Origin: Bolinopsis microptera
Taxonomy: Eukaryota > Ctenophora > Tentaculata > Lobata > Bolinopsidae
Assembly: GCF_026151205.1 (NCBI RefSeq)
Contig: NC_087082.1
Location: 9,868,901 to 9,932,900 of the forward strand
Length of the DNA: 64,000 nt
Direction of reading: 5' to 3'
Shown here: piece by piece, positions 1 through 64,000 of the stretch
How the letters are laid out: every line of letters begins with the position of its first letter
Position numbering within the stretch: position 1 is the stretch's first letter
Notes under the pieces: model-generated
The model's input: only the letters and a program-made list of their open reading frames with translations
The model's database searches: none
What the model was told of the DNA's origin: nothing
Program-made: the position numbers and the translations under genes

Positions 1-300
1 AATTACCCTCAGGCGCAAATATATGACTTTTGTATCTCGGCTTCAGAACGTTGTAGGGGCCTCTCTTTTAGCTCAAACTAACTGCAAAAGCCACATTTAC
101 ATACAAGCAATAAAGCAACATAGGGTTTATAGTGCTTAGCTTTGGAGATATTCATTAAAAACTGTTTTAACTTTCGTGCATCCTAAAATAGTAACATCAA
201 ACATGTAATTAATTTTGGTATCCTGGGCTAAAAAAGTCTTACAGACACTTTACTTGCAGCATCTCAAAATGTTCAGCAAGAACACATTCAGACAATATTT

Positions 301-1000
301 ATGGAGCAACACAATTCAGTTTCAGAAGCTCTTCCAGCTATCTTATCTTATCCCCAAATGTATACATCTAACCATCTTTCTGGCTACTTCAAACCACTTC
401 AATCCCCACATTTTTATACATCTGACCATCTCCCTGGTTGCTTCCATCTCGTTAAAGCCAAGGCTCGACCGGGACCGCTTCTTTGGCCGGGACTGGGACT
501 GGGAAAAAGTGCCAGGACCGGGATTAAGACCGGGACCGGGATTATGGATCGGGATTAAGCCGGGATCCCGGTCTTACCACAAGTTGGGCTCTCTCCAGTA
601 CTGTTTGGCAATTATGGTTAATCGACTCCAATCCAACCTCATGTAGTAGAATCTACTTCTAGGTTCCTTCAATTCTGCTACCTCCACTCTAGCTCCTTCT
701 AGAAATCTCTGAATGCTATTTCCTGCTCTATCTATCTATTTATGGAGCAACACAATTTAGTTTCAGAAGCTCCTTCCAGCTATCTTATCTTATCCCCAAA
801 TGTATAAGCCTAACCATCTCTCTGGCTACTTCAAACTACTTCAATCCCCAAATTTATACATGAACATCTAACTATCTCGTTATAGCTACTACAAGTTGGG
901 CTCTCTCCAGTACTGTTTGACTATTATGGCTAATCAACTTCAATCCCACCTCATGAAGTAGACTCTACTTCTAGCTACCTTTAATTCTGCTACCTCCGTG
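301..1000 (+). repeat. direct duplication inside the left palindrome arm
   Basis: A block beginning TATGGAGCAACACAAT occurs near 300 and again near 743. Both copies run through matching pyrimidine-rich text to the segment near 580-655 and 885-970 (AAGTTGGGCTCTCTCCAGTA). The first copy carries an extra GC-rich segment of about 120 bases (about 453-575) that the second lacks. The duplication therefore predates the GC-rich insertion, or the insertion was lost from one copy. Confidence 0.75.
453..575 (+). repeat. GC-rich CCGGGA-repeat insertion, left arm copy
   Basis: This is a run of degenerate GACCGGGATTA and CGGGACTGGGA words, very unlike its AT-rich surroundings. It is absent from the tandem copy at about 744-1000, so it behaves as a discrete insertion. 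A mirror copy lies at about 1316-1439 in the right arm. Confidence 0.7.
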
Positions 1001-1315
1001 CCATGCCTATTCTACCCAGCTACCACCAGCACGTTATAATTTTAGCTCTTTCTAGCAACCTCTTACTAGGAGTAAGTCTGAGGTTGCTGGATAGGGCTAG
1101 AATTTGCAGGTGCTAGTGGTAACATTTAAACAACAATTATTGGTGTTGGTGGAAGCTAGATAGAGCAGGAAATAGCATTCAGAGATTGCTAGAAGGAGCT
1201 AGAGTGGAGGTAGCAGAATTGAAGGAAACTAGAAGTAGATTCTACTACATGAGGTTGGATTGGAGTTGATTAGCCATAATAGCCAAACAGTACTGGAGAG
1301 AGCCCAACTTGTGGT

Positions 1316-1439
1316 AAGACCGGGATCCCGGCTTAATCCCGATCCATAATCCCGGTCCCGGTCTTAATCCCGGTCCTGGCACTTTTTCCCAGTCCCAGTC
1401 CTGGCCAAAGAAGCGGTCCCGGTCGAGCCTTGGCTTTAA
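1316..1439 (-). repeat. GC-rich CCGGGA-repeat insertion, right arm copy
   Basis: Reverse complement of the segment at about 453-575, with a few substitutions. It was inserted before the palindrome formed, or copied with it. Confidence 0.7.
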
Positions 1440-1764
1440 TGAGATGGACGCAACCAGGGAGATGGTCAGATGTATAAAAATGTGGGGATTGAAGTGGTTT
1501 GAAGTAGCCAGAGAGATGGTTAGATGTATACATTTGGGGATAAGATAAGATAGCTGGAAGAGCTTCTGAAACTGAATTGTGTTGCTCCATAAATATTATC
1601 TGAATGTGTTCATGCTGAACATTTTGAGATGCTGCAAGTAAAGTGTCTGTAAGACTTTTTTAGCCCAGGATACCAAAATTAATTACATGTTTGATGTTAC
1701 TATTTTAAGATGCACGAAAGTTAAAACAGTTTTTAATGAATATCTCCAAAGCTAAGCACTATAA

Positions 1765-2425
1765 ACCCTATGTTGCTTTATTGCTTGTATGTAAATGTGG
1801 CTTTTGCAGTTAGTTTGAGCTAAAAGAGAGGCCCCTACAACGTTCTGAAGCCGAGATACAAAAGTCATATATTTGCGCCTGAGGGTAATTAAGAAATCCC
1901 CCCTAGGGTTGGAACTACTGATAGAAATTGCGTACCTTATCAATTCTGATCCAGAATGATCTTACAAAGGACCTGGTTTCTAGAAAAGGTAAGTAGACAC
2001 CAAACTGCATACTCGATTTCAGTTAGCTTCTAGAGTAGATTTTTTCACTCGCCCCAGTGAAAATCAGTTTTTCTGAATTTTTTCCAAAAGCAAGCATTTT
2101 GGACCTTTATGACCTTTATAGTGTTAATATAAACATGTGCATTGCGGTCATTTTAAGCCAAAGTTTGAGTCTCTAAGATCTTCAGAAGCTGAGATACAAA
2201 TTTGATGAAATTTGTGCCTACGCCTGAGCTTAAATTAGTTTTTTGCAGATATCTCGGGAACAAACAATTTTAGACCATGCATTGATTAATAAGCTGTATA
2301 TAAATGTGGCCACTGCGGTAATTTTACGCCAAAAATGAAGTCTCTATGACCTTCAGGAGCCGAAATACAAAAATCCCGTATACGCGACTGAGGGTAATTT
2401 AGAAAATTTGCCCTGTAGGGTTGTC
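1765..2425 (+). repeat. three diverged tandem repeat units
   Basis: Similar text recurs at about 1780-1920, 2125-2230 and 2295-2425. Each unit has 'aaatgtggc' or 'catgtgcattgcgg', then a GTCTCT-like word, then a CTTCAGRAGCYGARATACAAA core, then GCC/GCGACTGAG and TAATT. The first unit lies inside the right palindrome arm, so the palindrome incorporated one member of an older diverged tandem family. No coding capacity is evident. Confidence 0.6.
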
Positions 2426-2556
2426 TCTAGCGAAACAAATTGTCCACCTAAAACGATTCTGGTTTAGAATGACCTAACAAACAACCCTGTGTTGTCAGAA
2501 ATCGTATACATCGAAGTGCACACTCAACTATGCCCTGCTACTAGAGTAAGAGTATT

Positions 2557-2630
2557 AAATGTTGCATATGATCTGAAAAGATGAGGCAAAACAGATTAGA
2601 AATGACGAAGTTATCAAGCATTTTCTGTAT
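2557..2630 (+). repeat. dispersed 74-bp repeat, copy 1
   Basis: Nearly identical to 21252-21325, which lies inside the mariner-like element there. The match starts at AAATGTTGCATATGATCTGA and ends at TTTTCTGTAT, and the flanks differ. This is probably a fragment of the same element family. Confidence 0.75.
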
Positions 2631-2876
2631 GATAACCCTGTAGTTAAACTTGAACATCCGATAATAAACTCATGAATATTAGATTGAATGCTCATGAAAT
2701 GTAAAATATGCTTTTTACTATATACTACTCGAAAATTCGTCCCCATCATAAATTTTTATCAGCGCAATTAAAAATTAAATAAAAATTCTAAAGCAGAAGT
2801 GAAAGTTATTCTAAAAATATTTCATTAACTGACTTGTATTCTAAATGTTTAAATCTTATAAATCGATAGTCCATAA

Positions 2877-3085
2877 TGCCTTGTTTCACGTTGTAGCCCT
2901 GCCGCGCACGAGTGCGCGGCTTCGTCATTCGTGGCTTTCGCCACAAAACCACTTTACGACGTGATTCAAATAATTCCACATTGGCATAACAACATTTTTG
3001 TTGCACATGTTCTGAGACCAGAAATGAGACAGTACTGGACTAAAAACGGCTGGCAAAAGGAACCAGTTGCCTGTAAGAGCTTTAC
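2877..3085 (+). other. exon-like open segment, unrecognised
   Basis: The plus-strand frame is open from about 2877 (just after an in-frame TAA at 2874) and reads coding-like text such as PHWHNNIFVAHVLRPEMRQY. It ends near a possible splice donor, GCCT|GTAAGA, at about 3072. A GC-rich hairpin (CCGCGCACGAGTGCGCGG) lies at about 2902-2919 within it. I recognise no domain and see no good acceptor. It may be an exon of a split gene or chance; confidence is low. Confidence 0.25.
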
Positions 3086-3154
3086 TATATTTTCAATTTT
3101 AAAATTTAAGAATAACATTTTACCCTAACTATGATGTGGTGGCATTTCATACTT

Positions 3155-3194
3155 GGACACGTTCAAAAAAAGGTGGCACTAGAGATTGATTTTT
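3155..3194 (+). repeat. left TIR of the 4.5-kb element
   Basis: Begins GGACACGTTCA and continues through GGTGGCACTAGAGATTGATT. It pairs with the reverse complement of about 7640-7679. Confidence 0.85.
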
Positions 3195-3865
3195 TTAAAT
3201 GCGTTTTAAAAATAGTCATTGCTCTTTGTTGGTTGATATATCTATCTATACCTTTAGAAATTCGATTAAATTTCATGATCCTGAAATCACGGAGTCTCTA
3301 GTGCTTATATCACAGGAGTTATCGTTATTAGTGTGCCAATGAGTCAAAAGTCACACAATTAGAAATGCAAGATGAATCAACACTAGATAATCTGAAAAGT
3401 AATATTCACAAAGAAGCCAAAATTGATATGGTGACTATAATGCATGTAAGGAATGGAATGTCTTATCTGAAATTGTTATTGGTGCCAAAATGAGTCAAAA
3501 ATCACAACTTAAACGTTGGAAATGAGCCTATTTTGAGCAGTGATTATTGTATCATCTAACGTTTTTATTGGCTTTCTATCATTTTTTAGGGTACAAAATA
3601 GTATTAAATAGTATTAAAACCAGTTAATATGATTCAAAAGTCACATTTTCGTTAAAGGTGCGCTATTAAGTCACACTATAGTAAGCCTTAAATTAAGTGC
3701 ACGATATGACAATTTATATTCATTCTATGAATCTTATTATGTGATTTTTGAATCCATGTCTAAGCTTATACCATATTGGGGGGGGTGTCATGTCCGTCTA
3801 TGTCCGCCTATGTCCTGTCCTTTTTGGATTCTATGAGACAACGGACGTGTTTTTTGGGACATTGG

Positions 3866-4022
3866 CGGACACAGACGGACATTGGCGGACTCGGACGGAC
3901 ATTGGCGGACTCGGACGGACATTGGCGGACTCGGACGGACATTGGCGGACCCGGACGGACATTGGCGGACTTGGATGGACATTGGTGGACATTAGCGGAC
4001 ATTGGTGGACATTAGCGGACAA
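3866..4022 (+). repeat. 20-bp tandem array
   Basis: About seven to eight copies of a 20-bp unit ACATTGGCGGACTCGGACGG. It decays at the right into GGACATTGGTGGACATTAGC units. Confidence 0.9.
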
Positions 4023-6430
4023 ACATTTTGAGGACTGAAGAGTACTGAAGAGTACTGAAGAGTACTGAGGAGGATGGCTGAGGAGGATGACTGAGGAGGA
4101 TGACTGAGGAGGATGACTGAGAGGGAGGAGAAGGATCAGGAAGACCCAGGAGGAGGAGGAGGAGGAGGACCCAGAAGGAGGACCTAGGAGGAGGAGGAGG
4201 AGAACTGAGGAGGATGACTCAGGAGGAGGAGGACTCAGGAGGAGGACTGAGGAGGACTGAGAAGGAGGAGGACTGAGGAGGACTGAGAAGGAGGATGGCT
4301 GAGGAGGATGACTGAGAGGGATGGCTGAGGAGGATGACTGAGAGGGAGGAGGAGGAGGAAGAGGAGGAAGAGGACTGAGGAGGAGGAGGAGAAGGACTGA
4401 GGAGGAGAAGGAGGACCCAGGAGGAGGAGGACCCAGGAGGAGGAGGACCCAGGAGGAGGACCTAGAAAAGGCCCCAGGAGGATGAGGAGGACTGGGGAGG
4501 AGGAGAACTGTTGAGGACTGATGAGGAGGACTGAGGACGAGGAGGAAGAGAAGGAGGAGGACTGAGGAGGGGAGGAGGAAGAGAACTGGGGAGGATCAGG
4601 AAGACCCAGGAGGACCCAGGAGGAGGAGGAGGAGGAGGACCCAGGAGGAGGAGGAGGACTGAGGAGGACTGAGGAGGAGGACTGACGATGACTGAGAAGG
4701 AGGAGGACTGGGGAGTACTGAGGAGGATGGCTGAGGAGGACGGCTGGGGAGGATGGCTGAGGAGGATGGCTGAGGAGGATGACTGAGAGGGAGGAGGAGG
4801 AGGACTCAGGAGGAGGACTCAGAAGGAAGAGGATGAGGACTCAGGAGGAGGACTCAGGAGGAGGACTTAGGAGAAATGAGAAGGAGGACTGAGGAGAACT
4901 GAGGAGGAGGAGGAGGAGGACTGAATAGGAGGAGGAGAAGGAGGGGGACTGGGAGAGGACTGGGGAGGAGGAGGACTGATGAGAAGGATGAGGAGGAGGA
5001 CCCAGGAGGAGGAGGACTGAGGAGGATGACTGAGAGGGAGGAGAAGGATCAGGAAGACCCAGGAGGAGGAGGAGGAGGAGGACCCAGAAGGAGGACCTAG
5101 GAGGAGGAGGAGGAGAACTGAGGAGGATGACTCAGGAGGAGGAGGAGGACTCAGGAGGAGGACTGAGGAGGACTGAGAAGGAGGAGGACTGAGGAGGACT
5201 GAGAAGGAGGATGGCTGAGGAGGATGACTGAGAGGGATGGCTGAGGAGGATGACTGAGAGGGAGGAGGAGGAGGAAGAGGAGGAAGAGGACTGAGGAGGA
5301 GGAGGAGAAGGACTGAGGAGGAGAAGGAGGACCCAGGAGGAGGAGGACCCAGGAGGAGGAGGACCCAGGAGGAGGACCTAGGAAAAGGCCCCAGGAGGAT
5401 GAGGAGGACTGGGGAGGAGGAGAACTGTTGAGGACTGATGAGGAGGACTGAGGACGAGGAGGAAGAGAAGGAGGAGGACTGAGGAGGGGAGGAGGAAGAG
5501 AACTGGGGAGGATCAGGAAGACCCAGGAGGACCCAGGAGGAGGAGGAGGAGGAGGACCCAGGAGGAGGAGGAGGACTGAGGAGGAGGACTGACGATGACT
5601 GAGAAGGAGGAGGACTGGGGAGTACTGAGGAGGATGGCTGAGGAGGACGGCTGGGGAGGATGGCTGAGGAGGATGGCTGAGGAGGATGACTGAGAGGGAG
5701 GAGGAGGAGGACTCAGGAGGAGGACTCAGAAGGAAGAGGATGAGGACTCAGGAGGAGGACTCAGGAGGAGGACTTAGGAGAAATGAGAAGGAGGACTGAG
5801 GAGAACTGAGGAGGAGGAGGAGGAGGACTGAAAAGGAGGAGGAGAAGGAGGGGGACTGGGAGAGGACTGGGGAGGAGGAGGACTGATGAGAAGGATGAGG
5901 AGGAGGACCCAGGAGGAGGAGGACTGAGGACCGAGGAGGAAGAGGAGGAGGATGAAGAGGAGGAGGAGGACCCAGGAGGAGGAGGACTGAGGAGGAGGAC
6001 TGAGGAGGACTGAGGAGGATGGCTGAGGAGGATGACTGAGAGGGAAGAGGAGGAGGAGGAGGACTGAGGAGGACTGAGAAGGAGGAGGAGGAGGAGGACT
6101 GAATAGGAGGAGGAGGAGGACTGAATAGGAGGAGGAGGAGGGGGACTGGGGGAGGACTGAGAAGGAGGATGGAGGACTGAGGAGAAGGATGAGGAGGAGG
6201 ACTGAGGAGGACTGAGGACTGAGGAGGAAGAGGAGGAGGATGAAGAGGAAGAGGAGGACCCAGGAGGAGGACTCAGGAGGAGGAGGAAGACTGGGGAGGA
6301 GGAGGACTGTTGAGGACTGATGAGGAGGACCGAGGACGAGGAGGAGGAGTAGGAGGAGGACTGAGGAGGGGAGGAGGAAGAGGACTGAGGAAGATCAGGA
6401 AGACCCAGGGGGAGGAGTCGGAAGAGTAGG
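4023..6430 (+). repeat. 2.4-kb purine-rich GAGGA/GACTGAG minisatellite
   Basis: The plus strand is almost all A and G, broken by CT and CCC inside words such as GAGGACTGAGGAGGA and GACCCAGGAGGAGG. A higher-order segment of about 0.91 kb is duplicated: GAGAAGGATCAGG begins at 4128 and again at 5041, and the copies stay parallel until about 4980 and 5885. A looser third block follows to 6430. The strand asymmetry could support triplex or R-loop structure; that is inference. Confidence 0.95.
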
Positions 6431-6535
6431 AGGAGGAAGCATCTAAATGTTATTTCCATTTTTGTCCGTTTTTGTCCATTTTTGTCCGTTTTTGTCCATT
6501 TGAACATTTTATTTAGCAATTTAGGTGTCCATTAA

Positions 6536-6650
6536 TGTCCGCCTATGTCCGCCTATGTCCGTCTATGTCCGCCTATGTCCGCCTATGTCCGCCTATGTCC
6601 GTCTATGTCCGCCTATGTCCGCCTATGTCCGCCTATGTCCTGTCCTTTTT
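6536..6650 (+). repeat. 10-bp tandem array TGTCCGCCTA
   Basis: About eleven copies of ATGTCCGCCT or ATGTCCGTCT lie just inside the right TIR. They share the TGTCCG word of the TIR itself, so the array probably grew from the element's own terminus. Upstream, 6460-6500 holds alternating TTTTTGTCCGTTTTTGTCCA. Confidence 0.9.
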
Positions 6651-7639
6651 GGATTCTATGAGACAAGCGGACATAGACGGACGTGACACCCCCCCCCATA
6701 TTGAAGGCCTTTGAGCGATAATTTTTGATCTGGGTGCTTAAATGATTCAAAAATCACATAAATCGAGCTACCAAATATGTAATTTTCTTTAAAGTGTGAC
6801 AATTGAATCATATGTAATGTTCAAGTTGTAATGACATTTTGAAAGGAAAGGTAATGAATCGATAATCACATTTCAAAAATCCAATTAAGTATTATACGTT
6901 ACTGATTGATTCATTTGTCACATTATGGAGACAAAATTATCATGGCTTGAGTAGTAAAAGTACTAGCCTAGTTTACTCAGTTTAAAATCAGTGTTTTGTG
7001 ATTATTGATTCCACTATTACTCTAATAACGAACTTCTCCATGACCATAAACAAGTGTCACAACAAATCACTGCAGATTTACTATGAATACCAACCTGATA
7101 TAGAGCCAAAAAGTGATACATTCCCCTGATACAGCATCATTTCAATACATGCTCATTTATGTGATTTTTGACTCATTATGGCACTTTTAACCATCTAAAT
7201 TCTCTAAATATTAGTTAGCATGCTATAATTGTGATCGATAGAGTTCACTATTACAATCATTCCGTTGATATTCATATCACATTCATCATTCTAAAATAAT
7301 TAGTCAGAATTAACCCTGTGTGTGATAATTGCATCATAACTCCACATTTAACCGGTGACTCTTTGCACTTTTAACACTCAACTATCTCAAAAAGGTTCAA
7401 TAATCACATTGAGAAGCAGGACACACTCACAGAATGTAAATTCATCATTAGAGGTGCAAGAAATGAATATTTTGTGATTTCTGGCTCATATCTGCACAAT
7501 TAACAGACATAAAGAGATGAATGACTTAATTATGTGACATTTGACTCTTTTTGGACCACATATTAAAATTTGGTTAACTTTCATAGCATACTCCTTGAGA
7601 TACAAGTATTTTAAAATGCTTCACACAATTTTGGCAGTG

Positions 7640-7679
7640 AAAAATCAATCTCTAGTGCCACCTTTTTATGAACGTGTCC
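7640..7679 (-). repeat. right TIR of the 4.5-kb element
   Basis: Reverse complement of the left TIR, ending GAACGTGTCC. It is followed by ACTT, the proposed target duplication. Confidence 0.85.
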
Positions 7680-7810
7680 ACTTAACTAAAATTCAACTTT
7701 GAAAGTCAATAGATTATTAGTCACAACAAAATTATAGTCATCCATTTTGCATTGTGTTTCTAATATTAGAATTTATGATATGTATTGATTGAATAATTGG
7801 TAATAAATTT

Positions 7811-7844
7811 AACTTTTGTTTTATTAAAACTTTTGTTTTATTAG
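7811..7844 (+). repeat. two-copy TTTTGTTTTATTAAAAC repeat
   Basis: A short tandem duplication of an AT-rich unit of about 17 bp. Similar short arrays lie at 18246-18274, 23027-23058 and 25996-26054. Confidence 0.7.
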
Positions 7845-8269
7845 TACCCGAAATACCGTTTCTATTGCAACTGATATCAGTTGCAAGCAAAAACATATAG
7901 ATTGTTTAAGGATTTTCACAACAAATCAGCTTGTACATACTATTGAATAGATTGCATATTAAGATGTAAAAGCTTTAATACATAGCACATAATATATACA
8001 CGTTAAATATAATACACGTTAAAAAGTTAAATGTCTAGTATTTGTGTTTGTTATTATTAACTATTAAGTTACGTTCGTTTGAAATATTTGCTTAAAACAC
8101 TACTACATGTTGTAAAAAACAAAATATAATGTACAAAACAAAACGACGGGGACACAGAAAGGAGAAGGACAACACATCACACGGACGGAAACTGCTGCTG
8201 AGTTGACAAGTATCTTTGATCTTATTGTATTAAATATGGGTCTTGTTCATTAAAATAAGTAAAACAAAA

Positions 8270-8350
8270 TATTTTAAAACAAAATTTTTATTTACCACAA
8301 AACAATCAATACATATTTAATATTATTATACATTTACAAATAAATCTAAA
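8270..8350 (+). repeat. dispersed AT-rich repeat, copy 1
   Basis: The words TATTTACCACAAAACAA and CAATACATA, followed by an AT-rich tail, match 19620-19690. The 8365 element sits immediately to the right, so it may have landed in or next to this repeat. Confidence 0.55.
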
Positions 8351-8364
8351 TTTAAATTCAGCTA

Positions 8365-9901
8365 TATGGTCAAGTTCGGAGACAACCTGTACATAAAATC
8401 AGTCACTAATTACACTCATTTCACTGCCATAAACGGTAAAATTAATTATAATTCCTCTGACAGTCCAAGGGGTACAGGCTCTTCAGATATTATACTCCTA
8501 ACCTTTCTATAATGATATCTGGGTTCAAAATTTAAATAACTCAACCTTGGTGGAGACAGTGGCCACCTGAAAATTACAAAAATAAAGGAGCTGTAAATCA
8601 CTTATGAAAAAAAATTTACTCCAAATTTCACAATTTAAAGTTACGTAAGACAGGTGGGTACTCAAAAAGTGCCGGTTGAGCAGGTTTGTCTGCTCAACAC
8701 AGGTGGAGCAGCTCACTGACTACATGAGCTAATATAAGTGACTAGAACTAACCCTCTCATGCTTTTTAATTGCTCCAAAGTCCTAATATTTAATATTATG
8801 GGTTATACCAATCATATTTCATAGAATAGGATCCTCAGAATCGGCTCAACCGAGGTGGAGACTGCATAACATGCAGTTCAAAATCTGTTATTCTGTAGTT
8901 TAGGAGCTGTAGAGTGACTGTGGCAGTCCATTTGCAATACCAATGATTCTAAATCATCTACCAACTCATATTACAAGGCATCCTTGCTGAAAAGTACACT
9001 CAACATAGGTGGAGACTCAAATTTGGCAAATTTGGGCGTAAATTTGACCTCAGAAGTCAAGGTTCTCCACCGTGGTTGAGTGGTTGATGGCTAGTTTGAT
9101 GAGTTGTATACATGCTAAAGGGTCACCCGATGTTATTTCTTCCAGAAATCAACTGCCAAAGCTCAACTCAACCCGGTGGGGCCATTTTTAATGCATTTTT
9201 AATGTTTTAATGTTTATTCAACAATTTCTCCACCTTGTTGAGCACCTTTTCACAACTTTGATAGTTTTTTCATTTGCTAGAACACTTTGCTTTAAGACAG
9301 AAGGGGTAACAGTTTTATGATCCCCTACAGTAGCAGTTAACAGAGCAGATTAGAATTAGTGATAAAACTAATGAATTTAGGCATGTTTGACAGGCTTTTT
9401 ACTGTTTCTTAATGAAAGATCTCCACCCTGTTGAGCGTCAATGGAAAAAACAAAATTTAACGGGAAGTAGAAAAGGCCGAGACGCAACTTTCTAGCTAAC
9501 CTAGAACTCTCTAAAACTTTCTCCACCCCCGGTTGAGCAGCTTTGAAAAGTGCATTTAATTTCTCCACCTCGGTTGAGCACTTAAATAAAATATTGATAA
9601 AACCATCAGATTGCAAATTTGATGTAGTTTGTGTTACCAATAACCTTTTTCACCTTAATCAAAAGTTTCTTCAACCAGAGCCAGTCTCCACCTTAAATCT
9701 CCACCTTTTAAGGGTTTGTTTAATACCACCTGTATCTGCTCAACCGTTCAACCTTTTAATTTTATTTTTTTACTCAGAGAAAGTCCTGAAAAATGTCTTG
9801 TCAGCCATATAATCAGGGAGTTTCATTCTGTGTTGAGCTGGCTCCACCACACACTTCTAAAAAAGTAAAAAATGTACAGGTTGTCTCCGAACTTGACCAT
9901 A
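8365..9901. mobile_element. 1.5-kb TIR element with internal CTCAACC-GGTGGAG array
   Basis: The left end TATGGTCAAGTTCGGAGACA is repeated inverted at the right end (about 9873-9901). The dinucleotide TA flanks both sides (8363-8364 and 9902-9903). A TA duplication fits Tc1/mariner-type insertion, but no transposase is readable. Between the TIRs are at least eleven full copies and several half copies, in both orientations, of a 16-bp word near CTCAACCGAGGTGGAG. Examples start at 8540, 8692, 8844, 8999, 9064, 9167, 9228, 9421, 9521, 9563 and 9831. The short ORFs here are built around these words and do not look coding. Confidence 0.85.
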
Positions 9902-10570
9902 TACACAATACACAGCCCGCCGCGCAGACAGCCACACATTGCTGAGAGATTCTCAGGTGCAGATGTAAGCACCGCGCGCGAGGTTTGTTATCTTACAATT
10001 ACATGTCACGATATATTATTAATTATCAGAGAATTTTAGAAGCAAAATAATAATTGCATATTGGGAAAATTTCGGTCGTTAACGCAGTACAGGGCGTGGA
10101 CACTGCAATGCTAATAACGGAAAGTTTTGAGGCACGAGTTTCATTCAGCTACCCAATTTATATGTGACATGTACTTGTATTAAATTCAGATAAATGTTAG
10201 TAACAATCGACGCCAACATTGCGCAACTGTAAACTGCAAAATGTTAACGTCGATTATCACTAAATCACATCTCGCAAGTTACTAATTCTTTGCACTATAT
10301 ATGTTACGTCACTATAGCATATGTCATTCATATTGTACGTTATATAAGATAAAAATAAACATTTTATAATTGTTTCAATGTTCAACACTGCTAAAAAACA
10401 AATACCTACTTGCCCATCGATTAAGCAGTCGCCAAAACAAGGCTCAGAGTTAATTTACCTTCACACCTCGTTTTGGAGACTGAAGGATGTCGATAAATAA
10501 ATAATGGATAACATTAATACTGAATATGATGGATAATCAGTAATATCAATAAAATCCACAATCACTAATC
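9902..10570. other. unannotated AT-rich stretch upstream of a possible first exon
   Basis: No repeat family or coding frame is recognised. An 11-bp word CTTGCCCATCG near 10410 is inverted at about 10577 (CGATGGGCAAG), inside the candidate exon that follows. The stretch could contain a promoter; no clear TATA box was identified. Confidence 0.3.
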
Positions 10571-10722
10571 ATGTTTTCGATGGGCAAGCACTCGCAACTG
10601 GATGCTGAAACAAACGGCGCAAGTCTTGCACCGTTCATGCAGCATACGTCGCGAGATATCATGAGCTCCGCTAACTCTGCGATTCTAACGGATGAATTAG
10701 GCTACCCCGACAGAAACACAGG
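10571..10722 (+). CDS. possible first coding exon of a split gene, unrecognised
   Basis: ATG at 10571 opens a frame beginning MFSMGKHSQLDAETNG. The composition is balanced and the reading is codon-like for 50 residues (D, E, S, T and N rich). A strong splice-donor match, ACACAG|GTAACA, falls at 10722/10723. Past it the frame soon ends at a stop (10760-10762), so the donor is the more natural end. The exon ends with one base of a codon (phase 1). I recognise no domain. The exon-like segment at 27611 starts in compatible phase, 17 kb downstream, but that link is speculative. Confidence 0.4.
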
Positions 10723-10762
10723 TAACAGGGGGTTGTGGAAGGACACGAACACTGTTCGTTAA

Positions 10763-11332
10763 CTCGTACCCCGGGTACCCCCTATATAGATCTATGTCCC
10801 GCCGGAGAGAGCCCACCACCAGTCATATCGAAAGCAGCTTTTAATTCTGAATTATAAATATCAGTTATCAGTTATCACGTCGTCATAATAAATAATATAC
10901 ATTACCACTACACACTTGTCACTACACACTTTTATGCACAGTACAACTAAAATATTAACAAGAGACAGAAGAGTTTTACATCGGCTCAGCACCGCAAGGA
11001 CGTTGGCTATACACGTGGTTTATAAATTAGTTTGATTTGGGTACGGTTCGACCAGGAAAGTGGTCGGGATTAGTTCTCATAATGAGTGATCACTGTCGTC
11101 AGATATATTAGAGCGGGAACTCCCCCAGGTTCCGGACGAAACGCGCACAGTATTTAGAGTATCAGCGCGCAATGCTGTGCGCGCGCGTTCCCACATTGTT
11201 TTATCATTCGGCGATCGCGTTCAACGTGACTGGTGAGGAAGTGCTATGTTGTTTACCTAAATTCAAGCATGGTATCCATAGATAAGATTATCAGTCAGTA
11301 AGTGGGAATAACAGGCAAGTATCACTTCTCAC
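10763..11332. other. unannotated; GC-rich GCGCGC patches
   Basis: No coding frame or known repeat is seen. GCGCGC-rich words at about 11165-11190 and a TATATAG word at about 10783 are the only notable features. The 3' untranslated part of the minus-strand CR1-like copy may extend into the right edge. Confidence 0.3.
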
Positions 11333-12643
11333 TCAGAATTCAGTGAAATTTTTGTCACACCAATCAGTTCCATACCTGTTTTGAGCTCTTAGAAGTGACT
11401 GTTTAAGCAAATTCTTGACAGAGCTGCAAGGGGAGGTGAAATTCATCGGCCCAACTTTACGAAATTCGTTCCACAGCCATGCAGATTTGTACATAAATTG
11501 ATTAGTTGGAGAGGGCGTGATTAACAAATTATCTTTCCTGTTTGATAAGCCGAATAGGTAGTATAACGAAATTGGTACTCGTGACTTAATGATCTTAAAC
11601 AATTCTATTAAACAACGGTATCTGTATAGGTTCTCTATAGCAAGTAGTTCGTGTTTTGTGAATAGAGGTTTGGTGGACTCTTTAACATAGAATTCAGATC
11701 CTAGACGTTGAGAATTAATTGGTCTAGCTCTAGCACATGTCTTGAACTTGTCTACATAGGCTTCAAAGTCTCCAAAGAGAATCCTGATACACTTCTTTTG
11801 AGTAATAAATAGCGGTTTCAACTGATTATTGGGAATACCTCCCCAGACAGAAATAGCATAACCTAGGTGTGATTCAAAGAGGGAATGATATATTTGCTTA
11901 TATAGTGATTCTGGCAAGCATTTCTTAATACGGTAGATACGTCCACAAGCACTACTTAGTTTCTTATTGAGAGATAATATGTGTGGTTTCCAGCTCAGTT
12001 TATCATCAATGATTACTCCAAGAAATTTTGTCTGACTTACACGTTTAATTATTTTGTTATTTATGGACAAGTTTTGGCTATCTATATCTGCATTTAATTC
12101 GCTATTATCACGTTTAGAGGGAGAAAAGTACATATAACAACACTTCTTTACATTAATGTGCAGTAGGTTAACTCCCATATACTTGTTTACGGCCTGTAGT
12201 ACTTCATTAGCCAATTCGTATGCTTTATTTTTCGAATCGGCAGCGACAAATATATTAGTATCGTCTGCAAATAAGACAAATTTACCCTTATTAGTTATAC
12301 TGCAAATATCATTGATATACAGTAGGAAAAGTAGAGGTCCTAATACACTACCCTGAGGGACTCCAAATTCGACCGGTAATTCATCAGATTTGGTATCTAG
12401 AACATTTACAAATTGTTTCCTATTAGACAAGTAACTAGAGATAAGATTCAGAGCATTCCCTCTTATACCGTAGTTTTTTAATTTAGTAGTTAGTTTACAG
12501 TGATCTAGAGTGTCAAAGGCTTTTGAGAGATCGATGAAGACCCCTAGGACATGTTGCTTTTTACTAATTAACGATTCTATATGTTCTACAGAGTAGTTCA
12601 TTTTTTGAAGATTTTGAACCAGTGTAGTGGTAGGGATTGCCAA
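11333..12643 (-). pseudogene. CR1-like reverse transcriptase, N-terminally deleted
   Basis: The frame is open for 436 codons from a TTG, but the first 15-18 codons are ORF1 sequence read in another frame. RT homology begins at about VEHIESLISKKQHV. RT motifs follow in order: FIDLSKAFDTLDH (residues 36-48), GVPQGSVLGPLLF (94-106) and the catalytic FADDTNIF (125-132, near 12250-12271). KFLGVIIDDKLSW and the C-terminal thumb/tail region follow, to ...FTEF. The first palm aspartate (FID) and the DD pair are present, but the fingers region and the upstream APE endonuclease are gone, so the element cannot retrotranspose alone. The frame has no internal stop, which suggests a fairly recent insertion or deletion. 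It resembles the RT at 15816-17033 clearly but not closely. Confidence 0.85.
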
Positions 12644-13730
12644 ATGAAATGACAGAGTGACCGTTCTCTGATTCGAAGGAACATGACTGAAGAAAGGCAG
12701 TAATTTTATCAGATTCAGTTGACAGAATGAAATCTGGCTTGATTTCCGTTACAGGCACCTGGTCATGTGCTATATGAGGGGTAGGCTGGTCAGGTTGTAA
12801 GAGAGTATGTGGTGGAGGAGAGTGTTTCTCAGCCACAAGTGGTGCTCTGGATTGAGGAGATGCTTTAAGATCCTGTATTTGACTACCTAAACTGTTAAGT
12901 TGGGTCTGAAAAGTTGTCTCACTTTCGGTTAGTGCCTGGAGCTTGTCTTCGATCCTTTTCATTAGCTCCTCGTTCTTGTGAGATGTTACCTCCGGCTTAT
13001 CACTGATCTTCTGGAGTTGTTCAACCAACTGATGTGTCTGTTTTACCATGTCAGTGATTGAACCATCCTCTGATGCTTTTAGCTTAGCAATTTCACTCAT
13101 ATGTTCCTCTATCTTACTCACTTTGTTTTGGTGATGCTTCAGACCTTCCTCACTGATTAATATATGTTGAACATGTAGCTCGAGGTTCTGTATGGCCAAT
13201 AGTCCATCTTTGAGGTTGTCAAAGTTCACTTTGTTGAGCAGGTCACCAAATGATGCCATTTGTTCCAGCTTCTCACTTGCTATTCCTATTTCATGAACAC
13301 TGTTGGCTTGCTGGATCGTGAGTGTGTTTCTACAGACATGGCAGAGGTCGAGGTCATGATTTATGGTTGGTATTGGTGCTACATAGCAGAATGGGCATAG
13401 ATATTCTACCAGTTTGTTGATTTGGGACTGTCCCATGCCCTTCATGCTTACACAATCCACATGCCAGAACTGGTGACATTTTGAACAGTCAATCTTCCAT
13501 GCATCCGAAGAATTGCCACAAGGGCATTGTTCTAGGTCTCTGTGGTTGGTGAGCAGGGCAGGGGTATCTCCAGCTGGAATCGCATTTAAGGCAGTCTGCA
13601 GCACATCTACGTCCTTTTTCAGAGATGACTTCTTGGCTGTTTTCCTGTCTTTTGTGTCTGTAGGGGTGTTTGCGCCTGAATTTCGCCTGTTACCAGGGGG
13701 TTTGATGCCAGCAGTCTTTTGACCTGACAT
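12564..13730 (-). CDS. CR1-like ORF1 protein with PHD finger (C-terminally truncated)
   Basis: The 388-residue frame opens with ATG (MSGQKTAGIK). Residues 1-60 are basic and low complexity. Residues 69-115 have PHD-type zinc ligands: C69, C71, C82, C85, H90, C93, C112 and C115. The core reads CHQFWHVDC and then LCPFCYV. A further CHVC pair follows at about 130-133. Residues 150-300 are rich in heptad-like L, E, K and Q and probably form a coiled coil. In this family ORF1 normally continues into an SGNH esterase. Here the frame leaves homology after YHYTGSKSS (about residue 372) and ends 16 residues later, at the deletion joint to the RT. The N-terminal two thirds are intact, so the protein could still be made. 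Its role in live elements is RNP formation or nucleic-acid binding (inference from the family). Confidence 0.85.
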   Translation of the reverse strand: MSGQKTAGIKPPGNRRNSGANTPTDTKDRKTAKKSSLKKDVDVLQTALNAIPAGDTPALLTNHRDLEQCPCGNSSDAWKIDCSKCHQFWHVDCVSMKGMGQSQINKLVEYLCPFCYVAPIPTINHDLDLCHVCRNTLTIQQANSVHEIGIASEKLEQMASFGDLLNKVNFDNLKDGLLAIQNLELHVQHILISEEGLKHHQNKVSKIEEHMSEIAKLKASEDGSITDMVKQTHQLVEQLQKISDKPEVTSHKNEELMKRIEDKLQALTESETTFQTQLNSLGSQIQDLKASPQSRAPLVAEKHSPPPHTLLQPDQPTPHIAHDQVPVTEIKPDFILSTESDKITAFLQSCSFESENGHSVISFGNPYHYTGSKSSKNELLCRTYRIVN

Positions 13731-13885
13731 GATGAGATAAGATCTTCAAGTGAGTCGGACAGCAAAGACACAAGAATCGCAGCAATAAATCAACAAGAAA
13801 ACTTACAAACTCCCCTTTGGGGGCGTTAAATCATTCTATCCCTGAACTCAAATTATTTGTTATACAGCAGCGCCGAAAGTATTAG

Positions 13886-14535
13886 GTGGGATCATTTTAG
13901 ATTATATTGGGCTGACACAGCTGCTGCAAGGTTAACATCGTGGTCCAAAGCCTGGAGTGTGACACAACAATTTGCGTTATGTAAGATATACAGAATATAA
14001 ATTATTGGTTCTCGGATGTAGCGCGGCGTTATTTATAAAAGCTAATGCTATAATTTCATATAATTGTAAACAGAATTCATGATAGCATTAACTTTTTGGT
14101 GGAGATTCTGGACAGATTTGTCGACTACAAACATATTGGTGTCATCAGTGAAAAGTATGAATTATAAAGAATGTATAGTATACGTTTTTTAATGTCAAAA
14201 ACTATGTTTGTATGTTTTACGTTTTGTATCACAAAGATTTTATGATGCTGCATTTGTCAGTTAAAAATACTTTCTAGAAGTAAAGTTCTTAGTGGAAAAA
14301 TCTTATTGACAATGCTAAGGTACATTTATAACCTTTAAGAAGTAACAATAAACATGTTATTAAAAAGAAGCTAATTCTGCATCTTGAATCCAACAAATCA
14401 ATCTGTGACAACCTTAAGATCTGGTAACCCAGCACCACTACCACCACCACCACCACCATTACCACTTTGATGATGTTACTGACTCGAGTGTCAATCACCA
14501 GGGCACTGCAGTTTTTCACTTAATAAGTTCTATAG
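13886..14535. other. unannotated AT-rich stretch with RT relic and CCA microsatellite
   Basis: Apart from the RT relic at 14086-14163 and a (CCA)n/(ACC)n tract at about 14428-14463, nothing is recognised. Confidence 0.35.
14086..14163 (-). pseudogene. reverse transcriptase relic around the FxDD box
   Basis: Read on the minus strand, this segment gives ILFTDDTNMFVVDKS followed by QNLHQKVN. That is the FADDTNIF catalytic region of a CR1/Jockey-type RT with A changed to T. Flanking sequence has no further recognisable RT. It is a short fossil of an element related to the two neighbouring RTs but not identical to them. Confidence 0.55.
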
Positions 14536-14719
14536 CAGTGGCGTAACGAAGGGCCCCGCTGACCCTGCTGTCGTTTGTATGTGGTACAATTTTGAAAAAC
14601 TTAACGAGGTACTAGCAAAACTCCACGTTTTGCTCTAGAAACACACCTTTTCAGATATTTTACCGGCATATCCTCAAAAATCACCTAATTTGTCCAAAAC
14701 AGGTAACGTTGCGCCAATG
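14536..14719 (-). mobile_element. hAT-like MITE, 184-bp diverged copy
   Basis: Begins CAGTGGCGTAACG and ends with a decayed inverse, AACGTTGCGCCAATG. The interior matches the reverse complement of the 286-bp element at 20643-20928, for example ACCGGCATATCCTC against ACCGGCGTATCCTC. The flanks TTCTATAG and TTTTATAC agree at 6 of 8 positions and may be an aged 8-bp target duplication. The copy lacks the repeated GGCGCC-rich end of the longer copy. Confidence 0.75.
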
Positions 14720-15214
14720 TTTTATACCAGGACACTTCAATATAAACAAACTTCAAATAATGTTTCATTTTATGCTACTGTTAAAAAAGTTGTTACACAA
14801 TAACAGTTTAATTCTGTACGTCGCAACATAGGGAAAGAGATTAAAATATAAATGATGAACGTCATATAAGATATAATATGTGTCTGTCCTTTTTCAACAG
14901 TTGGTAAAAATTCGTTAACCGTTGATCATTTTTCCCTTGCTCCTTTTTGTCAGATATTTCCCTGTCCTACATCGTAGGGCGGGATGGTGGAATTTAAAGT
15001 AGAGCACTTGTGCATACATAACGAAAACGGTGGTCGTACCATCAACGTTAAGTTAAAGAAGGCGCTCGATTCTGATTTCATGATTCATATTACTGTATGA
15101 GTATGCGCGGCACAGCCAAATAATGTAAAAAGCGTGATTTCGACATCAAAGACAACTGCAACTGCCCGTTTTTATTTCAATTATAAGAAACAACTAATAT
15201 GTTATTATGTTACA
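14720..15214. other. unannotated stretch
   Basis: AT-rich, with no coding frame or recognised repeat. Confidence 0.3.
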
Positions 15215-15294
15215 TGGGGACCTCAGGCTGTTATGTTTATAAACATAATATAATAGAGATTCGGCGGAATGACAGGCTGAGCGCGACCCAGTAA
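15215..15294 (+). repeat. dispersed 80-bp repeat, uninterrupted copy
   Basis: Runs from TGGGGACCTCAGGCT through ATAGAGATTCGG and GAATGACAGGCTGAGCGCG to CCCAGTAA. The same text occurs at 19223-19417, where an 85-bp insertion splits it. This copy shows the empty site. Confidence 0.85.
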
Positions 15295-15772
15295 TTGTAT
15301 GTTTACAACCTACCAGGACGCGCGCCGAGTTGGACTCGTCGCGACGGTCCTATCTAATATATGGAACAAATATTTTACGAGTATCACCCGTTAACACAGT
15401 AACTAATATGTAAATTAAATGTGAATGGCAACGAGAATATGGTATTAAGCGCAATGGTGGCAATGCACTACTGGGCCGTGCTCCGCGCATAAAATAATTA
15501 TTTTCGCAAATTTGATATATATTAAATAAAATTATATGTTACTCAGAGATCATAATCATTTTATAAATACAAAATATATGACATGTTTGTCATTTGTTAC
15601 TAATTGCATTGCATTGGATTTATTGACAATGCCTATACTAATTTATTCTTGCAGGTTGCAGCTCCGCTACCAAAGCGAAACAATATAAATGATGATTATT
15701 CGCGCGGCTCGTCGAAGCAGAAACATTTTTATTTAAGCATTCTATTATAAATTATCTATTACATATATATTG

Positions 15773-15778
<6 letters not shown>

Positions 15779-15815
<37 letters not shown>
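15779..15815. repeat. (TA)n microsatellite
   Basis: About 37 bp of uninterrupted TA directly abut the start of RT homology at 15816. The breakpoint of the RT fragment therefore lies in, or was replaced by, a microsatellite. Confidence 0.95.
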
Positions 15816-15818
<3 letters not shown>

Positions 15819-17033
15819 AAAGCGTTTGACACGATCTCACATGAAAAACTACTTAATAAACTAGACAACTATGGAATACGTGGAAACGCCAATAGACTCA
15901 TCGCTAGTTATCTCTCTAATAGATATCAATATGTCTCTGTACTGGGCGAAGAGTCTGACAAGCTGCCTGTTCTCTTTGGAGTTCCTCAAGGCTCTTGTCT
16001 CGGACCCTTGCTATTTATAATATATGTTAACGACTTATTTAGAACAACTGATCTGGGCAAGTTCATACTATTTGCAGATGACACAAACATATTCGTAGTA
16101 GATGAATGTAGAAAAAAACTGTATGCAAGAGCAAACGAAATTTTCCGTTTGTTACACCAGTACATGAAATGCAATCTATTACATATAAATATAAAGAAAT
16201 GCTGCTACATTCACTTCAATCCGTCACGTACAGCTACTGATAATGAGGCAGATAACGAATCAGAATATATACTAACTCTAAATAATACGGTAATAAAGCA
16301 AGTTAAAGAGACCAAGTTTTTAGGTGTTATTATTGACGAAAAGCTAAAATGGGATGTTCAAATAAGAGCCCTCAACTCGAAACTTAGGTGTGAGATCGGA
16401 AGACTCAGTAGAATACGACACGTTATCCCGAAAAAACACCATAAAGAATTGTACCACACGTTATTTGAGTCACACCTAAGATTTGGAATATCGGTATGGG
16501 GTGGGTCGAGTAATAATATGCTTCAACCTATCTTCATCACTCAGAAAAAATGTATCAGAATACTATTTGGTGACCTTGAAGCATATCTAGATAAATTTAG
16601 AACATGTGCCAGAACACGTTGTATAGATGAACAAATCCTAGGAAGAGAATTCTTTGAAAAAGAGCATACAAAGCCGTTGTTTAACAAGAACGGCCTTCTT
16701 ACCGTCCACAACCTGTACAAATACACATGTCTATTAGAACTGTTCAAAATTGTCAGATTAGAATCTCCAATCTCACTCCTATCTTTACTCCACAGATCAC
16801 CATCACAAAGACGTTCAGACCAGTTCATCACCCCAAACCCATCCTCCTCTTTCATTTATCAATCAACAAAAATGTGGAACGACTGTCGAAAAATTGACAG
16901 TATGATAAGCTTTACTAAGTCAACGAACTTAGTTAAAGTAACACTGAAAAGTGAGCTACTCAAGATACAGTCCAGGTACGAAGATTTAGAATGGACAGAA
17001 TTAAACTTCGATAAGAATGAGCTTGTATTTTAA
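15816..17033 (+). pseudogene. CR1-like reverse transcriptase fragment
   Basis: The frame is open for 405 codons from the end of the (TA)n tract, with homology starting inside the RT at SKAFDTISHEKL. GVPQGSCLGPLLF is at about 15978-16016, the catalytic FADDTNIF at 16071-16094, then KFLGVIIDEKLKW and an intact C-terminal part ending ELVF-stop. Everything N-terminal to the KAFD motif is absent, so this is a dead 3' fragment, although the remaining frame has no stop. It shares family and domain order with the minus-strand RT at 11333-12600 but differs enough to be another subfamily. The 3' end of the element is not evident. Confidence 0.85.
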
Positions 17034-17608
17034 AACAGAGTCCTTTGACTTTATTATTTTGAAATTGAAGAATCGTCTGGCCATAACTCATTTCGTTCGC
17101 ATTACAGATTCACATTCACTTTCATTTTCACTATCACGCACAGTACAGGGTCATACCTCAATACCAAATTATTATAGGGCACAAGAACAAATTTGTTTAC
17201 AATTATCAAAATTTGTTGAGCCCAGCAGCTTACTTCCTATCCTCTCTTCCCCCGTCGTCTGGAGCGTGTGATTTTTGTTGATATCCGAGCTCTTGTTTTT
17301 ATCTTTTGGTTAACTTTCTGTGATTGGACTCGGTATTTTCGTCCCCGCCGAGTGGGACGATGCTTGCTCGCCAGTTAAGCTATACTTTAGATGACACTAA
17401 TTTCTACAAACCACAAAATATTAAATATAAAATGTGTCCAGTATGGCGCAAATGCATCATTTGATAATTTCTCGACGCTGTCGTCGGGGTGAGAGTTATC
17501 TGAACCAACTGCATGCCCCTACGATTGCGTCACCACTGGTGAGCAAGCATTTGTTTGTTGTTTAGTTGTGTTGGAAGGGAACATTACTTGATTAATTCAT
17601 CCATTAGG
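17034..17608. other. probable 3' flank of RT fragment, otherwise unannotated
   Basis: No repeat boundary or gene is recognised. Part is likely the retrotransposon 3' untranslated region. Confidence 0.3.
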
Positions 17609-17817
17609 ATTTTAATAACGATGAGCTAAGATATACCGTTCATCTTAGACTATTGGATCAATCTTATTATATGATTAGATTTTATAAACGAACCTGGCAT
17701 ACAAAAGATTGTAATGCGGAGGTTGGCTGGCTCTTCTATAATAAATACGACACTCCAACTTACAGAATGCTTGCTAGAGATAAAACAAAATATTATCAGA
17801 CTATACATGCAGCATGA
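17609..17817 (+). other. possible terminal exon, unrecognised
   Basis: After the acceptor-like CATCCATTAG|, a frame is open for about 68 codons and ends at TGA near 17815. It reads LRYTVHLRLLDQSYY and later GWLFYNKYDTPTYRML. The amino-acid mix looks protein-like, with aromatic and charged residues and no repeats. The upstream in-frame stop lies just before the AG, so the segment needs splicing to be coding. No domain is recognised. A chance ORF is possible. Confidence 0.3.
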
Positions 17818-19222
17818 GTAACTGGTGGATAAGCCTTCGGTAAAAACGGATCCGGAAAAGTCAATGCGGCACTCGGGTCCTTGGTATTGTCGTCGGTATA
17901 TTGTCCATTATTTACGTTCTGCTTTCATAGTTCAAACAATAGTGAGCTCTAAATATACAGCTTTAAACCGATTAAGTATGAATGAATGAAATACATGACA
18001 ATCCGCACTCCTATAATTCAAAAGCATGAGTAACTCGTAGTGATGTACGATTTCTAGAAAGTTTAAATTAAATTTGGCGCTCACAGGTCCTCGTGATCAT
18101 GTGATCGCCGCATAATGTTCTGTAAATGCGCAGGGCACCTTCAAGCTTAAATTATTCACCATACTGAGGCAGTCAACCAACGCGCGGCTTTATTTTTATG
18201 ATATGATATGTTTTGATTGTTATTAATAAATACCAAAATTTAAATTTGTTTTACTAAAAATTTGTTTTACTATAATATATATTATGAAAGAGCTGGTGAC
18301 CTAGTGAAAGTGCTGGTGACGATGAGAAAGACCATAAACCAGGGATTCCTTCGGGAGCATGTAAGATTATATCCAAAGTTTGTTCGCCAATGGGGTGTGT
18401 CTGGGTGTCAAAGATCTTCAAGGTGGGTGCTACTTGTGATGAACTCTAGAAGGATGGGATGGTAATATACGGTCTGGCCGTCTGGAAGCCCATAGAATTC
18501 CAGTTCAGAAACCGAGTAAGGAGGTGCGGCTACTGATGAGAAGCCTCCTTAAAGTTTATTTGGGTTAGAAACGACATCTGGGTCCCTACCCTCGCACAAG
18601 ATTATTCTCAATTTTCTTGTTGTGTCCACAATTATTATATATATTGTATTATAAATTAAAGCGCAATTATGAGTTAGATGTCTAAAATTAAAATGATCAA
18701 ATTGCAAATATAATTGCATAAATTACTGAATATAGCATAGCTAGCGAAATCAGAAATGCAAATGAGTTTTTGTATAATTGTTTTAATTTAAATTTTATTA
18801 TTCCATTTATGAATTGGTTGATTTACCACGATCCTGGATTTATTTTCAACTAATTTAAAATTGCATTTATAAAAGCCGCACGCTATTTCTCCCGCGAAAA
18901 GACATCCAATTTGATACGTATGAAATAATTCTATAACTTGCTTTATTTTGTGCTGCGTTATCGTATATGGACTAAAATTAAACGGGTACATATATATATT
19001 AAAAAGGTTTGATTAATAAAGTTTGAAAAAAGTTCTATAAGTTATTTCAATGCACACAATAAAGTGCGCTTTCATAAAATTGCATTGCAGTTTTAATGCG
19101 AATGTTAATAAATTTAATTTTTCAAAAAGCATTTTATTAAAAAAAATATTTGAATTTTATTACAAATAATATTGTACCTGATACCGTAACATGACAAGCG
19201 TGGGTCCAAAGATCGCGTTACC
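17818..19222. other. unannotated AT-rich stretch
   Basis: A two-copy TTTGTTTTACTAAAAA repeat lies at 18246-18274. A short frame at about 18283-18360 (ERAGDLVKVLVTMRKT) ends near GAGCAT|GTAAGA and could be an exon, but I see no convincing acceptor. Nothing else is recognised. Confidence 0.3.
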
Positions 19223-19417
19223 TGGGGACCTCAGGCTATTATGTTCATAAACATAATATATTGTGTTCATAAGCATAAACGAATAGAGATTCGGTTGCTA
19301 CACGTTGTATACCTCTCGTGCACGCGAAGCGTGCACGCCGGCCGGCCGCGCGATCAAAAGGGGTTGCAGCGTGTGTCAAAGATTCGGCGGAATGACAGGC
19401 TGAGCGCGGCCCAGTAA
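19223..19417 (+). repeat. dispersed repeat, copy interrupted by an 85-bp insertion
   Basis: Same sequence as 15215-15294, but split after ATAGAGATTCGG. Left and right parts together reproduce the empty site once the insertion and one AGATTCGG are removed. Confidence 0.85.
19295..19379. mobile_element. 85-bp hAT-like micro-insertion
   Basis: Flanked by AGATTCGG at 19287-19294 and 19380-19387, an 8-bp target duplication. The ends TTGCTACACGTTG and (inverted) TTGACACACGCTG are imperfect TIRs matching at about 10 of 13 positions. The core is a near-perfect hairpin, CGTGCACGCGAAGCGTGCACG without its last base, followed by GCCGGCCGGCCGCGCG. The empty site is present at 15215. An 8-bp duplication is typical of hAT-type insertion. 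There is no coding capacity. Confidence 0.8.
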
Positions 19418-20634
19418 AGAATGCGACGCTATATTACTGAGATACGCTTCACCCATTGCCAAGGCCAACATAGCCAAGAAATGCATTTGTGGCAAAAATA
19501 ACACCTACAACCTCATTCTCATTTGCAAGAAAGGAGGCTTTGTCAACAGCAGATACAACCGCGACTCAGAAACACCATTGCAAGCATTCTTTAAAAAAAT
19601 CTGTAATGAGGTTAAAGAAAGAAAATTTTGTATTTACCACAAAACAACCAATACATAATGTTATATTCATAAATAAATTCAAATGTTGTTGTAGAGCCCA
19701 CACTCCAGCCATGCACTGGAGAAAGCCTTTGCCCTGGTACCATTCTGGATGATGGGGAAGGCTTGACATTTTAGCAAGAGGCCTGTGGTGGAGATGTCAT
19801 TTTTTAATATCAGGGTTTCACACCCCGGAGCCGAATCCAACGCTAATCACAACACCCCAGCAAAGATGTACAATGAGCATGAGAGAGAAAGAGACCGCTG
19901 TGGATACAAGGATACAAGGATACAAGGATACAAAAGTGATAATTAATTTATTATTGAGCATTATTGAGTACACAATAGTTGTAATTCTGAAATAATTTAA
20001 GTTACACAATTCTAATTATTTACAAATGTGTAGGGATAATTTAGAAATGTTATATAATGCTAGTTTTTTAAAAGATAAAAAAATCGAGTTTATTTATCCT
20101 GAAATAACCTAAAGGGGGATGTCGTTAGATAACAGTATATAGAATAGGCTGACAGTATGGTTCAATTTTATTTAAAAAATTTTTTGATTTTGGTAAATGT
20201 GTGCTGACTCCACCACCTATGTATTTAACCTAATATTTAGTGTATTACAGGTAGACATTGACTTAGGTAGGTATTTTTTCTCTTAGGTAGATATTAAGAA
20301 TTTGGTAGATTTATTAATTGTATGACTATTTCCATTATTGAGACGTTTTTAATATTTAATTTAAGAAGATTTTTGAAATTTTTATAGGACTGGTTCACAG
20401 TGTGAACAGATTCCAGATTTATATATCTTTAAAATGATATTTAATAAATGATTAAAAGAACCAATTTTAAAGTTGCCATACTAAAACCTTTAGGTCCAAA
20501 AATATACCCATTATGCTCACTTAAAAACAACTCTAAATCAGTAGGCTGTCACTCTATGAATGCACCACACCGCTACCTCCACTGCACTAAAAGTTATACA
20601 GTAAATTATACAATCCTAATTTTGTATCGTGATG
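19418..20634. other. unannotated AT-rich stretch
   Basis: Contains the second copy of the AT-rich repeat seen at 8270-8350 (about 19620-19690) and a (GGATACAA)4 microsatellite (19902-19933). No credible gene. Confidence 0.35.
19902..19933 (+). repeat. (GGATACAA)4 microsatellite
   Basis: Four perfect 8-bp units. Confidence 0.95.
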
Positions 20635-20642
20635 GAGACCGG

Positions 20643-20928
20643 CAGTGGCGTAACGTTGCCTGTTGGCGCCCCCTGCCGAAAAGGCGCCCCTGTTGGCGCC
20701 CCCTCCCCTTTTGGTGCCCCTCCCTAAAATTGAACAAATTAGGTGATGTTAGAGGATACGCCGGTAAAAATCTCTAAAAAAGTGTGTATCTAGAGCAAAA
20801 CGCGCAGTTTTGCTAGTACTTTAGTTAAGTTTTCGAAATTGTCCCACATTCAAACAACGATTTGGCGCCCCCCTAAGACGGCGCCCACCTGCACAGCGGG
20901 GTCAGCGGGGCCCTTCGTTACGCCACTG
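20643..20928 (+). mobile_element. hAT-like MITE, 286-bp copy with perfect 8-bp target duplication
   Basis: Begins CAGTGGCGTAACG and ends with its exact inverse, CGTTACGCCACTG. GAGACCGG flanks both ends (20635-20642 and 20929-20936). The interior has repeated GGCGCCCC words near both ends and a central AT-rich part. It is the longest of three family members in the window (also 14536 and 28122). An 8-bp duplication with CAGTGGCG-type termini fits hAT. No transposase. Confidence 0.9.
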
Positions 20929-21019
20929 GAGACCGGTGTCCATACAAAACATTTACTAGGTTGCCGTTTGGTGTGAGCAATAGCGAACAGCACGCACACT
21001 CCTTTGCCCCGTCAACCTA

Positions 21020-21785
21020 CAGGGTGGGCCAAAAGTCAGTACCCATACGTTGGCCTTAATAGCTCCGCCGTGTTTTATATTTGAGAGCTGTTGCTTTGCA
21101 GATGGCATACTGTATTTACTGGTTCGAGGATTCCGTCGTCAAAATTTGAAAATTCGAATATTTTAGACCACGCCCATTCAATATTAAAACACCTATATTG
21201 TTTTCTCTGAACATGCTGAATGCCTAATTTTTTCAGAGACGATAGATTATCAAATGTTGCATATGATCTGAAAACATGAGGCAAAACAGATTAGAAATGA
21301 CGAAGTTATCAAGCATTTTCTGTATCTCGTTAACAAAATTGACTGGGTGATTATGTGACACCGTGACACGACACCTTAATTGGGCACCCTTAACAATTCC
21401 CATAATGTTTAACGGGGTAGTTAACGGGGGACCTTATCACGTGATTAGGTAAACCAATCACCTGATCACACGTAATGAATAAACTCGTTATGCTTCATAT
21501 CTCGGTCATCTGAGAAGCTACAGTTCTAATTCTTTCAGGACAAACGTAATTCGAATGGCCAAACACAATTCAATAACATTTAGCTTGATCCGACTATCCG
21601 AACTATCAAATAAATGTGAAAATGAACCTTCATTTGAAAAAAATGAACGCGAATATTTTTCGAGTTGACAAATTCCTCGAACCAGTGATGGTACTAAGTC
21701 ATACCAGAAAGAAGTATTTAAATTGGGCACTCAGTGACTGAGCTATAAAGGCCAACGTATGGGTACTGACTTTTGGCCCACCCTG
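21020..21785. mobile_element. 766-bp mariner-like MITE
   Basis: The TIR starts CAGGGTGGGCCAAAAGT and matches inverted at 21785 over about 43 bp with one mismatch. TA dinucleotides flank both sides (21018-21019 and 21786-21787), as expected for Tc1/mariner. The two 69-70-residue minus-strand frames inside do not look like transposase (no D,D,E/D context). The internal 74 bp at 21252-21325 recur at 2557-2630. Confidence 0.9.
21252..21325 (+). repeat. dispersed 74-bp repeat, copy 2
   Basis: Nearly identical to 2557-2630. It lies inside the mariner-like element, which is probably its source. Confidence 0.75.
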
Positions 21786-21917
21786 TATATCTAATCTATT
21801 TAAAGAGTGACAACCATACTTCACATTGAATTAGGATTCCTTCAAATATCAAATTGATTTATTGTAAACTTGTTTACATACATACATGTTACATGGCGAG
21901 ATCTCCATCCAAGAGGA

Positions 21918-22478
21918 TTAGTCTGCGTCGACTGCGTCATTACTTTGTATTATACAACTTCGGCGGGTAACATTTCTCCATCCCTTTCGGTCTGCAGCTA
22001 ATCTTCTCATACAATCAATCGTGAGTCCATTACGATCCAATCTCTGCTCAGCATCCTCAATAAATACATCATTTAAGCTCTTCCTAGGCTTGCCTCTTGA
22101 TCTCTTCCCATGCTTGGGTTTCCATTCAAGTAAATAGTTGGGTAACCGATCTTCAGGCATTCTACTGACATGTCCAAACCAACGCAGCCGTTTTGTTATT
22201 ATTATGTCAGCAAGAGCAGTTATTGATGCCCTTCTTAAAACATCCTCATTACTTACTCGATGGAACCACCTCACTCTCAGGATTCTTCTTAAGCAGTACT
22301 GATGGAAAGACTCCAATCTTCTTGTCTGCACTTGAGTCGTGTTCCATATCTCACATCCATAGGTCAGAATGGTAAGAACAGCTGCGATGTAGATTCGCAC
22401 TTTGTTGTTAATGCTTATGTTCTTATTCTTCCAAATGTTGTTGGTTAAAAGCTCCGGTTGCTTTTCCAATCCTGACAC
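21918..22478 (-). pseudogene. RTE-like C-terminal region
   Basis: This 186-residue frame continues the RT after a frameshift at about 22437. NNIWKNKNISINNKVRIY leads into ILTYGCEIW, then the hallmark RLRWFGHVSRMP and the basic GKRSRGKPRKSL near the end. These C-terminal signatures are shared by RTE elements and their relatives. The frame overlaps the preceding one by 56 bases because of the frameshift. Confidence 0.8.
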
Positions 22479-22875
22479 TTATTTCTTTATCAATCTTGCC
22501 ATCTGATGTAATTTTGGCACCCAAATAAGTGAATTGAGTGACCTGCTTTGCAGAGTTTCCATCGACAGTTATATCTATGGTCCTATTCTCTGGGAGTGGG
22601 TGCTGCGATGTATCTTTCCCAATGACCATGATCTTTGTTTTCTTTGCGTTCACCTTAAAACCCCCAAGCCCACAGTATTTCGCAATATCGTCCGTAGTTT
22701 CTTGCAGTCCTTCAACAGTGTCATCCATTGCTGCGATGTCATCAGCATAGTCAAGATCAATGACACATTTTTCCGGTTGTCTGGAACGTTGTCTGTACTG
22801 AAGTGTAAAACCACGGGATATATTCTTAAACTTCTCTGCAAGTTCTAATTCCCAGTTAAGTACAAGATTAAAAAT

Positions 22876-22906
<31 letters not shown>

Positions 22907-22985
22907 TTGCACATCACCCTGTCCAGTCCCCGAATCGACATCAAACCATCTTGTCAATTCTCCATTGACACGAACTGCACTTTCA
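22423..22985 (-). pseudogene. RTE-like reverse transcriptase, catalytic part, broken by a poly-C run
   Basis: From 22985 leftward the minus strand reads FRATESAVRVNGELTRWFDV and then SGTGQGDVQGP. Next it enters a run of C (28 G on the plus strand, 22876-22903), translated as nine or more prolines, and continues as IFNLVLNWELELAEKF. The catalytic YADD is at about 22738-22749. KTKIMVIGK and FTYLGAKITSDGKI follow. The run sits exactly in the conserved QGxxxSP-like box before the catalytic aspartates and shifts frame relative to the upstream part. The frame ends at GAFNQQHLEE by another frameshift near 22437. Confidence 0.8.
22876..22903 (+). repeat. 28-bp poly-G tract inside RT pseudogene
   Basis: Uninterrupted G. 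See the RT entry for its position in the conserved RT box. The true length may differ in the genome, because such runs are hard to sequence. Confidence 0.9.
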
Positions 22986-23026
22986 GTTGCTCTAAACTTG
23001 TTTACTCTGTAATAAATAGCATAAAA

Positions 23027-23058
23027 TTGAATTTTTGTTTAATTGAATTTTTGTTTCA
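23027..23058 (+). repeat. two-copy TTGAATTTTTGTTTMA repeat
   Basis: Two 16-bp units abut the truncated edge of the RTE-like fragment. They resemble the arrays at 7811, 18246 and 25996. Confidence 0.7.
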
Positions 23059-23426
23059 CTGAGTATTTGAGTGGAAATCTGGGCTCTTATAATATAGGCT
23101 GTATATTGTTCGTTCACAGGAGAGAATTGAATGGATTGCTCTTGCTGTGGCAGTAAGTGTGTTAGGATCAAGAGTTTTGTTGGAGAGCAAACCGGATAGG
23201 TCAGTAATGTTTTGGGGAAATGATAATTCCGATTCCAAACCAACACAGATTTAATTTTACTACGCCGCGCAAAACTTATTTGGGTCACTTTCTGATTTAT
23301 TTTCCCAACTTTAATTTTGCCGATATCGTGAACTGCAAAATGTTTCAGTTGTCATTATATTACTTCATTAATTTAGAAGTCATTTCCCAGATGGTTGTTC
23401 ACTTTCAGCTGTATGAGTTTATATAC
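23059..23426. other. unannotated stretch between retroelements
   Basis: No repeat or gene recognised. A 98-residue minus-strand frame (22992-23288) has no recognisable domain and overlaps the AT-rich repeat. Confidence 0.3.
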
Positions 23427-25315
23427 TTTCAACACTACTATATAACAAATAATTTGAGTTCAGGGATAGCATGTATTAGTGCCCTCCAAGGGGAGTCGTA
23501 AGTTTTCGTTGTTTTGTTGGCTGTGAAAGCTCTTACTGCATTACCGCTGCACACTTGTGTTTATTATAGATCATAGATATAGCTGATTTCTACTATGGCT
23601 GGTAAAAATAGCAATACTAAGAAGCCAGGGAGGCTCAGAAACCTCTCCTCCAGTTCCAGTTCCAGTTTCTACTCCAACTCAACCTAAAACAAAAACTACT
23701 AAGAAGCCCACATCATCATCCCTATCAGAGTTAGATGCTTCTTCAATAGCGACCCAGCTGAACGTTACACCACACATTGTAATGCCAGCCATCCAGCACT
23801 CCCACAGAGATAAGGAAAAATGTCCTTGTGACCAGTCACTGGAATCATTGTAGAAACTAAACTGTGCCAAATGTGGACAGTTTTGGCATGCGGACTGCGT
23901 AGGCTTAATGGACTAAATAGGAAGATGCTCAATGATCTCACACAGTGGCCCTGTCCCTTTTGTTTTGTATCACCTATTGCTGCTATATCCACCGACGTTG
24001 ACGTCTGTCATGTTTGCAGAAACACCTTATCACTACAGCAGTCAAACCTGGAAGCAGAAACAGCACTCATTTCATCTCAACTAGCCAATTGTTGCAAGCT
24101 TATTAAGGATATTGACTTTGTTGAATTCAGCAACAGAATTGATACACTCGGCCAATTTGACCAACGCCTTATGCACCTCCTCTTAAACGACCAGTCCTTG
24201 AAATCCTTAGACTCAGATATGAAGCTCCTTTCAGACCAGTTGGCCACTACCCTGGATCAATCACCCACACCACCACTCAACACCACAATTGAAAACCTCA
24301 CAACTGCCTTACAAACTCATGACAAGACTTTCCACTCACTCACCAACCAACTAAATGATCTCAAACAGCAAGTTACATCCTTATCATCAGACTTGACCGC
24401 CTCACCAACATCAGATCAATCTGACAAGCTCCTTGAACAGGTGTCACAAGAGCTCAGAGAGGTATGCAAGCAGGAGCTGAAGCAATCAACAGCAAACCTG
24501 CAGCATTCCTCAGAGCATCCACTGACCCTCCCTGGATTACAAGAGCTCAACACCCAGGTTGTAACCCAGCTGCCCCCACACAGTTGCCCGCCTGTATCTA
24601 AACACTCTCTCGATTTTATTGATGAGGAGACAGAGAAGGATCTCATAGAAATGCTTGATTTTCGCACATCTGAGTTCAAGAATGAGAATGGATGATCTGT
24701 ACTGGCTTTTGAAGTTCAAAGATATCACTACACCGGCACAAAATCATCCTCCTCATCCAACCAATTCCCAGACCAACTCCAATCACTCATAACACAACTG
24801 AACAATGATCATCCAAACACTCCACCTGTCAATGGCATTCTCATCAATCGGTATGATGGTCACTCAAGCTTCCTTCCACAAAACTCAGACAACGAACCCC
24901 TCATTCATCCTGACTCATCAGTACACACACTTTCACTAAGTCACCATTGCACAGTCACTTTCAGCAAGACTGGCACCACAGAGCCCTATCACAACCAGTC
25001 TTGTCCACCACGATCACTATGACCAGGGCAAGTCAGGATTTGTACGAACACAGAATTGACTCAGGATCTGTCGACTCCGGTATCCGATACTCTGTGACCC
25101 TCAGATTTCTTAGTGCTCTAAACCGTGCTTCTACATATTTCATGGGAGATTCCAACACTGGTGGACTTAAATTTGGACTTGACCCTAAGAGATCCTTTGG
25201 AAATTACCTTCCTGCAAAACAGGTCTTCGCACCCACTGTAGACCACATTGACCCATACGAATCCTGCGGCTACAAAAACACTGTCATTCTCTGCGGTCAC
25301 TTACAGACTACAGTA
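23427..25315 (+). pseudogene. CR1-like ORF1 with PHD finger and SGNH esterase, degenerate
   Basis: The 5' untranslated part (to 23594) matches the minus-strand copy at 13731-13885. An ATG at 23595 starts MAGKNSNTKKPG, which shifts frame by about 23650. The PHD region follows (KCPC at about 23818, CAKCGQFWHADC, PCPFCFV, CHVCRNTL). A tryptophan codon equivalent to the one in the intact copy is TAG at 23851-23853, and another frameshift lies near 23900-23915. Coiled-coil-like Q/L/S text runs to about 24690, where a TGA interrupts (ENG-stop). After further frameshifts the SGNH esterase block I appears: STYFMGDSNTGGLKFG, nucleophile Ser codon at about 25151. Homology fades after NTVILCGH at about 25304, where the next conserved block should be. 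The copy is therefore truncated inside the esterase and disabled at no fewer than five places. Confidence 0.85.
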
Positions 25316-25589
25316 GCTATAGTGAGTTCTGGATTACTGTTTTACCAAGGTCCAATAATAGCATAATTTGTTTTTAAAAAAAGCATTATTAGTGTCTATT
25401 TCTTGAGGTAGAAGTAATACTCTATTTATTCAATTGCATATAATATCTGGTTCCTATAGTTGGGAATGAGTTATCTGTTCACAGATCGCCCTCTAAACTT
25501 ACAAGGAAATATTTCCTGTAGATCCTTGGCAACATTTGACAGAGCAGTGTGGAGTGAGCTATGTGCCCATCCTTGGAGAACCCGGTGGA
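25316..25589. other. unannotated stretch after the ORF1 pseudogene
   Basis: AT-rich. No gene or repeat boundary recognised. Confidence 0.3.
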
Positions 25590-25655
25590 TGTCCTTGCTG
25601 TATGGCAGTGTTAAACAAGGAACTGAAACCGAGGGGTTCCGTTCAGGCCCTTCAC
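25588..25655 (+). repeat. dispersed hairpin-forming repeat, copy 1
   Basis: The words CCTTGCTGTATGGCA, ACAAGGAACTGAAAC and GGTTCCGT appear in the same order at 35402-35455. CCTTG pairs with CAAGG, and GGAAC pairs with GTTCC. The 70-residue frame here (25460-25672) is not supported by other evidence. Confidence 0.6.
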
Positions 25656-25669
25656 ACTTTGTTTCTGTC

Positions 25670-25705
25670 TAGTTCTAATGTACCGTCACAATAGTGACTT
25701 TAATA
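25670..25705 (+). repeat. left member of an inverted repeat pair
   Basis: TAGTTCTAATGTACCGTCAC and the following AGTGACTTTAA recur inverted at 28291-28329, with one or two mismatches. The core GTCACNNNNGTGAC is itself palindromic. Confidence 0.7.
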
Positions 25706-25995
25706 TATATACCAATTAGCAATCGTGTCCTTTACCCTCCTACACAATTTGAACATTTTCGTGGCTAATTCATTGAACCAGATTTAATATATATCAAACA
25801 ATTCAGTAAGTTAGCTCTTGATGTACGCTGTAGTTCGGAAATTTAAACCAAACTCTTTTGATTAACATGCATCAGCCGCACGCCGAACCAGTGTTACAAA
25901 GTAAAAATTGTGTCTTCATTTGTAAATTTTTGTGAAATGGTTATTTTAACTATAAATATTTGAACTAAATATGAATTGATTGTGGGTATAAAATC

Positions 25996-26054
25996 AAATT
26001 TTGTTTTATTAAATTTTGTTTTATTAAATTTTGTTTTATTAAATTTTGTTTAAC
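25996..26054 (+). repeat. AAATTTTGTTTTATT tandem array
   Basis: Four 15-bp units, the last incomplete. It is the longest of four similar AT-rich arrays in the window. Confidence 0.9.
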
Positions 26055-26349
26055 ACAACCTTAACTCTTTGAGCCTGACAATTAGCGTAACAAGATTAAC
26101 TTGACCAATGACCAAGGATTAAATGTCAGTCCCCTTGTCAAGAATCTCGATTTATCAACCATGCAGTAGCTGAACGTGTACACGAGATACGGTTATGTTA
26201 AAAAATGTCCAACAAGCAGACCTTATAGTTAAGATTCTTAACAGGACCTATTCACCATCGAAGTTAAATTACTATTCTGTATGATGGACACCATTTTATT
26301 TATTATTCAGCCACTGATGAAACTGTGACCGCCAGTGAATGATGAACAA

Positions 26350-26405
26350 GTGTACACTGTACAGTGTACACTGTACACTGTACACTGTACACTGTACACA
26401 GTGTA
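26350..26405. repeat. (TGTACAC)n palindromic tandem repeat
   Basis: A 7-bp unit CTGTACA is repeated about seven times. Each unit holds the palindrome TGTACA, so the array can form a cruciform or hairpin. Confidence 0.9.
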
Positions 26406-27610
26406 TCATATGAATTCCCTCACATAATAGGATGCAGTGAAACTATCGGACTACGATGAACTTGCCAAATGCCACCCCATAGCAACATTAAAATATATTG
26501 ACTCTGTTACATCGTTTCCTGTTAATATAAACTCCGTACAAATTGAACTGGGATCTGACAATACTACACATCCGATTAATAAAATATGAATTCCCTCTCA
26601 TAAGATCCTGGCAGTTTGTCTAGTAAAATATCTGGATACAGGTTGGTGAATTTATTTGGGTTTTACGACACTGTAAACTAATATGCTAATCGCTGTCACG
26701 TATCAGAAAAATAAATATGGTTCAGCTTTCCGCTACTTCAGTAGCCAAGTTAACGTCATTGTATTTAACTTGTGTATGACAAGTAGAAATTAAAACTTCA
26801 TCCATTATATCACACAAAATGTTGCATGTTGTTACTTAACTAACCGCAGAATCCCATATCGACAGAGCTGTCCCGGGAACTTTTGGGTCTCTGTGCAGGA
26901 GTCATGTTTATTGTAGCCGATAAACTATAAGGTGGATATTTTGATATCAAAACTGATCGAAATCTTCCAATTGAGTTAAAAACTTGATTTCTTGTGAAAT
27001 CCTTGAAGATCAGTAATATTTTGCAAATAGTGCGATTCCGCACCTGCCTAGATCTTTAATATGATCGAACAGTTCGCCAAATAAAAAACGTTTGACTCTA
27101 ACCATAGTGTCGGGTATGTACGCAATTCTAATTAAAAGACGGCAAAATTGCACACGAGGACCAGGCCGAACCACATAACTTATCTGTATCATTATCGTAA
27201 TTTGATGCACTCAAGGACCAATAAAAGGACTATTCCGAGTCACTTGTTTTGTTGTAACAAGGCCTCATAATATCATCAATCACCTGATATACAAATTAGG
27301 TATGTATACATTTGTCTTGCTTTATAAGCTATTAGCTCAGCCATCTTCTTAGCCACTTTACACATAGCTAAACTTTTACGTGATATAGGGACGATTCCTT
27401 TATGGCGTTATCGTTTTTAAGTTCAGTTCGAACACTGACATTTTGTCACTTCTCATACGTCACTCCGCCATGACTCATATAAAGGGATAGGGTGCACATG
27501 TACTTTTGAAGAATGTTTTGCTGGTTTAATTTTTTGTCTATAATGTTATATGTATAAGATAAGTACTAATCATCTAATTTCACGTGAGTCTAACACCCTG
27601 TGCACATTAG
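26406..27610. other. unannotated AT-rich stretch
   Basis: No repeat family or convincing coding frame was seen. Confidence 0.3.
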
Positions 27611-27670
27611 TTGATGTCGATAAAGACAAAGGAGATCAGTTGAGAGAACAAAATTACACTACCAGTACAA
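27611..27670 (+). CDS. exon-like segment, unrecognised
   Basis: Lies between acceptor-like CCTGTGCACATTAG| and a strong donor ACAAG|GTAAGA. The open frame reads DVDKDKGDQLREQNYTTST, beginning with two bases of a split codon (phase 1) and ending with two bases (phase 2). The start phase is compatible with the possible first exon at 10571-10722. Short and without a recognised domain. Confidence 0.4.
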
Positions 27671-27979
27671 GGTAAGATTGTGAGACAGTCAATGTACTAC
27701 TATTACTAAACTTTTATTTTTGTAAAACATCAGTACTGTCTGTAACCTGTGTGAACATCACACCTCGTCAAATTGTTGAACCTAATGTTGGTGTAATCTG
27801 GACTCTAGGCTGCAATTACAAAACCGATTTATTCAAAGAAGGAAGTTTTCGGTTTGTCAAATATACGGTTTTATTTACGAAATTATTATCAAAAAATGTT
27901 GTTATATATATATATATACTGTGTTATTGTGAAAGCTTTGTGAGTAGCTTTGCAAATAGGATCTGGCTAAACATTTCAG

Positions 27980-28090
27980 GCGATATCAAGATTCGAGACA
28001 CCTACATGAACCATCAGGAAGGGCCTTGCCGTGCCGCAGAAGACCACAAGAGAAATGAGAAAAGATTAATGTTTAGAATAAACATGCTGT
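27980..28090 (+). CDS. exon-like segment, unrecognised
   Basis: A clean acceptor ACATTTCAG| precedes it and TGCTGT|GTAAGT, the ideal donor, follows. The 111-base interval (a multiple of three, phase 1 at both ends) reads DIKIRDTYMNHQEGPC and then RNEKRLMFRINML, a charged, protein-like text. The upstream part of the 122-residue frame here (27751-27979) includes a TA microsatellite and is probably intron, although ITPRQIVEPNVGVIW within it could be another exon. Phase does not fit the end of 27611-27670 directly, so an exon may lie between or one call is wrong. No domain recognised. Confidence 0.45.
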
Positions 28091-28121
28091 GTAAGTTTCA
28101 ATATCAATGTCATAATTGAGC

Positions 28122-28186
28122 CAGTGGCGTAACGAATGGCCCCGCTGACCCCACTGTGCGGGGGGGGGGGGTGGGCGCCATGACTG
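28122..28186 (-). mobile_element. 65-bp remnant of the hAT-like MITE
   Basis: Starts CAGTGGCGTAACGAATGG and ends GCGCCATGACTG, a slightly altered inverse terminus. It matches one end of the 286-bp copy (through the CCCCGCTGACCCC word) and is interrupted by a 12-bp G run. The flanks AATTGAGC and AGTTGAGC are a probable 8-bp target duplication with one change. It lies 31 bp after the candidate splice donor at 28090. Confidence 0.75.
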
Positions 28187-28290
28187 AGTTGAGCCAGGCA
28201 CGAATAAAAATCGCTAAAAATATGTTGCATAAAGCTGCTAAACCGAAGTCCTTACAACTAATGGTCAGGTAACATTTTTAGGAAACTTTG

Positions 28291-28329
28291 TATATTTAAA
28301 GTCACTTTTGTGACGGTACATTAGAACTA
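28291..28329 (-). repeat. right member of an inverted repeat pair
   Basis: Reverse complement of 25670-25705. The pair brackets 2.6 kb that includes two exon-like segments. Confidence 0.7.
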
Positions 28330-28569
28330 TATATCATGATTAGATCTATATTTCAAATGACGCGATACAACGATTATCCAATCAGCTTCCAGTATTGGCC
28401 AATCAAAACCCAGAATCAGTAATCACTGTAAAGTTTTATGTAAATATGGTTCGCCTTTCTATCGATCAATTTCAGAACTCCGAATTTAATAGTAATTATA
28501 TACCCTCTTCAGGTGTATTATACTGGATGACTCATGACGGTTGAAGTACTTTCGAAGCTGTAGAGCAGA

Positions 28570-28625
28570 GTTATGGAATATATGGAACACGCGGACGCCA
28601 AATCAACTATCTTTGTAATAGCAAG
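28570..28625 (+). CDS. exon-like segment, unrecognised
   Basis: The frame reads VMEYMEHADAKSTIFVIA up to a strong donor GCAAG|GTAAGG at 28625/28626. The acceptor is uncertain: AGAGCAG| at 28569 or CTGTAG| at 28563. An in-frame TAG at 28561-28563 limits the exon on the left. No domain recognised. Confidence 0.35.
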
Positions 28626-30347
28626 GTAAGGTGCACACTGCGCTAAAAAATTGTGCGTGTTTTACTCCGCGCGCTTTCTAAACGCGCGCATGTGCCTCGC
28701 AAATCTTATACCTTATAATGATGATATAATTAGACCTAAAAACTTAATATTAGACAATTTTAAACGGATCAATTCATTTTAGTCGTTTTTATTTACAGCG
28801 AAAGATTGATGACTTCTTTTTACTATGATACGTGACTCATTATGTTAGCAACATCTCACATTAAATTTGTCAAACTTATGCAGATCATTCTCTAATTCGC
28901 AGGACGAATTTACTCCTGTATTCAATCGAATGAAAATAACGAGTTAAGTTGTTGTCTAGCACAGCCACAATACAATGATTTTTGAGAATTATATCACAAT
29001 AGACAGTAATTCTAGACAAAATTCATTAGTCATCGTTGATTTTTACAAAAAACATATAACCTTTCCTTCGCTTATAAATCATATTGATGAAAGGTTAGTC
29101 AAACCATATTTCACTTGCCTGTACTTGTACGGCTCCCTCCGCCACCTCTCCCCTGCTAAGATGATGGGTCAGGCTGTGTCCACACGAAATTCCAGACTCC
29201 TCGACTTTCCTATCTGTTCAACTATTATACAATGCCATTCCAACCCCAAACTCTGGTTCTAATCCTTAGCCTGGCCGAGCACTTGAGTTGCATTTTGTCA
29301 TATCGAATTCCTGAGAAAATTAAAAATCACGTATGGTCACTGGTCAGTGATTGCAGTTCTGCTTCTCTTACATCTTAATTCGCAAAGTTAAAGACTTACT
29401 TCAATGTTTACATTTTGACATTAGCATCTTGAGCGTGTAACCCTACAATTATCTTGAGTTGTAGCAATTCACTAACCAGCTCTGTCCTGCTAACAGAGAA
29501 ATTGTTAATTGCCCTGCAGATTAGAAAGAAGCAGCTAGATTGACTTATAAAGATTGGGCAATGATTGTGATGCGTGACTTAAAGTACGAAAGTGTCCTTG
29601 TCCAGGCAGACCATAATTGTAACACACATGGCTGGGCCAACTTAACAAAGGGCCGAAATTTGATTTCTCATTCTGAAAAGGGTCCCCTGTCTAGCCTTGT
29701 TTTTTGAATGCAGCAGCGAGAAGGCTGTATTTTAAACCTCCTCTTAATCGCCATGTCAGATTTGGCCGGTTGCTGTTAAATAGTCTATTTAAGTCTTTAG
29801 ACTGGCTGCAGTTGTTAGCTGAAACCCCTTTCTGTAGCGGATTATATACTGTTCAAAACACAATAGGGCTAGGTGCATTGTCTTGGGTAGAGAAAGACTA
29901 CCTGTATTTGAATTGTAAAGAAAGAGAAGAAAGCGTTTGAAGAGTGTCCTGTTATTTCTCGCGAGCGTTAGCTAAGTGTCCGGCTTACATTTATGAAGGA
30001 GCAAGGGGCTCTCTTCAGTCCTTTGTCCGTACAGAGAAAAACTGCAGCTTGGAAAGTTGGCCACATCTTTATAAAGGATGAGGATTATTTCACATGGTCT
30101 CAGGACTATTAGAATACTCTCCAAAATGTCCTGAACAATCAAGAGAAACTATGTACTTCTATTACAGTTAATTAGCCTCCCAGACAACATATGGGCGGCA
30201 TCCCTGCTTTTTAATAGATAGACTCCGGATCAACCGAGCTGTTTTTGCCTGTTTGTGTTTCTTACTGCGCGGACTCGTGCTGGTTTTGCTTTGTAGTCAA
30301 TTTGCACGACAAACATTGAATTAATTATATAGTTAATCTGAATAATA
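28626..30347. other. unannotated; some open frames, no recognised gene
   Basis: Frames at 28975-29262 (95 codons) and 29704-29940 (78 codons) are open, but no domain or convincing splice signal was identified. The 15-mer family TTTATRAAGGAGYAG begins to appear here (about 29990 and 30067). Confidence 0.3.
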
Positions 30348-30374
30348 GGGGGGGGGGGGGGGGGGGGGGGGGGG
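30348..30374 (+). repeat. 27-bp poly-G tract
   Basis: Uninterrupted G at the left end of the TIR element. The length is uncertain because of sequencing limits on such runs. Confidence 0.9.
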
Positions 30375-30926
30375 CATCAACCTCATAAATACCTATTATA
30401 ACCATATATTTAAAGGTTTTGTTGTATTTTCAGTATTTTTCCCACTTTTAACATAATATATTCAATTCTATTCATAGTGTTAGCTGTGTTTTTACTGCAT
30501 TAGGGGGGTTGATATCAAGTTTTAAAACCAATTTTTGGGGTTGGGATTTGGGAAAAATTGGATTTTTTGCCTTTGTGTACCTTAAACTTAGGTTGTATAG
30601 GGTTTTTAATTTGATCAAAGGATTATGAACAGTTCAGACTATCAAAAGGTTGCTTATATAAAAGTTTCTGAACATTTTGAACAACGATTAAAAATATTTC
30701 CAAAAACAAATTTTTAATCGAAAATTTTTAAGTAAAAATCTTGTCATGAAATTTTCACCTAAAATTTCAAAAAATCTATTTTGCTCACAATATTCTGAAA
30801 CGTCCAAAAAAGTAACTTTTAGCTGCCTTAGATGATCTTTGGTAAAATACATATAAATACCTATTATTCCCTCCGATTTCAAAATAGGTATAGGTATTTA
30901 TTTATATTTATGAGGTTGACGCCCCC
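30348..30926. mobile_element. 0.58-kb TIR element with poly-G terminus
   Basis: The left side reads a 27-bp G run, then CATCAACCTCATAAATACCT. The right side reads the inverse, AGGTATTTATTTATATTTATG, then AGGTTGACGCCCCC. The TIRs match over about 20 bp plus the G/C end. No clear target duplication was found. The G run is probably an expanded GGGGG terminus. Internal words AAATACCTATTA at 30386 and 30848 are direct repeats. No coding frame. Confidence 0.7.
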
Positions 30927-31384
30927 AACTACGTTTTATTTAGGCTATTGAATGGGTAGGGGTACGGGGAAGGGGCGTGAGCTTCTTACGACTTGATGAC
31001 ACTATTTCCATATTTAAGTGTAAACGACACATGTTACCATCCAAGCATTGGTGTAAGCATTAACGAATTTTCATTGACAAATAAATAGCTATTCCTTTTG
31101 GTCTCAAAAAATAAATACGTTTACCATTTTAACTCTCCATTTCAACTCTCAGCATTAAAATGATTTATTTTAAATAGTTAATAGCTCCTCTTTACGTCCT
31201 GAGAGAGAGCTTATTTGTAAAGCAGCATCTGCTGAATACTGATTCAGCGCTAAATACATTAATAAAGTAACGGAGGCAGGGTAAACCTCCGTTTACCTAA
31301 ATGTCTTTTTGCAAGTAGGTTGCAGTCAACGTGTTCACTTAAAGAGAGCTGTTTTTAGGATTTCCAAAACCCGTCCAGTTTTAT

Positions 31385-31457
31385 CCAATCAAATTACCGG
31401 CAGTCCGTGTCACGTGGGTTGTGCTGCTCTCCGATTGGCCGGAGGAATGATCACGTG
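31385..31457. promoter_or_regulatory. CCAAT / E-box module
   Basis: CCAAT at 31385, CACGTG at 31411, ATTGG (CCAAT on the other strand) at 31434 and CACGTG at 31452. These are NF-Y-type and bHLH-zip-type sites (established for the motifs; binding here is inference). This module marks the left edge of the CACGTG-dense half. Confidence 0.5.
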
Positions 31458-34400
31458 GTTTGAGACAGCCTCTTACGGCGTGTCCGGAAAATTTTTCTTT
31501 TGACCGCTAAAACTGCGTTTTATGGTAATGGCATACTGCAACACCTTGCAGCGGAAATTCTGGTTTGGGCTGACCTGACAACTCAGATTTACTGTTTCAA
31601 TCTCGCGGCTGCATTTGTTAATAATTACAGTCGAAGATAATTTATACTTGATATTAGCACGGTTACATACGGTGAATCGTCACTCTGATAATATGTATGT
31701 TGTTATAGAGTTAAGTATTATAAGTGTGAATCTCAGTTTGATACGTTCAAACCTTAAATTGTTTAATAATATATGCGTCAGAGAGCATACCCTAATCTTA
31801 CACTTCCACTTCTACTCGCTTCTACAGTGATCCATGGCCTCTAAAATATTCGGTGATGGCGAAGAAGCAGCATGAACTACTGGAGACAATAATACCAATT
31901 GTCGTGAGAAGGCAGCCTAGCTGGCCGTCTACACTACTCCTTTATAAATAGTTTCCTTGTGTGCTAAATAACATCACTAATCCGCTACACCTGCCGTTAC
32001 TAGCAGAGCTCCGATTCTTAAGTCTTCTCTCTAAATCCTAGCTGATTATTAATAGATAAACTCTAGGAACAGCAGGTCTCTGCGATGTTGTTCGCTATGG
32101 GTTCGCACGGACTGTCCAAACATATGATCTGTTTTCAGAAAAAAAGGGAAAGAAGCTTGAAAATCAAATAGCAACATAATATCTGATTGAGTGAATTTTG
32201 GACAAGCCTCTAAAAACATCTGAGGAAGTATGATGATTTTCTATCGGCTTATTACTCATTCGCTGATAAGAATTGTTTTTATTTGAGAAACTTGGCCAAA
32301 TTAGAGTTTTACAGAAACTGGCATCTGATATGGTTTTGAGGTCACGAGTTGCTTGATTTGATGAAAGCGAAATTATAAAAATAAATTATAAAGTCGCATC
32401 TGTCAAGCACTCATTCATTAAACATTAAGTACTGAGGTTGAATTTTTTCGACAATTTGAACATGCTAGTTCCTGTGTTTTTTAGTTCGGCTAGTAAGAAT
32501 ATCACAGTTTTTCCTTAAGCCTGCATGTTTAGGTAATGATATATTAAATCACTGTTGAATCTTATTGGCCCACCAGCCGACCGGAGATCATTTTAGGGTT
32601 TCTATTCTTGTTCCTCTCATATTTTACTTTTTAAACTTGTTCCTCCACGTAACATGACATTTTATTTGTATACCAATTTTTACATACCTTGCACACTAAA
32701 TTATTCAAACAGTTCTATGCAGTAGTAGTAACAAAACATATAGCTGCACTTATTGCCGTATTTTGATGACAGTGTTTACGTATGTTTTTACCCGTTTGAG
32801 CGCGTGTCCCCATGCGTTTTCTGCTGACTTCCTATATTTACCTAATTTATATTAAGCATGCATAATATCATCCAGCTCATTAATAGTGTCTATCACTGCT
32901 ATTTTTAACTGCTCGTTATTTGAGCAAGCCCACCATGCAACTCCTCTATTTTTCAGTGTCTTATCTTCATATCTAATTAGCTTGTAATTAACATATCCCA
33001 CCCCGCTTCATCTTGTTAAACTGACGCATTTCCCGATTCCTCACTTGCTATTTACACCCCGCACGTTTCATGATGAAGGAGCAGACCTATGAAACAACAG
33101 AGAGAGGCGATAGTGAGAAACCCCCCTCTGCATGGGAATGCACTCTAGTATTTTATTAATTAACTTTCAGCTAGATCCTCACCACTACTTTTTGTGATAG
33201 TGCCCCAGCCATCCTTTTAATTCGTTCTTGCGTCAAATCAGATCGAAGAATCTACAAAACTATTACCTTTGCTCCCTGCAAATTAAATCTTTAAATCTAC
33301 ACCATTAAGGACCTTCCGGCCCATTTTTGTGGTACTCGTTTTTGAGCTCTCATTTTTGGAGCTTTTTATACCCCTTAAGTGGGTCAGCCTTGTAGTGATT
33401 GTTAATATTTCGGTAGCCGTACAAAGAGAAATTTAAGAAGGCCGTGTCTAAAAATTAGTAAAAATTTAAGGAATTTCCTGTAATTGCTGGGCAGGGAGCC
33501 TGGGACGGAGTCGCCTTGCTGTCCAAACTCCTGGCTACACGAGCCGTACTGCGACCCTGCATTGTCGCGATTTAAAAGGCAACATAATTGTAAGCTTTCC
33601 CGACCTGAGCTGACAGTAATGATCGCGAGTTGAAGTGAGGTGTGGGTTATCTCCCCCCGACGCGAGCCAGTTTTAACAGTTTTTTAACACCCAGCTCTTT
33701 TCAACCCGGGTCTTTTGTCGTGGTTCTCCGTATCAAAAACTACCAGCAGCCCCTCAACTGCCTGACTAAAGCCAGGGAAGAGCGTGTGTACAAATCGTTA
33801 ATTGTGAACTGTTATATTATGTGAATAGAGGATATGTTGGAGGGATCATATTGTCTCTGTTCTTTGTTTCCGCACCTTTCAGCTCTGTTTGAACTCGTCT
33901 GGCAGGAGGACTGCACGTTTAACAGGGAACTGTTTAACAGTTTCTCAAGTGGTGCTCTGTGGTTCTCTGCGGTGCTCTGTGGTGCTCTGTGGTTTCCGGG
34001 CAGAGTTCCGGGCATGAACTCTAACTTATTACACCTCGTGTCTCACTCAATCAGTTCTGTTTTTAGAACGGGGCGTGTGCAGCTGTACGTTTTTTTTCTT
34101 CATATCGTTGAATATTCAATTTCATAGGAACTTTGAGTTAGTTTTTCGTTATGCTTTTATTGAAATTTGTCTGTGGTTCAAACCACCGGTTTAGGGTATA
34201 CTGGTTACTGGTTCCTACTGTCCAAGCCAGAACTTTACTCTACTTTACGAGACAAACGGTACCAAAGTCGGTGGTTTTTCGAAAAAAACACCATATTTTC
34301 GGACTATTTTTTGTAAAATAAGGAGATTTTCAAAAATCCCTTAATACCATGATTTAATTTGGGGTAGGAAATTGGGCGGTTTTTGGAAAAAAATCCCCAT

Positions 34401-35401
34401 ATTTTCGTTCTCAAATCGTTTAGGTCACTGGAATTAGTCGTACATAAATATTTCTCGAAAGGTATATAATACTTATCACATACCGTTTTACCATCATGAG
34501 TGTACCACTAGGTGTGTCCGTGATATCAAGCAATGTAACAATCTGTTATCCACATCTCCATCATCTGTAATACCAGTTAATCGGTTTGATTGTTGGCCCT
34601 CAATCGGTTAGTTCCAGTTGATATGCGGTGATATCGGAACACCTTATTCCTAATTTTGGTGAACATTGTGTGGGCAGCTCCTAACCTCAAGCTGAGAGGC
34701 ACGTTGTGCTCAAGTGACTTGTACCCTATGTCACGTGACCCTATGTCACGTGACCCAGTATATTGACGCCATTATTCTCACTTGGTGTTTTGATACAGAG
34801 CCTAAGGCCAACAGTCAACTGTTTTCAGCAGTAGATTTGGTGCTTGCCAACTTCAATCAAATGGACAACAAGTTTTGGGGGACAGTTCAAAAACATCATG
34901 CACGCTCAGGATGATATTAATAACAGTTTCATTTACCTCTCACCAATCCGGGGCACATTTCATAGTCATCTGATGGTTTTAGGGGGTCACGTGCTCACTT
35001 TCGCGCTCTCGAGTGGCCAAAGATTTTTTGAGGTGTTATATTTTTGTTTAATATTTACACGAGGTCCTTAAAGCAGGGCCGTTTTAAAGTTTTTAAACAG
35101 TGAATTTAGCGCCGTCACTTTGTTCAGTACTCGCACCCTGTGGTTTCAGATTTAACCAGATTTCTTGGCACTTTTAACTCCATGATGAAGTGATCTAATT
35201 GTGCCAAAAGCAGTAAGCTATTTCAACATCATCTTAATATGACTTCATTCAAGTTTTTTTTATTTTAACTCGTTCAAGAGTTTCCAAAGTTTCCAGAGTT
35301 TCCAAACTCTGAAGAGGAACTGCGAATCCTGATGCGGGACAGGGATATATGGAGGGGGTTATCTGGCGTAGATCGGACTTAGTTCCGACATAGTAGTGGA
35401 T

Positions 35402-35455
35402 TTCCTTGCTGTACGGCAAGTTAACAAGGAACTGAAACTGCTAGGTTCCGTACAG
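35402..35455 (+). repeat. dispersed hairpin-forming repeat, copy 2
   Basis: TTCCTTGCTGTACGGCAAGT, then AACAAGGAACTGAAAC and GGTTCCGTACAGACTC. It corresponds to 25588-25655 at roughly 85% by eye. The ability to pair CCTTG/CAAGG and GGAAC/GTTCC is kept. Confidence 0.6.
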
Positions 35456-38400
35456 ACTCAACTCTGCACCCATGTCAATATGTTCATTATATGCAAGCCT
35501 CTTGATTTATAGTAGTAGTAGTAACTTGTTCACTGTAAAAAGTCACACTTTTCTCCGGAAGGGGACGGGTCCTAATTTTTTTCATCTCCGAGTTGACCTC
35601 TCTTTAGCTCTCATAGTTGAGTATGACTAACAGTTAACACGTCTATTTTAGCGACCCTGTTAAATCAGCTCCTTTCTCTGCCCAGGTGAGGTTGAAAAAG
35701 TTCGTTAAATTTCAACGTAAAAGCTACTAAAGATACAATTCCTGAGCCTTGTACCCTGAATATATGGACACGTGACAAACTCTCGGGTCAGCTGACTTGT
35801 TTTGGGATCACGTGTTCAATTCAAAGTGTTCGGTAAGATCGCTTTATTTACAAAAATCAGAGGGATCCCTGACCACTGGCCTCATTTTCACTCTCCTTAT
35901 CCATTATCGTCCATCCAACCCAATAAGTTTTTATTTGGTTTGGACAAAAGTGCATACAAATTGCGTGAACCAGAACTCATTCAAATAACGAATACGGTTC
36001 CTTTTACCGTGTTGTAATAGCCCTCAAGATCATCTTGGTGCCTCCCGGCTTGTTTTAAATGAGTGTAGCTTGACTTTTCAACTCGCCCTCACGATCTTAA
36101 ATTCTCTCTCTGTTTTTTACGTTCAAAGCCCACTCTTATCTCAAAAAATTCAAAATATCTCAATAAACACTAAACGTCCACGCTTCTGTCGTAATATCAG
36201 GCAAGGTATTACGAAAGTGAAGTAGTTTAATGGATCACAAAGTAAATGTTTTTTGTTAACCATTGCGCTTATCAGGGTGGGTGTCCACAAGTTCTGACGT
36301 TTCAGATTTTTCGCGGCGCTCTAAATTAGGCATTTCCTAAATAGTTAATACCGGAGCGATTTATTCTATAATATATTTTTTACCACTTTATGAAGTAGCT
36401 CTTTAGTTTGTGGTAAAGAATGGAACACACCCCGAATAGTTTCCTGGCCCCGTGGTTGAGATTGCTGGGGAGTCATTAGTACCCTCTTCATTTGATTTAC
36501 ATCTGACGTTGCCCTTTTTTAATCCTAGCGGGATAATTCTAGTCTGGTGTATGATTACCCAGTATTAGTGTGTAGGGCGTGCCGGTTTTTTGTGCTGCTT
36601 GAGACCACAGATCGCCCTCCATCACAAGGTTAAAAGGTAATGATCCGCCTGCCCTGCAATTAGTTGGATTTGATTTTTGGAAGCCACAAACTTTACCAAT
36701 ATTAGCTTTATAGTGGTCTCTGGGGGTAACCTTTTACATCAGGTTGCCAAACATTGGTATACTGCTTTATTACAGTTTAGTGTGAGAACAAACCGGAGGC
36801 TGGTGGGCGGGAGGCTGGTAGATGGGCTCAGTGGAATCATCGTGTGGCAACACTTGCGGTTTCTTTCAAACCCACTCATTTCAAACCCCTTAATTTATCA
36901 TTATCTTTTTGTCCGGCGAAATGTTCGTTTTACGTGTACTCTCATGCTGCTTGTGTGATGTCATTTAGTGGTTCTCTTGGTTCGGGAATCAATTATATTC
37001 CACTTCACCTGCTCTTGATGTCCGTTCTTTGTCTCAGCACAAAGGAATTATAAGTACCTATAGTTGTTACTCCAGTTTTGAGGATCAAATCGGCGCCACC
37101 AGCCCTTTATTATGAAAAAATCCTGCACCAATATTATGCTAATTCGTCCCAAGGTGGACGCTAAGGGCTCCTCTTTAAATCCTACTTAGAAAATCAGATC
37201 CATTGTGCTTTGTCAGGATTTTGAAGTATGCAAATTCCTGGGTTCAGTAATTGCCGATAATCGAGAAATTATCAGCTTTATTTAATTCATAAGCAAATGA
37301 ACAGTGGCCAGAGATCGGTGTCGGCACGCGAGTCACGTGACATTTCCTCGTATCTGATTGGACAGCTGCAACCAGGTCCAACAGGTAAAACAATCGTCTA
37401 CCGTTAATATTCATCACATTACTAGTGACGTAAACCTGGCTTTCAACCTATCATGGATGCTATCTCGGACCACGGACTAATCGGATCCTCCCTTTACCAC
37501 CACGTGACTCGTCACCATAAAGGGTCAGAATGGAGATGCTCATTGTCCGGGTGGGGGTCCTATCCTGTGCTACTAAAAACTATAGACCAGGTACAGCCCC
37601 GAACAATGGCCTGCTTCAGAACATTTTTCATAGATTTGAGCGAAGCTATTAACTCATTACATGCTTGCTAATCAGACCATCGCTTGACAGCTGTTCAGAT
37701 ATTTGATTTTTAGGAAACAAAAGGTAGGTTGGTTGAGCAGGGCGCGTGCCCCTTTATTCAGCTCACCTACGCTATTGCACGTGCGCAAGTCTCTGCTTGC
37801 CAATCAAAAATGCGACAAATTTAGAGGAGACGCAGACTGATTAGTCATAGCTGGTCCATTGTTTCATCCCCCGATAATCGTTATAAAGCATGCTCAGCTA
37901 AATATATATAAATCCTCCAATCAAATCACATTTTATCGTTTTGATGATGAGTTGGAGCCCAGTTTATTGCTCATGACTAGAATTGCAGGTCTTGGTCCCC
38001 TCATTGTTCAGTTCCGAACCTCATGATCTGGAACCGTATTCTGGCACGAGCCCCCCATTTGTTCACTTCCGCTCGACAATGTCAATATGAATAGTAATCA
38101 AAACACCGGGTCACCCTATTTTCTCAGACTATTGTCTTCAATCATTTAAACTATCCTCATTATTTAAATTCGCCTCATTAAGATTCCTGGTTCAAATCTT
38201 GTCTTTCTCTATTCGGTAGGTGGGGCGCATCTGTTGCGTCTCCTCAATTTTTAATAGAATTGGGCAATGGCAGGGAGGTGATCCACATTTTCGCTATAAA
38301 ACAACACAAGTCGTATAAAAAGTAGCTCTGTTGAGCTGGAGTTTTAAAAGTGAGATATAGATCATCTGTCCGTTATTACCCGCGTTTTTATTTACCGCCC

Positions 38401-41400
38401 TATTTAGAGCTGACTTAAGTCTGTATAAGTGTAATAATTAACACTACTTGCATGCTCTTCCGCTCAAAAGAGAACCCCGCTGCTCTTGAAATGTAGTCTA
38501 ATTGGGCCCTTAAACCGTCCTAAAATACCGGGAAACCCCACCACACGCATCTCCCTGGTCTCAACTTTCGTATGTTTCACCCTATCAATACCTCAATATA
38601 CGGGTATCCGCGGAAAAATACCCAAAAACCGTAGGGCAGTACAGTTAACTGGAATGGGAATCACTCGTACCCCTCGTGACGAACCTCAACCACGTGATCC
38701 ACAGTCGAGCTATCGTTGGTTAATCTCTGATCACGTAAGGGGGCTGGTATTGCGGTCTGTGTTTGAGTATCAGTACGGCAGATGATTTGACAGGATGGAG
38801 CACAATAAGGGGGATATTGTGTCGCCCTTAACACACAGCTTAATTTAGTGGTGCAAATTAAGTTTTTATCTATTCTTCTTGGTCTCTGTTTTTATCAATC
38901 ATCACAGCATTCGGGGTGTATAAGACTTGTGGTTTTTGTTGATAATTAGTGCAGAGATAACATCTTTTCCGTGATAACAAATGTCGTAATAATTCATTAG
39001 TATCCTTGAGATGCGTAAATTGTGCCGTCTCAAATTAATCATCGTTGAACACTAAACAGTTACTTTAGCTAATGGATTTAAAAGTGCACTTAAAAAGGCA
39101 TTTTAAAAGTGCACATTTTTGAGGTTTAACCCAATGTTTTAGTGCTTAACGCAGAGGTTATAATTCAGGAAACACCACTGATTTTAGACAGGTACTTATG
39201 ATATAAAATAGCTGGGTGCGCCGGCTAGATTTCCTAAAAACGCGGCTAGATCTGTCAAGTTCTATAGGTTATTAGAGGTGGCTGAAGGTAGAAGTACTGT
39301 TTCTGTGGTTTTATCACGTGTGACCTCAGCTCTTGTTAATTTGAACCAGTGTGTCTTCCATCCTACAGTTGAATCGCACTTTAGATCTAGATTCAAGATC
39401 TGTTTCACTTGGTTATAGCCTGCGTTGAGGTTATTCTTTAAGCAGATTTTAACTTATTCTGCGCATCTGATTTTATAAATTTAAAGCAAATTTAATATCT
39501 ATTTTACGTGATCCTTCAGCTTTCAGCTCTTATATTTAAATAAAATAGTCAAGAATTTGTTCTAATATGGGAAGTTGGGAACCTTCATTCTGTAATATTA
39601 AGTTGGGCACCTACATTCTGTAATATTTGACGTAGGACTTTTTATTACAGAGCGTATCCCTTTATAATTATTACAAAGCGCTCCTAGACAGCTATTCTTG
39701 TTGCCTGTTTCTGCTTTTAATTGAGAATATAGGAGTGTATGTGCGTGACTTTCTCAGGTATTTTAAAATTCTAAAATTTAATGGCATTGGTTAAACTAAC
39801 GGTATCAATGTTGTTCATGGTCATAACCGTTTTACTTTTTACTTTTCAGCATTAGATCCCTCGTGCTACTATGTAACCCTCGACAATTATAATAACCATT
39901 TGCTTGAGATGTATGGTGCTTGTTATGCCGGATCGAAGTGTCATGCCGGGACCAAGCGCTGGTCTTAGACAAGTTTTAGTATCTCGTAGCATTATCACTG
40001 TATTACCTTATTAAAGGTGTAGTGTATCTTGGTTACCACGATATCTGATTAGATATTCTTACAATTAGTTTGCCTTGAGTTTGTGATCCGTACCAGATCA
40101 GCTCTTAAAATGGTCCTTACGTAAACTGAAGGGTAATCGTGAGTCAACAAAAGTTGTGCTGTATTCTCGTCGCTTCTCAGCACTGTTTTTTGTTTTATCA
40201 TGTTGTTTAGACTTAATGTGTTTGGATTTTGATGTCACAACATCAGATTACATTTTTTTCCGAGGACTTTTGAAATAACTTATACAAACATTTATCTACT
40301 GATAAGCGTCTGGAATGTAATCTTGATATCATGTTTTTGATAATCGCGGGAATGTGAAAATAACTTCCAAATTTATAGTCCCCACCCTCTTATTTTCTGT
40401 TTCTCTCCGAGGAGTTTGCTCTCATCTAGTTTCACCGGATCATTCAGTATTTTCCTCTATTTAGTCCATCATCGAATCCTGCGCGAATCATCTTTTCTCA
40501 TATTTACAGGGTACAAGTTTTGTAAGATCGCACGCTAGTATAAAAACGAAAATTTAAATTTGATTGATCCGAAGGGTGCAGGAAAAAGCATTACTGGTCC
40601 TCCATTGGCTGCCTAGCCGCAGTACCACGATCTCTTGCTCCTGACTGGCGGAGAGGTTAGTCATGTGATCACCGCGTTTAATTCGAGTATAATTGTGTTG
40701 AATCACTGCAGTCCCCGCTGACCTGGATTAAAAAAGAACTCTCTCTCATCTTCTGGTTATGTGTCTGGGACCAAAAACTCTTGGTGTGTACTCACTTGCC
40801 TCTCTCATCTCATGTTTACCTTTTAGCTGTGTCATTGCTGTGACTCCTCAGACAAGCCCAGATTAGAATCATCATTCAGTGACCAGTCCAGGTACCGGCA
40901 CTGAATACTGAGGCTTGGTCTGACTGAAATCATTGATTATACTGCTCCAATTCACTGTTCTATCCCGTGTTCTGTATCTGCAGTGCCTCAGTTAACAGTC
41001 TAAGGGCGTGCGCGTTAACTTCCCCATAATTCCAGTCACTTTAGAAAGGGAGTTTTTGATTTGGAACGGCCGACTTCAGTGCAAGTTCGGATTACCAAAT
41101 TTTCACAAAACGGCAAATGACTTTACCGGGAATTTACGGACGCATAGGTGACCTCAAACATTTGGCCCTTGAAGAAGCCGTGTCAATGTTATTTTGATTA
41201 CAAAACCTAATAATTTACCCGCTTTCTCACGCCGCGTTTTTACAGTCAAAAGCAATGTGACAATGGCGACTGCTCAATTATCAATGCTACCTGACCGCGG
41301 TTACCCAGCCAATGATCCACTAAGCGGCATCTTCACATTTTAGTCAACAATAATCAATATAAGATTACCTTTAGTATCCCATATCGAATTGGAATCGTCC

Positions 41401-41500
41401 ATTTGCGCCTTTTCAGGGTATCTTATGCCGAGATAGAACCGTTTAAATGCAGTTGTAAGACACGCTCCCATTCCAGACATTTATCTAATATAAGCCTCTG

Positions 41501-41546
41501 ATTGGACTGTTTGAGTCACGTGACCATTATACAGCTCTCTGATTGG
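41501..41546. promoter_or_regulatory. ATTGG-N11-CACGTG module upstream of a small ORF
   Basis: ATTGG at 41501 and CACGTG at 41517 (start-to-start 16), with a second ATTGG at 41542. An ATG at 41660 opens MNYSSVRPQ, followed by a possible donor CAGG|GTAAAC near 41689. This could be a first exon, at low confidence. Confidence 0.4.
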
Positions 41547-42161
41547 TCAGCGTTTAACGCCGACCTAATCCCCTCCTCGTTCAGCAAATTGGCCCCTTTT
41601 TTACTTGAGCGAGCTTCAAGTGCACACAAAAACTCCTCTAACAACTTCTCGTTGAAGCTATGAATTACTCATCAGTTCGACCACAGGGTAAACAGCTCAC
41701 AAGGGTCAAGGTGATTCCTCTTAACCAACCAGAAGCAAGTATTCATGGTTTACACTTATTAAGATGGATGAAACCCGCTCCCTTGTTCCCTTCTCTCTCT
41801 CTCTCCCTTCTTGATTCTCTATTAGGGCCTTTATTATGGTTCTTGTCTTGCTGGTTTCGTTGAGGGACATGTCTCTTGTTGAGATTTTGTTTTGTTTACA
41901 CCAGTCAGGTGACAAGTAGTGACTTTCAGTTTTAAGCGCTGTAAAAAACACAGTTTGTTGAAGAGCTCATGAAGATTCGCTCGTTTTACTACCTCATGAA
42001 CATTGAACATGCAGGTAGCTCTGTTGATCCTGAGGTACCATGTTAGGACCTACTTAGCATAAGTGCCCATTAACCTCTAAATTTGCTACAAAACAATAAG
42101 ACACCCGTTTACTCGACCGCATCGGAGAGTGTAACTTGAGGTGTAAACTGTAACTGTTATA

Positions 42162-42591
42162 CTGCTAATATTGGGGCGTCAGTTGTCGAGCTGAGATCTC
42201 ACCACTGCTAATATTGGGGCGTCAGTTGTCGAGCTGAGATCTCACCACTGCTAATATTGGGGCGTCAGTTGTCGAGCTGAGATCTCACTACTGCTAATAT
42301 TGTGGCGTCAGTTGTCGAGCTGAGATCTCACTACTGCTAATATTGGGGCGTCAGTTGTCGAGCTGAGATCTCACTACTGCTAATATTGGGGCGTCAGTTG
42401 TCGAGCTGAGATCTCACTACTGCTAATATTGGGGCGTCAGTTGTCGAGCTGAGATCTCACTACTACTAATATTGGGGCGTCAGTTGTCGAGCTGAGATCT
42501 CACTACTGCTAATATTGGGGCGTCAGTTGTCGAGCTGAGATCTCACTACTGCTAATATTGGGGCGTCAGTTGTCGAGCTGAGATCTCACTT
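42162..42591 (+). repeat. 43-bp satellite, ten copies
   Basis: The unit starts CTGCTAATATTGGGGCGTCA and ends CTGAGATCTCACTA. Ten head-to-tail copies have exact 43-bp spacing (42162, 42205 ... 42549) and only a few substitutions, so the array is young or homogenised. Each unit includes the palindrome GAGATCTC. There are no unique spacers, so it is not a CRISPR-like array. Confidence 0.97.
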
Positions 42592-44285
42592 CTATAATCA
42601 GGAGTTAACTAGTTGACGGCCTACCCACAAGTAGCATTCAACTCGAATTATAAAGACCTATAACCTTTTATAAAACCTATCTTATATAATCTTCCCATTA
42701 GCATATCTATAACTGCATATCGACATAACATAAATATTAAATGTTACAATTGGATATTAGGTTATGACATCACGTGAACATAAAAACCTTGTATGGACTG
42801 TGTTCTAAAATTAGACAAAACCGTTAAAATCTCTCGCTGAAAAAATGCCAAGAAAGCATAGGAAATGCTAATAATTACTAGTCTCCAAAACGCTAAAAGG
42901 GCGCTCTTTGAGTAAATTAGGTGGTCGGAATATTTCGTGAACCCGAATTGGGGCTAAGTACAGTGTCGCCAAATGGGAGGTGCGTGAGTGGGGTAATTCT
43001 AATCCGGGGCAGGTCTGTCAAGCATGCCTGTGGTTAATCTGACCCTACTCTGTAACACCACAACTTACCTTCTAACCTCAAATATAACATCCGTGAGTGT
43101 CCTTTTTTAGCTGAAAACTGCATAATACATGGACTTGAGGGGGGTATTTTTAGAGTCTACCAAGTCAGATCATTAGTAGGAGCTCGTAGTTTTATTTCTA
43201 TTAACCCTCCCCGAATTTCTGCTGTACATAGTACCTAACTGTAATGCCAATAGTCCAACCACACTCTCCCCCCTAAGTGTTCTTGTGATAAATTTTATTT
43301 TTTACCCGGATAGTATACACGGGATTGCCGCGGTTTGGTGCGTGTATGTATTCAATCACCACTAGCCGAGCTCGTCTGATTGTCATGTGATGCCCTCCTC
43401 ACGTCTCATTGGTGGAAATAAGTCACGTGAGTCCTACACACGCTCCCTCCCGAACAAAGGACCTCTCAATTCTTTTCAATCCCCAGTTTTTGCACTGGGT
43501 TTAATGTTGTTTTAGTTTTAATGCGGAGAGAGAAAGAATGCCGGGTTTCCATTGGTTCTTGTTGTCCTGACGTCACCAGAACCCTGGCTGCCCATTGGTG
43601 GATGAGGTTGAGGGAGAGTGCTGATTAGCGGGTGACCCTGTCGGGAGTAAAGGGAAAATGGGTGATCACTGAGTAGATACCCGTTCAGGTTGGTGTTTTA
43701 CCGTCCGATGAGGAACCGAGACAACGTCTATAACTCCTCTATTGTCCTTGATACCAATTACTTTTCTCCGATATACCTTGTCTTTCAACTGTTACTTCAG
43801 TTTTTAGATGATACCAATAAAAAGTACTAGTTCCTCGGTATTTTAGGTAATTTAATTGTATTTATATACTGTCTTAAACAACTACAACTATCACGTTGCA
43901 CCACCAAAATAGATAGTATTGATCTATTTATATCATTTGACATTTCTTTAGCTTAGCTTCCATATAGCTCTCCTCCTACTCAGCTCTAAGCTAACAGCTC
44001 AGCTCACTTTCTGCGTGGCCATCCTACCGATAGACATTCAGGTCTCTATTTGTCTAATTTGTCACGTACTCAGGGGAGCAATGTGTTCTCTAAAACCTGT
44101 TCCTGGGTAGTTCAGAGATGAGTTTTTAGGTCAGCACCCTCCACCCCGGGACACACCACCGCTGAAGTGCTCACGAATAGTTTTTAGTAGGACAATAGCG
44201 ATTTAAAAGTCATTAAATCCAGACATGGGGACTAAGCACTTTATCCTATCGAGAATTTGTATTCCAGTCACGAGCGAGACGCTGT

Positions 44286-44315
44286 CCAATAAGGGAGCTG
44301 CGATTTGATCACGTG
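44286..44315 (+). promoter_or_regulatory. CCAAT-N19-CACGTG module
   Basis: CCAAT at 44286-44290 and CACGTG at 44310-44315, start-to-start 24. The same spacing recurs at six other places. Confidence 0.5.
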
Positions 44316-45697
44316 CCCAGCTTCTGTTGAATCGATCTGGACAATTTAATCAGTTTTAAATGCAGCGTTCACTCTCTATCAAAAAACTAGGTCTACAGTT
44401 CTAAGACTGCTAATCCGAATCAGACTTACATCTCTCTGGTTACTCATGACCGTGAATCGCCCTTCTTAAGTCCCTCGGTGTAATCATCGTAATTTTTATA
44501 GACTAATATTCAATTCTGGGTTCAGCCTACACTTTTGGCGGCAGTAATTGACAATGACGCTTCTGCGAATTGGTTTTTTGGGTCTTGGGTCTCAATCCCA
44601 GAAATCTTGCACTTTTATTACCAGGATCGGTTCTAACAGTTATCAAAGGATAAGAAACACATCTTTACCATTCGTTTGTCCTTCTTTCCGATATTTCGAA
44701 CATGAGATGAGATTAGAAGGTCTCTAACCGGAGTGGCCAACAACTTTACCTACCCTCTAACCGAAAAAATCATAAGAATTAGTCTCTACGTTATCACGGT
44801 TATGTTTCGATATGTATAAGAGTGGTTTGAAAAAAGATTACAGCCTCGAGCGAGTTCTACCCACGGTTCGTTTCTTAACGGTAGTACTCTAGCCGAACCC
44901 TTTTTGTATATATTATTCACTTTAATTGCTGGTAAATATAAACCTTAAACGATAGAGAAACATTAAAGTTGGTTATATTCCAAGGAGTTGTTGTCAAAGG
45001 TTTCTATGGAGTAATTATCTATCTTTATTTCAGGTTCTTGTATCTTACTTTTCTTCCCTTTTTGTTCCGTGGAATTATGTTCCGATGATATTACATTTTT
45101 GATTGGACTATAAACATGATCAGTAAACTCTCGGTCGCGTATTTTGAATGATAACTCGAGTTTTCTGTTTTTATCTCAGACTTCCTTCTTTCTATCGAAC
45201 TTTTAGCAGTCTTATATGTGGCTTTGCATAAATTTAAGCTATAAGTTTAAGTGTAGTTTAAAGTTTTCGCATGAACATTGAACAGTCGCTAAATATTGTG
45301 ATTCCTTTGTGATACCGAATACCGACTGATCCCCCATTACGATCGGCGATTAACTCCTAACACATTTTAGTCACGGTCAACACATAAATCACAATTCCAG
45401 ATTTTAGCTATTTTCTTGATCCTATCGAGGTTAGATCTAATCACATACAAGCGGTAAATTAAGAGTATCAAATGGCCCCTGGCCCTGACCCTGCCCCAGT
45501 ATTCAGTAAGTGAGATGTCCCACTCTACCAGTCTGAAGCAACTTTACAGCGCTGAGCTGGCCAGGTTAAAATGGTTTTTAGTGTTGTCACTTGGTATAAC
45601 TGGGAGAGTTAGCCAGAGCCATTAGCGACCAGGTGCCCCCGCTTCACCTTTTTAGACCGAGTTACAAGTAAAAAGTATCTACCAGGTGGTCCTGGGT

Positions 45698-45746
45698 CAC
45701 GTGGTTATTCTGAGGTCACGTGGTGTGCGATCTCCCGTGTGATTGG
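45698..45746 (-). promoter_or_regulatory. double E-box with CCAAT at fixed spacing
   Basis: CACGTG at 45698 and 45717, then ATTGG at 45742-45746. Read on the minus strand, CCAAT and the nearer CACGTG are 24 bp apart start to start. Confidence 0.5.
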
Positions 45747-46897
45747 TTCCTCGAGCTATAGTAACTTTACTTAGGGGGTTACTAATACCATTAACCTTGG
45801 GCCGTACTTTTACAATTGAATGTAATTGAAAAGATGTCAATTCCAGCCCTGTTTTTAATCTTTTTCTAGCCACGTGGTGGCGGATGACGAGCCGAGAGTG
45901 GCTCAACCGCCCATGTGGAGATCCTGAGCAGCGCGTTACTCGTCTGCAAGACGTCACGTGACACCACATGACACAACGTGTTATCATGTGAGTTACCAAG
46001 ACAATTTCATCTGCACTCCGTTTTTTACCTGTCAAATAATGACACGCTCAACAGAGCATGAAACAGCTCCACGAGCCCGCTGTCTTAATTCGATCCCCCG
46101 AGTTTTTGGGGCCCCTTGAGAACTGCTCCTCACTGCAACTCTCAACCACGCCTTGCCGGAGCCCATATTTTTAGGAATTACATCGTTTTACAGCACCGTG
46201 CAATAGAGCTATTTTCTCTTGAAATACCGTCACAGTTTTGATTGGAATGTTTGGTAATTGCAGTTCCAGTTCAGCAAACTTCACCCGTTTACTAGCTAAC
46301 GTCAGATTCGTGTTGCTTTTAATCAGAACCAGTGAACCGTGACCAGACTTTATAAGGTCACGTGACATTTGACAAGTGACAGTCAGCCACGTGACATTAC
46401 AACGGCTCTGTCTTCTTACAGTTGTTACTTTTCTTGCTCATCTGTCTCAAGTCTACTCGACAGAGTCACGGGGGCCTACTAGTACTAAACTACTAAGCGG
46501 TGTGTTTCACCCCATCTTTAGCGTGCTGTTTCTTTGCGAAGGTGCCAGATTGTCATGATGGGGCATGCCAGGAAATGATTTTACGATTTTAATTGTAAGT
46601 ACTGGTTGGTAAATGTTTAATAGTTTCTTCCCGACGAAATTGCAGGCTTTTCGTCGAGCAGTGCATAATTTCGATCAAAGTAAGATAAGGTTTTGAATTC
46701 TAACTTAAGATTTGACTAAACTCGACCGATTATTATCAAGTTATTGGTATTATAATTGACAGACCGTATTGACCAGTCCTAGCAACACGTACACCCTCAC
46801 CCTTAGCTTCTAACTTCCATCTAACTTTTTAATCCCAAATTATCAACCACACATCTTGACCATAATGCCACCATCAGATGAGAACTGCTGCTCTCGG

Positions 46898-46927
46898 CCA
46901 ATCAGATCGTTTTAACCGAGACACGTG
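46898..46927 (+). promoter_or_regulatory. CCAAT-N19-CACGTG module
   Basis: CCAAT at 46898 and CACGTG at 46922, spacing 24. Confidence 0.5.
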
Positions 46928-48121
46928 CCCTCAGATACTGGTCACGGGCACAGATAACAACCTCGTTAAAAGAGGACTGAGGTTTTTAATTGTGTCGCTG
47001 CTGATTTAATTTGAGGTCGTGGTAATTGCCCCATAGTGTTAGTTGGGTCCTCCTGCATGTTAGAGATAAGACACGTGCTTTACGCCAGGTCACGTGGTTT
47101 ATTACGTTGTTCATGTGACCATGGTGCGCGGCACGGTTTTGTATGAATTCTGAAAAAGTTTCTCGCAGGTTTAAGTCCCTTTCGTTGAACAACCGTCTAG
47201 GTGTTTCGTTTTTGAACAATTCATACTGCAATCGTCATTCGAACCATTGTTCTTTGGACCAAGGGTGATTGTTCTACTCTCCCGACTTTGCATTTTGCAA
47301 TCAAATTTGTCCTATTTGTTTGTAGAATAGCCTCATTGCACGCCGCACGGCCACGTTGCATCCTGGAAAAAATAAGTGCGAGTTTTATATCATTACTGTA
47401 AGCATGTTTTGCTAGAGAACTCGTCTTTAATTTCCTTAATGAATGGACTCCTCTGTACCGGAGGCAATATTTCAACTGTGTTTTGGATATTGTTACCTTT
47501 TAAGGTTATCACGTGACATATTTGTGATCCAGCGTATCTCGGTTTGTGATTCTCAACACCCGTGAAATTGTTTGCCATCGTTTCCAATTCTCAGCTGGCC
47601 GTGGCTAGGCGGCTACTTTTAGATAAGCTTATTGCCTTTCATCTCTTTTTGTTTACAGTTGTACCGATCTTTTTAATTTCATTTTTGTTTGGAAAATCGG
47701 GAGATCTCATTTCATCGAGTAGTTTTTGTTTACAAATTTTTTGATAGCAATCTGATATCTGATAGGAGCGTCTGATCGTATCGCTGAATATTCTTCTTCC
47801 AGCGAATTTGATGGAGGCTTGAGATAGAATTGAATGTTTCATTGACTTGTATTTTTCATAAAGAATTTGTGTCGTTTCCCCGATACGTACGCTAATCCAA
47901 ATATATTTTGGTTTAAGTTTTCTAATATTTATTTACGTGAAATAGATAAAAAGGAAAACCTTGAATACCATATGTTTTCAAATGCCCATGGATTTCTCGG
48001 AAATTTTCGTTCCCTTAAAAACAATTAGGTAGGTACTTATTTCCCAGATTTCTGCCTGGTTTCAGCTTGTATACTGTATCTTCTAAAAGATTTTTCCATG
48101 CAGAGAGTACATCCCGTAAAC

Positions 48122-48501
48122 ATTAAACAGCCCCACCCCCACTCTTGTAGCCCCCACCCCCACTCTTGTAGCCCCCACCCCACTCTTGTAGCCCCCCCCC
48201 CACTCTTGTAGCCCCCACCCCTACCCCTCCACTCTTGTAGCTCCCCCCAACTCTTGTAGCTCCCCCAACTCTTGTAGCCCCACCCCCCACTCTTGTAGCC
48301 CCCACCCCACTCTTGTAGCCCCACCCCCAACTCTTGTAGCCCCACCCCCCACTCTTGTAGCCCCCACCCCACTCTTGTAGCCCCACCCCCAACTCTTGTA
48401 GCCCCCACCCCACTCTTGTAGCCCCCACCCCACTCTTGTAGCCCCACCCCCAACTCTTGTAGCCCCACCCCCCACTCTTGTAGCCCCACCCCCACTCTTG
48501 A
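48122..48501 (-). repeat. CTCTTGTAGCCCC minisatellite
   Basis: About 19 copies of a 19-21-bp unit, CTCTTGTAGCCCCCACCCCA with varying C runs. The minus-strand frames reading GATRVG/YKSG/LQEWG come from this array and are not genes. The purine strand is G-rich and could form quadruplexes (inference). Confidence 0.95.
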
Positions 48502-57044
<8,543 letters not shown>

Positions 57045-57366
57045 CCTCTCTTTCTGGGTGCACTTGTTATTCTCTCTCTATCTGGGTGCACTTGTTATTA
57101 TCTCTCTTTCTGGGTGCACTTGTTATTATCTCTCTTTCTGGGTGCACTTGTTATTATCTCTCTTTCTGGGTGCACTTGTTATTCTCTCTCTATCTGGGTG
57201 CACTTGTTATTATCTCTCTTTCTGGGTGCACTTGTTATTATCTCTCTTTCTGGGTGCACTTGTTATTATCTCTCTTTCTGGGTGCACTTGTTATTATCTC
57301 TCTTTCTGGGTGCACTTGTTATTATATTTCTTTCTGGGTGCACTTGTTATTATCTCTCTTTCTGGG
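57045..57366 (+). repeat. 28-bp tandem array, eleven copies
   Basis: GGGTGCACTTGTTATT starts at 57056 and recurs every 28 bp to 57336. The rest of the unit is TCTC-rich. Because 28 is not a multiple of three and the unit has no stop, the array is open in all three plus frames and produces three overlapping LSGCTCYY-type ORFs that are artefacts. Confidence 0.97.
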
Positions 57367-58623
57367 TCGTTCTCTCAGTTATCTTGTGTTCTTATCTCTT
57401 ACTTATTTCGTATTTGCTAGTGATTGGCGACTTCCTTTGAAATTCGCATATTATATTGAGGAGAAATCCGCATACATTGATGAGAAATCTGCATATATTG
57501 GGTACTATTATTTAGTCACGCAGTCACGCTCATATACTCAAAACACCGATTTTAATATAACAATATCGCAAACCAACGCTACCTCGAGTTTGTCATTTAT
57601 TCTTAAGGGATCATTTAAATTTAATGTGTTTAACCATGTCTTAAAAACATGCTGACATTTAAATAAATATCTGAAACACTCAGTAGTTTTGTTAAAAACG
57701 AGTTAGCGAAACAGTATGACACCGACCCAATATGGTCCTTCTATCATGGTTACACCTACCCTATTTGGGTAAGAGAGAGATGCTGTTAAAAACGAGTTAG
57801 AGGACCTATCTCTGCTTTGAAAAACTTATTGTTTCCTTGTTAATGTTCGCTCAGTTCCTTTTGTCGATAACGCGCTGTTTTTCTGGTTTGTTGATTCGAG
57901 GTTTAAAAGAGAAGGGGTTCTATGTGGGAGCTAGATCAGCTAAATACTAATAGAGCCACATGGTACTGCGAGAGTCCCTGTATATAATCGCCACTGGTCG
58001 CTCTTTTTGTAATTTGGTGAATTAAAATCAGATCATTATTTGTCCGACTAAGGCTGAAGTCTGCAGGGGATTATAACTTAATTATCGCGTAAAATTAACC
58101 AAAAATTATGAGAATTTGCTCTTAACAATCCGATAAAAATGTCAAAATTAACATTTAATTCCCGTGAATTAGGGACCAGTGCAGCTGGTGACCAGTCTTT
58201 ATATAAACAATCGTGTCTAGTAATAATTTGTTAATCTCTGCCTACCAACTGTAATCCTGGTGGCCTCTATTTAATTCACTCCTCTTTTCACCCCCGCTGT
58301 CTTCTGAATGGTTGGTTTCCATCACGTGGCCTGTTTTCTTCGCTCTCATTGGATATCGCACTTATTTCAATCCGATGTGTTTTTGTATTAGTTTTCCAGC
58401 GGTTCCCACCGTTTAATGTTATAACTTTAAGCTGATTAAAATTCTAATGAAAAACATAATTAAATTGTTAGAATCAGATCAATATCCAGTCTCTAGAATA
58501 TTGTTCTAGATCTACTTCCATATAAGGTATCACTACCTGACCACTTCTTCCATACAAGGTTCGTTTGTACACGTTAATGACCAAATAAGGAAGTAAACTA
58601 GACTGGTTGTTAGTCGGTGAGAT

Positions 58624-58752
58624 ATGGCCAGTACACCGCACGCTGCAGGTGATCCCGGTAAAAATTCATCTAAAATTAAGTTTAACCCGTTAGATCCTGA
58701 GTTGAAGCTACCTGTGCCGGCTGGTCTTTGTTTTTGCGTGTCGGGTCGCTGG
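58624..58752 (+). other. possible first coding exon, unrecognised
   Basis: ATG in GATATGGCC context opens MASTPHAAGDPGKNSSKIKF and continues to a donor-like GCTGG|GTGAGC. A CCAAT/E-box module lies 270-300 bp upstream (58323-58352). This is suggestive only; an overlapping minus-strand frame of 95 codons shows that open frames occur by chance here. Confidence 0.3.
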
Positions 58753-60463
58753 GTGAGCAGGACTATACTGGCCCGTCTTATTCCGGTATTTTGTAATTTG
58801 TTCTGATGTTGTGCCACCACCAGTTAATGGTTCAAATGGTCGTTTTATCCCATGCGTACATATTTAAAACCACTGAAATAAAGGCCTGATTTTATTTTGC
58901 TTCTGAACCACCAGAGATGAAAACCGCTGTCAAAACATAAACGGTGCTCATGCACCGAACACGATCCGAGTCACAGCAAAACCATTTTACACTAAAACCA
59001 CATAACAACCTCATGTGGAAAACTTCTCGCCCGCGGAGAATGACAACACAGTTCACTTACTTTTCCAGAAAATGTAGCTTATTGAATTATCACCACACAC
59101 CCCACACCGCTTATCACGTGTCAACAAACAGTTGCAACAACAACCACCAATACAATCCCTCCATCGCTTTCCCCCTAATTCATTACCAACAAATTAAACC
59201 GATTTCCTGACCTAATTAACTGAACCCTTGGATTTTACTTCACCTGAAATACGCCCTACAAGTTATAACAAACTGTAACATGCCCCCCATTTCTCAGCCG
59301 TTTCTCGAGAGTATTAGTGATATTTTTAATGAACCATGTTTCGATCTGTGCACAACAAAAACTGTCAAACTGTCAGAGTTTATTTGTCAGTGTGGAGTAT
59401 ATAAGTGCCCGGCCTCCCCCTCCAGATAAGTATTATTTCCCTTGTCCAGTTGTCGAAACTAGCTGGGTAATGACTTTAAAACGCGTTTAAGGATTACCAC
59501 GTGCTAGTTTGGGAATGGTTTAAGATCCCAGATTCGAGCTCCACCCTTCGAGCGCTCACTCCTAAGGTTTCACCCTCAAATTTGTAGTTCGTTTCTGGAA
59601 TTACCTGTGATTTTCTCTGCACTGTCACGTTACCACTTTTGAGAGACGTACCATAATGGATCCTGATTTTTCATTGATACCGTGCGCACGTGTGATGCTT
59701 TGCAAAGTTATTTGCATCCTAACTGTTGCTCGATCAGCTTCCCTCTTCACTTTCAATATCTGCTTGCAATGATCTCGACTTTAAAGTCGCCTGCATAATC
59801 ACTTTATAAGTGCTTTTAATCGCAAACTTTTAAACCCATCCACGAAATCTAGAAACCACTCTTCAGTACTATCTACCGCTCTTCAGTACTATCAGTAATT
59901 TCGCTATGTATGAGTCATATCTTTGTAGTAAAAAGTCTAAAAAAAAGATTCTATATCTACTTAAAACATTGCATTGTTTCTGCCATTTGCTTCTTAAGCT
60001 TTTTAAGGGCATACGTTACTACCGCCTCGCGGTAGGGTCGAGATAAAAGTATTATAAAAGTCCTACTATATAAAGAATTTTCAAACCATACAGATCCAAG
60101 TGTGAGAGAAAGAAAAGAATGAGAGTAGTTGATCACGGCTCGCCCTTACAAAAGTTTTTTTAGAAAATAATCTCAAATGCTTGATGATATTTTTCAAATT
60201 TTTTGATGCCGCTGTGAGAAGTGTGTTTTTAAACACGGGCTGAATTTTTCACTAAACAAAATTAACATGACTGGCGCTCGGCACGTTTTTCGTTTGGTAG
60301 GTGATTTCCGTTTTCTATTCTAACCGCCATCGTCAGCAGAACCCGGAACTCCTTGCATACTTGTCCTGCATTTCTGGTAATGTTGGTGGTCAGAGTGCGG
60401 TAGGGCAGCATGCTCTCATTCCTACATTCCCTCCTCATTACACCACATGACATCACCATGGTA

Positions 60464-60492
60464 TGACGTCATGACTACATCCCATGACGTCA
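60464..60492. promoter_or_regulatory. paired CRE sites TGACGTCA
   Basis: Perfect palindromes TGACGTCA at 60464-60471 and 60485-60492, 21 bp apart, about two helical turns. This is the recognition site of CREB/ATF bZIP factors (established). Two perfect sites so close are unlikely by chance. Confidence 0.6.
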
Positions 60493-62339
60493 TCACAGCA
60501 CCTCGTCAGGCAACGAGGGTGCTGCACTTGGGTCAGACCGGAGGTGATGTTTTTGGAGGGTCCGTATCAGGATGTGATAGTCTGGGGTAGTAGACCTCCG
60601 CTAGACCTCCATTAGATCTTAACAACACCCTCTGTAATAGACCCTGTGAGTAGAGTTCCTATGTTCAGGGTCTGGATCAGGAGGAAGATAGTGGTGTACC
60701 TAAGCTACCTTGTAACTGGGGGAGGGTGTGACAGGGTCTGTCTGAACTACAAGCTGACATTGTCCGGCACTAACCCAACTAAATCTCATTATTCTATTGA
60801 ACCAACTCCTTCTTCTCCGACTGATTTTCTCAGCATTTTTGGTTAAATCCCTTCTGATACCCGACACTGATTCACAGCTTGGTCATGTGACTGGTGGAAG
60901 CCAATCAGAAGTCAGTATTCCCGCACGTGCAGCTGCTCCCGACCAATCAGGAAGAGGGAGAGTCTAAAGAGACTGCTTCCATCTAAAAGATTACCTCACC
61001 GCCTCGTGACGAAAGGGCTAATCTTTTCACATGGGTCGGCTAACCAGGGGGTTTTGTGAAATGCAGCAGAATCAGGGTAGTTAGGATTTCATGTCAAATC
61101 TCATCTCCGGGCAACATTAGACAATGGGTGTGGGGTCTATAAACCATCCGATTTTCAGATGTTTAGTCAATGTGATAACCATGTAGTGGACGTGTTAGTT
61201 CAACCATTAACTCAGACTTTAACAGCTGGTATTGTTATCTAACTCGTTCCGGCCACAAGGTGGTAAAGTTGCCTTAAGTTGCTCTTTAACACAAGTTTTA
61301 GGTCCAATTTGGGAGTTGGGTATCCAATTTCCCGTGGCCTAACTCCACAGTTTCACTGCTTGAACTCTTCGCTTAGACCTACTCTAAATACAAATAGTCC
61401 GCAGTATTTTCTGTTACCAGCGTAGTTTGCGATTCATATTTACCTAATTATAATTGCTTTACGCCCGTGCTCCGGTTTTCTTTGAAGCGTTAGCTGGCTG
61501 ATGGTTGACAACAGGAGAATAATGATATTGAGCTGATAGGAGTTCCAGTCAAAGTGCCCCATGTTAAGCGCCCCACCAGCCAGCCCCTTGCACCCTACTG
61601 CCCCCAACTACACCAATAAGACTAAGCTTAATTAAGTACTGATACTGTTAATTCTTCCCCCATGAGATCATGATCTTTTTTGCTGTGAAAATGACGACTT
61701 TCTTTCAGCCTGTTTTCCGTGTTGCAAGTAAAAGTAACTTTGCAGCGGGTGTAAGGTAGTTAAGTTTGTGGGGAGTCAAGCGCTGCTGCACCCTGTTACA
61801 AGTTATCTTGGGACGTAACGTGGTGAAGTGACCACGTGATTTATTAACGACAGATCACGTGAGTCCACAGCTCCGTTATCTCGGTATTGGCCTGGTGAAC
61901 CAAGTGCAGATCGTGGTGCCCAGACCTCTCTCTTCTGACCAACTATTTAATATTTATCTTCTTCACTTTGTCAGCTGTCAAATCCCCGGCCCTCAGATTA
62001 AAAGTTCTGCAAGCCCCTACTTGTAACGGGGTTGACATTGCAATTCATTACGCAGTAGGGTCATGTGGTGTCCCTGTTCAAGAAGATTGACCACACAACC
62101 TCCCTTACTATCCCTCTAATAGCTCGGCTAACTGCACCGTTTTTTGTTAATTATCTTGAATTAGTGCTCTCTGATCCGGTTTTTATTCTCTTGTCACGGG
62201 ACAAGTGCCTTGTTTTTACTGTGCAGCCCTCTCCCCGCATTATTGGAGGAGAAACAATCAGCTCTGCCACGTGACACTCAGACCTTCAACCCTCGTGACT
62301 CGTAATTAGTTAAATTCGGGTCACGTGTCTTGCCCTGAA

Positions 62340-62369
62340 CCAATAGCAGGGCCGGGGTGGTGGCACGTG
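62340..62369 (+). promoter_or_regulatory. CCAAT-N19-CACGTG module
   Basis: CCAAT at 62340 and CACGTG at 62364, spacing 24. More E-boxes lie at about 62268, 62322 and 62606, and another CCAAT at 62381. Confidence 0.5.
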
Positions 62370-62880
62370 CGCCGTGATTACCAATGAGATGGGGACCGTC
62401 AACCAGTTGAGTTTTGGTTGTACTTACAATCTAGTAGTCATGACAACTGACACGTGTGCGAGGTAGCAGGTAACAAACAAGCTAAATTAATTGAAATTTT
62501 AGTCTTGGTAATCATCCGATTCAGCCGATTAGACCTCCACATTTATACCCTCCAATCGCGTGGCTCCTGCGAACCTTGAGAGCCATTCAGAGCTTAGTAC
62601 GCGCCCACGTGCACAGTTCAACCAATGACGGGCACTTAAAAATTAATACTAACGGTCACGCGACAACCAAGAATTTCTACTCAGTTAAAGTACTGCGTTT
62701 TTTACTCGGTCCCTACTTCGTGGTTTTACTTGTTGGGCTCCATATCACCTCTAGGAGCCTCGAAAAGAACATCTGACACAGTAACACTGTGGTGTTAGTC
62801 CACCACTACTACCAACACTATCAGCTCGTACAATACCAGAATCCTTTTGACACAATCAACTTTCGTCACGTCCCTTATAG

Positions 62881-62996
62881 TTATAACACAATCTTATCAC
62901 CACAACACCATCTTATCACCACAACACAATCTTATCACCACAACACAATCATATCACCACAACATAATCTTATCACCACAACACAATCTTATCACC
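62881..62996 (+). repeat. 19-bp tandem array ATCTTATCACCACAACACA
   Basis: About six copies start at 62891, 62910, 62929, 62948, 62967 and 62986. The overlapping frames through it (62789-63080) are repeat artefacts. Confidence 0.95.
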
Positions 62997-63129
62997 AGGA
63001 CATTCTGCCAGTCAAATAAGAATATCCGTGGTGTTTGGGAGCGCAGGAACCTAGTCTTAGCTACAATCATTCTAAGTTGAAGCCAAACTTTCCTCAGAGT
63101 TCCTTAGACAACTCATCCCCTCGAAGTAT

Positions 63130-63429
63130 CTAATATCCCCGAAATAGATCGATGATCTGATCGGTATTTGCATCATCTAAAAGCCCGTCATTCTTGATCA
63201 CAACCCTTCCTTCCTCCTCAAACACATCCTGATTAGAATGTAACGACTTCCTCACCGCGGGGTGGTGCTCATCAGGTGACCCTGTAGTGGGTGTCCCTGC
63301 CTGACCAGGGTCTAGACCTGTCTCGTGAAACAGTGTGTCTGGGCTGGTATCATTGTTACCACATGAACACCACCCTAAGGTCGAAACAATGTAGTGATTT
63401 GACAGGTTTCCAGTTGGATCACTTGGCAT
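63130..63429 (-). CDS. coding-looking 99-residue ORF or 3' exon, unrecognised
   Basis: Frame from ATG (MPSDPTGNLSNHYIV) to TAG. The middle has a WCSCGNND segment, then a PTTGSPDEHHP linker, and the C terminus is acidic (NQDVFEEEGRVVIK, then DQIIDLF). The codon mix is varied and the text is non-repetitive, unlike the shadows around it. An in-frame stop lies 12 bases upstream of the ATG, so the ATG is the start, or an acceptor such as AAACAG| at about 63436 joins it to an upstream exon. The start context is duplicated: GATATCATGTCAAGTGA and GATACCATGCCAAGTGA lie about 30 bp apart, in different frames. No signal peptide or membrane segment. No family recognised. Confidence 0.45.
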   Translation of the reverse strand: MPSDPTGNLSNHYIVSTLGWCSCGNNDTSPDTLFHETGLDPGQAGTPTTGSPDEHHPAVRKSLHSNQDVFEEEGRVVIKNDGLLDDANTDQIIDLFRGY

Positions 63430-63435
63430 GGTATC

Positions 63436-64000
63436 TGTTTAGGTGGTTCACTTGACATGATATCTGTCAAATGCCTCATGTGCAATTAACATGCAGATCT
63501 TATTATTACCCTCGAGATACCTTTGCGGAGTTATGTATTGTCTTATCAACGAACCCGATAAATATAATTTTCCCTCTTTTCATCCTTAATTCTGTGATTT
63601 TCGATTACAAATCGACTTGCTTTCCGTCCGTCTCTCAGTTACTCATGTTACGTTATCCATTATTTAGTGATGCGTATTATGATAACCAACCCAGCGACTA
63701 CAATCAATAGTTTTACTGGTTACCATGACAACAAGATCCCACCATCAATCTGTCACGATGTCATTTTTAACGTTTAACGAGCGCGCTTAGGAAATATATT
63801 TTTAATTAATGATTATACTCATCAACCATTAGTTTCCAGCCATCCTATTGGCTCATCTCCGCCCACGAGTTGTCAACAAACGCTGCTGGTTGGCTCTCCC
63901 GGGTCATGTGACCCGCTGTCGAGCTCCGGATTGGCGTGACGATTTGTCTGGTGAAAACCATGTTTCAGTTTACGCAACAAATTGATTTCCTGATCCAACC
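63436..64000. other. unannotated right edge
   Basis: Contains CCAAT-type words (ATTGG at about 63848 and 63930) and GTCATGTGAC near 63904, similar in style to the E-box modules. No gene recognised. Confidence 0.3.

Follow-up and report, generated by a model that had tools for sequence, protein, structure and literature searches.

The window analysed here, a 64,000-nucleotide stretch of the genome of the ctenophore Bolinopsis microptera, contains a 31-kb domain that is unusually dense in the E-box word CACGTG (Table 1). With tandem repeats masked, we counted 50 CACGTG in 31.3-62.7 kb, where 4.2 and 5.7 are expected from order-1 and order-2 Markov models; at order 3, where part of the word is already built into the model, the expectation rises to 19. 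To the left of 31.3 kb there are 3, with 3.1-3.4 expected. The domain runs on beyond the end of the window, at window-equivalent positions 64.3-72.6 kb (locus L026), and there covers frames with C2H2 zinc fingers among them. Its density of 12-16 E-boxes per 10 kb is high, yet two of 19 sampled 10-kb loci have 14 and 17; the reversed word, GTGCAC, totals 24 in random sampled loci. Bases flanking the E-boxes of the region are GT on 36 of 100 sides and AT on 13 of 100. Eighteen of the 50 sit in a module with CCAAT, and 32 are without CCAAT at module distances. A coding explanation of the region was rejected after a Pfam scan gave no match above cut-off; it covered 16 of the 23 stop-to-stop frames that reach 90 aa (~27-63.5 kb), the other seven lying in tandem or simple repeats, and showed one sub-threshold match to Tmemb_40. 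Neither Rfam families nor tRNAs were detected in the window.

Table 1. The E-box-dense domain and its CCAAT/E-box modules, in window positions
Feature	Positions	Strand	Comment
E-box-dense domain, 50 CACGTG	31411..62611	.	
Chain CCAAT-26-CACGTG-23-ATTGG-18-CACGTG	31385..31457	.	CCAAT-to-E 22 (31411-31438, -) and ATTGG-to-E 18 (31434-31457, +)
CCAATCAG-to-CACGTG, 22 bp	37334..37361	-	
NF-Y/E-box/NF-Y triple ATTGG-16-CACGTG-25-ATTGG (read on +)	41501..41546	+	41-bp unit
ATTGG-16-CACGTG (read on +)	43408..43429	+	
CCAAT-24-CACGTG	44286..44315	+	
CCAAT-24-CACGTG	45717..45746	-	
CCAATCAG-24-CACGTG	46898..46927	+	
TCAAT-24-CACGTG	49519..49548	+	one mismatch to CCAAT word
CCAAT-22-CACGTG	50239..50266	-	
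CCAAT-24-CACGTG	53288..53317	-	
CCAAT-23-CACGTG	53504..53532	-	
41-bp frame twice: ATTGG-16-CACGTG-25-ATTGG-16-CACGTG (read on +)	53902..53964	+	
CCAAT-24-CACGTG	58323..58352	-	
Triple CCAATCAG-23-CACGTG-19-CCAATCAG	60901..60947	+	
Alternating chain CACGTG-18-CCAAT-24-CACGTG-17-CCAAT	62322..62385	+	
ATTGG-15-CACGTG (read on -)	62606..62626	-	

Within this domain the two words recur at two preferred distances. CCAAT precedes CACGTG by 22-25 bp in 13 pairs, eight of them at exactly 24, and ATTGG precedes CACGTG by 15-18 bp in nine pairs, five of them at exactly 16. Chance clustering of CCAAT and CACGTG was excluded by two controls. When the CCAAT map was shifted circularly by random amounts 5000 times, the means were 0.62 pairs at 22-25 bp (maximum 5) and 0.63 at 15-18 bp (maximum 4), and the fullest 4-bp distance bin in any shift held 6; in 5000 jittered maps, in which CCAAT positions were moved by at most 60 bp so that local clustering was retained, the means were 1.5 (maximum 9) and 1.3 (maximum 7), and 0.06% of jitters gave five pairs at any single ATTGG distance. 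None of the shifted or jittered maps attained 13 or 9. The observation of the first-pass annotation is confirmed, and the positions that it listed are all correct: 24 bp at 44286, 46898, 62340 and 49519 (TCAAT) and, on the opposite strand, at 45746, 53317 and 58352; 22-23 bp at 37361, 50266, 53532 and 60901; and, for ATTGG, 16 bp at 41501, 43408, 53902 and 53943, 15 at 62626 and 18 at 31434. It undercounted the pairs, omitting those of 24 bp at 53947(-) and 41546(-) and of 22 bp at 31438(-), as well as ATTGG-to-E-box pairs at 62385(-), 62344(-) and 60947(-).

The grammar attributed to this 31-kb stretch is present there but is not local; it is a property of the whole genome. Counts were made on an assembly of 264.65 Mb, 258.07 Mb of it in 13 contigs; for Bolinopsis microptera, 13 scaffolds with 97.23% of bases and a 1n size of ~254 Mb are published (PMC10232365). 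A flat distribution of distances had been put forward as the result that would speak against fixed geometry, and the distribution is far from flat: CCAATCAG precedes CACGTG by exactly 24 bp at 1231 places (663 + 568; reversed control 0 + 0), and ATTGG, within CTGATTGG, precedes it by exactly 16 bp at 1497 (706 + 791; control 0 + 0), many of these being near-identical copies. Both spacings are halves of one 41-bp frame, CCAATCAG-24-CACGTG-17-CCAAT, which occurs complete 698 times (400 + 298; control 0 + 0). Looser patterns behave similarly, with 903 + 833 matches to CCAATCAGN{2,32}CACGTG (reversed control 4 + 7) and 1000 + 1105 to CTGATTGGN{2,32}CACGTG (reversed control 1 + 11), while bare CCAAT at gaps of 9-39 gives a weaker excess (5040 + 5132 vs 1267 + 1353), with many repeat copies among the matches listed. 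Near-identical copies make up much of these genome-wide totals: when those among the 100 listed rows are collapsed, 31 of 73 stand at 24 bp and only 16 of 51 at the ATTGG distance of 16; 26 ATTGG-to-E-box rows among the matches listed fall at 15-18. Nineteen sampled 10-kb loci (190 kb) yielded four modules at 15-18 bp and no CCAAT-to-CACGTG pair at 22-25 bp.

NF-Y binds the consensus YRRCCAATSR. In 40 chosen sites, the context of CCAAT is NF-Y-like by comparison with this consensus: the three preceding bases, on which the search placed no selection, conform to YRR (C/T 0.83 at -3, A/G 0.95 at -2 and A/G 0.85 at -1), whereas the CAG that follows CCAAT was imposed by the search pattern. An additional CCAAT on the same strand is found at -32 to -29 in 12 of the 40 sites and at +41 to +43 in eight, and a single ATTGG starts within -60 to +79 of any of them. 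Start to start, same-strand CCAAT pairs peak at 30 bp (8 of 40 collapsed pairs) and 41 bp (10 of 40), and CACGTG is present within at least five of the ten 41-bp rows. Downstream of the 40 sites, we saw no core-promoter element at a set position. The TATA-like word CTTTATAA was also considered and rejected; it occurs 12 times against 2.3 expected, but by eye holds no fixed position relative to the modules.

Candidate proteins are encoded in the genome. For NF-Y, the search was for the NF-YA domain, which is found at three loci; there are also two USF-like bHLH proteins, whose best PDB matches are USF2 8ia3 and USF 1an4, and one MITF/TFE-like bHLH protein. MAX-, MYC- and SREBP-like bHLH proteins were also recognized, by eye from their translated basic regions, among the 20 that were fetched of 29 matches. 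The exact spacings suggest that two gene-control proteins would be bound side by side in fixed geometry, and we think it likely that the modules are composite sites for NF-Y, at CCAAT, and a USF/MITF-type bHLH-zip dimer at the TCACGTGA-like E-box. The dimer would sit at a fixed place beside the NF-Y trimer, 24 bp downstream of the start of CCAAT or, alternatively, 17 bp upstream of the start of the next CCAAT, which would leave room in the 41-bp frame, about four helical turns, for two NF-Y and one E-box factor; occupancy of the sites by such proteins, and cooperative binding between them, are predicted. On the same reading, the 31-kb cluster probably controls the C2H2 zinc-finger gene directly on its right, as a regulatory region made up of many elements.

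It could instead be argued that the spacings are a fossil of one 41-bp satellite, or of a mobile repeat carrying it, which spread and then decayed until CCAAT and CACGTG were its only recognizable remains. In this genome the 41-bp unit has indeed spread, both as satellites and in other dispersed copies: besides the 698 complete triples, arrays on C1, C2 and C3 carry the unit with high flanking identity between array copies, near-identical copies of CTGATTGGCTGAATCGTATCACGTG are scattered, and the window modules at 41.5 and 53.9 kb align over 50 bp at 82%. Spacers are also nearer to the satellite than chance, with means of 7.0 of 16 matches in 41 fetched sites and 6.8 of 16 in the eight exact-24 window modules against a null of 4.1, so that shared ancestry accounts for part of the pattern. 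Yet among window modules more than 330 bp apart only the 41.5/53.9-kb pair aligns, and BLAST (E 1e-4) among 40 fetched sites aligned 15 of 780 pairs, 14 of which cover the module and extend past it by no more than ~30 bp (maximum 61 bp), the remaining one lying in flank. The flanks of the chosen sites are almost all unrelated, and the instances examined are not all copies of a single dispersed family with high flanking identity, even though the satellite and dispersed repeats with identical geometry exist. Moreover, about half of the spacers bear no resemblance to the satellite: in 20 of the 41 sites the spacer agrees with it at no more than 6 of 16 positions (null mean 4.1, 95th percentile 7). 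These sites nonetheless retain YRR before CCAAT, and nine of these 20 have a CCAAT at -32 to -29, a spacing absent from the 41-bp unit. We regard a satellite origin for the whole pattern as unlikely; of the alternatives offered by the first-pass annotation, a composite complex or dispersal of an ancestral module, both appear to hold, in different copies.

An E-box excess that is a by-product of word-level bias, or of minisatellites containing E-boxes only, would make the pairing with CCAAT incidental. TCACGTGA does occur 28225 times genome-wide against 4197 for its reverse, and many of the 100 listed places are in E-box arrays, but neither the density-preserving jitter nor the exact-spacing controls, which stand at zero, reproduce the spacings, and we give this explanation almost no credence. 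If the geometry is real, the proteins could still be others, such as a different CCAAT binder or a MAX/MYC- or CLOCK/ARNT-type factor at the E-box, and the MAX-, MYC- and SREBP-like genes offer candidates. Against this stand the NF-Y-like context of CCAAT and the human data, where, in the portion available, fixed spacing is reported for USF1/2 and MITF and not for MYC (PMC7793273); a different set of proteins seems to us improbable.

The composite-site reading also invites comparison with human NF-Y, as described in the available parts of the publications cited. The human E-box of USF1/2 and MITF lies 10-12 bp 5′ of CCAAT (PMC7793273), and another report places CCAAT 17 or 18 bp 3′ of the E-box (PMC7046753). 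The exact-16 class, five in the region, has the identical orientation with an 11-bp gap, or 16.5 bp centre to centre; since the human distances were measured differently (centre to centre or edge to edge), this arm would match the published geometry to within ~1-2 bp at best. The opposite order, in which CCAAT starts 24 bp before the E-box does (a 19-bp gap), is about equally common here; the human accounts consulted do not describe it, and a literature search, mostly at the level of titles and abstracts, found no published report of such an arm; a similar search for ctenophore NF-Y motifs gave only work on bilaterian enhancers. One arm may be close to the human arrangement and the other new. 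Human CCAAT direct repeats peak at 31, 41 and 52 bp, with NF-Y contacts from -7 to +17 (PMC4982600), resembling the peaks at 30 and 41 described above, although here the 41-bp gap often contains an E-box and the short peak is at 30; the comparison may be off, as the human Methods describe edge-to-edge distances and the text takes 31 to be a helical period. In one study, occupancy by NF-Y and USF is nearly mutually exclusive at human promoters (PMC6238301), and in another many joint sites lie in chromatin that is inactive or belongs to HERV/LTR elements (PMC7793273), so joint binding need not mark an active enhancer. In human LTR12/HERV elements, as here, a repeat-borne composite site was amplified genome-wide (PMC4982600, PMC7793273), but the carriers in Bolinopsis are a 41-bp tandem satellite and other dispersed repeats. 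The CTEP1/CTEP2 loop-anchor motif of Mnemiopsis is likewise a regulatory motif that is sequence-specific and abundant in a ctenophore. It differs in being bound by C2H2 proteins and in being GC-rich, with two CpGs, CACGTG having one CpG and CCAAT none, and the main text of that paper mentions neither E-box nor NF-Y (PMC12221973).

We speculate, tentatively and with more doubt than conviction, that the frame CCAAT-24-CACGTG-17-CCAAT, often accompanied 30-31 bp upstream by a further CCAAT, is a regulatory unit that goes far back in animal evolution. Its E-box-then-CCAAT half would have been kept from ctenophores to humans; the CCAAT-then-E-box half would be a ctenophore addition, and satellites, dispersed repeats and independent origin would have multiplied the unit there into a main cis-regulatory code, clustered at regulators like the zinc-finger gene beside this domain. 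Should the human match hold, the stereo-specific partnership would rank with the oldest regulatory grammars known in animals. The genome also offers, after human LTR12, a second example of repeats spreading a composite site. It is rare for fixed spacing of motifs to be visible from sequence alone, and here it is evident by eye within 64 kb; the genome supplies many hundreds of natural sites at which spacing and helical phase could be tested against cooperative binding.

Elsewhere among the loci, the best PDB match of L074 is the ML032222a iGluR, which we take to be from Mnemiopsis, and L073 is closest to vertebrate kainate receptors.

The regular spacing between CCAAT and the E-box CACGTG is secure, both in its geometry and in its genome-wide excess. 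A rigid spacing of this kind had been claimed by the first-pass annotation, which read it as a composite NF-Y/bHLH-zip complex or a dispersed ancestral module, and all the coordinates that it named proved correct when rechecked in the window sequence. Between 31.3 and 62.7 kb of the window (the cluster), CACGTG occurs 50 times, against 4.2–5.7 expected under order-1 and order-2 models and 19 under order 3; the left 31.3 kb holds 3, against 3.1–3.4 expected. Modules comprise 13 CCAAT-to-CACGTG pairs at 22–25 bp start to start (class A; 8 at 24; 4 on the plus strand, 9 on the minus) and 9 ATTGG-to-CACGTG pairs at 15–18 bp (class B; 5 at 16), and take in 18 of the 50 E-boxes. For classes A and B respectively, 5000 circular shifts gave means of 0.62 (maximum 5) and 0.63 (maximum 4), and 5000 jitters of up to 60 bp gave 1.5 (maximum 9) and 1.3 (maximum 7). 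The window's 43-bp tandem array, with one ATTGG per unit, was set aside from its CCAAT-pair counts.

The window spans C11:9868901-9932900 of a eukaryotic assembly that comprises 264.65 Mb in 232 contigs, of which 13 chromosome-scale contigs hold 258.07 Mb (97.5%). With the same pattern reversed without complementing as the control, bare CCAATN{9,39}CACGTG gave 5040+5132 matches against 1267+1353, CCAATCAGN{2,32}CACGTG 903+833 against 4+7, and CTGATTGGN{2,32}CACGTG 1000+1105 against 1+11; the second of these patterns at exactly 24 (663+568) and the third at exactly 16 (706+791) each had control counts of 0+0. Place-level analyses used the first 100 matches listed per search, in contig order from C1. 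Among those listed for class A, 57 lie at exactly 24, and collapsing near-copies (equal length, at most 5 mismatches) left 73, with 31 at 24 and 51 at 22–25. Among those listed for class B, 59 lie at exactly 16; collapsing (at most 3 mismatches) left 51, with 16 at 16 and 26 at 15–18. Same-strand CCAATCAG pairs are also in excess (851+1121 against 149+188). Their two commonest distances are 30 bp (8 pairs) and 41 bp (10 pairs) among the 40 left of the matches listed, after a collapse whose first step was by eye.

The two spacings are one frame summing to 41 bp, not two separate grammars. Along the CCAAT strand, class A is CCAAT followed by the E-box at 24, and class B is the E-box followed by CCAAT at 17, equivalent to ATTGG-to-E-box 16 on the other strand. 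Three chains in the window display this frame directly (Table), and the triple CCAATCAGN{16}CACGTGN{11}CCAAT occurs 400+298 times genome-wide against 0+0 in the control.

Table. Locations of chains, repeats and candidate coding sequences (E, E-box)
Feature	Location	Description
Chain	window 53902	ATTGG-16-E-25-ATTGG-16-E
Chain	window 41501	ATTGG-16-E-25-ATTGG
Chain	window 62322	E-18-CCAAT-24-E-17-CCAAT
41-bp tandem array	C2:22904583-22906391	frame geometry
41-bp tandem array	C2:10945048-10945790	frame geometry
Minisatellite L022	C1:414900	period 22 bp
Minisatellite L023	C1:492350	period 18 bp
Minisatellite L024	C1:1792200	period 22 bp
Minisatellite L025	C1:387600	period ~19-24 bp
Minisatellite L021	C1:843300	period 41 bp
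CCAAT array	C1:2586865-2587403	51-bp unit
CCAATCAG array	C1:11661569-11662044	39-bp unit
Tandem repeat	window 42160-42590	43 bp
Tandem repeat	window 48129-48507	20/41 bp
Tandem repeat	window 57046-57367	28 bp
GAG-rich tract	window 4064-6395	long
Reverse-transcriptase frame	window 11336-12748	
Reverse-transcriptase frame	window 15696-17030	
Reverse-transcriptase frame	window 22426-22953	below Pfam cut-off
NF-YA	C7:5786332-5786499	uninterrupted frame, 375 aa
NF-YA	C11:8466648-8467029	split copy
NF-YA	C4:10257949-10259519	split copy

Against its own reading, the first-pass annotation had set the case in which all instances are copies of one repeat with high flank identity. Tandem arrays of the 41-bp satellite unit do exist, as do near-identical CTGATTGGCTGAATCGTATCACGTG copies dispersed in the genome; most site pairs, however, did not align. 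We compared 430 bp around 41 sites hand-picked, outside the listed arrays, from the 100 exact-24 matches listed; at least two of the chosen sites (L034, L037) proved to adjoin local arrays. BLAST (E 1e-4) aligned 15 of the 780 pairs among the first 40 sites; 14 of these alignments cover the module and extend at most ~30 bp past its edge, and the other (L037/L041) spans 25 bp of flank. Across the 40 sites, more than 0.35 bit outside the imposed words is found only at −3..−1, 8, 12, 14, 22, 23 and 31, an additional same-strand CCAAT stands at −32..−29 in 12 and at +41..43 in 8, and a single ATTGG starts between −60 and +79. When window modules separated by over 330 bp are compared, those at 41.5 and 53.9 kb form the sole aligning pair.

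Spacers match the satellite unit at a mean of 7.0 of 16 positions in the 41 sites and 6.8 in the 8 exact-24 window modules, against a null of 4.1. Satellite-unlike spacers (at most 6/16) occur in 20 of the 41 sites; this group retains the YRR context before CCAAT, and 9 of its members carry CCAAT at −32..−29. Since both kinds of spacer are present, the exact-24 sample is a mixture: part of it derives from the satellite or has the satellite's additional bases, and the other copies have the geometry without satellite sequence. Spacer positions 12–14 show a weak preference for C at 12 and G at 14 (as in CAG), seen also in some CCAAT pairs lacking an E-box and weaker in the 20 satellite-unlike sites; it may thus be left over from the satellite or mark a third point of contact.

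The composite sites are likely to bind NF-Y together with a USF-type factor. NF-YA domains are encoded at three loci, of which the single-frame copy on C7 is possibly a retrocopy. An HLH model has 29 matches in the genome; among the 20 examined, the best PDB matches were USF2/USF for two (L083, L085) and MITF for one (L078). In human studies, USF1/2 and MITF motifs lie 10–12 bp 5′ of CCAAT and MYC has no fixed distance (PMC7793273), and the NF-Y/USF1 distance is 17 or 18 bp with the E-box upstream (PMC7046753). Class B has the same orientation, with an 11-bp gap and 16.5 bp centre to centre; since the papers measure differently, agreement extends only to ~1–2 bp. Counted against the NF-Y/USF reading are the near mutual exclusivity of the two factors at human promoters in another study (PMC6238301) and the fact that joint sites often lie in chromatin that is inactive or of the HERV/LTR type (PMC7793273). 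For CCAAT direct repeats in human, PMC4982600 gives peaks at 31 and 41 bp (edge to edge, per its Methods), and it places NF-Y contacts from −7 to +17; within those bounds a 41-bp period would leave ~16 bp between two NF-Y trimers, room for one bHLH dimer. The E-box-then-CCAAT arm and the direct repeats are already known from human promoters; the accessible parts of the literature searched contained no report of the 24-bp arm, the 41-bp alternation or the satellite spread.

The cluster has 12–16 E-boxes per 10 kb. The 19 loci sampled for comparison have a median of 3, with values of 14 and 17 at two of them. The cluster's 31.4 kb contain 13 + 9 modules (class A + class B) against 0 + 4 in 190 kb sampled. 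In coordinates continued beyond the window's end, a 366-aa open frame without a Pfam match begins at 67.1 kb and a C2H2-finger frame lies at 70.6–71.0 kb (+ strand), which we assume to be one gene; E-box density stays high up to ~72.6 kb and then falls. From its position, the cluster is plausibly the upstream regulatory domain of this zinc-finger gene, and because modules occur on both strands, enhancers fit better than promoters. Reverse-transcriptase frames lie in the left 31 kb.

CACGTG also recurs in nearly every unit of five minisatellites with differing spacer sequences, as if E-box arrays had arisen repeatedly. CCAAT spacings alternate between 21 and 30 bp in the 51-bp array, with no CACGTG among the units listed, and the 39-bp array carries a degenerate E-box-like CATGTC or CATGCC at about the CACGTG position of the 41-bp unit. 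Among other frames, one iGluR frame (L074) has as its best PDB match ML032222a, an iGluR of Mnemiopsis, and a second (L073) most resembles the kainate receptors of vertebrates. PF10613 (glutamate-receptor ligand-binding) has 32 genome matches; many of these fall within long frames without interruption, and C12 and C3 each carry clusters that account for several.
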